Assembly: GCA_025617745.1 (NCBI GenBank) | Contig: CM046855.1 | Coordinates: forward strand, 12,368,380-12,432,379 | Direction of reading: 5' to 3' | From: Heliocidaris erythrogramma | Lineage: Eukaryota; Echinodermata; Echinoidea; Camarodonta; Echinometridae | DNA: 64,000 nt | In this document: positions 1 through 64,000 of the stretch, piece by piece | How the letters are laid out: each line of letters begins with the position of its first letter | Numbering within the stretch: position 1 is the stretch's first letter | The notes under the pieces: model-generated | The model's database searches: none | The model's input: only the letters and a program-made list of their open reading frames with translations | What the model was told of the DNA's origin: nothing | Made by a program: the position numbers and the translations under genes

Positions 1-11
1 TCCTGTATATA

Positions 12-641
12 CACTCAACCAAAAAAGTAAGTTCCCCCCTAGCATTTTTGGATATATCTCAAAAAGTATTTTACCGATTTTCATAATTCAAACGGGAATG
101 GATAGGGAATTTTATTACTCATAACATGAATGGCATATCATTGCCACCAGATATCATTATTGGTGTGAAAAAATGATTTTATGTCAAAATGCATGGAAAA
201 AAAGTTGCACTTTAGTGATTTGCATTGACTTTTACACAAATAATCAAACAATCACTCATGATTCTGAAATTTTAAGCATGGTTTATTGCATATTTCTCTA
301 TCTCTTTCTTTTCATGAGCATACAGTTTAATAGGGAAGCATATTGTACCTGAAGAAATTCCTGAGAATTACATAACAATTTAAAAAGGTCATTTGCTAAC
401 TTGCATAGGAAATGTACACAATATGCTTCATAACCTAAGTGCAACTTTTTTTCCCATGCATTTTGACATAAAATGCACTTTTTTTCACACCAATAATGAT
501 ATCTGGTGGCAATGATGTGCCATTCATGTTATGAGTAATACAATTTCCTATCCATTCCCGTTTGAATTATGAAAATCGGTAAAATACTTTTTGAGATATA
601 TCCAAAAATGCTAGGGGGGAACTTACTTTTTTGGTTGAGTG
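12..641. mobile_element. Palindromic TA-flanked MITE (copy 1)
   Basis: A non-autonomous DNA transposon with terminal inverted repeats of about 200 bp: the left arm starts CACTCAACCAAAAAAGTAAG and the right arm ends with its reverse complement. A TA dinucleotide sits on each side, which suggests a Tc1/mariner-type insertion. The middle (about 215-425) codes for nothing. A second copy lies at 59,783-60,329, and a short fragment of the same end lies at about 59,637-59,665. Confidence 0.75.
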
Positions 642-688
642 TATATAAGTACCTCCCCCAAAACTGATAATTGATTTTAGTTTTATAC

Positions 689-874
689 CATCACATGTGG
701 GAGCATTCGTTGAAAACGTTCCATCTGCACTACACGTCGTAGTAGCTTCTCCATTCAGGTTGAAACCGGTGCTACAGCTGTACTGACACTCAGTGTTGTA
801 ATTTACTGACATCCCCGCTGTACATCCAGTTACCTGAAGCTCCGCCGAAAGTGCCGGAACGTCACAGGTTGCAA
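689..874 (-). CDS. CCP exon A1 (most 3' of the visible exons)
   Basis: Type-A CCP module of 61 whole codons starting ATCDVPALSAELQVTGC, with TECQYSC and STGFNLNGE in the middle and DGTFSTNAPTCD at the end. The donor is GTATAA and the acceptor reads CGACAG. It differs from A2 and A3 by FN in place of YT after STG. The reading frame is intact. The downstream intron (low-coordinate side) runs straight into the palindromic MITE. Confidence 0.85.
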
Positions 875-1809
875 CTGTCGAGAAAATAAATATATAGATA
901 TTTTTGCTATAGCCCTCTTGAGCCTTCCGTAATCGACTGACGGATGGTGACAGTGCATGTGACAGTGGATAATCTTCCTCCTTCCTTTGAATGAGCTTGT
1001 AAATATTTGTAAATAATTTGTATTATAATGTAAATAGCACTCCAAAGGACATAAACTGAGGTCAATACACACATACACAAATATAGTTAGCAAGAATCTT
1101 CAGTCAAATTGAAGGAGGCAGACTTAATCTCAAGAAGAAGAAGAAGCTCGAATATTGCGCCCTACCGCAAAACCTATATGTTGTATAATACATTTTTTTG
1201 AGGGGGGGGGGTGAATGAGAGTACTTATCGCAAGTTGAAAATGTTCGCGTTGATGTTTCTTAATGTTTCCACATCTAATTCCTTTTAAAATTAAGTTAAT
1301 TGTAAAGATAAACAATCGGGTAGATTTTAATACCTTTTAATTATGTAATTTTCAAGAAATTGCCTCCATCAAAAGAGGTTGCAGAAATTGAAGGCAAAGG
1401 AAATAGATGAGTTTTTGAGAATATTCTAACCAAATAATGGGAAACCTTATTATTTACATGAAATCTACTGTTAATATTGAAAATTCTAACAAAATTAGGA
1501 AATATACTGTACTACCTGCGGCAACTACTGATACCTTTGTCCTACATCAATTACTTCATTTATTATTTTAATATAGAGTATTTCAATTTTTGTTTTTGTG
1601 TACGGCCTACAATGTTGCAGTTGACAGCTCATTATCACGGGTCACCGATCTTTTATGATCTGGAAAAGTAAATATGGATTCTACATAACCTGATATCTAA
1701 TGCGATTTTCACCCTTTTATAAGGTCTGGAACCTTTAAAAATGTTGACACTTTTTTCTCTCTAGTTTTGATGTGTTTTGTTCCCTTAATTTTGCTTTTTT
1801 GGTTGTCTG
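875..1809 (-). other. Intron upstream of exon A1
   Basis: No exon is seen. The sequence is homologous to the introns after 3,197 and 4,401, so it belongs to the same duplicated exon-intron unit. About 905-1,130 is extra relative to the copy at 3.2 kb and looks like an insertion. A G-run lies at 1,201-1,211. The stretch near 1,575-1,690 (tttgtttttgtgtacggcc and following) is again shared with 3,690-3,790. Confidence 0.6.
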
Positions 1810-2380
1810 GATTTCTTATCTGTCGTCAAAATGATTTATTATACACCTATCTCCAAGTACATCCACGGATTCCTTGCATTTGCCATCCTGTTTTGGATTT
1901 TAATTGATATGAATGCTCAACATGGATCCACTGGAGGCATTAACGTGTATATGAGGGAGGTACTCCTGGATTTACGCCCGAGACACCTTGGTCCTATATC
2001 CCCCGACTACGAACATTTTCCCCGCGAAATCAAGCTCCGAAAGCACGGGAAGAAAGGGGTGTGCGGAACAGAACACGAAAGCCTAAGTCAAAGCCATTAC
2101 CGACTATTCTATTCGGAAATGTTCGATCCCTCCCAAATAAGATGGATGAACTTCGTTCTAGTGTTCGCTACATGTTTGAATACAGAGAATCATGTATCAT
2201 GTGTTTTTCAGAGACCTGGTTGCATGATAACATACCCGATAACGAGCTTGAACTTAGAAATGTTCATTTGTTAAGATCAGATCGCACACAGGAATCCGGA
2301 AAATCAAGAGGGGAAGGGCTCTGTATGTACATTAATGAACAGTGGTGCACTAACTGGTCAGTAAACTACTACTGTTGGAT
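1810..2380 (+). mobile_element. LINE endonuclease fragment
   Basis: Plus-strand remnant of a non-LTR retrotransposon. The frame from 2,061 reads PLPTILFGNVRSLPNKMDEL, then CFSETWLHDNIPD and LLRSDRTQESGKSRGEGLC, which are the N-terminal blocks of a LINE apurinic endonuclease (N-V-R-S-L, S-E-T-W-L, R-x-D-R). An upstream open stretch from 1,831 is in another frame. The endonuclease is cut off after about 100 residues and no reverse transcriptase follows. It lies in the intron between exons A2 and A1, opposite to the host gene. Confidence 0.75.
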
Positions 2381-3011
2381 AACGATGACACAATGATGAT
2401 GGTAGTTTTAATGGAATAATACAATGACAATAGTAGTAGTAGTATATTAGTAGTAATAATAATAATAGTAATAATAAAATTAATAATAATAATAATAACT
2501 ATAATAATGATAACAATACTTAATAAAACAACTTACCTTTGTGCTGAAATGAGGGGGGCTATTGATGTAATTTTGCAAAACTCTGATAATAATGAACTAT
2601 TTTATGATTCGCAATAGCAATCTAAAAGACAATGAATTGAAGTACCCTGATAATGTTTGTTTATTCGTACGTATTTTCCATGTTTTCCTTTATTGCTGTA
2701 TATGTGTTACCTTTAATTGTTTCTTATATTTATGTATGTTCTTGATCTATACCAGTGGAAACCCTATTTCTTTGTAATTATGTTGCAAAAACGAAATAAA
2801 ATATCTTGTATCTTGTTGTTTTGTGTATTAGGGCACGATATATCCTCTTGAACTTAAAGCCTTTGGACGATAAAGATGGGTTATTTGGGACCAAAAAGGA
2901 GAAGGGAATTTATTACAAACCTTGACCAACGCCCTTGTAGCCCCCCATATATATATATATATATATATAAGTACCTCCCCCAAAACTGATAATTGATTTT
3001 TAGTTTTATAC
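2381..3011 (-). other. Intron with TAA/TAG-rich microsatellite and possible LINE tail
   Basis: At 2,400-2,520 there is a degenerate AAT/TAG microsatellite. At 2,640-2,815 a T-rich stretch with AATAAA near 2,795 could be the 3' tail of the truncated LINE above (inference). From about 2,820 the sequence matches 4,030-4,160, the intron next to exon A3. An (AT)n run at 2,947-2,970 precedes the exon A2 donor. Confidence 0.5.
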
Positions 3012-3197
3012 CATCACATGTGGGAGCATTCGTTGAAAACGTTCCATCTGCACTACACGTCGTAGTAGCTTCTCCATTCAGGGTGTAACCAGTGCTACAG
3101 CTGTATTGACACTCAGTGTTGTAATTTACTGACATCTCCGCTGTACATCCAGTTACCTGCAGCTCCGCCGTAAGTACCGGAACGTCACAGGTCGCAA
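3012..3197 (-). CDS. CCP exon A2
   Basis: Type-A CCP module, 186 nt, phase 1-1, starting ATCDVPVLTAELQVTGCTAE and ending FSTNAPTCD before a GTATAA donor. Distinguished from A1 and A3 by V after CDVP and by E in TAEMSV. Six cysteines are present and the frame is open. Confidence 0.85.
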
Positions 3198-4215
3198 CTG
3201 TCAAGAAAATAAATACATGCATATAAATAAGAGTTTTGCTACAGCCCTCTTGAATACGACGCCCTACCGTAAAGCCTATAGGCTGTATAATAACTTTTTT
3301 GAAGGGGGGGGGGGGGTGAATAACTTATCGCAAGTTGAAAGTTTTCGAGTTAATGGTTCTTAATGTTTCCACATCTAATTCCTTTTAAAAAGTTAATTGT
3401 AAATATAAACAATCAGGTAGATTTCACTACCTTTTAATTATGGAATTTTCAAGAAAATGTCTCCATCAAAAAAGGTTGCAGAAATTGAGGCAAAGGAAAT
3501 AGATAAATAATGAGTTTTTGAAAATGTTCTGACCAAATAATGGGAAACCTTATAATTTACATGAATTCTACTGTTGATATTGAAAATTCTGACAAAAATG
3601 AGGAGGTAGAATGTACTACCTACGGAAACTACTGATACCTTTCTCCTATATCAATTATTTCATTTATTATTTGAACAGAGTATTTCAATTTTTGTTTTTG
3701 TGTCCAGCCTACAATGGTGCAGTTGACTGCTCATTATAATGGAGCACCGATCTTTGTTGATCCGGAAAAGTAAATATGGATCCTGCATAACCTGATATCT
3801 AATGCGATTTTATCCCTGATTATAAGGTCTGGAACCTAATGATAAAAATGTTGACAGTTGACCCAAAATTATGGGGCCTGTTGAAATGAACCTTTGAAGA
3901 GATCTCTTGCTCCTCGAAAACGGAAAAGGACCTATTTCTCAGAGGTTTCAAAAGCAAATTGATTTTTTGGCTAAAATATGTACTTAATTTTGTTGGTGTT
4001 GATTTTTTTAAAGATGTTGTTGATGTTGTTGTTTTGTATCTTAGGGCACGATATATCCTCTTGTTTTTAAAGCCTTAATTGGACGCTAAAGATGGGTTGT
4101 TTGGGACCGAAAAGGAGAAGGGAATTTACTACAAACCTCAACCAACGCCCTTGTAGCCCTTACCATATATAAAAGTACCTCCCCCAAAACTGAAAATTGA
4201 TTTTTAGTTTTATAC
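3198..4215 (-). other. Intron between exons A3 and A2
   Basis: No coding signal. It is a diverged copy of the intron upstream of A1 (G-run at 3,305-3,316, pyrimidine-rich stretches) and carries no recognisable inserted element. The last part (4,026-4,160) is repeated at 2,815-2,945. Confidence 0.6.
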
Positions 4216-4401
4216 CATCACATGTGGGAGCATTCGTTGAAAACGTTCCATCTGCACTACACGTCGTAGTAGCTTCTCCGTTCAGGGTGTATCCAGTACT
4301 ACAGCTGTATTGACACTCAGTGTTGTAATTTGCTGACATCCCCGCTGTACATCCAGTTATCTGAAGCTCCGCCGTAAGTGCCGGAACGTCACAGGTCGCA
4401 A
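4216..4401 (-). CDS. CCP exon A3
   Basis: Type-A CCP module, 186 nt, phase 1-1, with ELQITGCTAGMSANYNTEC and STGYTLNGE. It is the first type-A module downstream of the EGF exon in the direction of transcription. The frame is open and the splice signals match A1 and A2. Confidence 0.85.
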
Positions 4402-4759
4402 CTGTCAAGAATAGGAAGAGATAGATCGATAAGAGTTTTGCTACAGCACTCTTGAGCCTTCCGTAATCGAAAAAGGTTGAAGGTAAAGGAAATAGATAAA
4501 TAATATAATAATAATGACCAAATAATAGCAATCCCTATTATTTACATGAAATATTGTTGAAATTCTGACTAAATACGGCAACCACTGTTACCTTTGTCCT
4601 ACATCAATTACATCATTTATTATTTGAATAGAGTATTTCGATTTTTCTAATTTTGTTACTTTTCATTAAGAGTTTGACTCTCGAAGCTTCTGATTTGCTC
4701 CCTGGTGTCAACATAGCTCTCGGAATCTATACCAACTGTTTTATGAGATATTAATTTAC
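4402..4759 (-). other. Intron between EGF exon and A3
   Basis: About 360 bp. The part next to A3 is related to the other type-A introns (it shares ccttccgtaatcga with the A1 intron). The EGF reading frame stays open into this intron to a TAA at 4,656-4,658, so an alternative longer terminal exon is possible. Confidence 0.5.
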
Positions 4760-4861
4760 CATCACTGCACGTCGCTCCACTATATCCAGAAGGGCAAGTA
4801 CAGCTCACATCCATTACGTCACATGTACCTCCGTTAACACAAGTGATGCTTCCACAACTTA
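4760..4861 (-). CDS. EGF-like exon
   Basis: A 102-nt minus-strand exon with no ATG, found by its cysteine pattern. It encodes SCGSITCVNGG, then TCDVMDVSC and TCPSGYSGATCSD: six cysteines spaced as an EGF domain (C-x4-C-x5-C-x7-C-x-C-x8-C). The acceptor is CAACAG and the donor GGTAAAT, both phase 1, the same phase as the CCP exons, so it can be spliced between type-B and type-A CCPs. It lacks the D/N-x-D/N-E/Q start of calcium-binding EGFs. If the GTAAAT donor is skipped, the frame stays open to 4,656. Confidence 0.8.
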
Positions 4862-5339
4862 CTGTTGAGAGTCAAGTCAAACATGATAGATAAGAAGTTA
4901 CATTGTTAATATGTGAAAAGTCAAATTTCATCACAAATATCAATGTTTAAGTTTGTATTGGGCAGACTCCCATCTACGAGAGACCTTGATCTCCTATGTA
5001 CAACCACGTAATGTAAGTCAGTCATGGATGATCTAGTACTGTTCCACTACAGGAAATTGATTACGGTTCCCTGAATACCATCATGAAATTTTTCATACAA
5101 GATTACATACTTCAAATGTCAGCCATTCATAGAGATGAATACAGTACAATAAAATAAAATGTAATAAAATTTTACATGGTAAATTCTACTGTATTGCAAA
5201 TACAATAAACGGAATTCGAACGGGAAGAGAACAAAGACGAGACCAAAATAACGGAATTAATGTGCATACCAGCTTAAAATACATTTCTTAAATTCATTTT
5301 TAATACCTGGTTATTGTAGGATAACATCGTATATTCATT
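4862..5339 (-). other. Intron sequence, no feature seen
   Basis: Part of the 5.5-kb intron between the EGF exon and the first type-B CCP exon. A/T-rich, with an ATAAAATAAAATG-like stretch near 5,148-5,170. No exon or named element was recognised. Confidence 0.4.
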
Positions 5340-5489
5340 GGCGGATCCAGCGGGGGGGGGGGGGGGCACTTCCGGCCCGTGCCCCCCCCCCTTTTTGGAA
5401 GAAAAGTATGCATACGGGTCTACCTTTTCCAAAAATTGAAAAACCTGTATGTGCCCTCCCCCCCCCTTATACTAAATCCTGGATCCGCC
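5340..5489. mobile_element. Short MITE with GGCGGATCCAG ends
   Basis: A 150-bp element bounded by the inverted pair GGCGGATCCAG (5,340-5,350) and CTGGATCCGCC (5,479-5,489), with long G and C runs inside. Related diverged copies lie at about 39,810-40,115 and from about 56,765, and a fragment lies at about 59,665-59,775. Confidence 0.6.
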
Positions 5490-6179
5490 CCTGGTATATT
5501 TATAGGTATATTTTTCCACATGTCAGGACCAACATGTTTTATCGATTTATGAGCAAGTGAAGTTGTTAGGTTTATAAGATGAATATTTCCCCCCTGAATA
5601 TGAGGTGTGACAACTCTACCAAATTATTTTTCCTGTCAGCCTAGAATTCCTGAGCTTGATGCAGAGAAGCTTTGCAGCATCTCTAGCATCTCCCAAACAG
5701 AAAGAGCCCTTTTTTATATCGATTTTATTTTGTTGTTGCTAAAATGGGGTTGTTATTGGTGTTGCTGTTACGTGCCGTTGAGCCGTTTCCAACTCCTCGT
5801 TACCCTATGGCCAAACTCTCTTCACTTTATTCTGCCACGTGCAACTTTGCACAGCTATTTTATGGACTTGTCTGTTTCTTTGAAGACACATTCTTTCCAA
5901 GCATAATGTCCCGAGTACAAAGAAGCATATATACATAAAAACGCCCCTATTTCCAAAGACATCATGCTTGGAAATTGGGGGGAGGGGGGGGGGGGGGTAT
6001 GTTTCCTTGTATTCCTAAAGCGTTTGGACACTATGGAGTTGCTTTGCCCTTAAAAGGGACCAGTATCGATGAACAGCTAGCTATTGATTACAGGTGTCAT
6101 ATAAAATTGTAAAATCAGCACTTATTTTCTTATTTACTATATAAATCTATATACCTACCTATTATACCTATTATGCTAG
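5490..6179. other. Unassigned intronic sequence
   Basis: Contains an imperfect inverted pair near 5,893-5,907 and 5,961-5,976 (ttccaagcat and atgcttggaa), a G-run at 5,978-5,997, and nothing else recognisable. Open stretches at 5,607-5,938 have no protein-like features. Confidence 0.35.
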
Positions 6180-9100
6180 TAGTCTTGACTACGCGACCCC
6201 TTCGAGAACTTAACACAAATGAGTCACAATATTGTGCGCACCCCCGTAATCCTATTGTTCCCCTTCGCCACTCACGCGCGGCAACACGCAACGGCCATCT
6301 TCCTCACCTGCAGGGACATCCCTAAGGTAGCAAGAAATGAAGGAATTGGACGAACGCCAATAAGCAGCCTCCAAAATATCATCAAGCGCCACACCTTGAA
6401 ACAGAGCCCAGGAAGTGCTGACACTACGAGTGTCATGAGCATGAGGCTTACTGTCAGATACAAGAGCCTCTGTGCCAGCAGCCCTAATAGCCTCGACGAT
6501 CCATCTAGAAATGGAATCAAGAGAAGCAGGAGAAAAAGGCTCTCGAGTGATCAGGAACAACTGATCATCCTTACGATAAGACTTAATCCTATCAATATAC
6601 CATTTGAGAGCTCTAACAGGACACCAAACTTTGTCCTCGCGCACTGACGAAAATCCCGAAAGCGGACAAAGAAAAATCTCAACAGGGCCAGAGGAAGCCG
6701 TTTGATTCTTGGCAATGAAAGAAGCCTTAGGAATCAATCTAACACCTTTTCTCTCCCAGCGAACATGACCAGGAGTAAGACAGAGGGCATGAAGAGTACT
6801 GCGCCTCTGCCCAGAGGCAATGGCTACCAAAAAGAGCGTCTTAACCGTAAAATGGTGAAGCGAAGCTTCACCTAAAGGCTCAAAAGGAGGCTTCGCCAGG
6901 GCTTCTAAGACCTTAGGCAGGCTCCAAGACGGGACTAACTTAGAACGCGGAGGACGTTTCAGAAAGAACGACCGAATCAAACCACACAACAGCGGGGAAT
7001 TAGAAATCCCCGAACCATCTGAGAAGCCCGAGTGAATGGCCCCGATCGCCGATCGGTAGCCTCGGATAGTAGAGATGGATCTCCCTTTGTCAAATAGCGA
7101 GATTAGAATATCCGCAATTGAACCAATAGGAGCCTTAGACGGGGTTTGATTCCGTTTCTTTACACCAAAGGAAAAAGACCGAAAGACGGGAATTATAAAT
7201 TTCCCTAGTAGAAACTTTACGACTGGACATTAAAAAGTCCGCGGCTCTATCAGAGAGACCCGACTGTCTTGCAGATTCCCCGACAGGGGCCAAGCAGTCA
7301 AATGAAGGGACTCTGGATTGTGGTGAAGAATCCCCGAGAGGGGCTGCAACACCAGATCCGCTCTTAACGGAAGAAGGAACGGTTGAGCCGCCAGAAGGCT
7401 CATTTAGCTCCGGAAACCAACTCCTCCTGGGCCAAAAGGGAGCTATCACAAGCACCCGAGCCCGATCTTCCCTGATCTTCCGCAAGACTCGCGGAATCAG
7501 CTGGAAGGGAGGAAAGGCAAATCCTCGAAGATTCTCCCAACTGAGAGAAAGCATCGAGAGCCCAAGCTCCCCAATCGCGCGCACGGGAGCAATAGATCCA
7601 CTTCCACTTCCAGTGGACCCAGGCAACTGCGAATGCGGCAAAAGACCTCTGGATGGAGCATCCATTCTGATGGAAGACACCTGCCCTGAGACAGAAAATC
7701 CGCAATGAGGTTTTCCTGACCGGGGATGAAAGAGGGCACGGGTGTGATCGCCATGCGACGACACCACCTCCACAGCTGTGCTGCTAGGGCATTCAGGGTA
7801 GCAGAACGAGTGCCTACTTGGCGATTGATATAAGCCGCCACAGTGACATTGTCCGTGAGGATCAGAAATGAACGACTGAGAAACCGACTTCTGAAATGAA
7901 GCAGGGTTAATAGAACTGCCATAAACTCCAGGACATTGATATGGGGAAGAGTCCCAAGATGAGCAATCCCCCGCGACCGTGCTGCCATTGCAATGTCCTC
8001 CCAACCGAGAGGCGTCCGTCGAAACCGAGATCGACGGAAGGGGGTACGGAAGGACTTGCCTCGCGCAAGAAACTTCTCATTCGTCCAACGAGAGAGAAGA
8101 GACTTGATTCCTATTGGTACTGGAATCCAGACCAACAGAGAATCCTTGCCCGGCTTGTAAAACTTGAGGAGATGTCTCTGAAACGGTCTCATAAAGAGCC
8201 GGCAATCCTCCAGAACATCGACTAGACTGGCTAGATAGCCCAAGAACTGAAGCCACTGTCGGGCCTTGACCTTTCTGGCCAGCATGAGCTTGCGAGCTGC
8301 CGAGACAATGATGAGAATCCTGTCTCGACTGGGCCGAGCCAACTGATTCCGAATGTCTAACACAGCCCCCAGAAAAACTGGGCTCCGAGTAGGAACTAAC
8401 TCTGTTTTTTCCCCAATTTATTAGGAAACCAAAGTCTTGAGTAAGATTGACGAGCAAACGAGTCTCGTCTAACAAACGATCGCGCGACTCCGCTAGGAGA
8501 AGCCAATCGTCCAGGTAGCAAAATAGCCGAAGGCCGCGTCGCCTCAGTGAGGCTGCCAGCATGGCTACAACCTGAGTAAAAACCCGAGGGGCTGGGCGCA
8601 GCCCGAAGGGAAGAGCGCGAAAGCGAAAAGTCTCTGAGAGGAAGGAAAAACCCTAGAAGAATGAATGGGAATATGGAAATACGCATCTTTGAGATCTATC
8701 GAGACTGCGTAGTCCTTCCTCTTGATCAACGGGAGAATGGAGGCGAGAGTCTCCATCCGAAAATGTACTGAAGGAATGAATTTGTTTATTCTTTTCAAGT
8801 TCAGTATCAAATGAGGTTTTCCCAAGCGCTTGGGAATAACAAAAGTCGGAGAAAGGTAAAAAGACAGCCAGTCTCTTACCCTTTCTATAGCCCTCTTTTT
8901 CAACAGAGATTCGATCTCCGATGAGGCATGAGAACGAGCGAGGGCAGACATGTGAGGTGACCGAGTTCTTATAGCCCCTCCGGGGAGCGGGGCGGACAGA
9001 TCTACGAAGAATCCGTCTCGCCCGACAAAGAGAACAAAAGCGTCCCCCGGAGATGGCCTCCCAAGCGGGGAGAAAGGAACGAAGACGGCCACCTACCAAG

Positions 9101-10170
9101 TCGCGGACAGAGGCCCGCGTCGACTTAGAGTGAGCGCGAAACTGCGTAATCAAGACAGAGACCTGTTTTCGCGCATCGATTTCTCTTTGAAAAACCGTAG
9201 CAAATTGACCGCCAAAAAGCGAAGGACCCCGAGACGGAACATCCCGGAGAAGCGGTGCGATGTCCGACTCCTTAACCCCCAAGGGCCGTAAGAACCAAGA
9301 CTCTGCGACGGTACATGATCGAGGCAGCTACAGTGGAAAGCTGTGACCACTGCAAACTAAACAGGATGCTTAATCAGCCTTTTATGGTTGATTCCTCTTT
9401 GTCTGTGACGGGATCACATGCGCCTCCTATTCTCGCAGCCCTCGGGGCTCCGCCGGATGAGGAGACTTATGGTGGTCCATGGGAGGATCCGGCTGTTTCG
9501 GCTTTTGTTCGTGATCCTTTGTCACGATCAATTCAGGCAGAACCAGATTTAGAGGCGGCCTCTCAAGCTTCGGTTTCCGAATCGCTGGGGCAGGCAGAGC
9601 CTCAGTCGCTCTCCCTTTGTGGGGTAGAAGCGATTGCTTTGTTGTCCTAATATCTCCCTGATTTTCAGTCAGCCCGCGCGCAGGGTTCGACTTCGCGTTG
9701 GTTCAGGCAGCAGGATTCCTCCGAGGGTATTTCTCTTGCGGAGGATTTCAAGCTGGAGTATGACCGCATTGAAGCGGCGCTTCTAATTAGTCTCAATGTC
9801 CGACCCTTAGGCTTCTTTTTGGCTGGCTCAACAAGAGCCGAAGCCGAAACCCGCTTTTTAGAGCGTTTATTCGGTTTCGTTCGGATCCCCAACCCGCTTC
9901 GGAAACACGAACCGAACCCTCCGCTGAGGGACGCTCACCTTCCTCTACGGGAGAAGTGCGCTGGGGGTATGAACCCAAAGACGCGCACAAATTACCCATA
10001 TCGGCTGAGCAAAAAGATGCAACAGCCATGGGCCGGGCGCCCAAGGCGCCCAGTGCGAGGGCGGACCGGGATGCGTCTTTTTTTTTTGTAACCAAGCCTA
10101 GGCAGAAACCCCTTTTTGAAGACTTTGAAAGAGACTACAAGTATCGGACTTGTATTTTCTTACTCAGTCA
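6180..10170 (-). mobile_element. DIRS-type tyrosine-recombinase retrotransposon, broken
   Basis: A minus-strand retrotransposon fossil in the intron between the EGF exon and the first type-B CCP exon. In coding order the recognisable parts are a basic, gag-like region (about 9.3-10.1 kb), reverse transcriptase (about 8.1-9.0 kb, with an LDD-type active-site box), RNase H (about 7.5-8.1 kb) and a tyrosine recombinase (about 6.25-7.2 kb, with an HDTRS box). RT followed by RNase H and a tyrosine recombinase rather than a DDE integrase is diagnostic of the DIRS order. Its G+C content is well above that of the flanks. The coding region is interrupted in several places, so it looks inactive, but long stretches remain readable, which suggests moderate age. 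Terminal repeats could not be delimited, and the outer coordinates are approximate. Confidence 0.85.
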
Positions 10171-10210
10171 CCTTATTTTTAAATAAGCAAAAGAAAATTT
10201 CGTAATATAA

Positions 10211-10281
10211 ACTTCTGCCGAAGTTCGAACTCGTGGTTCTTTCACCAAGAGAAGACTGGATTATCCGATTGCGCCACACAG
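10211..10281 (-). tRNA. tRNA-like pseudogene or SINE head
   Basis: The minus strand reads TGGCGCAATCGGATAAT (A-box-like) and, 30 bases on, GAGTTCGAACTTCG (B-box-like), and the two ends pair over about six bases (TTCTG with CAGAA). The anticodon stem is short, the base before the anticodon is not U, and the D-stem is poor, so a working tRNA is unlikely. The sequence recalls Arg-type tRNAs. It lies just outside the DIRS element. Confidence 0.4.
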
Positions 10282-10423
10282 AAGAGCTGCTCGATGCCCT
10301 TGCTTGTTTAATTATATCGCTATAATTCGTTTTCATGAATATTTATGCAGACTAGTCTTGACGGAATAAACCGTAATCAGTCAGATTTGGTTAACATTGT
10401 TAATAGATGTAAAGTTCCTTTAC

Positions 10424-10606
10424 CGTCACATGTAGGGACAGCTGGTGAGAACGTCCCATCCGCACCACATGTCGAAGTAGGACCTCCATTAATGGTATAA
10501 CCAGTTGTACAGCTATAGGTGCACTCTGTGTTTGAAGCCACTGTTCCTCCATCTGTACATCCAGTTACCTCCAACCCCGTCGTAAGGGATGGAACGGTAC
10601 AGTCAA
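10424..10606 (-). CDS. CCP exon B1
   Basis: Starts D-C-TVPSLTTGLEVTGC. Special residues are TDGGTVASNTEC (N in place of S before TEC). Ends FSPAVPTCD. It is the most 3' type-B exon, separated from the EGF exon by 5.5 kb that holds the DIRS element. Confidence 0.85.
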
Positions 10607-10848
10607 CTGAAATAGTATAGTAAGATAATAACTGAATAATGATAGTAATACTGACAATAATCATAACAAAAGTAATGATAATAATTATGATAAGAATAAC
10701 AATAATGACAACTCGAACGAAAACAAGATGTTTCTATTAAAAATTTACTTCATTTTGTTGGATGTAAGAATACGTCGTGAGGTACCTTTGGCAAAAACAA
10801 ATCAGTCAGATTTGGTTAACATAGTTAATAGATGTAAAGTTCCTTTAC

Positions 10849-11031
10849 CGTTACATGTAGGGACAGCTGGTGAAAACGTCCCATCCGCACCACATGTCGA
10901 AGTAGGACCTCCATTAATGGTATAACCAGTCGTACAGCTATAGGTGCACTCTGTGCTCGAAGCCACTGTTCCTCCCTCTGTACATCCAGTTACCTCTAAA
11001 CCCGTCGTAAGGGATGGAACGGTACAACCAA
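10849..11031 (-). CDS. CCP exon B2
   Basis: Starts G-C-TVPSL; TEGGTVASSTEC; the last whole codon is AAC, giving PTCN where nearly all other copies have PTCD. Exon and flanking intron are nearly identical to B3, so B2 and B3 are a recent pair. Confidence 0.85.
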
Positions 11032-11273
11032 CTGAAAAAGTATAGTTCGAAAATAATTGAATAATGACAGTAATACTGATAATAATCATAACAAAAGTAA
11101 TGATAATAATTATGATAAGAATAACAATAATGACAACTCGAACGAAAACAAGATGTTTCTATTAAAAATTTACTTCATTTTGTTGGATGTAAGAATACGT
11201 CGTGAGGTACCTTTGGCAAAAACAAATCAGTCAGATTTGGTTAACATAGTTAATAGATGTAAAGTTCCTTTAC

Positions 11274-11456
11274 CGTTACATGTAGGGACAGCTGGTGAAA
11301 ACGTCCCATCCGCACCACATGTCGAAGTAGGACCTCCATTAATGGTATAGCCAGTCGTACAGCTATAGGGGCATTCTGTGCTCGAAGCCACTGTTCCTCC
11401 CTCTGTACATCCAGTTACCTCCAACCCCGTCGTAAGGGATGGAACGGTACAACCAA
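11274..11456 (-). CDS. CCP exon B3
   Basis: Like B2 (ends PTCN), but with ECPYSC in place of ECTYSC, so a proline lies between two cysteines. Open frame, phase 1-1. Confidence 0.85.
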
Positions 11457-11696
11457 CTGAAAAAATACAGTTAGAAAATAATTGATAATGATAGTAATAC
11501 TGACAACAATCATAACAAAAGTAATGATAATATTCATAATAATAAGAATAATACTAATTACAACAGTAACAAAAACAAGATGTATCTAAAAGTTACTTTA
11601 TTTTGTTGGAAGTAAGAATACGTCATGAGGTATCTTTGGCAAAAACAGATCAGTCAGGTTTGGTTATCATTGTTAATAGATGTAAAGTTCCTTTAC

Positions 11697-11879
11697 CGTC
11701 ACATGTAGGGACAGCTGGTGAGAACGTCCCATCCGCACCACATGTCGAAGTAGGACCTCCATTAATGGTATAGCCAGTCGTACAGCTATAGGTGCACTCT
11801 GTGCTCGAAGCCACTGTTCCTCCCTCTGTACATCCAGTTACCTCCAACCCCGTCGTAAGGGATGGGACGGTACAGTAAA
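11697..11879 (-). CDS. CCP exon B4
   Basis: The first whole codon is TAC (Y) before the first cysteine, shared only with B5, and the acceptor is TTTTAG rather than TTTCAG. TEGGTVASSTEC and FSPAVPTCD are standard. Confidence 0.85.
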
Positions 11880-12116
11880 CTAAAAAAGTATAGTAAGAAT
11901 ATAATTGAATAATGATAGTTATACTGACAATAATCATAATAAAAGTAATAATAAGTATAATGATAAGAATAACAAAAATGACAACAGTAACGAAAACAAG
12001 ATGTTTCTAAAAGCTACTTTATTGTGTAGGATGTAAGAATACGCCATGAGGTATCGCTGAAAAAAAAAATCAGTCAGATTTGTTTAACATTGTTAATAGA
12101 TGTAAAGTTCCTTTAC

Positions 12117-12299
12117 CGTCACATGTAGGGACAGCTGGAGAGAACGTCCCATCCGCACCACATGTCGAAGTAGGACCTCCATTAATGGTATAGCCAGTCG
12201 TACAGCTATAGGTGCACTCTGTGCTCGAAGCCACTGTTCCTCCCTCTGTACATCCAGTTACCTCCAACCCCGTCGTAAGGGATGGGACGGTACAGTAAA
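12117..12299 (-). CDS. CCP exon B5
   Basis: Twin of B4 (Y-C start, TAG acceptor); the two differ by few bases over exon and intron, with a spacing of 420 bp. Open frame. Confidence 0.85.
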
Positions 12300-12785
12300 C
12301 TAAGAAAGTACAGTAAGAAAATAATTGAATAATGATAGTTATACTGACAATAATCATAATAAAAGTAATAATAAGTATAATGATAAGAATAACAAAAATG
12401 ACAACAGTAACGAAAACAAGATGTATCTATGAAAAAGTTACTTCATTTTTTTGGATATAAGAATACGTCATGAGATATATTGACAAAAATACAAATCAGT
12501 CAGATTTGGTTAACATTGTTATTAGATGAAAGTAATACTGACATTAACCATAAAAAAGTAATAAAAAAAATAATAAAAAAAGTAATAATAATAATAATAA
12601 TAATATTGACAATAATCATAACAAAAGTAATAATAAGAATGATAACAATGACAACAGAAACGAAAACAAGATGTCTCTAAAAGTTACTTTATTTTGTTGG
12701 ATAGAAGAATACGTCATGAAGTATCTTTGACGAAAAAATCATTCAGATTTGGTTAACATTGTTAATAGATGTAAAGTTCCTTTAC

Positions 12786-12968
12786 CGTCACATGTAGGGA
12801 CAGCTGGTGAAAACGTCCCATCCGCACCACATGTCGAAGTAGGACCTCCATTAATGGTATAACCAGTCGTACAGCTATAGGTGCACTCTGTGCTCGAAGC
12901 CACTGTTCCTCCCTCTGTACATCCAGTTACCTCCAACCCCGTTGTAAGAGAGGGAACGGTACAACCAA
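12786..12968 (-). CDS. CCP exon B6
   Basis: G-C start, TEGGTVASSTEC, FSPAVPTCD. The intron on its acceptor side is interrupted about 20 bp away by a 1.8-kb LINE, which may have moved the branch-point region; the acceptor CAG itself (followed by TTGGTTG) is kept, but the usual T-run is shortened to TTTCAG after a purine-rich stretch. Confidence 0.8.
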
Positions 12969-12989
12969 CTGAAACTGAAAATAATTGAA

Positions 12990-14768
12990 TTGTATGTTTG
13001 TTTGTATTTATTTCCGTATTAAGAAAACCACATACATTTCATAAAATACAACGTATACATGAGCTTAAAAAACGGAGGATGACCCAAATTCAGCAGTATT
13101 TACAAAATGCCGCTGTTCTTCCTTGGGGTCCCACATAGCATTATATATTAAAAATTATATCATAACACAATTATATAATAAAAAAACACAAATCAATCAA
13201 ATTTGCAAACTACAGTCAAAGCAAGTTACAAATTAATAAAATGAAAATGACTATACCCGAACCCAGACAACCCCCCCCCCCGACTTATATGCTCATTTAT
13301 AATATTGATCCAATAGCAGTTTAAAGGATCTAATAGATGTTGCACTTCGAATTTCATTGGGTAGTTGGTTATAAATGGAAATTCCCCTGTAGAAAAAAGT
13401 TCTTTTACAATGATTAGACTTTGGCTTTGGGAGATATAAATTCTGATTAGAGCGGAGTGCGTAATTGGAAGTTCTTATTGTGATATTGTCAGACATATAA
13501 TTTGCGGTGAAATTATGCAAAATCCTATAAATCATTGTACACATGTGTTTGTTATAGCGGCAATCAAGAAGGTCCCAACCCAATTTGTCGTGAATATGTT
13601 GATTTGATGTATGAGAAAAAGGATTGATTTTCATAATGATGCGACCCGCTCTGTTTTGGATTTTTTGCAAAGGTGAAAGAAAACTTTCAGGAGCAGATTG
13701 CCACACAACATGTCCATAATCGAAAAGTGGTATAATGACCGATTTATAGATTAAATTTAAACTTGATTCATTTACAACATGTCTTAATCGACCAAGAAAA
13801 CCGACAAGCTTGCTAATTTTTTGACGCATGTTATTTATATGAATATCCCATTTCAATTCCTTATCAATATGAAGTCCAAGGTATTTAGTAGTTTCAACCT
13901 TTTGTAAGAGCATATTATTTACTTTCACATTAAGGGTATTATACTTTGCTAATATGTTACGCGTGCCAATGAGCATGCTATCAGTCTTCGTATAATTAAT
14001 CAATAATTTGTTTTTAGAAATCCATTTGTCCAAAACCTCCATCTCGGTATTTAGAGCAGATTCTACGACATTTGGATTTTTATGAGAAAAATAGATTACG
14101 GTGTCGTCTGCATAGAGATGAACTTGGCACAATTTAAAAATGTCAGGGAGATCGTTGATAAATATACAAAACAATAAAGGTCCTAAAATGGAACCCTGAG
14201 GTACACCGTGGGTTAACTGTTTTTCTTCAGATAAAGAATTATTGACCTTTGTTACTATTCTCCTATTAACTAAATAATTATCAAACCACTTAAGGGTTAA
14301 ACCCCTCACTCCAATGTCAAACAGTTTTTGTAGCAGCACTTTGTGATCTACAGTGTCAAAAGCCTTCTTTAAGTCGACGAATATTGCACCAGTATATTCG
14401 CCCTCATCCATGGCCATCATCCAGTCATCCAGCACTTTCAAAAGCGCCGTCACAGTAGAGTGCTTAGCCCTAAACCCAGACTAAACTGATGAAAGTATAT
14501 TGTTTTCTTAAACGAAACGTAACAATTGAGATTGAACTAATCGCTCTAATATTTCGAAGTACAAGGCAACAAAGAAATTGGCCTATAGTTATCTGGGTTT
14601 GACCTGTCCCCCTTTTTATGACGCGGTATTACCTTCGCTATTTTCCATGATTTTGGAACTTTTCCCTCTGTAATTGATCTATTAATGAAATACGTGATTG
14701 GTTTACTTAGAATATCTGCACATGCCTTCAGAACCTGAACGGAAATACCGTCAATTCCGACTGATTTT
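12990..14768 (-). mobile_element. 5'-truncated CR1/Jockey-type LINE
   Basis: A minus-strand non-LTR retrotransposon lacking endonuclease and ORF1. From 14,760 the RT starts at SVGIDGISVQVLKACADI, then VPKSWKIAKVIP and NYRPISLLP. After a frameshift and stops around 14,455-14,560, a 386-residue open frame (14,453-13,293) carries FVDLKKAFDTVDH, GVPQGSILGPLLF and the catalytic YADD. The 3' UTR (12,990-13,292) ends in AATACAAACAAACA-like sequence. It sits exactly where other units read attgaataatgatag, so both junctions are clear. The 5' truncation is typical of incomplete reverse transcription. Confidence 0.88.
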
Positions 14769-15079
14769 TTATAATGATAGTAATACCGAAAATAATAAAA
14801 TAAGTGAGATTTGGTTAACATTTTTAATAGATGAAAGTAATACTGACATTAATGATAAAAAAGTAATAATGAAAAAGTAATAATAATAATAAGAAGAATG
14901 ACAATAATCATAACAAAAATAATAATAAGAATGATAACAATGACAACAGAAGCGAAAACAAGATGTATCTAAAAGTTACTTTATTTTGTTGGATGGAAGA
15001 ATACGTCATGAGGTATCTTTGACGAAAAAAAATCAGTCAGATTTGGTTAACATTGTTAATAGATGTAAAGTTCCTTTAC

Positions 15080-15262
15080 CGTCACATGTAGGGGCAGTTG
15101 GTGAGAACGTCCCATCCGCCCCACATGTCGAAGTAGGACCTCCATTAATGGTATAGCCAGTCGTACAGCTATAAGTGCACTCTGTGCTCGAAGCCACTGT
15201 TCCTCCGTCTGTACATCCAGTTACCTCCAACCCCGTCGTAAGAGATGGAACGGTACAACCAA
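15080..15262 (-). CDS. CCP exon B7
   Basis: G-C start, TDGGTVASSTEC, FSPTAPTCD. Exon, intron and microsatellite are repeated almost exactly 521 bp later as B8. Confidence 0.85.
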
Positions 15263-15600
15263 CTGAAAAAGTATAGCAAGAAAATAATTGAATAATGATA
15301 GTAATACCGAAAATAATAAAATAAGTGAGATTTGGTTAACATTTTTAATAGATGAAAGTAATACTGACATTAATGATAAAAAAGTAATAATGAAAAAGTA
15401 ATAATAATAAGAAGAAGAATGACAATAATCATAACAAAAATAATAATAAGAATGATAACAATGACAACAGAAGCGAAAACAAGATGTATCTAAAAGTTAC
15501 TTTATTTTGTTGGATGGAAGAATACGTCATGAGGTATCTTTGACGAAAAAAAATCAGTCAGATTTGGTTAACATTGTTAATAGATGTAAAGTTCCTTTAC

Positions 15601-15783
15601 CGTCACATGTAGGCGCAGTTGGTGAGAACGTCCCATCCGCCCCACATGTCGAAGTAGGACCTCCATTAATGGTATAGCCAGTCGTACAGCTATAAGTGCA
15701 CTCTGTGCTCGAAGCCACTGTTCCTCCGTCTGTACATCCAGTTACCTCCAACCCCGTCGTAAGAGATGGAACGGTACAACCAA
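15601..15783 (-). CDS. CCP exon B8
   Basis: Twin of B7 (TDGG, FSPTAPTCD). The intron upstream of it in transcription is interrupted by T-runs (15,868-15,911) and a truncated HINE2 fragment. Confidence 0.85.
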
Positions 15784-15864
15784 CTGAAAAAGTATAGCAA
15801 GAAAATAATTGAATAATGATAGTAATACCGAAAATAATAAAATAAGTGAGATTTGGGTAACATT

Positions 15865-16299
15865 GTTCATTTTTTTTTTGTTTTTTTTTTTGTTGTTTTT
15901 GTTTTTTTTTAATATATAATCAATCGATACTGGATATTACTCCAGTTACTGGCTCGGGTTACAAATTGGTATGATTTGTTCGATATAAATGCTTCTGTCG
16001 TTTTATGTGAATATAGTTGATTTTAGATGATCGATTATAAATATATAATCGATCTTGTAAATTTACAAAATGGCGTCTTGATGACGTCACGATGACCTGA
16101 TGACCTCCAAAAGCTTAATGGACCATGTCCATGACTGACCTCATACATGACATGAAACTCGATGATATTGACCTGGCCGATTTTGAGATGTGGTGGCCAC
16201 AACAATTTGTAATAAAAAGAAGAAAGAAATAAATAAATAAATATTAAAGAAAATTCTGATAAAATTAAAAGGAGGTCTGTCATAAATGACATACCACCT
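15865..16299 (-). mobile_element. Truncated HINE2 fragment
   Basis: From about 15,985 the sequence matches 35,420-35,718, the last part of the longer HINE2 copy, including AAATGGCGTCTTGATGACGT and the end hairpin GGAGGTCTGTC / GACATACCACCT. The CTAG-containing other end is missing. A run of T with few interruptions (15,868-15,911) marks the broken side. Confidence 0.65.
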
Positions 16300-16481
16300 A
16301 ATAATAATAATAATAATAATAATACTGACAATAATCATAACAAAAGTAATAATAAGAATGATAACAATGACACCAGAAACGAAAACAAGATGTATCTAAA
16401 AGTTACTTTATTTTGTTGGATGGAAGAATACGTCATGAGGTATCTTTGGTTAACATTGTTAATAGATTAAAGTTCCTTTAC

Positions 16482-16664
16482 CGTCACATGTAGGGACAGC
16501 TGGTGAAAACGTCCCATCCGCACCACATGTCGAAGTAGGACCTCCATTAATGGTATAGCCAGTCATACAGCTATAGGTGCACTCTGTGCTCGAAGCCACT
16601 GTTACTCCCTCTGCACATCCAGTTACCTGCAATCCCGTCGTGAGGGATGGGACGGTACAGTCAA
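16482..16664 (-). CDS. CCP exon B9
   Basis: Subtype with D-C start, GLQVTGCAEGVTVASS and SCMTGY. The same subtype (Q, GVT, M) recurs as B14, B18 and B23, showing that whole series of exons were copied in order. A in CAEG is private to this copy. Confidence 0.85.
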
Positions 16665-17135
16665 CTGAAAAATTATAGTACGAAAATAATTGAATAATGA
16701 TAGTAATATTGACAATAATCATTATAAAAGTAATAACAATAAGTATAATGATGAGAATAACAAAAATAACAACAGTAAGGAAAACAAGATTTATCTATGA
16801 AAATGTTACTTCATTTTGTTGATATAACAATACATTATAAGATATATTTGACAAAAAAAACCCTAATCAGTCAGATTTGGTTAACATTGTTAATAGATGA
16901 AATTAATACTGACATTAATCATAAAAAAGAAATAATAATAAAAATAATAATAATACTCACAATAATCATAACAAAAGTAATAATAAGAATGATAAGAATG
17001 ACAACAGAAACGAAAACAAGATGTATCTAAAAGTTACTTTATTTTGTTGGATGGAAGAATACGTCATGAGGTATATTTGACGAAAAAATCATTCAGATTT
17101 GATTAACATTGTTAATAGATGTAAAGTTCCTTTAC

Positions 17136-17318
17136 CGTCACATGTAGGGACAGCTGGTGAGAACGTCCCATCCGCACCACATGTCGAAGTAGGACCTCCA
17201 TTAATGGTATAGCCAGTCGTACAGCTATAGGTGCACTCTGTGCTCGAAGCCACTGTTCCTCCCTCTGTACATACAGTTACTTCCAACCCCGTCGTTAGGG
17301 ATGGAACGGTACAACCAA
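17136..17318 (-). CDS. CCP exon B10
   Basis: Subtype with EVTVCTEGGTVASS (V before the second cysteine), shared with B15 and B20. Open frame. The intron upstream in transcription is interrupted by the HINE2 pair. Confidence 0.85.
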
Positions 17319-17759
17319 CTGAAAAAGTATAGCAAGAAAACAGTTCAATAATGATAGTAATACCGAAAATAATCAAATCAGTGAGATTTGGTTAACATTG
17401 TTAATAGATGAAAGTAATACTGACATTAATGATAAATTATTATTATTATTAATGATAATAAAAATTCTTATTATTATAATAATTATAATAATAAGAATAA
17501 TAACTAGACATTGAATTCGTCACTGAAGACGAATTAGGTGATCTGTCTTTTGATCTTGATATTTTTGACGAAGACGAATGACAAAATGATAATGTGAAAC
17601 ATGACGTTGATATCGGTAATTATAATGAATCTATTCACAATTTTTATGATTTCAGCCTTTTCCTAGCATTTTTAATTCGTAGGCTCTACTACCTATTTTA
17701 GTGAAATAGCGCCCCTTTGTTTCAATGGGGCATAGAGTGTGTGAACATGAATTTTGGAT

Positions 17760-18050
17760 GATTCGTGGATATCATGACAGTGATGATGATAATGATGTTG
17801 ATAATCATCATCATCATCCCGAATATCATCATGACGATGATGATGTTGATGATAATGATGATAATGATGATAATATAATGACGATGATAATGATGATTAT
17901 GATGGTGATAATGATGATGATTGATGGTGATGATAATGATGCTGATGATAATCATCATCATCATGAATATCATCTCAGTGATGATGATATTGATGTTGAT
18001 GATAATAATGATGATGATAATGATAATGGTGATGACCATGACTGAAGTGA
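17760..18050. repeat. GAT/CAT minisatellite of HINE2
   Basis: Degenerate tandem GATGATGATAATGATGTT-type units with CATCATCAT blocks. The same array occurs at 20,050-20,280 and 33,750-33,990 at the equivalent position of each HINE2 copy. It is open in several frames and yields D/N/H-rich or I/M-rich peptides that are not credible proteins. Confidence 0.8.
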
Positions 18051-18505
18051 CATTGACCTTAGCCATGCCAAATATGAAAGAGAGATGACATTTCGTGAAG
18101 AAGATACGATCATAAGTTGATCTTTACAAAATGACGCCTGGATGACGTCACAATAATCTGATGACCTTGAAAAAGATGCGGGAACTTGACCTTATTAGGA
18201 CTGATGACTGACAAAAATTTGAAGATAATTGACTAAGCCAATTCTGAGATATTGTGATGTCAAATAGGACTATTTGATATTGCAGGATGCTTGGGAGATA
18301 AACCCCATAGCTCTAATACACGACAGGGAATCACAATTTCCGTAGGGTTGTACACAAACTATTGCACACTACTTTCTAATAGATATAACACGGAAAATAA
18401 GGCAGTTTATTGCATGGTTTGTGATTGTTTATGTTATAATAGTCGAAGAGGATGGTAAAATGACAGGCAAAAAGAAGCAAAAAAAAAAAAAAAAAAATTA
18501 TGGAC

Positions 18506-18572
18506 CCACCGGGGATCGAACCTGGGTCACCGGAATGGGAGTCAAGTGCTTTGACCAATATACCAAAATATT
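18506..18572 (-). repeat. tRNA-derived segment inside HINE2
   Basis: The minus strand reads TGGTATATTGGTCAAAGCAC (A-box-like) and GGTTCGATCCCCGGTGGGTC (B box). Equivalent segments are at about 20,744-20,811 and 34,409-34,475. An A-rich run lies on the plus-strand 5' side, so it looks like a tRNA-SINE head captured by an ancestor of the HINE2 family. Confidence 0.6.
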
Positions 18573-19777
18573 CCCCATAGAGATAACACGTAAACGAAAA
18601 ACGGGATTCTCAAATCACATATTATAGTTTAAAATTGACAATGATCCCGACATTAGATTGAAAAAACCGAACCCTCATAAAAAGAGTATGTATCAGGCTA
18701 CAACATATTAAAATCTGGAAGGAAATAGACCAAAAATAACTGAGATACTGCTCAGAGAACGATGTCATGTACATTCATGATTCGAAAAAAAATCATCTTC
18801 CATAGACATAACACGCAAATAGGGGAAATTCTGACATGTCGTTTTTAATTGAAAATTTCACTGTGATGACGTCATCAAAATGAAGAACCGTGGTGACTGA
18901 TCTTGTAGAGAATTGTCTCAGCTATAACATATCAAAATTTGGAAGAAAATCAACCACTTATTAATGAAATATTATGAAATGAATACAAAAATGATGACGT
19001 CATTTTTTCAAAATCATTTTTTTGAGTTCATATGCAAATAGGATGACGTCAGAACGTGAGATCGGCAAAAATGCTGCATGAATTCAAATCTACAACTCTC
19101 AGGCTTTCAGAATATGTAAAGAAATTGGGAGGTTTCCGTGCATTCTGACGAGCTATGGCGGATTTTAGATAGGCATGTTTTTACCACTTTTTACATTAGA
19201 ATGCCCATTGACGCGCGCACGAATTTGAAAGTTTCACGCACGCGTGTGGCATTATGGTAGGTCGAGAAAGACTGTAAATAGTTAGAAATTGTCAAGAATA
19301 GTGTCAGGAAGACAAACCATGCGAAAAAACGGCGTTTTTACGTTATGTACGCGCTGCGCGCGCGCATAACGCGCACACGGACGCGCACGGACGGAAAATT
19401 TTAAAATGCTTCAAATGTCCTGAACCGTACTCTAATTTGATTAAAAAGTGATTTTGAGCATTTCTTAATTTTGACGCGCGCGTACGTGCGCGTCATGATG
19501 CGTGCGCGGATTTTGATGACATTTTATGTTGACCCTTGACCTGAAGTTCATGTGTGTCAAATATGGTTCATTTCTGATGACTCGTTATGAAGATATGATT
19601 GATAATGTGATTTCACAAAATGGCGCCTGGATGACGTCACGATGACATGATGACCTTGAAAAAGATTTTGGAGCTTGACCTTATATGACCTGATGACTGA
19701 CGGAAATGTCATGAAAATTGACTGAAAAGTTTTTGAGATTTCGTTGCAACAAGAAAGGGCCAGAAAATAAAAATAAA

Positions 19778-20231
19778 CTAGACATTGAATTCGTCACTGA
19801 AGACGAATTAGGTGATCTGTCTTTTGATCTTGATATTTTTGACGAAGACGACTGACAAAATGATAATGTGAAAGATGAGGTTGATATCACGATGAGATTA
19901 ATTATAATGAATCTATTCACGATTTTTATGATTTCAGCCTTTTCCTAGCATTTTCAATTCGTAGGCTCTACTACCTATTTTAGTGAAATAGCGCCCCCTT
20001 TGTTTCAATGGGGCATAAAGTGTGTGAACATGAATTTTGGATGATTCGTGGATATCATGACGGTGATGATGATAATGATGTTGATGATAATCATCATCAT
20101 CATCATGAAAATCATCATGACAGTAATGATAATGATATTGATGATAATCATGATGATGATCATTATATCATGACAGTGATGATGATAATGATGTTGATGA
20201 TAATCATCATCATGGTGATGATGATGCTATA

Positions 20232-20263
<32 letters not shown>

Positions 20264-22095
20264 GATAATGGTGATGACCATGACTGAAATGACATTGACC
20301 TTAGCCATGCCAAATATGAAAGAGAAATTACATTTCGTGAAGAAGATACGACCATAAGTTGATTTTTTACAAAATGGCGCCTGGATGACGTCACAATAAT
20401 CTGATGACCTTGAAAAAGATGCGGGAACTTGACCTTATTATTGATGACTGACAAAAATTTGAATATAATTGACCAAGCCCATTTTGAGAAATTTTGATAT
20501 CAAATAGGACTATTTGATATTGCAGGTTACTGGGAGATAAATCCCATAGCTCTAATACACGACAGGGAATCACAATTTCCATAGGGTTGTACACAAACTA
20601 CTGCACACTACTTTCTAATAGATATAACACGGAAAATAAGGCAGTTTATTGCATGGTTTGTGATTGTTTATGTTATAATAGTCGAAGAGGATGGTAAAAT
20701 GACAAGCAAAAACAAGCAAAAAAAAAAAAAAAAATTTATGGACCCACCGGGGATCGAACCTGGGTCACCGGAATGGGAGTCAAGTGCTTTGACCAATATA
20801 CCAAAATATTTCCCATAGAGATAACACGTAAACGAAAAACGGGATTCTCAAATCACATTTTTTAGTTTAAAATTGACAATGATCCCGACATCAGATTGAA
20901 AAAACCGAACCCTCATAGAAAGAGTATTTATCAGGCTACAACATATTAAAATCTGGAAGGAAATAGACGAAAAATAACTGAGATACTGCTCAGAGAACGA
21001 TGTCATGTAGATTCATGATTCGAAAAAAAATCATCTTCCATAGACATAACACGCAAATAGGGGAAATTCTGACATGTCGTTTTTAATTGAAAATTTCACT
21101 GTGATGACGTCATCTAAATGAAAAACCGTGGTGACTAATCTTGTAGAGAATTGTCTCAGCTATAACATATCAAAATTTGGAAGAAAATAGACCACCTATT
21201 ACTGAAATATTATCAAATGAATACAAAAATGATTACGTCATTTTTTTAAAATCATTTTTTTGAATTCATATGGAAATATGATGACGTCAGACCATGCGAT
21301 CGGCAAAAATTCTGCATGAATTCAAATCTACAACTCCCAGGCTTTCAGAATATGCAAAGAAATTGAGGGGTTTCCTCCCATTCTGACGAGCTATGGCGGA
21401 TTCTATATAGGCATGTTTTTACCACATTTTACATTAGAATGCCCATTGACGCGCGCACGAATTTGAAAGTTTCACGCACGCGTGTGGCATTATGGAAGGT
21501 CGAGAAAGACTGTAAATAGTTGGAAATTGTCAAAAAGAGTGTCAGGAAGACAAACCATGCAAAAAAACGGCGTTTTTACGTTATGTACGCGCTGCGCGCG
21601 CGCATAACGCGCACACGGACGCGCACGGACGGAAAATTTTAAAATGCTTAAAATGTCCTGAACCGTACTCTAATTTGATTAAAAAGTGATTTTGAGCATT
21701 TCTAAATTTTGACGCGCGCGTACGTGCGCGTCATGATGCGTGCGCGGATTTTGATGACATTTTATGTTGACCCTTGACCTGAAGTTCATGTGTGTCAAAT
21801 ATGGTTCATTTTTGATGACTCGTTATGAAGATATGATTGATAATGTGATTTCACAAAATGGCGCCTGGATGACGTCATGATGACCTGATGACCTTGAAAA
21901 AGATTTTGGAGCTTGACCTTATATGACCTGATGACTGACGGAAATGTCATGAAAATTGACTGAAAAGTTTTTGAGATTTCGTTGCAACAAGAAAGTGGGA
22001 GAAAATAAAAATAAATAAATAATAATAATAAAGAAATAAAGAAAGAAAATTCTGACGAATATAAGAGGTGATCTGTCGACTACGACAGATCACCT
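19778..22095 (-). mobile_element. HINE2 element, inner copy
   Basis: A complete 2.3-kb copy with both ends (CTAG at 19,778; end hairpin to 22,095), inserted in the A/T-rich tail of the outer copy between AATAAA and AATAAATAA. Nearly identical to the outer copy over most of its length, so both are young. The GAT/CAT minisatellite is at 20,050-20,280 and the tRNA-like piece at 20,740-20,811. Confidence 0.75.
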
Positions 22096-22361
22096 AATAA
22101 ATAAATAAATAATAAATAAAGAAAGAAAATTCTGACGAATATAAGAGGTGATCTGTCGACTACGACAGATCACCTAATTATGACAATAATCATAACAAAA
22201 GTAATAATAAGAATGATAACAATGACAACAGTAATGGGAAAAAAATGCATCTAAAAGTTACTTTATATTGTTGGATGGAAGAATACGTCATGAGGTATCA
22301 ATGACGAAAAAAAATCAGTCAGATTTGGTTAACATTGTTCATAGATGTAAAGTTCCTTTAC

Positions 22362-22544
22362 CGTCACATGTAGGGACAGCTGGTGTGAACGTTCCATCCG
22401 CACCACATGTCGAAGTAGGACCTCCATTAATGATATAGCCAGTCGTACAGCTATAGGTGCACTCTGTGCTAGAAGCCACTGTTCCTCCCTCTGTACATCC
22501 AGTTACCTCTAAACCCGTCGTAAGGGATGGAACGGTACAACCAA
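22362..22544 (-). CDS. CCP exon B11
   Basis: TEGGTVASSTEC with TTGYIINGG and FTPAVPTCD (I and T differ from the usual T and S). First exon after the HINE2 block. Only 118 bp separate it from B12, the shortest intron of the array. Confidence 0.82.
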
Positions 22545-22661
22545 CTGAAAAAGTATAGCAAGAAAATAATTGAATAAGGATAGTAATACCGAAAATAATA
22601 AAATAAGTGAGATTTGGTTAACATTTGGTTAATATTGTTAATAGATGTAAAGTTCCTTTAC

Positions 22662-22844
22662 CGTCACATGTAGGGGCAGCTGGTGAGAACGTCCCATCCG
22701 CACCACATGTCGAAGTAGGACCTCCATTAATGGTATAGCCAGTCGTACAGCTATAGGTGCACTCTGTGCTCGAAGCCTCTGTTCCTCCCTCTGTACATCC
22801 AGTTACCTCCAACCCCGTCGTAAGGGATGGGACGGTACAACCAA
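22662..22844 (-). CDS. CCP exon B12
   Basis: Subtype TEGGTEASSTEC with FSPAAPTCD. Identical or nearly identical exons are B13, B17 and B22. Confidence 0.85.
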
Positions 22845-22982
22845 CTGAAAAAGTATAGCAAGAAAATAATTGAACAATGATAGTAATACCGAAAATAATC
22901 AAATAACTGAGATTTGGTTAACATTGTTAATAGATGAAAGTAATAATGACATTAATGATAAACAAGTAATAATAATAATAAT

Positions 22983-23015
<33 letters not shown>

Positions 23016-23196
23016 GACAATAATCATAACAAAAGTAATAATAAGAATGATAACAATGACAACAGAAACGAAAACAAGATGTATCTAAAAGTTACTTTTT
23101 TTGTTGGATGGAAGAATACGTCATGAGGTATCTTTGACGAAAAAAAAAATCATTCAGATTTGGTTAACATTGTTAATAGATGTAAAGTTCCTTTAC

Positions 23197-23379
23197 CGTC
23201 ACATGTAGGGGCAGCTGGTGAGAACGTCCCATCCGCACCACATGTCGAAGTAGGACCTCCATTAATGGTATAGCCAGTCGTACAGCTATAGGTGCACTCT
23301 GTGCTCGAAGCCTCTGTTCCTCCCTCTGTACATCCAGTTACCTCCAACCCCGTCGTAAGGGATGGGACGGTACAACCAA
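23197..23379 (-). CDS. CCP exon B13
   Basis: Second TEASS/FSPAAPTCD exon, a direct duplicate of B12 with its intron (period 535 bp). Confidence 0.85.
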
Positions 23380-23739
23380 CTGAAAAAGTATAGCAAGAAA
23401 ATAATTGAATAATGATAGTAATACCGAAAATAATCAGATAAGTGAGATTTGGTTAACATTGTTAATAGATGAAAGTAATAATGACATTAATGATAAACAA
23501 GTAATAATAATAATAATAATAATTATTATTATTATAATAATAATAATAATAATAATACTGACAATAATCATAACAAAAGTAATAATAAGAATGATAACAA
23601 TGACAACAGAAACGAAAACAAGATGTATCTAAAAGTTACTTTTTTTGTTGGATGGAAGAATACGTCATGAGGTATCTTTGACGAAAAAAAAAATCATTCA
23701 GATTTGGTTAACATTGTTAATAGATTAAAGTTCCTTTAC

Positions 23740-23922
23740 CGTCACATGTAGGGACAGCTGGTGAGAACGTCCCATCCGCACCACATGTCGAAGTAGGACC
23801 TCCATTAATGGTATAGCCAGTCATACAGCTATAGGTGCACTCTGTGCTCGAAGCCACTGTTACTCCCTCTGTACATCCAGTTACCTGCAATCCCGTCGTA
23901 AGGGATGGGACGGTACAGTCAA
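23740..23922 (-). CDS. CCP exon B14
   Basis: GLQVTGCTEGVTVASS and SCMTGY subtype, D-C start, FSPAVPTCD. Same subtype as B9. Confidence 0.85.
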
Positions 23923-24138
23923 CTGAAAAAATTATAGTACGAAAATAATTGAATAATGATAGTAATACTGACAATAATCATAAAAGTAATAACAATAAGT
24001 ATAATGATGAGAATAACAAAAATAACAACAGTAAGGAAAACAAGATTTATCTATGAAAATGTTACTTCATTTTGTTGATATAACAATACATTATGAGATA
24101 TATTTGACAAAAAAAATAATAGATTAAAGTTCCTTTAC

Positions 24139-24321
24139 CGTCACATGTAGGGACAGCTGGTGAAAACGTCCCATCCGCACCACATGTCGAAGTAGGACCT
24201 CCATTAATGGTATAGCCAGTCGTACAGCTATAGGTGCACTCTGTGCTCGAAGCCACTGTTCCTCCCTCTGTACATACAGTTACCTCCAACCCCGTCGTAA
24301 GAGATGGAACGGTACAATCAA
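24139..24321 (-). CDS. CCP exon B15
   Basis: D-C start with EVTVCTEGGTVASS. The intron upstream in transcription is interrupted by HINE1a from 24,495. Confidence 0.85.
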
Positions 24322-24494
24322 CTGAAAAAGTATAGCAAGAAAACAATTGAATAATGATAGTAATACCGAAAATAATGAAATATGTGAGATTTGGTTAACA
24401 TTTTTAATAGATGTAAGTAATACTGACATTAATGATAAACAAGTAATAATAATAATAATAATAATATTACTGACAATAATCATAACAAAAGTAA

Positions 24495-26580
24495 CTAGAA
24501 ATGTGCATTGCTGGTGCCGCGCAATGCGAAATGTATCCCCCGGCACTGGCAGCGATTTGAAGGAGGGACAAAGACCCTCCCCCATCCCCTCCCTCAAACA
24601 AAAGGATGGTGTAGAAATTGCCGCCAGTGGCCCGGAATATTGTCAACACTAGGAGCAGCATTACCAAAACGATTTGTGCAGATTAGAGTATAATGCATTT
24701 TTATAGAAAATTCGGAAGAAATATGACCTCAGAGCGCACATAAGCCATCCACTAAAATATGACCTTTGATTGATCCTATGAAAGACGGAACACTAGAGGC
24801 AGTATCACCAAAAACTGTAGAGGTGTAATCTATAATGGACCTACATACAAAATCTGAAAGAAATGAGTTAACAAATGTGTCCTCCAGAATGCATGCAACG
24901 AAAATATGACATTTGACCCTAATAACAACCTGAATATGACATTTGACTGTATAGAAAGTGGTACAGTGGGGGTAGCATCAGCAAACAATTTAGATGTGTA
25001 GGTTTCACTAAGACACATCTTCATATAAAATTTTAAAGAAATGTGTTGAGAGATATACCAAGATACATCTCCATACAAAATTCGAAAGAAATCCATCAAG
25101 AAATGTGGCCTGCAGAGTGCACACACGCCATGCCCTGAAGTATGACCTTTGACCCTATAAAAGACGGAACACTGGTGGCAGCATCACCAAAAACTATAGG
25201 TTTTTAGATTACACCAAGAGACACCTTCATGCAAAATCTGAACGAAAGCTGTCAAGAAATGCAGAAGAGTGCAAGAAATGGGAAAATGACCTTTGACCCT
25301 ATAAAGGACGGAACAATGAGGGCAGCATCACCAAAAATTAAATATGTGTAGATTTAAATATACCAAGATACATCTCCATACAAAATTTGAATGAAATCCG
25401 TCAAGAAATGCAGAAGTAAGAGTGCACAAAAGGGACAAATGAGCTTTGACCCTATAAAGGACGGAACAATGAGGGCAGCATCACCAAACAGTAAAGATGT
25501 GTAGATTATACCAAGATACATCTCCATACAAAATTTGAATGAAATCCGTCAAGAAATGCAGAAGTAAGAGTGCACAAAATGACAAATGAGCTTTGACCCT
25601 ATAAAGGACGGAACAATGAGGGCAGCATCACCAAACAGTAAAGATGTGTAGATTATACCAAGATACATCTCCATACAAAATTTGAAAGAAATCCATCAAG
25701 AAATGTGGCCTGCAGAGTGAATTCACGCCATCCCTTGAAGTATGACCTTTGACCCTATAAAAGACGGGACACTGGTGGCAGCATCACCAAAAAGTACAGG
25801 TTTTTAGATTACACCAAGGGACACCTTCATGCAAAATTTGAACGAAATCCGTCGAGAAATGCAGAAGAGTGCAAGAAATGGAAAAATGACCTTTGACCCT
25901 ATAAAGGACGGAGCAATGAGGGCAGCATCACCAAAAATTAAACATGTGTAGACTATACCAAGATACATCTCCATACAAAATTTGAACAAAATCCATTGAG
26001 AAATGTGGCCTGCAGAGTGCACTTACGCCATACCCTGAAGTATGACCTTTGACCCTATAAAAGACGGAACACTGGTGGCAGCAACACCAAACGCTATAGG
26101 TTTTTAAATTACACCAAGAGACACCTTCATGCAAAATTTGAACGAAATCCGTGGAGAAATGTGACCGCCAGAGCGCACACAATAGTACACACAAGACATC
26201 TATCAAAATATGACCTTTGACCCTATAAAAGACGGAACACTGGGGGGCAGCATCACCAAAATCTATAGGGTTCCAGATTTTACCAAGAGACACCTTCATA
26301 CAAAATTTGAACAAAATCCGTTAAGAAATGTGACCGCTAGAGCGCACACAAACCATCCCCAAAAAATATGGCCTTTTACCCTATAAAAGACGGAACACTG
26401 GGGGCAGCATCACCAGAAACTACAGGGGTCCAGATTTTACCAAGATACACGTCCACAGGAAGTCTGAAAGAAATTCGTCGAGAATTGTGACCGCTAGAGC
26501 GCACACAAGAATGTGACGCGGCGGCGGCGGCGAAACGCTGCTGAATCCAAAGGATCCTCCAGCATACTGCCAGGGGATAC
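24495..26580 (-). mobile_element. HINE1a: Helentron-like element with minisatellite core
   Basis: The low end reads CTAGAAATGTGCATTG with a hairpin GCATTG...CAATGC-type pair just inside (here one base diverged), then GTATCCCCCGGCA. The high end is GCATACTGCCAGGGGATAC, the inverted partner of GTATCCCC. The core is a tandem array of about 145-155 bp units containing TGACCTTTGACCCTATAAA and GGCAGCATCACCAAAA. Other introns of the array show the empty site (gtaataataagaatg), which gives AA at both junctions. No coding capacity. A diverged, longer copy is HINE1b. Confidence 0.75.
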
Positions 26581-26734
26581 AATAATAAGAATGATAACAA
26601 TGACAACAGAAACGAAAACAAGATGTATCTAAAAGTTATTTTATTTTGTTGGATGGAAGAATACGTCATGAGGTATCTTTGGCAAAAACAGATCAGATTG
26701 GTTAACATTGTTAATAGATGTAAAGTTCCTTTAC

Positions 26735-26917
26735 CGTCACATGTAGGGACAGCTGGTGTGAACGTTCCATCCGCACCACATGTCGAAGTAGGACCTCCAT
26801 TAATGATATAGCCAGTCGTACAGGTATAGGTGCACTCTGTGCTCGAAGCCTCTGTTCCTCCCTCTGTACATCCAGCTACCTCTAAACCCGTCGTAAGGGA
26901 TGGAACGGTACAACCAA
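26735..26917 (-). CDS. CCP exon B16
   Basis: EVAGCTEGGTEASS, TYTC in place of TYSC, TTGYIINGG and FTPAVPTCD. Related to B11. Repeated at +2,769 bp as B21. Confidence 0.82.
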
Positions 26918-27034
26918 CTGAAAAAGTATAGCAAGAAAATAATTGAATAAGGATAGTAATACCGAAAATAATAAAATAAGTGAGATTTGGTTAACATTTG
27001 GTTAATATTGTTAATAGATGTAAAGTTCCTTTAC

Positions 27035-27217
27035 CGTCACATGTAGGGGCAGCTGGTGAGAACGTCCCATCCGCACCACATGTCGAAGTAGGACCTCCAT
27101 TAATGGTATAGCCAGTCGTACAGCTATAGGTGCACTCTGTGCTCGAAGCCTCTGTTCCTCCCTCTGTACATCCAGTTACCTCCAACCCCGTCGTAAGGGA
27201 TGGGACGGTACAACCAA
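27035..27217 (-). CDS. CCP exon B17
   Basis: TEASS/FSPAAPTCD subtype, 118 bp from B16, repeating the B11-B12 arrangement. Confidence 0.85.
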
Positions 27218-27355
27218 CTGAAAAAGTATAGCAAGAAAATAATTGAACAATGATAGTAATACCGAAAATAATCAAATAACTGAGATTTGGTTAACATTGT
27301 TAATAGATGAAAGTAATAATGACATTAATGATAAACAAGTAATAATAATAATAAT

Positions 27356-27388
<33 letters not shown>

Positions 27389-27569
27389 GACAATAATCAT
27401 AACAAAAGTAATAATAAGAATGATAACAATGACAACAGAAACGAAAACAAGATGTATCTAAAAGTTACTTTATTTTGTTGGATGGAAGAATACGTCATGA
27501 GGTATCTTTGACGAAAAAAAAAATCATTCAGATTTGGTGAACATTGTTAATAGATTAAAGTTCCTTTAC

Positions 27570-27752
27570 CGTCACATGTAGGGACAGCTGGTGAAAACGT
27601 CCCATCCGCACCACATGTCGAAGTAGGACCTCCATTAATGGTATAGCCAGTCATACAGCTATAGGTGCACTCCGTGCTCGAAGCCACTGTTACTCCCTCT
27701 GTACATCCAGTTACCTGCAATCCCGTCGTAAGGGATGGGACGGTACAGTCAA
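27570..27752 (-). CDS. CCP exon B18
   Basis: GLQVTGCTEGVTVASS and SCMTGY subtype. The intron upstream in transcription carries the SINE pair at 27,839-28,279. Confidence 0.85.
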
Positions 27753-27838
27753 CTGAAAAATTATAGTACGAAAATAATTGAATAATGATAGTAATACTGA
27801 CAATAAACATTATAAAAGTAATAACAATAAGTATAATG

Positions 27839-28279
27839 TCATAAATAAATTTATTCAATTTCTCTCTAACGGCCCACAAGGGGGTGACACACGCTACTGC
27901 TGTGTGATAGGTTGCCCGGGTGCTGTGAAAAAAATCACAGGCGGAACCGGGCGGGATTCGAACCCGCGACCTCTGGATTACTAGACCAGTGTCATAACCA
28001 CTAGACCACCGGAGTGCCCTGAGTGATCAGGTTCAAACTATCCCAATATGGGGGACTATCAAGTCAAAGGTATTGAATTAATCCGTCGGGTGATATAATG
28101 TCATAAATAAATTTATTCAATTTGTCTCCAACGGCCCACAAGGGGGTGACACACGCTACTGCTGTGTGATAGGTTGCCCGGATGCTGAGAAAAAAATCAC
28201 AGGCGGAACCGGGCGGGATTCGAACCCACGACCTCTGGATTACTAGACCAGTGTCATAACCACTAGACCACCGGAGTCT
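27839..28279 (-). mobile_element. tRNA-derived SINE pair, copy 1
   Basis: Two head-to-tail SINE units (about 28,101-28,279 and 27,839-28,018) with about 80 bp between. The minus strand of each starts CTCCGGTGGTCTAGTGGTTA (A box inside), then GGTTCGAATCCCGC (B box), and ends in an AATAAATTTATTTATGA-like tail. The pair as a whole is flanked by a 12-bp direct repeat ATAAGTATAATG (27,827-27,838 and 28,280-28,291), and the paralogous intron at 23,996-24,010 shows the empty site. This is the mark of LINE-driven target-primed insertion. The tRNA fold is degenerate, so these are not tRNA genes. Confidence 0.85.
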
Positions 28280-28454
28280 ATAAGTATAATGATGAGAATA
28301 ACAAAAATAACAACAGTAAGGAAAACAAGATTTATCTATGAAAATGTAACTTCATTTTGTTGATATAACAATACATTATAAGATATATTTGACAAAAAAA
28401 CCCCAAATAAGTCAGATTTGATTAACATTGTTAATAGATGTAAAGTTCCTTTAC

Positions 28455-28637
28455 CGTCACATGTAGGGACAGCTGGTGAAAACGTCCCATCCGCACCACA
28501 TGTCGAAGTAGGACCTCCATTAATGGTATAGCCAGTCGTACAGCTATAGGTGCACTCTGTGCTCGAAGCCACTGTTCCTCCCGCGAAACATGCAGTTACC
28601 TCCAACCCCGTCGTAAGAGATGGAACGGTACAATCAA
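28455..28637 (-). CDS. CCP exon B19
   Basis: Subtype with EVTACFAGGTVASS, seen only here and in B24. F-A in place of T-E after the second cysteine. D-C start, open frame. Confidence 0.85.
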
Positions 28638-28767
28638 CTGAAAAAGTATAGCAAGAAAACAATTGAATAATGATAGTAATACCGAAAATAATCAAATAAG
28701 TGAGATTTGGTTAACATTGTTAATAGATGTAAGTAATACTGACATTAATGATAAAAAAGTAATAATG

Positions 28768-28798
<31 letters not shown>

Positions 28799-28974
28799 CG
28801 ACAATAATCATAACAAAAGTAATAATAAGAATGATAACAATGACAACAGAAACGAAAACAAGATGTATCTAAAATTTACTTTATTTTGTTGGATGGAAGA
28901 ATACGTCATGAGGTATCTTTGGCAAAAACAGATCAGATTGGTTAACATTGTTAATAGATGTAAAGTTCCTTTAC

Positions 28975-29157
28975 CGTCACATGTAGGGACAGCTGGTGAG
29001 AACGTCCCATCCGCACCACATGTCGAAGTAGGACCTCCATTAATGGTATACCCAGTCGTACAGCTATAGGTGCACTCTGTGCTCGAAGCCACTGTTCCTC
29101 CCTCTGTACATACAGTTACTTCCAACCCCGTCGTTAGGGATGGAACGGTACAACCAA
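28975..29157 (-). CDS. CCP exon B20
   Basis: EVTVCTEGGTVASS subtype like B10 and B15. The near-identity with the next 2,769-bp block fades within this exon. Confidence 0.85.
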
Positions 29158-29503
29158 CTGAAAAAGTATAGCAAGAAAACAATTGAATAATAATGATAGT
29201 AATACCGAAAATAATCAAATCAGTGAGATTTGGTTAACATTGTTAAAAGATGAAAGTAATACTGACATTAATGATAAATTATTATTATTATTATAATAAT
29301 TATAATAATAAGAATAATAATTATGACAATAATCATAACAAAAGTAATAATAAGAATGATAACAATGACAACAGTAATGGAAAACAAATGTGTCTAAAAG
29401 TTACTTTATATTGTTGGATGGAAGAATACGTCATGAGGTATCAATGACGAAAAAAATCAGTCAGATTTGGTTAACATTGTTAATAGATGTAAAGTTCCTT
29501 TAC

Positions 29504-29686
29504 CGTCACATGTAGGGACAGCTGGTGTGAACGTTCCATCCGCACCACATGTCGAAGTAGGACCTCCATTAATGATATAGCCAGTCGTACAGGTATAGGT
29601 GCACTCTGTGCTCGAAGCCTCTGTTCCTCCCTCTGTACATCCAGCTACCTCTAAACCCGTCGTAAGGGATGGAACGGTACAACCAA
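29504..29686 (-). CDS. CCP exon B21
   Basis: Copy of B16 at +2,769 bp with the same private residues (VAGC, TYTC, YIIN, FTPAVP). Confidence 0.82.
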
Positions 29687-29803
29687 CTGAAAAAGTATAG
29701 CAAGAAAATAATTGAATAAGGATAGTAATACCGAAAATAATAAAATAAGTGAGATTTGGTTAACATTTGGTTAATATTGTTAATAGATGTAAAGTTCCTT
29801 TAC

Positions 29804-29986
29804 CGTCACATGTAGGGGCAGCTGGTGAGAACGTCCCATCCGCACCACATGTCGAAGTAGGACCTCCATTAATGGTATAGCCAGTCGTACAGCTATAGGT
29901 GCACTCTGTGCTCGAAGCCTCTGTTCCTCCCTCTGTACATCCAGTTACCTCCAACCCCGTCGTAAGGGATGGGACGGTACAACCAA
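29804..29986 (-). CDS. CCP exon B22
   Basis: Copy of B17 at +2,769 bp (TEASS, FSPAAPTCD). Confidence 0.85.
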
Positions 29987-30124
29987 CTGAAAAAGTATAG
30001 CAAGAAAATAATTGAACAATGATAGTAATACCGAAAATAATCAAATAACTGAGATTTGGTTAACATTGTTAATAGATGAAAGTAATAATGACATTAATGA
30101 TAAACAAGTAATAATAATAATAAT

Positions 30125-30157
<33 letters not shown>

Positions 30158-30338
30158 GACAATAATCATAACAAAAGTAATAATAAGAATGATAACAATG
30201 ACAACAGAAACGAAAACAAGATGTATCTAAAAGTTACTTTATTTTGTTGGATGGAAGAATACGTCATGAGGTATCTTTGACGAAAAAAAAAATCATTCAG
30301 ATTTGGTGAACATTGTTAATAGATTAAAGTTCCTTTAC

Positions 30339-30521
30339 CGTCACATGTAGGGACAGCTGGTGAAAACGTCCCATCCGCACCACATGTCGAAGTAGGACCT
30401 CCATTAATGGTATAGCCAGTCATACAGCTATAGGTGCACTCCGTGCTCGAAGCCACTGTTACTCCCTCTGTACATCCAGTTACCTGCAATCCCGTCGTAA
30501 GGGATGGGACGGTACAGTCAA
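30339..30521 (-). CDS. CCP exon B23
   Basis: Copy of B18 at +2,769 bp (GLQ, GVT, CMTGY). Confidence 0.85.
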
Positions 30522-30607
30522 CTGAAAAATTATAGTACGAAAATAATTGAATAATGATAGTAATACTGACAATAAACATTATAAAAGTAATAACAATAAG
30601 TATAATG

Positions 30608-31048
30608 TCATAAATAAATTTATTCAATTTCTCTCTAACGGCCCACAAGGGGGTGACACACGCTACTGCTGTGTGATAGGTTGCCCGGGTGCTGTGAAAA
30701 AAATCACAGGCGGAACCGGGCGGGATTCGAACCCGCGACCTCTGGATTACTAGACCAGTGTCATAACCACTAGACCACCGGAGTGCCCTGAGTGATCAGG
30801 TTCAAACTATCCCAATATGGGGGACTATCAAGTCAAAGGTATTGAATTAATCCGTCGGGTGATATAATGTCATAAATAAATTTATTCAATTTGTCTCCAA
30901 CGGCCCACAAGGGGGTGACACACGCTACTGCTGTGTGATAGGTTGCCCGGATGCTGAGAAAAAAATCACAGGCGGAACCGGGCGGGATTCGAACCCACGA
31001 CCTCTGGATTACTAGACCAGTGTCATAACCACTAGACCACCGGAGTCT
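30608..31048 (-). mobile_element. tRNA-derived SINE pair, copy 2
   Basis: The same SINE pair with the same 12-bp direct repeats, displaced by 2,769 bp from copy 1. It was therefore copied by the segmental duplication and not by a second retroposition event. Confidence 0.88.
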
Positions 31049-31223
31049 ATAAGTATAATGATGAGAATAACAAAAATAACAACAGTAAGGAAAACAAGAT
31101 TTATCTATGAAAATGTAACTTCATTTTGTTGATATAACAATACATTATAAGATATATTTGACAAAAAAACCCCAAATAAGTCAGATTTGGTTAACATTGT
31201 TAATAGATGTAAAGTTCCTTTAC

Positions 31224-31406
31224 CGTCACATGTAGGGACAGCTGGTGAAAACGTCCCATCCGCACCACATGTCGAAGTAGGACCTCCATTAATGGTATAG
31301 CCAGTCGTACAGCTATAGGTGCACTCTGTGCTCGAAGCCACTGTTCCTCCCGCGAAACATGCAGTTACCTCCAACCCCGTCGTAAGAGATGGAACGGTAC
31401 AATCAA
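31224..31406 (-). CDS. CCP exon B24
   Basis: Copy of B19 at +2,769 bp (TACFAGG). The adjacent intron differs by a single base (28,421 against 31,190). Confidence 0.85.
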
Positions 31407-31536
31407 CTGAAAAAGTATAGCAAGAAAACAATTGAATAATGATAGTAATACCGAAAATAATCAAATAAGTGAGATTTGGTTAACATTGTTAATAGATGTA
31501 AGTAATACTGACATTAATGATAAAAAAGTAATAATG

Positions 31537-31567
<31 letters not shown>

Positions 31568-31743
31568 CGACAATAATCATAACAAAAGTAATAATAAGAA
31601 TGATAACAATGACAACAGAAACGAAAACAAGATGTATCTAAAATTTACTTTATTTTGTTGGATGGAAGAATACGTCATGAGGTATCTTTGGCAAAAACAG
31701 ATCAGATTGGTTAACATTGTTAATAGATGTAAAGTTCCTTTAC

Positions 31744-31926
31744 CGTCACATGTAGGGACAGCTGGTGAGAACGTCCCATCCGCACCACATGTCGAAGTAG
31801 GACCTCCATTAATGGTATAGCCAGTCGTACAGCTATAGGTGCACTCTGTGCTCGAAGCCTCTGTTCCTCCCTCTGTACATCCAGTTACCTCCAACCCCGT
31901 CGTAAGGGATGGGACGGTACAACCAA
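31744..31926 (-). CDS. CCP exon B25
   Basis: Position-equivalent to B20 but with TEASS and VTGC, so the 5' part of this exon comes from a different subtype. It ends FSPAVPTCD, a mix of the TEASS and AVP types that suggests recombination or conversion inside the exon. Confidence 0.85.
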
Positions 31927-32261
31927 CTGAAAAAGTATAGCAAGAAAATAATTGAACAATGATAGTAATACCGAAAATAATCAAATAACTGAGATTTGGT
32001 TAACATTGTTAATAGATGAAAGTAATAATGACATTAATGATAAATTATTATTATTATTAATGATAATAATAATAATACTGACAATAATCATAACAAAAGT
32101 AATAATAAGAATGATAACAATGACAACAGAAGCGAAAACAAGATGTATCTAAAAGTTCCTTTATTTTGTTGGATGGAAGAATACGTCATGAGGTATCTTT
32201 GACAAAAAAAAAATCAGTCAGATTTGGTTAATAATTGTTAATAGATGTAAAGTTCTTTTAC

Positions 32262-32444
32262 CGTCACATGTAGGGGCAGCTGATGAGAACATCCCATCCG
32301 CACCACATGTCGAAGTAGGACCTCCATTAATGGTATAGCCAGTCGTACAGCTATAGGTGCACTCTGTGCTCGAAGCCACTGTTCCTCCGTCTGTACATCC
32401 AGTTACCTCCAACCCCGTTGTAAGAGATGGAACGGTACAACCAA
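32262..32444 (-). CDS. CCP exon B26
   Basis: G-C start, TDGGTVASS, GADGMFSSAAPTCD (M and SSAA are unusual). The donor is GTAAAA in place of GTAAAG. Followed upstream by a long AAT microsatellite. Confidence 0.83.
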
Positions 32445-32565
32445 CTGAAAAAGTATAGCAAGAAAATAATTGAATAATGATAGTAATACCGAAAATAATC
32501 AAATAAGTGAGATTTGGTTAACATTGTTAATAGATGTAAGTAATACTGACATTAATGATAAACAA

Positions 32566-32569
<4 letters not shown>

Positions 32570-32643
<74 letters not shown>
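32570..32643. repeat. (AAT)n microsatellite
   Basis: An almost pure ATA/AAT run of about 70 bp, the longest of many AAT tracts at the same position in other introns of the array (for example 22,967-23,010, 27,340-27,390, 28,760-28,797). Confidence 0.9.
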
Positions 32644-32645
<2 letters not shown>

Positions 32646-32830
32646 GACAATAATCATAAGCATAACAAAAGTAATAATAAGAATGATAACAATGACAACA
32701 GAAACGAAAACAAGATGTATCTAAAAGTTACTTTATTTTGTTGGATGGAAGAATACGTCATGAAGTATCTTTGACGACTAAATCATTCAGATTTGGTTAA
32801 TAATTGTTAATAGATGTAAAGTTCCTTTAC

Positions 32831-33013
32831 CGTCACATGTAGGGGCAGCTGATGAGAACGTCCCATCCGCACCACATGTCGAAGTAGGACCTCCATTAAT
32901 GGTATAGCCCGTCGTACAGCTATAGGTGCACTCTGTGCTCGAAGCCACTGTTTCTCCCTCTGTACATCCAGTTACCTCCAATCCCGTTGTAAGAGATGGG
33001 ACGGTACAGTCAA
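32831..33013 (-). CDS. CCP exon B27 (most 5' of the visible exons)
   Basis: D-C start, TEGETVASS (E in place of G), FSSAAPTCD. No further exon of the family lies upstream in the window. If the gene continues 5', its next intron is longer than 30 kb or the true start is elsewhere. Confidence 0.85.
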
Positions 33014-33608
33014 CTGAAAAAGTATAGCAAGAAAATAATTGAATAATGATAGTAATACCGAAAATAATCAAATAAGTGAGATTTGGTTAAGATTGTTTAT
33101 AGATGAAAGTAATACTGACATTAATGATAAATTATTATTATAATAATTATAATAATAAGAATAAAAATTATGACAATAATTATAACAAAAGTAATAATAA
33201 GAATGATAACAATGACAACAGTAATGGAAAAAAATGTATCTAAAAGTTACTTTATTTAGTTGGATGTAGGAATACGAGGAAGAAAATAATAATAATCGTC
33301 ATAAAATTAATAATAATAAGTATAATGATAAGAATAACGAAAATGACAACAGTAACGAAAACAAGATGTATCTATGAAAAAGTTACTTCATTTTGACAAA
33401 AAAACAAATCAATCAGATTTGGTTAACATTGTTAATAGATGAAAGTAATATTGACATGAAATATTAAAAAAAAATAATAATAGTAATAATACTACTGAAA
33501 ATAATGATAACAAAAGTAATAATAAGACTGATAACAATGACAACAGAGACGAAAACAAAATGTATCTAAAAGTTACTTTATTTTGTAAAGTAATAATAAT
33601 AATTATAA
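33014..33608 (-). other. Exon-less intron units at the 5' edge of the array
   Basis: Diverged intron units with AAT tracts and the GTTACTTTATTTTG-type block (33,246-33,262 and 33,570-33,586) but no exon. HINE2b starts at 33,609. Confidence 0.6.
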
Positions 33609-35718
33609 CTAGAATTTAATTCGTCATGAGGACGAATTAGGTGGTCTGTCTTTCAATTTGTATGATCATGATTGTAATCAGGATGATCATAATAATGGGG
33701 AAATACTATAAACTGAAGATAGGAAGTCAAGAATGCCACGCATGGAGGTGATGATCATGACGGTGATGATATATCATCACCATCATCATTATATCATCAT
33801 GACAGTGGTGATGATAATGAAGTTGATGATAATCATCATCATCATCATGAATATCATCATGACAGTGATGATGATAATGATGTTGATGATAATCATGATG
33901 ATGATCATTATATCATCATGACAGTGATGATGATAATGATGTTGATGATAATCATGATGGTGATAATGATGATGATGGGGATAATGATGATGAACATGAC
34001 TGCAATGACAGTGACCTTAACCAATGCCAAATATAAAAGAGAGATCACATTTTGTTATGAAGATACGACCATAAGTTGAATTTTAAAAAAGTTGCTGGAA
34101 CTTGACGTTACTGGGACTGATGACTGACTAAAATTTGAAGATAATTGACGAAGCCAATTTTGAGATATCAAATAGCACTATTTGACATTGCAGGATACTT
34201 GGGAGATAAACCCAATAGCTTTAATACACCACAGGGAATCACAATTTCCATAGGGTTGTACACAAACTACTGCACACTACTTTCCAATAGACAAAACACG
34301 CAAAATAAGGCAGTTTAGTACATGGTTTGTGATTGTATATGATATAATAGTCGAAAAAGATGGTAAAATGAAAGGCAAAACGAAGCAAAAAAAAAAAAAT
34401 TTTTAATGGACCCACCGGGGATCGAACCTGGGTCACCGGAATGGGAGGCAAGTGCTATAACCAATATACCAAAATATTTCCCATAGAGATAACACGTAAA
34501 CAAAAAACGGGATTCTCAAACCCCATTTTGTAGTTAAAAATTGGGCATGATCCCGACATCTGATCAAAAATTGGAGACAACACTTATAAAAGCTTATAGT
34601 CTCAGCTACAACATATTAAAATATGGAAGAAAATAGACCAAAAACAACTGAGATACAGCTCAGAGAACAATGTCATGTAGATTCATGATTCGAAAAAAAT
34701 TCATCTTCCATAGACATAACACGCAAATAGGGAAAATTCTGACATGGCATCTTTAATTGAAAATTTCACTGTGATGACGTCATCAAAATGAAAAATGGTT
34801 GAAACTGATTATGTAGGAAATTGCCTTAGCTATGACATATCAAAATCTGGGCGAAAAACGACCAATAATTACGAATCTAGAGCCAAATTAGCATAAATGT
34901 GATGACGTCAAAACATGAAAAATGGAAATTTTGATTTCTGGTGCCATTTTGATGACGTCATAATGTTTATAAGGGTCAAATGATACATGAAATGAAATCT
35001 ATGATTCATACCCTACCTGATGATGAAAAAAAATTGGGGGGTTTATAGACTATTTAAAGAGCTAAAGTTAATTTTGCAGAGGCATGTTTTTGCACGTTTT
35101 TACGTTATTTTCGCCATAGATGCGCGCACGGATTTTGAACTTTGACGCGCCCGTACGACCTTATTATTGATTGATATTGATTCCAAGTTGATGGAAATGA
35201 TGAAGAAAAGTGTCAGGATTGCAAATCAATCGAAAAAACAGCGTTTTAACGTTATTTACGGACGCTTACGCACGGACATTTTTGAAATGCTCAAAATGAC
35301 CTGAAACGTGTGCAGACGTGATCCTACGTGATTTGGAGCATTTTAAAATTTTGACGCGCGCGTACGCGCACGTCCTGACCTCTAGATGACCTGTGAGGAC
35401 ATAACTTGATGACCCGTCATGTGAAGTTTATATGATGTGAATATAGTTGATTTTTGATGATCGATTATGAAGATATAATCCATCTTGTAAATTTACAAAA
35501 TGGCGTCTTGATGACGTCCGATGACCTGATGACCTTCAAAAGCTTAGTTGACCATGTCCATGATTGACCTCATACATGACATGAAATTCGATGATAGTGA
35601 CCTGACCGATTTTGAGATTTGGTGGGAACAAAAATTTGTAATAAAAAGAAGAAATAATAAAAATAAAGAAAATCTTGACAAAATTAAAAGGAGGTCTGTC
35701 ATAAATGACAGACCACCT
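33609..35718 (-). mobile_element. HINE2b element
   Basis: A diverged relative of the 17.5-22.2 kb elements. The low end is CTAG plus hairpin AATTCGTC-atgag-GACGAATT and AGGTGGTCTGTC; the high end is the hairpin AGGTCTGTC-ataaat-GACAGACCACCT. It contains the GAT/CAT minisatellite (33,750-33,990), the tRNA-like segment (34,409-34,475) and TGACGTCA sites. The left flank ends AA and the right flank is AA, at once followed by the CTAG of HINE3. Confidence 0.7.
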
Positions 35719-36089
35719 AACTAGAAAGGCCGTCAAAGGCGGCAGACCCACGCCTACAGAGTAGCGGCGCTACAGAGTAGTTGCAATACTATAATAACTA
35801 TGGGGTCAAAACTACAAGGTTACACAGAATTTGCAGGCGTCAACCTACACTCTTAGAACAGGTGGTAAAATAACATGTGGTTAAACAGTTGTGGTAAGAA
35901 CATGTGTCAAAATGTACACATATCTGTGTAAAAGCATGAAACAAGGGTACACAGCATGCGAGTTAAACGTTTACACCTGCACCGCGGTTAAAAAGAAACC
36001 CGATTCTGGTCAAACTTCGTTCGCTTGTCAAAATGTTACCCCATTTGTGGTAATCATCTACACACTTGGACACGATGACAAAAGAGAGT

Positions 36090-36290
36090 GGGCAAAATAT
36101 ACAGCTCCTCATTGTACCCCACAATTGTTCTGGTAGAAGAACATCCCTTCATTGCTATTATGTAAAATAAGTAGAACCGTGAATATGCATGTACACCTGT
36201 TCTACATTTTCAATGAAGGGATGTTCTTTGTCTACCAGAACCAGAGTGGAAGGTACAATGAGGAGCTGTATATTTTGTCCGCTTCTTTGT
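36090..36290. repeat. Small foldback repeat (copy 1)
   Basis: Inverted arms with CAGCTCCTCATTGTACC on the left and GGTACAATGAGGAGCTG on the right, plus AAGAACATCCCTTCATTG and its complement. Other copies lie at 58,200-58,395 and at 58,716-59,150 (the last interrupted by a MITE). Confidence 0.7.
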
Positions 36291-36357
36291 TTGCCATGTT
36301 CATAGTTCTAGTGTGTGTATATAGGCGCGAAACGCGGCCGGGTACGATCACAATGTA

Positions 36358-37990
36358 CAGTTGACAACAAAATTCTAGTTTTTTGCATTTTTCCTAAAAA
36401 TGAATGGTTAAATGAAGTTACTTGCACATCACTTGAATACATTTAGTTATCATCTGCAAATGAATGCCGTTTCCGGTTTCACCTCATTTGCATAACAATA
36501 GAAAAGGTGAGTTATCCAAACTGGGCGATGTTCACAATTATTCATACCCTTGGTGATTTATTGACTTTGTCAATCAGTATGAATCCGATCCTTGTGATTA
36601 ATGCTTGTAATTCACTTTATTATAATACACCGTCACAGGGCTTCCGGAGGGGTCTCTACTGGGATATCAGGCCAGTACCTGTTCTCCAATGGCTCAATCT
36701 CCTTGAGGATGTGTCCACACATGCCTTCACCTGACCTTCAGGGAGTTCATTAGATTTCGTGTCCTACAGGTGATGCAGTTATCGACTTCATGATGACAGG
36801 ACTATGATATTGAAATTTTCGGTCATTTATTCCATGCATTTTAATGAAAATTCTGTATCTACTTATGAAGCAAAGCACCATTCCTGAAGAGCCCTTCCCT
36901 TTTGCACTGCCTGTGGGAGGGTTCACCTTTATTCATTGGCCCCCATTCTTAATCAGAGTGCTCAGGAAGGCCATGTTGGTGATATTAAAGTCATTTCATG
37001 ACTCTAACGTCAGGTCACCATGAATAACAGCATGTAACCTTTGAGTACCATACACATCCCACATTGACTTACTGTATACCAATCTTCATATGGTATATTC
37101 TTTGTATCTTTGGTATGAAAGCTACAATCCTTGATATCAAAATGAATGTAAACCAAATTTATACCATATGCCCTCCATGTTACCAGCTGCAGTGCACGAA
37201 ATGCTACCAGTTTGACAGTGCACTGGAACATATAAAGATCAGTATTTTAAGCTTCACTAGAGTACCCACTTGCAGGTGTCCATATCAAAAATGTGTCAGT
37301 GTAACTGAATAAACTGATAAAATTGGCACCATCCAACCTTTAGACAACTACCATGGCCTCCCTGAACATAATGGAACAAAAGTATCAGGAAATACCTTCC
37401 CTTGACAGTGCAACAGTGAATGCCTCTAGGGAAGTCTCTCCAGGAAGAGTGCTTTGTTTCAACTTAGATACAGAATTGTCATTAAAATGTAAGGAATATT
37501 AACGAAAATATCAATATCATAGTCCTATCCTCATGACGTCTAAAACTACACCACCTGCAAACACAAAATCTGCTTTAAATCCATCGAATCCCCTGAAGAC
37601 CAGGTGATGGCATGTGTGGACAACATCCTCAAGGAGATTGGGCCATTGGAAACCAGGTATTGGCCTGATATCTCAGTAGAGACCTCCAGAAGCATTGTGA
37701 CAGTGTGAAGAAAGTGTTACGAGCATTAATCACAAGGACTGGATTCATACTGATTGACAAAGTCAATAGATCACCAAGGGTATGAATAATTTTGAACATC
37801 ACCCAGTTTGGATAATTCACCTTTTCTATTGTTATGCAAATGAGGTGAAACCAGAAACAGCATTCATTTGCAGATGATAACTAAATGTATTCATGTGATG
37901 TGCAATTAAATTCAGTTAACCATTCATTTTTAGGAAAAATGCAAAAAACTAGAATTTTCCAAGGGGTATGAATAATTTTGTTGTTAACTG
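36358..37990. mobile_element. Tc1/mariner-like palindromic element
   Basis: Ends CAGTTGACAACAAAATTCTA and the inverse (GTTGTTAACTG), with TA on each side. The two arms pair over several hundred bases (GGTATGAATAATT and GACTTTGTCAATCAGTATGA recur inverted), so the element is a diverged long palindrome of 1.6 kb. No transposase frame was recognised. Confidence 0.7.
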
Positions 37991-39540
37991 TACATGCAGT
38001 GCAGTGGTGAAGCTACACTACACAGTTCATCGTCATCATGGAGTCGTTGCTGAGATCGTGGGGGATGCCAGCCGATGTCATCTCTTCATTTAATTGTAAA
38101 ACATTCACATTATCATTGTATTAATTTTATTATTGCATCAGAAGCTATGTTATAGACCCAGAGCACATTTCAGTGGTGATTGCACATTGGAAGTGGATGT
38201 TTGATGTTGCGTTCCGCCGTGAAGGCCGGCGGAGAAGCCCGGGGCGGAACTTCCCGATTTACACGTGTGCACCAATACTTTCATAGCCAGCCAAAAATGC
38301 TATGCAGTTAGCTCAATTTTTGTCCAGATTTATTCCTAAGTATCTATAGTGTGACGCCACCATTATAATATAATTATGTCTAAATTATATGTAAATCATT
38401 TGTGAAAATGTGAAAATCAACCTTTCAGATCATGTTATATAGTTGGAAAGTCTATTGTAACATTGTTTTGTAGTTTGTCTTGTTTTCCATTATTGAGATG
38501 CAAGTTTTAAGAGGAAATGCGTTTGTCAAAACTATATCAAAATGCTTGAAGTTAGTTTTTTTTCCAACAAATTCACAAAACAAGAAACATACATCCAGGT
38601 TTTCGCCCTTTTCTTTTGGAAAATTGACCAAATTGTAAAAAAAGAAGCTTGTAATTGTAAACTTTTATTGTGATTGATCCACATTCCAGCATTTAGAGTA
38701 TAATTATATGTAAATTATATGTCAACCTTTCTGATATTTAAATACTGTAGTTTAAAATCTGTTAAACTTTTTTTTGAACTTTTTTCATGCTTATTAAAAT
38801 GCAAGTTTAACAAAACATAATTTTCATTGTGCATTTGTCTTGTAGTCTCAGCTCATCCTGGTGTAGACATTTAGTGTAAAAAGTGACACATTGGGGTGTG
38901 GTAAAAAGTATGGGGTGAATTCTGTACCACTTAAGGCGTAAAATAATAACACAGCTGCGGGGTGAATTGTTACACAGGCTGGTAGTGGTTAAAAGTTGCA
39001 CAGTATGGGGTAAAAAAGGGAAGATGGTCGTTTTGGGGTAAGATGTTACCCCACCCTTTGGTGCTAACATTTTACACATTAGATGTGTAAAACATAACAC
39101 ATGTATCAAGCAAAATCTAACCACTCTTGGTGTGTAATTGTTTACACCGCGGACGACCATGTTCCCTTTTAACACATTTTCGTGTTATTTTTTAACACAC
39201 ATGGGGTAACTTTTTTAAGAGTGTATCATCACCAAAATCTAATCGATTCTTGTTCGATTTTCTGTCACTATCCGAACATTCCCTGAAAATTTGGTGCAAA
39301 TCCGTCCCTCTAGTTATCTTGTACACAAACAAACAAACAAACAAAAAACAAACAAAAAACAAACAAACAAACAAAAAAACAAACGGAGCCCTTTACATAA
39401 CCCTGCCGATTTCATCGGCGTGGGTAATAACGAAAGGTAGAAGGACGACATGAGAGAATGATAAATCCACATGCCATGACGCAAGCTCTGGCCCAAATGG
39501 CTGTCATTAGGCTCCTGCCCACGTGGCTTCCACACTAATA

Positions 39541-39800
39541 TACTAATACTTAGCAGAAGCATCACCGTACCGTATATTTGTCACAATAATAAAGTGAATA
39601 AAAAGAAAAGTCGGGTAAAGTGTTATTTTTTTTACCAAGAAGTATTTACAATATATCAATACTAGCAGAAGCAGCCCGTGGACATCCACGGGCGCTAGCT
39701 GTGTTTATGATTAATCACCGTATCGTATATTTGTCACAATAATCAAGTGAATAAATAAAAAAGTCGGTAAAAGTTATTTTTACCAAGAAGTATTTACAAC
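39541..39800 (-). repeat. CTAG-hairpin repeat, tandem partial copies
   Basis: From 39,662 the sequence starts CTAGCAGAAGCAG, then the hairpin CCCGTGGA-ca-TCCACGGG. A truncated copy of the same unit precedes it (39,541-39,660). A third copy is at 56,618-56,760. The end resembles the HINE ends (CTAG next to a hairpin), but a matching second end was not found because each copy runs into the GGCGGATCCAG repeat. Confidence 0.55.
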
Positions 39801-39809
39801 ATGTGCATT

Positions 39810-40115
39810 GGTGGATCCAGGGGGGGGGGGTACTTCCGGCCCGTGCCCTCCCCACCCCCCCCCCCCCCCCTTTTTGAAGGAAAGTATGCATTTCGACCAT
39901 AGACGATCCGCCCTTTTGTCGATTGTGCCCCCGTCCCCTTTTAGAATGAAACCTTCTTTTTTTGCTTGTCAGAGAATTATGGAGGGACCCCCATAACCTC
40001 CCCCTCCTGAGCGAATTTTGGAGGTCTGACCAAAAAAATACAGGCCTGCCTTCTCCAAAAGTTGACAAACCTGCACTTGTGTACCCCGCCTTATACTAAA
40101 TTCTGAACCCGCCCA
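39810..40115. mobile_element. GGCGGATCCAG-type MITE (copy 2)
   Basis: Starts GGTGGATCCAGGGGG and ends near CTGAACCCGCCCATG. Long G and C runs. Homologous to 5,340-5,489 and to the sequence from 56,765. Confidence 0.5.
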
Positions 40116-41097
40116 TGATCATGTGAGTATGACTTATTTATCCAAAGCTTGCATGAGTTCTGAAGAAAATACATTTTCATCTTGATGAAGATTAATGATA
40201 TGGATATAATAATGTTCGAGTAGAATATCCATGCATAAACCGAGAGGGAGCGATTTGATCTTGCCATGTTTCTGTGGTTTAATACTCAGAGAAATCAAGG
40301 CCATGAAAACATAACATCCATAATTAGCCGTACGTCCCCTGTAAAGGAAGCAAAAATGAGAGAAAAAATGAATTCGTCATTTTATTTTCAGGGGGATTAT
40401 GGCCCCCTTATATGGGTCTTGGGAGGATCGACGGATTGCCTTTTCCATACTCCCCCCCATTCCATTGTCATCCCATCACCCCCCAGCGCGAGGGGAGAAG
40501 GGATTAATATCATTATACGTATTCATATCATAGTGGAAATATTTCGAAGGAATTTTTTGTTTTTGTTGTTTTTGTTGTTTTTTGGGGGGTGGGGCTCCTT
40601 CTTTACACCGTTGCAACCGATATTCCTAAGTGACGTGATCTCCTACACCTCCCCTCCCCCGAATGATGTCTACATATCGGTTTAGTCTGTCATATAAGGG
40701 AATGAATTGAGGCGATATACAATAACATCTTTCCAACGGTATGATGGCCATTTTCCCCATTCATGTCAATTCAACTGTTGATAATAGGAATGACTTATGC
40801 GACAACTACCCAAATGTGCGGTTAGGTAAACCCTAAACACTACCCTAAGCCTAACCCTAAACTCCAAAGCCTACCCCCCCCCCCTTCCGCGGATCTTTTT
40901 CTTATCATCTCTGAATTTGATATCCTTTTTCTTAATTTTTGCTTTTTTGGATACCATAAACGCGTAACCCGGGTTATGTGCTTCAGCGAGACATGCCCCC
41001 CCCCCCCCCCCCCAGCGACCGCCGTGAAATCATGGAGTTACATATACACAAAACAGTGTATGTGAAGCTACAAAATAATGATTTAACTCTATATGCG
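40116..41097. other. Unassigned sequence
   Basis: No gene seen. C-runs at 40,876-40,885 and 40,995-41,013. A short CCCTAA-rich stretch at 40,828-40,862 is too degenerate to call telomeric. The last 60 bp resemble the sequence before 59,240, the empty site of the transposon that follows. Confidence 0.4.
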
Positions 41098-41145
41098 TGA
41101 AACTACGGAGCCCCTAAGGGGACATAAAATGACACGAGTTTTTTT

Positions 41146-41485
41146 TTTTATCTCGGGGCCCCGACTTATTAACTCGGGGCCCCGACTCATTATCTCGGGG
41201 CCCCGACTTATTAACTCGGGGCCCCGAGATAATAAGTCGGGGCCCCGAGATAATAAGTCGGGGCCCCGAGTTATTATCTCGGGGCCCCGACTTATTAACT
41301 CGGGGCCCCGAGTTATTATCTCGGGGCCCCGAGTTATTATCTCGGGGCCCCGACTTATTAACTCGGGGCCCCGACTTATTATCTCGGGGCCCCGAGTTAT
41401 TAACTCGGGGCCCCGACTTATTAACTCGGGGCCCCGACTTATTATCTCGGGGCCCCGAGTTAATAACTCGGGGCCCCGACTTAAT
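41146..41485. repeat. CGGGGCCCCG minisatellite, left arm
   Basis: Sixteen units of 21 bp, each with the perfect palindrome TCGGGGCCCCGA and an A/T linker (GTTAATAAG or GATAATAAG in either orientation). Because 21 is a multiple of three and the unit is palindromic, it is open on both strands as SGPRxxx repeats. Confidence 0.92.
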
Positions 41486-41667
41486 TATCAGCATACGATA
41501 CCATGCATATGTACGGGGCTCCGTACATATATGCATACACTACCAGCCGTATCAACAATCCCCATGCTGTTTTAACGCGCCATGCTTGCCTAAGTCACCA
41601 TACCTTACAGTCAAGAATGGACGAACGAGAACAAGAACAAAATGATGTGATTTAGGTTTGTTTCGAA

Positions 41668-42103
41668 ATGGGACTTTTGTATAAAGATATAGTCACGGTT
41701 CTTTCAACAGAGTGCGGAATTATCATTTCTACCCGTCATTTGCATGGGCGTCGGAACTCGGAAGGGATTTTTGATTGGTCCGGCTCCGCCTGCCGTGCCG
41801 TAGGCACGGTGCGTGCCCCAGGCACGCCAGCCAAAAAAGGTAGATTATTGGTCAGGCTCAAGCCGGGCCGGCCGGGCCGGCTCCGACCCCCATGATTTGA
41901 AACGGCTTCTCAGACAGCTTGGTTTGTTTAGAAGAAAAAACTACAATCACATCGGTGAGGTAGTTGAATTTGTCCAAAGGCAGGTTGAGCGATCGGGTCG
42001 TCTACATGGTTACCGGTGGATGTTTGAAAAATGTTTAGCACATCATATTAAGTGTAAAAAAGATAACCACTATAGATGGGTTGGCAATGTAAGGGGGAAT
42101 TAA
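41668..42103 (+). pseudogene. Transposase N-terminal fragment, left arm
   Basis: Outside the inserted MITE (41,749-41,890) the frame reads MGLLYKDIVTVLSTECGIII, STRHLHDLKRLLRQLGLFRR, then VEFVQRQVERSGRLHGYRWM and FEKCLAHHIKCKK, about 97 residues in all. It resembles the N-terminal helix-turn-helix part (GYRWM-x-x-C motif) of an integrase-core transposase family common in animal genomes. The DDE catalytic domain is absent, so the element is non-autonomous. Family assignment is from memory. Confidence 0.6.
41749..41890. mobile_element. MITE with GGCGTCGGA ends inside transposase (left arm)
   Basis: A 142-bp G/C-rich element with GGCGTCGGA at one end and TCCGACCCC at the other, flanked by CATG on both sides (4-bp target duplication). 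Removing it joins TTTGCATG to ATTTGAAA in frame. The same element occupies the same site in the right arm (44,557-44,692). Confidence 0.75.
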
Positions 42104-42719
42104 TAAATGTAACAGAAACAATATGTGAATCCTGATTTATTAGGAAAAATATGTGTTGTCATTGTCAGATTGTTATATTTAATCAAATCTGACAAACTGT
42201 TGTTATGCTCTTTATGAATGTCAATCTGAAATTCTTTGGATTTTCATTGATCTATGGATTAATACACAAACAGCTACTAAAATAGAAAGGTATACATTTT
42301 GTCAAAGTGAGCTTGAAGTATGTCAAAATCAGATACATTTATGATCGGCTGCCAAGTTATCAATGTCAGAGAAATTTCAGCTTGTAAGTGACAATGCAAT
42401 GCTATTTTAAAATCTGTGATAGAATTAAATGAATGATGACAATAGCCCGGATATTGTAAAGTTTTGATCTTAGATGGCGCTGTTACCATTAGTACCGGCC
42501 GAGTGCGTACTGGCCGCAAGTCACATTGATAAAAATGAATGAAAATAAATTTGCCTATGTACCAAAAATTATAAAAATAATGATTATCTTGTTTTCTTTT
42601 ATTTATTTCAGTTATGTTCATTATTTTAACCAGTAAAACGTGGATAAGAGAAATACTGAGAAATAAAAGAAAGATGTATAGATGATGTTGATGATGATAA
42701 ATTTAATGAAAGAAAACAA

Positions 42720-43330
42720 TTTTAATACCTAGGCTTATAGTGTGGGATGAGAAGCAGAAATCTAATGAATACAGATAATAAACAAAGAGTGAAAGAATTA
42801 AGAAATTTAAGAAACAAGAATGAAAACAAAGAGGGAAGGAAGCAAAGAAGTGAGAGAGGATGAACATAAGAAAAAGGAAGGAAGGAGGGGAAGAAAAAGA
42901 ACAAAAGAAAGAAGGATCGAAAAGTGATCCAAGAAACAAAAAAAAAAGAAAGGTAGAAAGAAAGAATCAAATAAAACAAAAAAGAACTAAGAAAGATTGA
43001 AAAGGGGAAATTAAGAATGAGTTTAAAAGAACAAAAAGAAACAAGAAGAAACAAAGAAAAAAAGGAAATATAAACGGAGGAAATAGAAAAGGAAAGAATT
43101 GAAAAGAATACAGTAACGAAAGAAAGGAAGGAAAACAAAGAAACAAAAAGAAACTAATAGAGAGAAGAAAAATAAACTAATAAACGAAGAAAGAACGAAC
43201 GAAAGCGAGAGTAAAACAAAGAAAGAAAATATGAAGAATTAATGAGAAAAAAATTATGGAAGCTGGAACAAAGAATAGCAGGAGAGAAAACATATAATTG
43301 AGAAGGGAGAAGAAAAGAAAGGAAAGGATG
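42720..43330. repeat. Polypurine (GAAA-rich) tract
   Basis: About 600 bp in which the plus strand is mostly A and G (AAGAAAGAAAGGTAGAAAG and similar). The mirror-image pyrimidine tract is at 43,437-43,735 in the right arm. Open stretches of F/S/L-rich peptides on the pyrimidine strand are composition artefacts. Confidence 0.75.
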
Positions 43331-43334
43331 TTGT

Positions 43335-43436
43335 TATCCTTCGTAAGGTGACTTAGGCAAGCATGGCGCGGTAAAACAGCATGGGGATTGTTGATACGGC
43401 TGGTTACGGAGCCCCTAAGGGGACATAAAATGACAT
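43335..43436. repeat. Third copy of the IS3EU-like terminal sequence
   Basis: GGTGACTTAGGCAAGCATGG ... TACGGAGCCCC ... AAATGACA lies at the centre of the palindrome, without the GGGGCCCC array that separates the same blocks in the outer arms. It marks the junction between the two arms. Confidence 0.7.
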
Positions 43437-44343
43437 TAATTTCCCCTTTTCAATCTTTCTTAGTTCTTTTTTGTTTTATTTGATTCTTTCTTTCTACCTT
43501 TCTTTTTTTTTGTTTCTTGGATCACTTTTCGATCCTTCTTTCTTTTGTTCTTTTTCTTCCCCTCCACCCTTCCCTTTTCTTATGTTCATCCTCTCTCACT
43601 TCTTTGCTTCCTTCCCTCTTTGTTTTCATTCTTGTTTCTTAAATTTCTTAATTCTTTCACTCTTTGTTTATTATCTGTATTCATTAGATTTCTGCTTCTC
43701 ATCCCACACTATAAGCCTAGGTATTAAAATTGTTTTCTTTCATTAAATTTATTATCATCAACATCATCTACATCTTTCTTTTATTTCTCAGTATTTCTCT
43801 TATCCACGTTTTACTGGTTAAAATAATGAACATAACTGAAATAAATAAAAGAAAACAAGATAATCATTATTTTTATAATTTTTGGTACATAGGCAAATTT
43901 ATTTTCATTCATTTTTATCAATGTGACTTGCGGCCAGTACGCACTCGGCCGGTACTAATGGTAACAGCGCCATCTAAGATCAAAACTTTACAATATCCGG
44001 GCTATTGTCATCATTCATTTAATTCTATCACAGATTTTAAAATTGCATTGCATTGTCACTTACGAGCTGAAATTTCTCTGACATTGATAACTTGGCAGCC
44101 GATCATAAATGTATCTGATTTTGACATACTTCAAGCTCACCTTGACAAAATATATACCTTTCTATTTTAGTAGCTGTTTGTGTATTAATCCATAGATCAA
44201 TGAAAATCCAAAGAATTTCAGATTGACATTCATAAAGAGCATAACAACAGTTTGTCAGATTTGATTAAATATAACAATCTGACAATGACAACACATATTT
44301 TTCCTAATAAATCAGGATTCACATATTGTTTCTGTTACATTTA

Positions 44344-44771
44344 TTAATTCCCCCTTACATTGCCAACCCATCTATAGTGGTTATCTTTTTGACACTTAAT
44401 ATGATGTGCTAAACATTTTTCAAACATCCACCGGTAACCATGTAGACGACCCGATCCCTCAACCTGCCTTTGGACAAATTCAACTACCTCACCGATGTGA
44501 CTGTAGTTTTTTCTTCTAAACAAACCAAGCTGTCTGAGAAGCCGTTTCAAATCATGGGCGTCGGAGCCGGCCCGGCCGGCCCGGCTTGAGCCTGACCAAT
44601 AATCTACCTTTTTGGCTGGCGTGCCTGCGGCACGCACCGTGCCTAAGGCACGGCAGGCGGAGCCGGACCAATCAAAAATCCCTTCCGACGCCCATGCAAA
44701 TGACGGGTAGAAATGATAATTCCGCACTCTGTTGCAAGAACCGTGACTATATCTTTATACAAAAGTCCCAT
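44344..44771 (-). pseudogene. Transposase N-terminal fragment, right arm
   Basis: Inverted copy of 41,668-42,103 with a few base differences (for example SHIGEVVEFVQRQVEGSGRL), again carrying the MITE at 44,557-44,692. It is not intact and has no catalytic domain. Confidence 0.6.
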
Positions 44772-44955
44772 TTCGAAACAAACCTAAATCACATCATTTT
44801 GTTCTTGTTCTCGTTCGTCCATTCTTGACTGTAAGGTATGGTGACTTAGGCAAGCATGGCGCGTTAAAACAGCATGGGGATTGTTGATACGGCTGGTAGT
44901 GTATGCATAATGTACGGAGCCCCGTACATATGCATGGTATCGTATGCTGATAATT

Positions 44956-45331
44956 AAGTCGGGGCCCCGAGATAATAAGTCGGGGCCCCGAGTTAATAAG
45001 TCGGGGCCCCGAGATAATAAGTCGGGGCCCCGAGTTAATAAGTCGGGGCCCCGAGATAATAAGTCGGGGCCCCGAGTTAATAAGTCGGGGCCCCGAGTTA
45101 ATAAGTCGGGGCCCCGAGTTAATAAGTCGGGGCCCCGAGTTAATAAGTCGGGGCCCCGAGATAATAACTCGGGGCCCCGAGTTAATAAGTCGGGGCCCCG
45201 AGATAATAAGTCGGGGCCCCGAGTTAATAAGTCGGGGCCCCGAGATAATAACTCGGGGCCCCGAGTTAATAAGTCGGGGCCCCGAGTTAATAAGTCGGGG
45301 CCCCGAGTTAATAAGTCGGGGCCCCGAGATA
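44956..45331. repeat. CGGGGCCCCG minisatellite, right arm
   Basis: Eighteen 21-bp units, two more than in the left arm, and more regular (mostly TCGGGGCCCCGAGTTAATAA). The two arrays have therefore changed length since the palindrome formed. Confidence 0.92.
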
Positions 45332-45383
45332 AAAAAAAAAAACTCGTGTCATTTTATGTCCCCTTAGGGGCTCCGTATGAAAC

Positions 45384-45960
45384 ATAGTACATGCAGTAGG
45401 CCTACATGTAGAAGTGCGCTGTGCGAAGGAATAACACGTGTGTTGCTGCGCCGTGTATATTGAAGCCACACATACGCTGTGTGAACGTATAACACGTGTG
45501 CTGTTGCGCCGTATATACTGTACATTGAAGCCATCCATGCATGCGGATATGGCCACGCTGTGTGTAATGTTTAAAAATTAATATATGAAATATGGACGGC
45601 ACGTCAGCCCTTCAGAAGTGCCTCCCACCACTCTAATAACCATTCCCCGCCCATGGGTACCAAAAGGCGGGGATCGAAACGGCCAGGGGAGACGCCTATT
45701 CGAACCAAAGAAAAGGCCCCAAATCCTTAGTGTAATATATATATAGATGTGTTATATATCAAAATCTTACATGAGTTCTGAAGAAAATACATTTTTATGT
45801 AACCAAGGTAAACAAAGTGAAAATGAGAAAAAAGAGAAACTTAAAAAGCCATAAAGGCCTTGTCTAGAAGTCCTCTAACAAAAAGTTCTTTGAAGTAAGT
45901 TAACGTATTATTATATTTTTTTAAAGTTAAATTTCAATAATAAAGTAAGAGTGTAAGATA
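45384..45960. other. Flank shared with 59.26-59.64 kb
   Basis: A two-fold tandem of about 65 bp (GAATAACACGTGTGTTG..., 45,427-45,540), then a segment (GGACGGCACGTCAGCCC through CAAATCCTTAGTGTAAT, 45,592-45,735) matching 59,494-59,635. No coding signal. From 45,745 it is A/T-rich and unassigned up to the LINE 3' end. Confidence 0.6.
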
Positions 45961-46029
45961 AGGAAAAAAAATTAAACAATTAAACAATAAAAACATGTCA
46001 GAGAGGGGAACGGCAGGTATATACATGTA

Positions 46030-46950
46030 TTAATCAGTGGAGTTACATTTTGAATATCTGGATAAGAAGTATTTTTTCAGTGATTTCTTAAATAATCGTT
46101 GACTATGGCAACTGGATATATTGCTCGGTATGGCATTCCAAATTATAGGAAGAGAGAAGCGCAAAGACTTTATCTCAAAACCGTATGAAACTTTCCAACG
46201 ATGAAAACAATGTTTACTCCTTGTATTATGGTTATGAAGGCCGATATTGACATTAAACATATTTGATATTGTATATGGAAGTAGAATTTGAGAATAGGAG
46301 AATCCCAGAACTGCAGTATAAAACTGATATAAATCAGATATGGTAAGTGTTTTTACTTTTATAAACAGAGGAGCAGAATGGGCAAGGTAGTGGCTTTTAG
46401 TACATGTACGCAAGGCTTTTTTCTGTAATTTAAATAGTGTATCTGTCTTTGTTTTGCCACAGTTCCCCCAAACCGTAATACAATAAGATAAGTATGGTAA
46501 TATTAGAGTATTATACAACAAAATCAAAGAAGAAAGGGGAAGATAATGCTTTATTTTATACAAAATACCAACGCATCTCGATACTTTACCAGTTACATAA
46601 TTTACATGCGCATCCCACTTCATGTTACGTTCAATATAAATACCAAGAAAATTAACAACATCCACTTTAATCAGAGGAGTAAAATCTATATAAAGAGTTA
46701 TACTATCAAGTGTATTGGATATATTTTTTCTGTTTTGGTCACAAAATATCATTGAAGTAGTTTTTTTCTTATTAATTTTCACTTTATTGACTTTGAACCA
46801 TTTAGAAACTTTGGCTAGTTCAAAATTAACAGTCTGCTCTAAATTTGACACATCATTTTGAGTATAAAATAATGTTGTATCATCTGCATACATTGTAAAT
46901 ATAAAATTATCAGATGATTTAATAATATCATTAACATAAATCAAAAATAA
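46030..46950 (-). pseudogene. LINE RT carboxy half
   Basis: An open frame of about 300 residues starting LFLIYVNDI right after the HINE1b junction. It contains the catalytic FTMYADDTTLF, then FLGIYIERNMKWDAHV and the C-terminal RT region up to RYSKCNSTD and a stop at 46,030. No stop codon inside. Confidence 0.88.
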
Positions 46951-49900
46951 CTAGAAATGTGCATTGCTGGGGCCGCGCAATGCTAAATGTATCCCCCGGC
47001 ACTGGCAGCGATTTGAAGGAGGGACAAAGACCCTCCCCCATCCCCTCCCTCAAACAAAAGGATGGTGTAGAAATTAGATGTGTAGGTTTCACTAAGACAC
47101 ATCTTCATATAAAATTTGAAAGAAATGTGTTGAGAGATATACCAAGATACATCTCCATACAAAATTTGAAAGAAATCCATCAAGAAATGTGGCCTGCAGA
47201 GTGCACTCACGCCATGCCCTGAAGTATGACCTTTGACCCTATAAAAGACGGAACACTGGTGGCAGCATCACCAAAAACTATAGGTTTTTAGATTACACCA
47301 AGAAACACCTTCATGCGAAATTTGAACGAAATCCGTCAAGAAATGCAGAAGAGTGCAAGAAATGGAAAAATGACCTTTGACCCTATAAAAGACGGAACAC
47401 TGGTGGCAGCATCACCAAAAACTATAGGTTTTTAGATTACACCAAGAGACACCTTCATGCAAAATTTGAACGAAATCCGTCAAGAAATGCAGAAGTAAGA
47501 GTGCAAGAAATGGAAAAATGACCTTTGACCCCATAAAGGACGGAACAATGAGGGCAGCATCACCAAACAGTAAAGATGTGTAGATTATACCAAGATACAT
47601 CTCCATACAGAATTTGAAAGAAATCCATCAAGAAATGTGGCCTGCAGAGTGCACTCACGCAATTCCCTGAAGTATGACCTTTGACCCTATAAAAGACGGA
47701 ACACTGGTGGCAGCATCACCAAAAACTATAGGTTTTTAGATTACACCAAGAAAACACCTTCATGCGAAATTTGAACGAAATCCGTCAAGAAATGCAGAAG
47801 AGTGCAAGAAATGGGAAAATGACCTTTGACCCTATAAAGGACGGAACAATGAGGGCAGCATCACCAAAAATTATATATGTGTAGATTATACCAAGATACA
47901 TCTCCATACAAAATTTGAATGAAATCCGTCAAGAAATGCAGAAGTAAGATTGCACAAAAGGGACAAATGAGCTTTGACCCTATAAAGGACGGAACAATGA
48001 GGGCAGCATCACCAACCAGTAAAGATGTGTAGATTATACCAAGATACATCTCCATACAAAATTTGAAAGAAATCCATCAAGAAATGTGGCCTGCAGAGTG
48101 AACTCACGCCATCCCTTGAAGTATGACCTTTGACCCTATAAAAGACGGGACACTGGTGGCAGCATCACCAAAAAGTACAGATTTTTAGATTACACCAAGG
48201 GACACCTTCATGCAAAATTTGAACGAAATCCGTCGATAAATGCAGAAGTAAGAGTGCAAGAAATGGAAAAATGACCTTTGACCCTATAAAGGACGGAACA
48301 ATGAGGGCAGCATCACCAAAAATTAAACATGTGTAGATTATACCAAGATACATCTCCATACAAAATTTGAACAAAATCCGTTGAGAAATGTGGCCTGCAG
48401 AGTGCACTCACGCCATGCCCTGAAGTATGACCTTTGACCCTATAAAAGACGGAACCCTGGTGGCAGCATCACCAAACACTATAGGTTTTTAAATTACACC
48501 AAGAGACACCTTCATGCAAAATTTGAACGAAATCCGTTGAGAAATGTGACCGCCAGAGCGCACACAAGAGTACACACAAGACATCTATCAAAATATGACC
48601 TTTGACCCTATAAAAGACGGAACACTGGGGCAGCATCACCAAAATCTATAGGGTTCCAGATTTTACCAAGAGACACCTCCATACAAAATTTGAACAAAAT
48701 CCGTTGAGAAATGTGACTGCTAGAGCGCACACAAACTATCCAAAAAAATATGGCCTTTTACCCTATAAAAGACGGAACACTGGTGGCAGCATCACCAAAA
48801 ACTATAGGTTTTTAGATTACACCAAGAAAACACCTTCATGCGAAATTTGAACGAAATCCGTCAAGAAATGCAGAAGAGTGCAAGAAATGGAAAAATGACC
48901 TTTGACCCTATAAAGGACGGAACAATGAGGGCAGCATCACCAAAAATTATATATGTGTAGATTATACCAAGATACATCTCCATACAAAATTTGAATGAAA
49001 TCCGTCAAGAAATGCAGAAGTAAGATTGCACAAAAGGGACAAATGAGCTTTGACCCTATAAAGGACGGAACAATGAGGGCAGCATCACCAACCAGTAAAG
49101 ATGTGTAGATTATACCAAGATACATCTCCATACAAAATTTGAAAGAAATCCATCAAGAAATGTGGCCTGCAGAGTGAACTCACGCCATCCCTTGAAGTAT
49201 GACCTTTGACCCTATAAAAGACGGGACACTGGTGGCAGCATCACCAAAAAGTACAGATTTTTAGATTACACCAAGGGACACCTTCATGCAAAATTTGAAC
49301 GAAATCCGTCGAGAAATGCAGAAGTAAGAGTGCAAGAAATGGAAAAATGACCTTTGACCCTATAAAGGACGGAACAATGAGGGCAGCATCACCAAAAATT
49401 AAACATGTGTAGATTATACCAAGATACATCTCCATACAAAATTTGAACAAAATCCGTTGAGAAATGTGGCCTGCAGAGTGCACTCACGCCATGCCCTGAA
49501 GTATGACCTTTGACCCTATAAAAGACGGAACCCTGGTGGCAGCATCACCAAACACTATAGGTTTTTAAATTACACCAAGAGACACCTTCATGCAAAATTT
49601 GAACGAAATCCGTTGAGAAATGTGACCGCCAGAGCGCACACAAGAGTACACACAAGACATCTATCAAAATATGACCTTTGACCCTATAAAAGACGGAACA
49701 CTGGGGCAGCATCACCAAAATCTATAGGGTTCCAGATTTTACCAAGAGACACCTCCATACAAAATTTGAACAAAATCCGTTGAGAAATGTGACTGCTAGA
49801 GCGCACACAAACTATCCAAAAAAATATGGCCTTTTACCCTATAAAAGACGGAACACTGGGGGTAGCATCACCAGAAACTATAGGGGTCCAGATTTTACCA

Positions 49901-50050
49901 AGATACACGTCCACAGGAAGTTTGAAAAAAATTCGTCGAGAAATGCGACCGCTAGAGCGCACACAAGAATGTGACGCGGCGGTGGCGGCGGCGGCGGCGG
50001 CGAAACGCTGCTGAATCCAAAGTATCCTCCGGCATACTGCCGGGGGATAC
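46951..50050 (-). mobile_element. HINE1b: Helentron-like element inside the LINE RT
   Basis: The low end is CTAGAAATGTGCATTG, with hairpin GCATTGctgg...CCGCGCAATGC, then GTATCCCCCGGCA. The high end is a hairpin CTCCGGCATAC-TGCCGGGGGATAC preceded by (GGC)n. The core has about 18 minisatellite units of 144-156 bp, with a further 1,076-bp duplication inside (47.80-48.78 kb against 48.88-49.85 kb). The LINE reading GPLL|FLIYV shows that the insertion lies within AA/TT: left flank ...AATAA, right flank AATAAGGGG. Confidence 0.78.
47227..49850. repeat. About 150-bp minisatellite of HINE1b
   Basis: Units contain TATGACCTTTGACCCTATAA, GGCAGCATCACCAAAA, a TAGATTATACCAAGATACAT or TTTTAGATTACACCAAGAGA variant, and AATTTGAACGAAATCCGT. 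Two variants partly alternate, giving a dimeric register. The short open frames in it (MEMYLGIIYTSLL and similar) are artefacts of the repeat. Confidence 0.88.
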
Positions 50051-51120
50051 AATAAGGGGCCTAGGATAGACCCCTGGGGAACACCATGATGTATGATGGA
50101 ACGGTCAGAAGAATAATTATCATAAACAGTATATTGATAATGATATTTCAGATAGCTTTGAAACCATTGCAATGGAATACCCCTGACACCATAATAATTC
50201 AGTTTATATAAAAGTATATTATGATCTACAATATCAAAGGCCTTTGAAAGGTCCAAAAAAATCCCTATCCCAAATGTATTGCATTTAATAGCAGAAATAA
50301 CACTATCCTGTAAATTCATAAATGCATGCACAGTTGAGTGATTAGGACGGAAACCGTATTGGCTATTAGTAATACTATTATGAGTACGTAAATAAGAATA
50401 TAAACGATTATGTACACATTTTTCTAATATTTTTGATAAGGCTGGGAGTATTGAAATTGGCCTATAGTTCTCAAATACATGAGGGTCATCTTTTTTATGT
50501 ACAGGGGTAATTTTGGCTATCTTTAATTTATCAGGAAAAATTCCTCTTATTACAGATTGATTAAAAATGTATGTTACAGGATTAACAATGGAATGTATAA
50601 TTCTTTTCAAAATAACAGAACTAATATTATCAAAACCACTTGCTTCGCTGTTATGAAGTGATTTACAAGTTTTTATAATATCATTTTCGTCGATAGGCTT
50701 AAAAAATATAGAACTTGAAATAGGTTCCTTTAAATAATCTGTAAAATTTGAATGACTATCATCCTGTTAAAGAGAAGTAATAGCTTGTTTACAAGAGTTT
50801 ATGAAATATGTATTGAATTCATCTGCAATCTGTTGTGGATCATCAATTTGTTTGTTATCACGTATGAAATATTTAGGAAGACTTCGTTGGGTCTTACCTA
50901 ACAGTTTGTTCATTACAGACCATGTTCCTTTAATATTATTTTGGATTTGTTTTAATTTATTGCAATAGAAAAACCTCTTAGCATGTCGAAGCTTATTATT
51001 TACTTTATTTCTGTATATCTTATATTTTCTTTCACTTGAAGATTTACTATCATGTAAGAAAATTTTGTAAAGCTTATTTTTCTTTCTTATGGAACGTAAT
51101 AAAATCGGTGTTATCCAGGG
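50051..51120 (-). pseudogene. LINE RT amino half and linker
   Basis: From the high side: a linker with NKVNNKLRHAKRFFY and GTWSVMNKLLGKT, then IAKITPVHKKDDPH, YRPISILPALSKILEK, YGFRPNHSTVHAF, IFLDLSKAFDIVDH and GVPQGSILGPLL, where HINE1b interrupts. One in-frame stop is seen near 50,768. These are the conserved RT blocks of CR1/Jockey-type LINEs. Confidence 0.85.
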
Positions 51121-51129
51121 TTTACGAAT

Positions 51130-51960
51130 ACAAGATCCTAGTTAGAGGTAAGTGTTTATCAAATGGAGTTTCTAATGTAAAATAGAAAAACTCATATGAA
51201 ACATTAGCATTCGAAGAACAATATAGTGGAGACCAATCTGTTAAAAACAATTGGTTCATTAATGCATTAATATTACCATCCGTAATCATACCTGAAAAGC
51301 TAAACACTGCGTACATGAGTTTGTTTTCTAGAAAGAAGGAAAATAGGTAAATGGTCAGAGATGTCGACACAAAAACTTCCACTTACAAAATCAGTATCCA
51401 TGACATCAGTAAAAATGTTATCGATTATTGTAGCAGAACTGCAAGTTATACGAGTTGGAGTTTTGATGAGAGGAAAAAGACCATACAGAATTGACACTCA
51501 AAACATTTGTAGCATCAAAATTATATAATTGTTTTAAAATGTCAATATTGAAATCTCCAGCAATAGATATATTACTGTGCTCACATTTGAGTTTAAATAG
51601 CGCACTATCATAAAATTTCAAAAAGTTATCAAGGTTGGTATTTGGCTTTCTATATATAAAACCAAATGTATTTTTGACATCAGTTATAACATCAATGAAT
51701 AAAAACTCAAGGTCATTTTTTACCTCTTCAGTACAAGTAATATCACTTCTTATAATGTATTTTAAATGATTTAATATGAAAAATGCTACACCACCGCCAC
51801 GACCTACAATCCGGTTAAAATTAATAATTTCGTAACCTTCTAAATGAAAAGGTATTATTGGTGTATCACAGATCCAAGATTCAGATATTGCAATAATCGA
51901 AAATGAGGTTTGGATTGTAGATATAAAAAGTGATAAAGTTTTTATTAAGACTACGAGCAT
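51130..51960 (-). pseudogene. LINE endonuclease
   Basis: Blocks in order: IIAISESWI, GRGGGVAFFI, FIYRKPNTNLDNFL, ISIAGDFNIDIL, then after a frameshift near 51,490 the C-terminal TPTRITCSSATIIDNIF and DISDHLPIFLL. These are the E, D-F-N and S-D-H motifs of an AP-type endonuclease. Confidence 0.85.
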
Positions 51961-52449
51961 TCACATGTAATATAATCAGACCACAACAATGATGAAACTT
52001 TAATTCATTAGGTGAGTAAGAGTGACAATTTTCAAACAAGTTCTAGAAATTTAAATCAGGGTCTATATCTTCTAAATAGTTCATTGAATATATATGAAAT
52101 AATTATGTACTGTTATTCCATAGCACATGCATGTACATGATTCATATAGTTGTATATCCAGATGTATGATTGCTAAATATTGATGTTCACATAACAAAAT
52201 AATTCCTATACATTTCTCTGACATATGTGACTAGTTAAGGTATAAAAAACAAGAAATTATTTTTTACAAAGCAAAATATTTAAGTATAATTAAAAAACAC
52301 AAAAAACAACGAAATTATGACTGTCAAGAGTTTATGGTTTACACAGACAGTGTTTAATTAAAAAATGAGGGGGGGGGGATTTAGTGAACGTGTGTCCATC
52401 CAGGAACAATTATACACATGAGTTCATCCATTTTTATACTTTATTTAGA

Positions 52450-52820
52450 TTATCTTTTTTCTTTGAGAGAGTGAAGTTGTTCAAAACTATGAATCACTTG
52501 TTTCAGATTTTTTCCATTGTCATCAACCTCGGCGAGCAGTGCGATGATGCGACCATCTGCACTCCAAGCATCAAGAACCAAAGGACTAGCTTTTCTTTTG
52601 CGATTAAGAAGTTCTTGGTTTCTTTGCGTCAAGTCTTCAACAAGAGATTTTTGGTGCCTTTAGGTTTTCGCCGATTTGCTAGTATCTCTTGTCTTTTCCT
52701 GTATGACTTGAATTTGATGATGATGCCTCTCGGTATAGCCTTTCCACCTGTCTCCTCCCTTCGCTTCCCGACTCTATGGCTCCTTTCTATCTCATCAAGT
52801 TTGAGATCAACCTTCAAAAC
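52450..52820 (-). pseudogene. LINE ORF1 remnant
   Basis: DLKLDEIERSHRVGKR, GGKAIPRGIIIKFKSYRKRQ and EILANRRKPKGTKNL match the RNA-binding part of CR1/L2-type ORF1 proteins. A frame change near 52,630 leads to SPLVLDAWSADGRI and LKQVIHSFEQL. N-terminal coiled-coil not seen. Confidence 0.75.
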
Positions 52821-52860
52821 TCCTGTGACTAAGTCTATGACTATTTTCTTGATGAAGACT

Positions 52861-53062
52861 AAATGACGATTATTTTGTCTTTATGAATGACTTAATAATG
52901 ATGCTATTTATGTTACGTCGGCCCTGTGGCCTGTGGATGACACACGATCTCATTTACACCAGGGCGGGATACTGGCACATAGACCATGGATATAATTATA
53001 GTAGTATATCCATAGTATATCCACAGGCGTAACAAGGATTTTTCAAGTGGGGGGAAGACGTG
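52861..53062. other. Unassigned spacer
   Basis: About 200 bp with the near-tandem TAGTATATCCATAGTATATC at 53,001-53,020 and nothing else recognised. Confidence 0.4.
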
Positions 53063-54100
53063 AAGGATCCAACTGCATAACCAGGATTTCATTTTGGGGG
53101 CGGTTGTGAGCACGCGAAGAGTGCAAAATTGGTGGTGAACACGCAAAGCGTGCTCCCCAGGGGATGGATGCAGGGAGGGGGAAGTTTAAAGCTCTGACAT
53201 TTAATAGCAAATTTGAGAGAAAGATAACGGCTCGTAGCACTTTTTTAAAGGAGGAAAGTTATTTTAACGTCCAGACTGCGTTTTAGTTATTTGGACGTAA
53301 TACTGCACTGTAATAGGGATGGGTGCAGGGAGGGGGACTGTAGAGCCCACAAATGTAAAAATCAACCACAAATGTAAAAATTACGACAAATGTAAGAACA
53401 TTGCACCCGCAAATGTCAAAAGGATCCAACTGCATAGCCAGGATTTCATTTTGGGGGCGGTTGTGAGCATGCGAAGTGTGCGAAATTGGTGGTGAGCACG
53501 CAAAGCGTGCTCCCCAGGGGATGGGTGCAGGGAGGGGGAAGTTTCCCCCTCCCGCGCGTAGCGCGAAAGCTCTGACATTTAATAGCAAATTTGAGAGAAA
53601 GATAACGGCTCGTAGCACTTTTTTAAAGGAGGAAAGTTATTTTAACGTCCAGACTGCTTTTTAGTTATTTGGATGTAATACTGCACTGTAATAGGGATGG
53701 GTGCAGGGAGGGGGACTGTAGAGCCCACAAATGTAAAAATCAACCACAAATGTAAAAATTACGACAAATGTAAGAACATTGCACCCGCAAATGTCAAAAG
53801 GATCCAACTGCATAGCCAGGATTTCATTTTGGGGGCGGTTGTGAGCATGCGAAGTGTGCGAAATTGGTGGTGAGCACGCAAAGCGTGCTCCCCAGGGGAT
53901 GGGTGCAGGGAGGGGGAAGTTTCCCCCTCCCGCGCGAAGCGCAAAAGCTCTGACATTTTATAGCAAATTTGAGAGAAAGATAACGACTCGTAGCACTTTT
54001 TTTTAGGAAGAAAGTTATTTTAACGTCCAGACTGCTTTTTAGTTATTTGGACGTAATACTGCACTGTAATAGGGATGAGTGCAGGGAGGGGGAATGTAGA
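53063..54100. repeat. 357/378-bp tandem repeat
   Basis: Nearly three copies of a unit starting AAGGATCCAACTGCATA (53,063; 53,420; 53,798). Each unit holds a GGGGGCGGTTGTGAGCA block, a GGTGCAGGGAGGGGG block, and a short run of CACAAATGTAAAAAT repeats. The first unit lacks about 20 bp that the others have. Open frames of 60-110 codons on both strands are conserved only because the DNA is. Confidence 0.88.
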
Positions 54101-54330
54101 GCCCACAAATAACCACAAATGTCATAACATGTCAACCACAAGTGTAATAAAAATCTATTATAAATATAATAATTCTTTAATGTAATAAAAATCGCCCACA
54201 AATGTAAAAATCTGTTTAACCACAAATGTAAAAACATTTCGCCTGCAAATGTAAAAAAATTCCATTTTTACCACAAATGTCATAAGACGTCGACCGCAAA
54301 TGTAAAAACTCATTGCTTGCAAATAATGCA
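54095..54330. repeat. CACAAATGTAAAAAT minisatellite (left)
   Basis: Degenerate 15-20 bp units CCACAAATGTAAAAA and CGCAAATGTCAT. The inverted array is at 57,637-58,000. Confidence 0.8.
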
Positions 54331-54354
54331 CCGATGTAAGTTATCATGGTAAAT

Positions 54355-55110
54355 TGCAACTTGGTCTAATGCCAACTGATCTAAAAACCAAAATGGTCGA
54401 ACATCATTCGGTCTATTCGTCCATCAACAATTCGTGTAATCTACATTTCGTCTAATAGCCATTTGGTCAAATAATCAGTTTAATCACTTCGTCTAATCAC
54501 CACTTCGTCTATAGTCTATTCGTCTAAAACCTATTTGGTTTAATATCCATTTGGTCTAAACCCATTTAGTATAAACATCACTTGGTCTAATAATCAGTTT
54601 GTCTAATGTTCACTTGGTCCAATCTATTTCGGCTAAAAACAGTTGGTCTAAAAACCAAATGGTCTAATCATCACTTCGTCTAATTACCATCTGTGCTAAT
54701 CATCGTTTGATCCAATTCTCTGTTCGTCTAATGGCAGTTTGGTCTAATGTTGACTTGGTCTAATACTACTGACAAACTTTAGCCTGTCATAGTTATATAG
54801 GTTTATTGCCACTTGGTCTACAGCCAGTTGGTCTAATAACCAATTGGTATAACATCATTCCATCTAATATCAGTTGGTCTAGGCTAATCATCATTCCGTC
54901 CATTTAACATTTGGTCTAATTTTCACTTCGTATAATTACCATTTGGTCTATAGTCAATTCGTCTAATGGGTTTTGGTCTAAAACCATTTGATATAATAAC
55001 CATTTGGTCCATTATCAACTAATAATCAACAAATAATCAACAAATGGTCTAAACCAAGTTGGTCTAATACCCATGTAGTCTCCACATCATTTGGTCCATT
55101 TGTCAGTTAG
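54355..55110. repeat. GGTCTAAT minisatellite (left)
   Basis: About 750 bp of degenerate units around CATTTGGTCTAATAACC and CACTTCGTCTAAT with 14-30 bp spacing. The inverted array is at 55,951-56,132. Confidence 0.85.
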
Positions 55111-55950
55111 TCTAACCTAAGTAATTTTCTAACTTTTTTTTGCAGTAATTGTATGTTATTTATTTTTATTTTTTTTTGGGGGGGGGGGGGTGGGAGTACA
55201 AAACCAGATGAGAAAAATGGTGACCTGATGGAGCATGGCATGAATTAATTACATGTGCTTAATTGATTATCTAGTGAATAAATGATTCCTTGGTTGATCT
55301 TTCTATCATTTTGCCTATTTTGCATTATTCTTTCCTTTTATTTTTTTTCTGCTTTTCATCTCTAATTTCTTCTTCTTCTTTCTTGTTTTTGTTTGGGGAG
55401 CGGGAGGGGGGGGGGGGGCTTGTTTACAAATTTCCTCTTCCATCTTTCGCCGTGGTTTTATATATTCTTCTACCATTTCCCTCTCTCTCTCTCTTTCTCT
55501 ATCTTTACTTTATATAGGCCTATGTCTTTATCCTTCCATCCCTTAACTTTCAATCTTCCCTATTGCATTGTTATTTATCGATTTATCTTCACTTCCATCT
55601 GTCCTTATAGTACTCTTTATATTCATTCTTCCATCATCTCTCTCATTGTGCCATTTTGTTTCTATTCATTATTATCATCAATATAAATACATGTACCACA
55701 ATGCAGGGAAATGGAACGTCTTTGGAAGTGGGGACTGACGCCTATCAACTACACTTTTCAACATTTTGCGAGCGAGCGAAGCGAGCGGCCAAACATTATT
55801 ACAATGTACATGTACATAATTGTATATATATCTTTAAAATGGAATCTCTTAAAAAAAATATATCATTAAACAAAATTATATGAAACGTGTCTACTCAAGA
55901 AGTGAAGGGCTGCAGCGACATCACCCCCAGCCCCGGCCGGGTTCCAAAAT
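55111..55950. other. Centre of the inverted-minisatellite structure
   Basis: G-run at 55,178-55,191, pyrimidine-rich stretch at 55,310-55,510 with CTCTCTCT, and no coding signal that I trust. Confidence 0.5.
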
Positions 55951-56132
55951 TGCCAAACAGACCAAATGGCTATTAGGCGAACTGACTATAGATAGACCAA
56001 ATCGTAGTTACACAAAATTACCATTAGACCAAATGGTAATTCTGATTAGGCCTATTGGTTATTGGACCAACTAATATTAGACCGAATGATGTTAGACCAA
56101 TTGGCTATTAGACCAAGTGGCAATAAACCCTT
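55951..56132. repeat. GGTCTAAT minisatellite (right, inverted)
   Basis: ATTAGACCAAATGG-type units, the reverse complement of the array at 54,355-55,110. The outermost unit TAGACCAAGTGGCAATAAAC matches the inverse of GGTTTATTGCCACTTGG at 54,791. Confidence 0.85.
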
Positions 56133-57636
56133 TATATTTAATCAAAACAACAGCGTGTGTCGTATAGCGTAGGCCCTCTACATTTGTGTTATATTTGATT
56201 ATCACTATATTGATTGAAACGATAACATGCAGGATTCGGGCATTTCTCAACCATTAAATATTTCATCATTAAAAATTGCGTGAATAAAATAAGTTATTAT
56301 ACGTTCACACGTAGAGCGATAGCATCGATGCTATCTAGGTTTGGATACTATTTTGGTGAAGACCAGATAGTTTTAAGACCAAACGCTGTCTGAATGCAGA
56401 TAGTCACGAGATAGAAGCGAGTTTCCAAACTATTCTTGCAGCGAGTTTAGCAGGAGTAAATCTCAGGATCCAGCGACAAAGCATCGACGCTTTGCGGTAG
56501 ACTACCCACCGCGCTTGTGACTATTTGTAATGTGAGCGCAATCGCTGCTATCTTCACTCGCTGCTATTAAAATTCTGTCTGTTTCTCTGTTTCATGTGGT
56601 GATATAATATAATGCAACTAGCGGAAGCAGCCCGTGGACATCCACGGGCGCTAGCTGTGTTTATGATTAATCACCGTATCGTATATTTGTTACAATAATC
56701 AAGTGAATAATAAAAAAGTCGGGTAAAGTTATTTTTACCAAGAAGTATTTACAACATGTGCATTGGCGGATCCAGGGGGGGGGGGATCTTCCGGCCCGTG
56801 CCCTCCCCACCCCCGTTTTGGAAGGAGGGTATGCATTCAGTGACCATAGACGATCCCAGGGGCGTATCCAGGATTTTCCAATAGGGGGTGGGGGGGGGGC
56901 GCCAGGAATTATTGATCGCCGTCATGGGGGAGAATTTATTATTTTTTTTTTCCAAAATAGTGTTATTATGTTGATTTATGAAGACAAATAAAATATTATT
57001 CAAAGCAAAAACTTCGCATGATATGACCCCTGTGCACAAACTTCCGCGCGTTTGACCATGCATACCAATTATACTCGGGTCACTATGTGTGGCGCAGTAA
57101 TTATTGTTTTGGCAGCGAGTGAGCGATGAATAGACACGAGTGGGTGATAGAAGCAAGGCGATCATGGCCTGTCTGAACGTACTGGAAATATTTTTGAAAC
57201 TTACATAGCATCGATGCTATGTATTACGTTTGAACATAACTATTTATTATTAACCATATCAGACATCTGAGCAATGCAATTGTTACATTTTATTGCCCGG
57301 CTTTGCCAAGCTAACATAATTGCGGGCCGATAAATTGTGTATTGCGCGGTTCGAAAGTCAATGGGATTTTGCGTGTTAAATGGCGGGCAATAAATTTTAT
57401 TTTTGCAGTATTTTCGAGTTCGCTCTAGACGTCTGATTCTGTTCATGATAATGATATGGACTGGCTACTTTCGGGGAATACACCATTAATTGCGTCACTA
57501 GAATCGTACTAGTTGTTGTTCTATGTAGAGATCGATGGATCATCTGAATTTTTCTTGCCATTGAAGTTTATGATCAGCTCCTCGACCCCTGTAACATGTG
57601 TAAACCACTAGTGAAACGACTAGTTTAATAAATTTT
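56133..57636. other. Unassigned sequence with possible MITE
   Basis: A candidate element runs from about 56,300 (ACGTTCACACGTAGAGCGAT ... AGCATCGATGCTAT) to about 57,240 (ATAGCATCGATGCTATG ... ACGTTTGAAC), inverted ends with low precision. Inside it, 56,618-56,870 repeats 39,662-39,910 (CTAG-hairpin repeat plus GGCGGATCCAG repeat). 57,241-57,636 holds nothing recognised. Confidence 0.4.
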
Positions 57637-58000
57637 TACATTTGCGGTTGACATGTTTTGACATTTGTGGTAAAGGGTTTTTCAATGTTTTAGGGATTTA
57701 ATGGTCAGGAAAACCTCTCACACACGCATACACGCGCACACATACATCTCATAATAACTTATCTTACATGGTTACATGATGCAAACAATGAGTTGAGTTG
57801 CGCTCGACATGTTATGACATTTGTGGTAAAAATGGAAATTTTTACATTTGTGGGCGATTTTTATTACATTTGTGGTTATTTTTACATTTGTGGTTGACAT
57901 GTTATGACATTTGTGGTTATTTTGACATTCGCGGGTGCAATGTTTTTACATATGCGGTTATTTTTACATTTGTGGTTGATTTTTACATTTGTGGGCTCTA
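57637..58000. repeat. CACAAATGTAAAAAT minisatellite (right, inverted)
   Basis: TTTTTACATTTGTGG-type units, ending GTGGGCTCTACAGGGA. The left array begins with the inverse (TGTAGAGCCCACAAATG), so the two are arms of one structure. Interrupted at about 57,675-57,810 by a non-repeat stretch. Confidence 0.8.
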
Positions 58001-58534
58001 CAGGGATTTTCCCCCTTCCCCCACTTTTTTGCTCTTGCTTTTTTTTGCGGCTGAATAGGAGGGGCTATGGCCCCCCTATGCCGCTTGTCTACGCCAGTGA
58101 GTATATCTATGCATAGAGCTAGAGGGAGCGATTTGATCTTGCCATGCTTCTGTGGTTTAATACTCAAGAGAAATTAACACTATGAACATGACAAACAAAG
58201 AAGCGGACAATTTATGCAGCTCCTCATTGTACCCTTCACAATTGCACTGGTTAACAAAAGAACATCAATTCATTGCTATCCTGTAAAAATGTAGGACAGG
58301 TGTCACATAATAGCAGTGAAGGGATGTCTTTTTGTCTACTAGAGCTATTGTGGAGTGTACAATGAGGAGCTGCATAAATTGTCCGCTCTCTTTGTCATCG
58401 TGTTCATAGTATAAGGCCATGAAAACATAACATGCATAATTAGCGGTACCTCCCTAAAGTGGTTAAGGAAACAAAACATAGAAAAAAAATGAATTTATTG
58501 TCATTTTCTTTTCAGAGGGATTCTTGCTCCCTTA
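58001..58534. other. Foldback copy 2 and unassigned flanks
   Basis: 58,200-58,395 is a diverged copy of the small foldback repeat (CAGCTCCTCATTGTACCC ... GTACAATGAGGAGCTG). The rest has sequence shared with 40,230-40,400 (GCATAGAGCTAGAGGGAGCG-like) but no gene. Confidence 0.5.
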
Positions 58535-59215
58535 TACACTCTTAGAACAGGTGGTAAAATAACATATGGTTAAACAGTTGTGGTAAGAATATGTGTCAAA
58601 ATGTACACATATCTGTGTAGAAGCATGAAACAAGGGTACACAGCATGCGAGTTAAACGTTTACACCTGCACCGCGGTAAAAAAAGAAACCACGATGACAA
58701 AAGAGAGTGGGCAAAATATACAGCTCCTCATTGTACCCCCCACAATAGACCTGTTTACTAAGTGATTCAAATTGTATGCATACTTTTGAAACAAAGGTTG
58801 TTCTTGACAACCTGAAAGCTTGCCAGAGGCTTGTCAGACATAGCAACAAGTAATGTATGCAAACTGGATTCCAAGTATTGTAGTTCATTCATTAATAACA
58901 GGTTAATGGAATACCTCGTTACTATATGTCCCCCGGGAAAGAAACATCCATAAATTTGAATCACTTAGTAAACATGTCTATTGTTCTGGTAAAAGAACAT
59001 CCCTTCATTGCTATTATGTAAAATAAGTAGAACCGTGAATATGCATGTGCACCTGTTCTACATTTTTTTACATAATAGCATTAGCAATGAAGAGATGTTC
59101 TTTGTCTACCAGAACCAGTGTGGAAGATACAATGAGGAGCTGTATATTTTGTCCGCTTCTTTGTTTGCCATGTTCATAGTTCTAGTGTGTGTATATAGGC
59201 GCGAAACACACTAAA
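58535..59215. mobile_element. Partial ACACTCTTA transposon and foldback copy 3
   Basis: 58,535-58,690 repeats 35,847-36,000 (ACACTCTTAGAACAGGTGG...). Foldback copy 3 follows (58,716-59,150). Only the left end of the transposon is present. Confidence 0.65.
58747..58979. mobile_element. 233-bp MITE in foldback copy 3
   Basis: Ends AGACCTGTTTACTAAGTGAT and the inverse (ATCACTTAGTAAACATGTCT), nearly perfect over about 27 bp. The empty site is seen at 36,116-36,130 (CACAATTGTTCTGG), giving a 2-bp AT duplication. Superfamily not identified. Confidence 0.8.
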
Positions 59216-59782
59216 CCGTGTATCTAACCATGAATCTACATACTCTATGCGTGAAACATAGTACATGTGATGTGCGAACGAACAACACATGTGTTGTTGC
59301 CCGGTATTCATTGAAGCTATGCATGCGGATAATTATGGCCTTGGAGTATGTATACACGTCACGCTGTTTTTTGGCAATACACCTTCACAGGTAAAGCGTA
59401 TGGGTTGGGCATGAAGCTACAAACCAGCTTCATGGGTTGGCAGAATTATTACTCCCACCGGAATTCAATGTTTAAAAATGAATTTATGAAATATGGACGG
59501 CACGTCGGCCCTTAAAAAGTGCCTCCCAACCCTCTAAGAACCATTCCCCGCCCGTGGGTACCAAAAGGTGGGGACCGAAAGAGCCAGGGGAGGCGCCTAT
59601 TCGAACCAAAAAAAGACCCAAAATCCTTAGCGTAATAACACTCAACCAAGAAAGTATGTTCCCCCTACCCCCCCCCCCCCCCCCGCCCGGCGAAACCAAC
59701 AAAAATACCGGTCTGCCTTTTCAAAAAGTTGACAAACCTTCATTTGTGTGCCCCCTCTTATGCTCAATCCTGTATAATTATA
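59216..59782. other. Empty-site paralogue of the palindrome flank; GGATCC repeat fragment
   Basis: 59,240-59,640 corresponds to 41,085-41,103 plus 45,378-45,735, without the 4.27-kb transposon between. Then a fragment of the MITE end (about 59,637-59,665), a C-run, and part of the GGCGGATCCAG repeat follow. Confidence 0.65.
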
Positions 59783-60329
59783 CACTCAATTGAAAAAGTA
59801 AGTTCCCCGTAAGTAAAAAGTATTTTACCGATTTTCATAATTCAAACGGGAATGGATAGGGAATTTTATTACTCATAACATGAATGGCATATCATTGCCA
59901 CCAGATATCATTATTGGTGTGAAAAATGAAGTTTATGTCAAATAATCAAACAATCACTCATGATTCTGAACTTTTAAGCATGGTTTATTGCATATTTCTC
60001 TATCTCTTTCTTTTCATGAGCATACAGTTTAATAGGGAAGCATATTGTACCTGAAGAAATTCCTGAGAATAACATACCAATTTAAAAAGGTCATTTGCTA
60101 ACTTGCATAGGAAATGTACACAATATGCTTCATATAAGTGCAACTTTTTTTAACATACAATGCATTTTTTTCACACCAATAATGATATTTGGTGGCAATG
60201 TTATGTTGCCATTCATGTTATGAGTAATAAAATTCACTATCCATTCCCGTTTGAATTATGAAAATCGGTAAAATACTTTTTGAGATATATCCAAAAATGC
60301 TAGGGGGAACTTTCTTTTTTGGTTGAGGG
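59783..60329. mobile_element. Palindromic TA-flanked MITE (copy 2)
   Basis: Same family as 12-641, with a shorter left arm (internal deletions after AGTTCCCC and near 59,940). Ends CACTCAAT and GGTTGAGGG, with TA on both sides, next to an (AT)n run. Confidence 0.75.
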
Positions 60330-61489
60330 TATATATATATATATTATATAGATGTGACGCATAGTATAAACCAAGGCACATTGCCTTTGCATAGAACAAT
60401 TGTCAAATACATCAATACATATACGCACCAAATGTCAAAGACCTAGTTTAAAATGTCCGCAAATTTAGAGCAAGTTGAAGTTATTTTGGGATTTTCGTTA
60501 AATATCGTTATTTTGAAAAGCAATTTTCGCAAAGTCGGTCAATGATAAGGTATATATGTATATATTGGCTTTCAAGGGTATACCTTGAAGTGTTTAAATC
60601 CAAAAAGGGTACGGGTTTAGCCAGGCATAATGGAGAGACGGCCACAAGAAGAGAGCCATTTTGAAAAATGTGAGGGCGCTCTTCATATCATGCGTAAGTA
60701 TTGATGCATGAAATTTGGCAGGGATGTGTGCAATGATAATACAAGGACACGGTGTAAATTTAAAAAAAAAATAATTGATATGAGGAAGTTATAGGAATTT
60801 TTAATATTTGGCAGTGATTATTTCAAGAAATTAAGCGATTCTTCATGTGACCGATTTCAGATTTGAATTTAGAGTATGAAGATGGAATACTAATGGAATG
60901 TTACATAGCTCAATTAAAAGAACAAGTCTTGCACTATCTAGATCAATTTGTTAGAAGTCTGTAGCATCTAGGATAGTGGAGTGCCCCCAAATGGATAAAA
61001 ATGGCGCCTGGACGGTCATGCATGAGTGATTTCGAAAAATGGAGTTCAGTGATCAAGATAAAATGTCAAGGAACATGCATATGAAATTTGAAAGGAAATG
61101 GACATCGGGAAAGTACCTAGAAAGTGATAACAAGCACTACGTGCAAAACTAATAGGATTTTGGTGCAAGAAGAAGAAGAATGCAGATCGTTACCGGAAAC
61201 AAGGCAATGACGAAGGACGTCATTGCAATAAGAATGCAGAACTTGAACGGAAACAAGGCAATCGACGAAGTACGTCATTGCAAAAAATACTAGGGCAAAA
61301 ACAAGGCAAGTGGTGATGATATTTCGAGATGAACAGGATAATACAAAAGTACAAAAGCATAAATGTGGGGAGGGGGTTGTTACACCACAATAAATTGCTA
61401 AGTTTTGATATGATTGTAATAAGGGAAAAATTTTCTTTTCAAATCGTTGAGTGAACGGGACTTTTTCAGAAGTATGCAGAGCATTCCAA
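60330..61489. other. Unassigned repeat-like sequence
   Basis: No gene. An imperfect tandem of about 57 bp at 61,178-61,285 contains AACAAGGCAATGACGAAGGA with a GCAATGACG / CGTCATTGC hairpin and is followed by CTAG at 61,294. Phrases such as ATGAAATTTGGCAGGGATGT recall HINE cores, but no full element could be delimited. Confidence 0.4.
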
Positions 61490-63360
61490 AATTTAGGGCC
61501 TTCATATTAATGAACGTATTTGTGCGGAAAATGTTCTCAAAAGAGGTAAGTGAAATTCACCTGACTGTCTAGTGGGGTATTTATGAAACTGCTTGATTTT
61601 AAAGAAACATCATGAAACACATAAGCTAGTATACCACTATTGCATTTAAACATAAATTCACCAATATGAAATAAATATAAATCCTTAATTTTTACTATGT
61701 TATATTCGAAAAATAGAGGATCGGTATGGGAGCGTATACAGATAATACGAATAACTTTCCTTTTGTAATAGTAAAACTTTTCTAACAGGGTTTGATGTGT
61801 ATTGAACCAAACCAAAATACCGTTTAATTTAATACGGTAAGATTAATGATGAATAAAGCATAAATAATGGTGACTGTGGTAAGTGTAATTTTAGTCTATT
61901 AATAATACCAATATTGCGAGAAATAGTTTTGCATATAATTATCAATGTGTAATTTCCAAGAAAGTTTATTATCGACTATTACCCCCAGGAATTTGGTATG
62001 AGAGACCTGTTCAGAGGAGTATTATCAAAAACAAGAGGGTAATGAATCTAAGCAGTTACTATTAAAACAGCATGTAATTCGTTTTCTGAAGATTAAATGA
62101 CAATTTATAATAAAAAATACTTATAACGCGCAAACAACTCCACCCAAAAGGATGCTCAAGGCGCTTACAATCAATTAAATAAAAATACACTAATGATGCT
62201 TACACTGCAATGTTCAAGAGAAAAAAAAATTGGCACAAGATACGTTTTGTTTTTAGTTTCCTCTTAAAGTCATTTATTGTTTCACAATCTCGCAGTGCCT
62301 TGGGAGTCCATTCCACAACCTGGGAGCTGCTGACGTGAACGTTCTATCTCCCCATGATCGTTTTGTCTTGGGGACGAGCAGGGTAGATGCATTTCAAGAA
62401 CGAAGACCACAGCAAGATGGCTTGTGGAGGGTGATTAGAGAGGAAATGTACTGTGGTGAGGAGAACTTCAAAGCCTGGTATGTGATGAGAAGGACTTTGT
62501 AGGCAAGACGTCGTTCGACAGGAAGTCAGTGAAGTTGTTTGAGGATTGGTGTGATATGAGAGGATTTTCGTATATATGTCACCAAACGGGCAGCAGCATT
62601 TTGAACACGTTGCAGCTTTATCTTGACACTTGGGGAGGTCATAGAGTAGAGAGTTACAGCAGTCAATGCGGGACGTAACAAATGCATGCACAAGCTGTTC
62701 AGCAGCCTTCGAAGTAAGATACTTGCGGATATCACGGATACTGCGAATGCTGTGATATGCAAGTCTCACATTAGTCGACACCTGTGACTCCACATTTGCT
62801 CTTATCCACTGTAATATATTCAATAACTCAGCATTCATTCTATCAGCTAGAGCATTTTCATTATTGTGTGAAAAGAATAAATGGGTATCATCGGCAAATA
62901 AAATAAACGTCAAGGAGTTAGATGATTTATGAAAATCGTTTATGTACAGAATAAATAGTAGCGGGCCTAACAGACTTCCTGTGACACCACAACTAATATT
63001 GCGTAATTCAGATGCTTGTTCATTTAAGAATACATATTGCTTTCTGTTAGACAGGTAGCTCCTGAACCACTCCAAGGCCTTTTCACGTATACCACAATGA
63101 GAGAGTTTGTGAAGTAAAATTGCATAGTTAAGCGTATCAAAGGCCCTGGAGAAGCCCAGGATATATATATACCTTCACTGTGTGAAGATATATCAATTGC
63201 ATGGGCAACCTTCTCAACAAAAGACATTAGCATGAACAGGTTCTCTCGAAAGCCAAACTGGAAGTTTGAAAAGATTCTTTCCAAAATTTTAGAAAAGGAA
63301 GATAATAAAGAAATCCGGAGATAGTTACCAACATCCAGTTTATCACCCATTTTTAAATAA
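61490..63360 (-). mobile_element. LINE A remnant (RT), interrupted
   Basis: Minus-strand RT blocks: GDKLDVGNYLRISLLSSFSK (63,350 downwards), WFRSYLSNRKQYVFLNEQ, a GVTGSLLGPLLFILYIND block (usual PQ is TG here), and catalytic LFADDTHLF. After a nested insertion it continues with KFLGVIVDNKLSW (about 61,950-62,005) and the C-terminal HTDPLFFEYNIVKIKDLYLF (61,700). Several frame changes, no endonuclease. CR1/Jockey-type by blocks. Confidence 0.8.
62098..62775 (-). mobile_element. LINE B 3' fragment nested in LINE A
   Basis: From 62,775 down: VRLAYHSIRSIRDIRKYLTS, AEQLVHAFVTSRIDCCNSLL, then in another frame KLQRVQNAAARLVTYIRK and PILKQLHW, the C-terminal region of a different, L2/CR1-like LINE, with a 3' UTR ending GCGCGTTATAAGTATTTTT near 62,120. 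It separates the RT core of LINE A from its C-terminal region. Confidence 0.78.
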
Positions 63361-64000
63361 TGGAATAACTTTTGCCTTATTCATATAATGTGGAAATTGA
63401 CCATGCAATAATGACAAGTTAAAGGTTGACTAAATTAGAGAGAAAATGGGTGCTCTTTCCATGTATTTTTGCCTTCTAATCACGAATCTGGCAATCGATT
63501 GTCCAAATTATGTCTAGTTTTGCCGAAAAAGGGGGAAAGTAGAGGTTTTGGGACCGTTCCTTAAAACTCGTGAGCTGATTGGCTAATTTACGTCACACCC
63601 CCAAGTGACGTATGAAGAGTAAGAGGCACAAGATCTGCAGGCTGCAGCATATAACATTGTACACACAATGCGGTATTTGACCCCTCTGTTCAACGGACAA
63701 TTTATGAAAAAAGGAAATTAATCCATATAATCTTAGGAGTGAATTATCATTATCAATATAATTATTTTCTACAAGATCAGCAAACACTTTTGCCCAAATA
63801 TACAGCTCTTGATTTGTTTTTTATTTTTTTTTTTTTGAACAATGTTCTCTCATCCATCTGAGCTTACCGAACGAAAGTTTTGCATTGGTCTTAAACGCGT
63901 GCACAGCCGTTTTATGCGTCTGTATGTACAATGTACTACACATCTTTAGTACGGCAGTTACTATGTCCCCCTCGTACATAGCGACTGGTGAACGCTTTTG
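63361..64000. other. Unassigned sequence at window end
   Basis: A/T-rich with no recognised element. A minus-strand open stretch (63,787-63,593, FADLVENNYIDNDNSLLRLY...) has no family resemblance I can name and could be chance or the 5' part of a LINE. Confidence 0.35.

Follow-up and report, generated by a model that had tools for sequence, protein, structure and literature searches.

The window analysed here, a stretch of 64,000 nucleotides of Heliocidaris erythrogramma DNA, carries six insertions of three repeat families, HINE1, HINE2 and HINE3, which raises the question of what kind of mobile element they are and whether a single enzyme moves them all. A sequence-only reading had assigned them a Helentron/HINE-type architecture and a common source of rolling-circle enzyme. 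Our analysis bears out the architecture: the six elements are almost certainly HINEs, non-autonomous rolling-circle derivatives of Helentrons, in three families. HINEs are a published kind of element, and the window elements belong to this known group. This assignment is based on a terminal grammar that exceeds that of shuffled sequence, empty sites with a single TT, genome copies that end in CTAG followed by TT, and Helentron-type RepHel genes. In line with it, the architecture is that described in the parts of PMC4067079 and PMC7492417 used here, and none of the six frames of at least 110 aa inside the elements is Pfam-positive.

From 5' to 3', an element consists of a flanking TT, a subterminal repeat with hairpin, a microsatellite, a body or minisatellite, an inverted copy of the repeat, a 3' hairpin, CTAG and a second TT (Table 1). 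When the ends were re-read in the window, the outer coordinates 17504 and 50050 and those of all six elements proved exact. The nesting of HINE2b in HINE2a, a HINE2 fragment with a 5' end only, and the elements nested in HINE3 had been overlooked. HINE2b is 92.7% identical to HINE2a, HINE2c shares about 75% identity with either of them, and HINE3 adjoins HINE2c with just one common TT between them.

Table 1. Features of the HINE elements, in positions of the window.
Feature	Positions	Strand	Description
HINE1 copy a	24495..26580	-	2086 bp, ~156-bp minisatellite core
HINE1a 3' hairpin	24495..24527	-	7-bp stem, 6 nt, CTAG
HINE1 copy b	46951..50050	-	3100 bp, inside reverse-transcriptase frame of non-LTR retrotransposon
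HINE1b 3' hairpin	46951..46983	-	7-bp stem, 6 nt, CTAG
HINE1b 5' subterminal repeat and inner arm	50022..50050	-	13-bp stem, one mismatch
HINE2 copy a	17504..22175	-	outer element, split by HINE2b; empty site 29299
HINE2a 3' hairpin	17504..17535	-	8-bp stem, 6 nt, CTAG
HINE2a 5' subterminal repeat and inner arm	22146..22175	-	perfect 13-bp stem
HINE2 copy b	19778..22095	-	2318 bp, within 5' subterminal T-rich part of HINE2a
HINE2b 3' hairpin	19778..19809	-	8-bp stem, 6 nt, CTAG
HINE2b 5' subterminal repeat and inner arm	22066..22095	-	perfect 13-bp stem
HINE2 copy c	33609..35718	-	2110 bp
HINE2c 3' hairpin	33609..33639	-	9-bp stem, 4 nt, CTAG
HINE2c 5' subterminal repeat and inner arm	35689..35718	-	13-bp stem, one mismatch
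HINE2 fragment, seventh, 5' end only	16005..16301	-	89% identical to copy c, closest to it
HINE3	35721..39425	-	3705 bp; own core ~325 bp, remainder nested elements
HINE3 3' hairpin	35721..35743	-	4-bp stem, 4 nt, CTAG
HINE3 5' subterminal repeat and inner arm	39400..39425	-	bulged hairpin
HINE3 5' microsatellite, ACAA type	39325..39384	.	

The three families are unlike in sequence, as had been claimed: blastn of HINE1, HINE2 and HINE3 against one another returns no match at E 1e-3. A candidate module common to HINE1 and HINE3 scores z = 6.0 against query shuffles (the other seven comparisons at most 1.3). Three of 300 other window segments score equally high, and a profile of 26 HINE1 monomers reaches the HINE3 stretch only at E = 3.8; the module is thus not established, and the description of the sequences as different stands. 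All six elements have the same minus-strand orientation. Given the distribution of TT, this has a probability of 0.21, and it is unremarkable because the minus strand holds 77% of the TT near the sites.

At the 3' end, the minus-strand terminus is CTAG in all six elements, as the sequence-only reading had it. A hairpin with a stem of 7 bp in HINE1, 8-9 bp in HINE2 and 4 bp in HINE3 precedes CTAG by 4-6 nt; the claimed hairpin and its spacing of 4-8 nt are therefore correct, and the claimed stem range of 5-8 bp fails for HINE3. Specifically, a palindrome of 5-10 bp located 8-35 bp from the end, as published for HINEs, is found in HINE1 and HINE2 at 8-10 nt including CTAG. DNA folding gives z from -2.0 to -6.7 in the five 3' ends folded (HINE2b, having the same letters as HINE2a, was not folded separately), a HINE1 segment cut too short giving no signal (+0.4). 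Beside the hairpin, all three families carry the predicted inverse copy of the 5' terminus, matching over 13 nt in HINE1b, 12 of 13 in HINE1a, 12 in HINE2 and 9 in HINE3, at 38 nt from the 3' end in HINE1, 32 and 30 nt in HINE2 and 25 nt in HINE3. Subterminal inverted repeats of about 11-15 bp are accordingly present in HINE1 and HINE2, whereas HINE3, with its 9-bp repeat and 4-bp 3' stem, falls below the published ranges, which counts against the HINE assignment.

At the 5' end, a second hairpin had been claimed throughout. It is kept in five of the six copies, with folding z from -4.1 to -9.1 in HINE1b, HINE2a, HINE2c and HINE3 and the same letters in HINE2b, and has decayed in HINE1a (z -0.5). 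Each of the three families has a 5' microsatellite that the first reading overlooked. A microsatellite after the 5' subterminal repeat, central tandem repeats, or both, are thus present as in HINEs, the periodicity of HINE1a lying below the 90th percentile. In HINE2, one position differs alike in the 5' subterminal repeat, the inner arm and the 3' copy between HINE2a/b and HINE2c, and the inner arm of HINE2c bears one further change, although the bodies are just about 75% identical. Together with the conservation of the repeat within a family, this matched change in three arms points to recognition of the sequence. A transposition protein of their own was not found: none of the six frames of at least 110 aa inside the HINEs exceeds a Pfam cut-off, one of them having two matches below it.

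Such ends are rare by chance. In a scan of the 64-kb window, the grammar is obeyed at six of eight minus-strand CTAGTT sites and at none of ten on the plus strand, with limits (stem of at least 4, 9-nt repeat) chosen after sight of the six elements so as to admit HINE3. One hundred block dinucleotide shuffles of the window yield a mean of 0.6 matches and a maximum of 3. When a 5' hairpin is required as well, the shuffle mean is 0.14, and five of the six real matches have one. Without the CTAG requirement the scan becomes uninformative: it returns 98 and 41 rows, and simple repeats or the foldback at 41-45 kb account for many. Two viral-contig patterns gave no matches.

All six window elements have TT on both sides, which agrees with the earlier claim of insertion between AA and AA (TT on the minus strand). 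HINE1a and HINE2a both have exact paralogous empty sites, that of HINE2a at 29299. For HINE1a, sequences with up to 8 mismatches to the empty site stand at 21 window places if a single TT is retained, and at none if the overlap is 0 or 1 base. Upon removal of HINE1b, the reverse-transcriptase frame, which has an RVT_1 domain on both sides of the element, closes to GVPQGSILGPLLFLIYVND at an overlap of 2 bases and at no other of the overlaps tried (0-3); because the frame closes only when one TT is kept, this boundary is fixed. Empty sites thereby fix the boundaries of three of the six window copies, and the window search gave none for HINE2b, HINE2c and HINE3. Wherever an empty site exists, the element has entered one TT, mostly in an ATT context, and no target-site duplication beyond 2 bp is seen; a 2-bp duplication and a TT borne by the element would look alike.

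The HINE1 and HINE2 copies read across the 1.06-Gb genome have the same ends. CTAG is followed by TT at 30 of 30 HINE1 loci, which were selected with a query beginning at CTAG, and at 8 of 8 HINE2 loci, the window's own copies included in both sets. Boundaries other than those of the window, or duplications longer than two bases, had been named as findings that would speak against the assignment; neither was observed in these boundary reads, which cover HINE1 and HINE2, or at the three empty sites. Among the 30 loci, seven HINE1 5' ends were found, each flanked by ATT. Genome-wide, exact HINE1 3' ends number 1577, counting only those followed by TT (reversed control 0), and are balanced by strand (787 and 790), unlike the one-strand set in the window. 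Both HINE1 and HINE2 have many near-identical genome copies. Additionally, at 24 of the 40 places scored, HINE2 5' units form runs of 2-7. Rolling-circle arrays are described as combining numerous 5' ends with a single 3' end (Xiong 2016, cited in the part of PMC12628747 used here), and the HINE2 runs fit such copying.

The genome also carries numerous Rep/helicase genes of Helentron type. PF14214 (RepHel) has 103 matches, and Helentron-type Rep motifs are found in 29 of the 30 best RepHel loci, where they fall into at least three types (at 17, 8 and 4 loci). A 4187-aa frame elsewhere in the genome, the one frame in which an endonuclease domain was looked for, combines OTU, Herpes_teg_N, Helitron_like_N (Rep), PIF1 and Exo_endo_phos (AP-endonuclease) domains. 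No RepHel domain occurs in the 10 window frames scanned (of 65 listed) or in the six frames inside the HINEs. HINE ends are absent from the fetched RepHel pieces, which stop short of the ends of the RepHel elements, and the tested HINE sequences do not align to these pieces except for a HINE2-like stretch at L029 and weak HINE2c matches in L074 and L072. The stretch beside L029 was dropped as a partner link, having no HINE2 end. Likewise, the HINE2 5' ends about 6 kb from RepHel copies C10 and C8 are ordinary HINE2 copies, the two places looking like duplicates of each other because their scores are equal. As for the RepHel elements' own ends, the best copies of the L069-L071 lineage still align at the end of every stretch tried, L079 and L080 show no difference along the full 3.5 kb, the alignments of L072-L074 contain gaps, and an apparent end in the L077/L078 lineage is the edge of another high-copy repeat.

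Based on these features, a Helentron RepHel-endonuclease would nick at the TT beside the 5' end, and one strand would be peeled off during copying. Copying would halt at the 3' hairpin and CTAG, and the freed strand would be joined to another TT; the ends may be brought together if the two subterminal repeats pair. The proposal of one enzyme source for several families is not supported, as no RepHel element with the same ends appears in the fetched pieces, the three subterminal repeats differ and there are at least three Rep motif types. For the last two reasons, several Helentron partners are at least as likely as one, and the three families probably use related, not necessarily identical, partners. 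A single enzyme recognising structure (5' hairpin, 3' hairpin and CTAG-TT) instead of the repeat sequence could explain why CTAG, TT, hairpin spacing and end pairing are common to families so unlike in sequence, and HINE1 and HINE2 at least have many near-identical copies in one genome. We regard this as unlikely, given that the subterminal repeat is kept within a family, that the HINE2 arms differ alike, that the genome has three Rep motif types, and that an identical subterminal repeat of at least 11 bp defines a family in the scheme given in the part of PMC4067079 used here. A further, quite doubtful extension is that one enzyme reads the end architecture (paired repeats, 3' hairpin, CTAG-TT at ATT) and so moves several unrelated HINE families, with the HINE2 5' T-rich stretch itself serving as a target and so giving rise to runs of 5' ends and to dimers mobile as units.

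Canonical Helitron1-type elements, which have a 5' TC, a 3' CTRR with hairpin and insertion between A and T, would match the CTAG end and its hairpin, and the genome has a GLPH-type Rep at L009 and the window, on its minus strand, Helitron1-like 3' ends at 39662 and 56618. This identity is nevertheless very improbable and already contradicted by the 5' termini and empty sites: the families begin with GTATCC, AGGTG and ACCCAC, the inverted subterminal repeat and the hairpin at the 5' end go beyond this type, and every copy read is followed by TT on its 3' side, with one TT at empty sites. Cut-and-paste MITEs with a TT target-site duplication, suggested by one TT at empty sites and two at filled ones and by the former classing of DINE-like elements as MITEs (according to the part of PMC4067079 used), are scarcely credible, since the inverted copy is set back 25-38 nt from the 3' end instead of being terminal, the hairpin and CTAG stand at one end only, and the HINE2 runs fit rolling-circle copying.

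Taken together, the HINE assignment provides clean empty sites, one of which interrupts a coding frame, for a class of elements whose modification of the target has been described as unclear. It also places near-identical multicopy HINE families and many long-frame Helentron genes in one genome, where partner matching, and recognition of end structure versus end sequence, are directly testable.

The nearest known systems are HINE-Mo of Metaseiulus occidentalis and HINE-Cq of Culex (Thomas et al. 2014, PMC4067079), compared here through part of that paper. The window elements resemble HINE-Mo in their palindromic subterminal repeats (12-15 bp in the mite), and both systems in having the inverted copy ahead of a 3' palindrome of 5-10 bp, inserting at TT, carrying microsatellites or tandem repeats in part of the copies, lacking coding capacity and sharing their genome with autonomous Helentrons. 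They differ in that all three families end in CTAG and have TT on both sides at an ATT-biased site; a constant CTAG is not listed among Helentron features in the portions of the literature compared, which counts against the HINE assignment. The distance of the 3' subterminal copy from the end is 25-38 nt here versus 38-60 nt in mite HINEs, a range from one species. In the mite, the HINEs whose partner is known derive by deletion from Helentrons that have the same ends, whereas the RepHel pieces fetched here contained no such partner. Helitron2 of Fusarium oxysporum (PMC5148889, in part) has a similar asymmetric terminal inverted repeat with hairpin; it differs in having no endonuclease domain and in its termini, ATTTT and CTCCTGT, and an insertion site (TNAT / T) is described for just one group. 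Joined ends have been reported from one FoHeli subgroup in the same work. The domain set of the 4187-aa frame is that of Helentrons with OTU and a viral-tegument-like deubiquitinase in the portion of PMC9741609 used, although this frame sits outside the window. Finally, likened by description from part of PMC7492417, Cg_HINE of Crassostrea gigas differs from HINE2, whose long body is without such an array and whose 5' ends form runs at many places, and resembles the window elements in its 5' subterminal inverted repeat, complementary inverted repeat, microsatellite, satellite-like central repeats, 3' subterminal inverted repeat and palindrome, as well as in having several families per genome with no partner relatable to them.

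All six window copies of HINE1, HINE2 and HINE3, three families of non-coding repeats, end in CTAG at the minus-strand 3' terminus and have TT on either side, as the sequence-only reading had described. Ahead of CTAG, at a gap of 4-6 nt, lies a stem of 7 bp in HINE1 and 8-9 bp in HINE2; HINE3, for which the expected 5-8 bp does not hold, has a stem of just 4 bp. The five 3' hairpins that were folded have energies below those of shuffled sequences (z -2.0 to -6.7). Additionally, a 5' terminal hairpin is evident in HINE1b, HINE2a, HINE2c and HINE3 (z -4.1 to -9.1) and, with letters identical to HINE2a, in HINE2b, so that the second hairpin proposed earlier exists in five copies but is decayed in HINE1a (z -0.5). 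The inverse copy of this hairpin's first arm, predicted to lie beside the 3' hairpin, is indeed found 25-38 nt from the 3' end, and a microsatellite follows the 5' end. The families nonetheless differ in sequence, as had been claimed, with no between-family blastn match at E 1e-3; a candidate module common to HINE1 and HINE3 failed further testing.

Features in the window and, for the 5' unit runs, in the whole assembly (G000; C, contig)
Feature	Position	Strand	Remarks
HINE1a	24495-26580	minus	ends exactly located
HINE1b	46951-50050	minus	ends exactly located
HINE2a	17504-22175	minus	ends exactly located
HINE2b	19778-22095	minus	ends exactly located
HINE2c	33609-35718	minus	ends exactly located
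HINE3	35721-39425	minus	ends exactly located
HINE2 fragment	16005-16301		5' end only, beside T-run, without 3' end
HINE2 5' unit run	G000 C2:64529079-64529468		5-7 units ~50-100 bp apart
HINE2 5' unit run	G000 C18:15545683-15546193		5-7 units ~50-100 bp apart
HINE2 5' unit run	G000 C3:55649564-55650076		5-7 units ~50-100 bp apart
Outer element nested in HINE3	35846-39225		ACACTCTTA-type inverted ends; parts again at 58.1-59.2 kb
Inner element nested in HINE3	36356-37996		CAGTT-AACAAAATT-type ends between TA; putative Tc1-like
Large foldback element	41100-45380		845-bp arms 41834-42678 / 43769-44613, 99% complementary, bordered by arrays of 21-bp palindromic units, core TCGGGGCCCCGA
Canonical-Helitron-like 3' end	39662	minus	9-bp GC-rich hairpin, 8 nt, CTAG; next letters TATT
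Canonical-Helitron-like 3' end	56618	minus	9-bp GC-rich hairpin, 8 nt, CTAG; next letters TTGC
Sushi-exon array	10370-33093		27 repeat copies, ~300 bp each; sushi-domain exon in the one copy scanned; recently duplicated stretch of ~2.77 kb (26.7 and 29.5 kb); four tRNA-Thr-like units (27.9-31.0 kb)
Putative DIRS-like frames (sub-cut-off matches to recombinase and RT); also three non-LTR reverse transcriptases	6252-9327; 13293-14480; 46030-51960; 62344-63380		

This combination of ends is rare by chance. A window scan for CTAGTT with a hairpin and an inverse 9-mer after TT, 0.3-6 kb away, whose limits were chosen post hoc with the six copies already known, fits 6 of 8 minus-strand and 0 of 10 plus-strand CTAGTT sites, against a mean of 0.6 and a maximum of 3 in 100 block shuffles. 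With a 5' hairpin also required, the shuffle mean falls to 0.14, and five of the six real copies qualify.

In the 1.06-Gb, 26-contig assembly containing the window, HINE1 gave 498 first-look candidates, and the 40 scored are each 100% identical over 120 bp. CTAG is directly followed by TT in 30/30 HINE1 loci and 8/8 HINE2 loci read (window's own included); because the HINE1 query starts at CTAG, copies with a lost end are invisible to it. Exact HINE1 3' ends plus TT, with TT required in the count, number 1577 (787/790 on the two strands; reversed control, 0). Seven 5' ends were found among the 30 HINE1 loci, all directly after ATT, against a 30.5% frequency of A before TT across the window. 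For HINE3, 40 of 1210 first-look candidates were scored, the window's own and 39 others, most at 94% over 125 bp, and its boundary is read from the window copy. The predicted 3' boundary holds in the HINE1 and HINE2 loci read.

Element flanks were joined with varying overlap and matched within the window, where the sushi-exon array supplied empty sites. Specifically, HINE1a flanks joined with one TT match the window at 21 places, allowing up to 8 mismatches (the first four listed are exact), and none with an overlap of 0 or 1 base; HINE2a has an exact empty site at 29299. HINE1b is inserted in a reverse-transcriptase frame; of overlaps of 0, 1, 2 and 3 bases, 2 alone closes this frame, giving GVPQGSILGPLLFLIYVND. 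HINE2b, HINE2c and HINE3 have no empty site within the window. The target thus holds a single TT, against two once it is occupied; the second may be a 2-bp duplication or a TT brought by the element. A section of the mite study PMC4067079 likewise does not settle how the Ts are apportioned, and it describes no modification of the target site. With one TT kept, the site reads ATTA in 5/6 cases, a pattern picked out post hoc (P = 3.5e-4 by local expectation), with a common 5' flank for HINE2c and HINE3 if HINE3 came later. HINE3 sits exactly at the TT bordering the 5' end of HINE2c (35719-35720), which, as one case, may reflect a preferred site or chance.

Regarding the enzyme, the Rep/helicase (RepHel) profile PF14214 gave 103 rows of matches across the genome, with a few genes split over two rows, and many sit in stop-free frames of 3000-4200 aa. 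One 4187-aa frame, scanned from about residue 130, contains OTU, Herpes_teg_N, DUF6570, Helitron_like_N, PIF1 and Exo_endo_phos, a domain set shared with the Helentrons having OTU and VTD domains in the part of PMC9741609 consulted. S after RG in Rep motif 2, one of the Helentron signs according to a section of PMC4067079, occurs in 29 of the best 30 Rep loci (17 SV, 8 SS and 4 SP, grouped by motif without a tree), and GLPH, a Helitron sign, in one. The genome thus contains genes for an appropriate kind of enzyme, but HINE ends were not seen in the pieces examined, which stop short of the element ends: the best copies of one RepHel lineage still align at the limit of every stretch tried, with the boundary beyond. 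Neither HINE subterminal repeats in the RepHel pieces examined nor a TT plus long-hairpin 5' end in the flank pieces scanned (L069-L086) was found. The earlier proposal that one enzyme source serves all three families is not favoured. An apparent element end in another RepHel lineage was rejected as a different repeat. Numerous RepHel copies sit no more than a few hundred kb from contig ends (C2, C10, C11, C12, C14, C8 and C13), which may represent subtelomeric clustering.

The best reading of these ends is Helentron-type rolling-circle transposition. By analogy with the published class, a nick at the TT ahead of the 5' hairpin would allow one strand to be displaced, the hairpin and CTAG at the 3' end would stop the process, and the displaced strand would be joined into a new TT; pairing between the subterminal repeats could bring the ends together. 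Between HINE2a/b and HINE2c, whose bodies are ~75% identical, one position is changed alike in the 5' arm, the inner arm and the 3' copy, and the HINE2c inner arm has one additional change. Of 40 places scored, 24 (window's own counted) carry HINE2 5' units in runs of 2-7; 15 are pairs, 5 of them with an incomplete second unit, and the query is itself such a 5' unit. Such runs fit the rolling-circle arrays with multiple 5' ends of Xiong 2016, as cited in a passage of PMC12628747. The dimer junction known from the window recurs in 4/7 non-window HINE2 loci, and HINE2 3' ends are spaced 2270-2274 bp apart at three of the 40 places scored for them. Alternatively, the dimers could arise by insertion of HINE2 into its own T-rich stretch, and HINE2b does lie within the T-rich 5' part of HINE2a.

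Taken together, Helentron-type transposition agrees with the one-TT empty sites, the Helentron-type RepHel genes and, as the sequence-only reading held, the Helentron-like ends. The architecture, including the microsatellite after the 5' end, is that of HINE-Mo and HINE-Cq (PMC4067079) and Cg_HINE (PMC7492417) as far as the consulted parts describe them. The present families depart from those elements, as described there, in that all carry CTAG, the 3' spacing is shorter, the HINE3 stem has 4 bp and the site is biased to ATT; within the main texts, CTAG appears once in PMC4067079, for a proto-Helentron, and is absent from PMC7492417. These differences are small, and the addition of HINE1, HINE2 and HINE3 to the already known HINE class is well supported.
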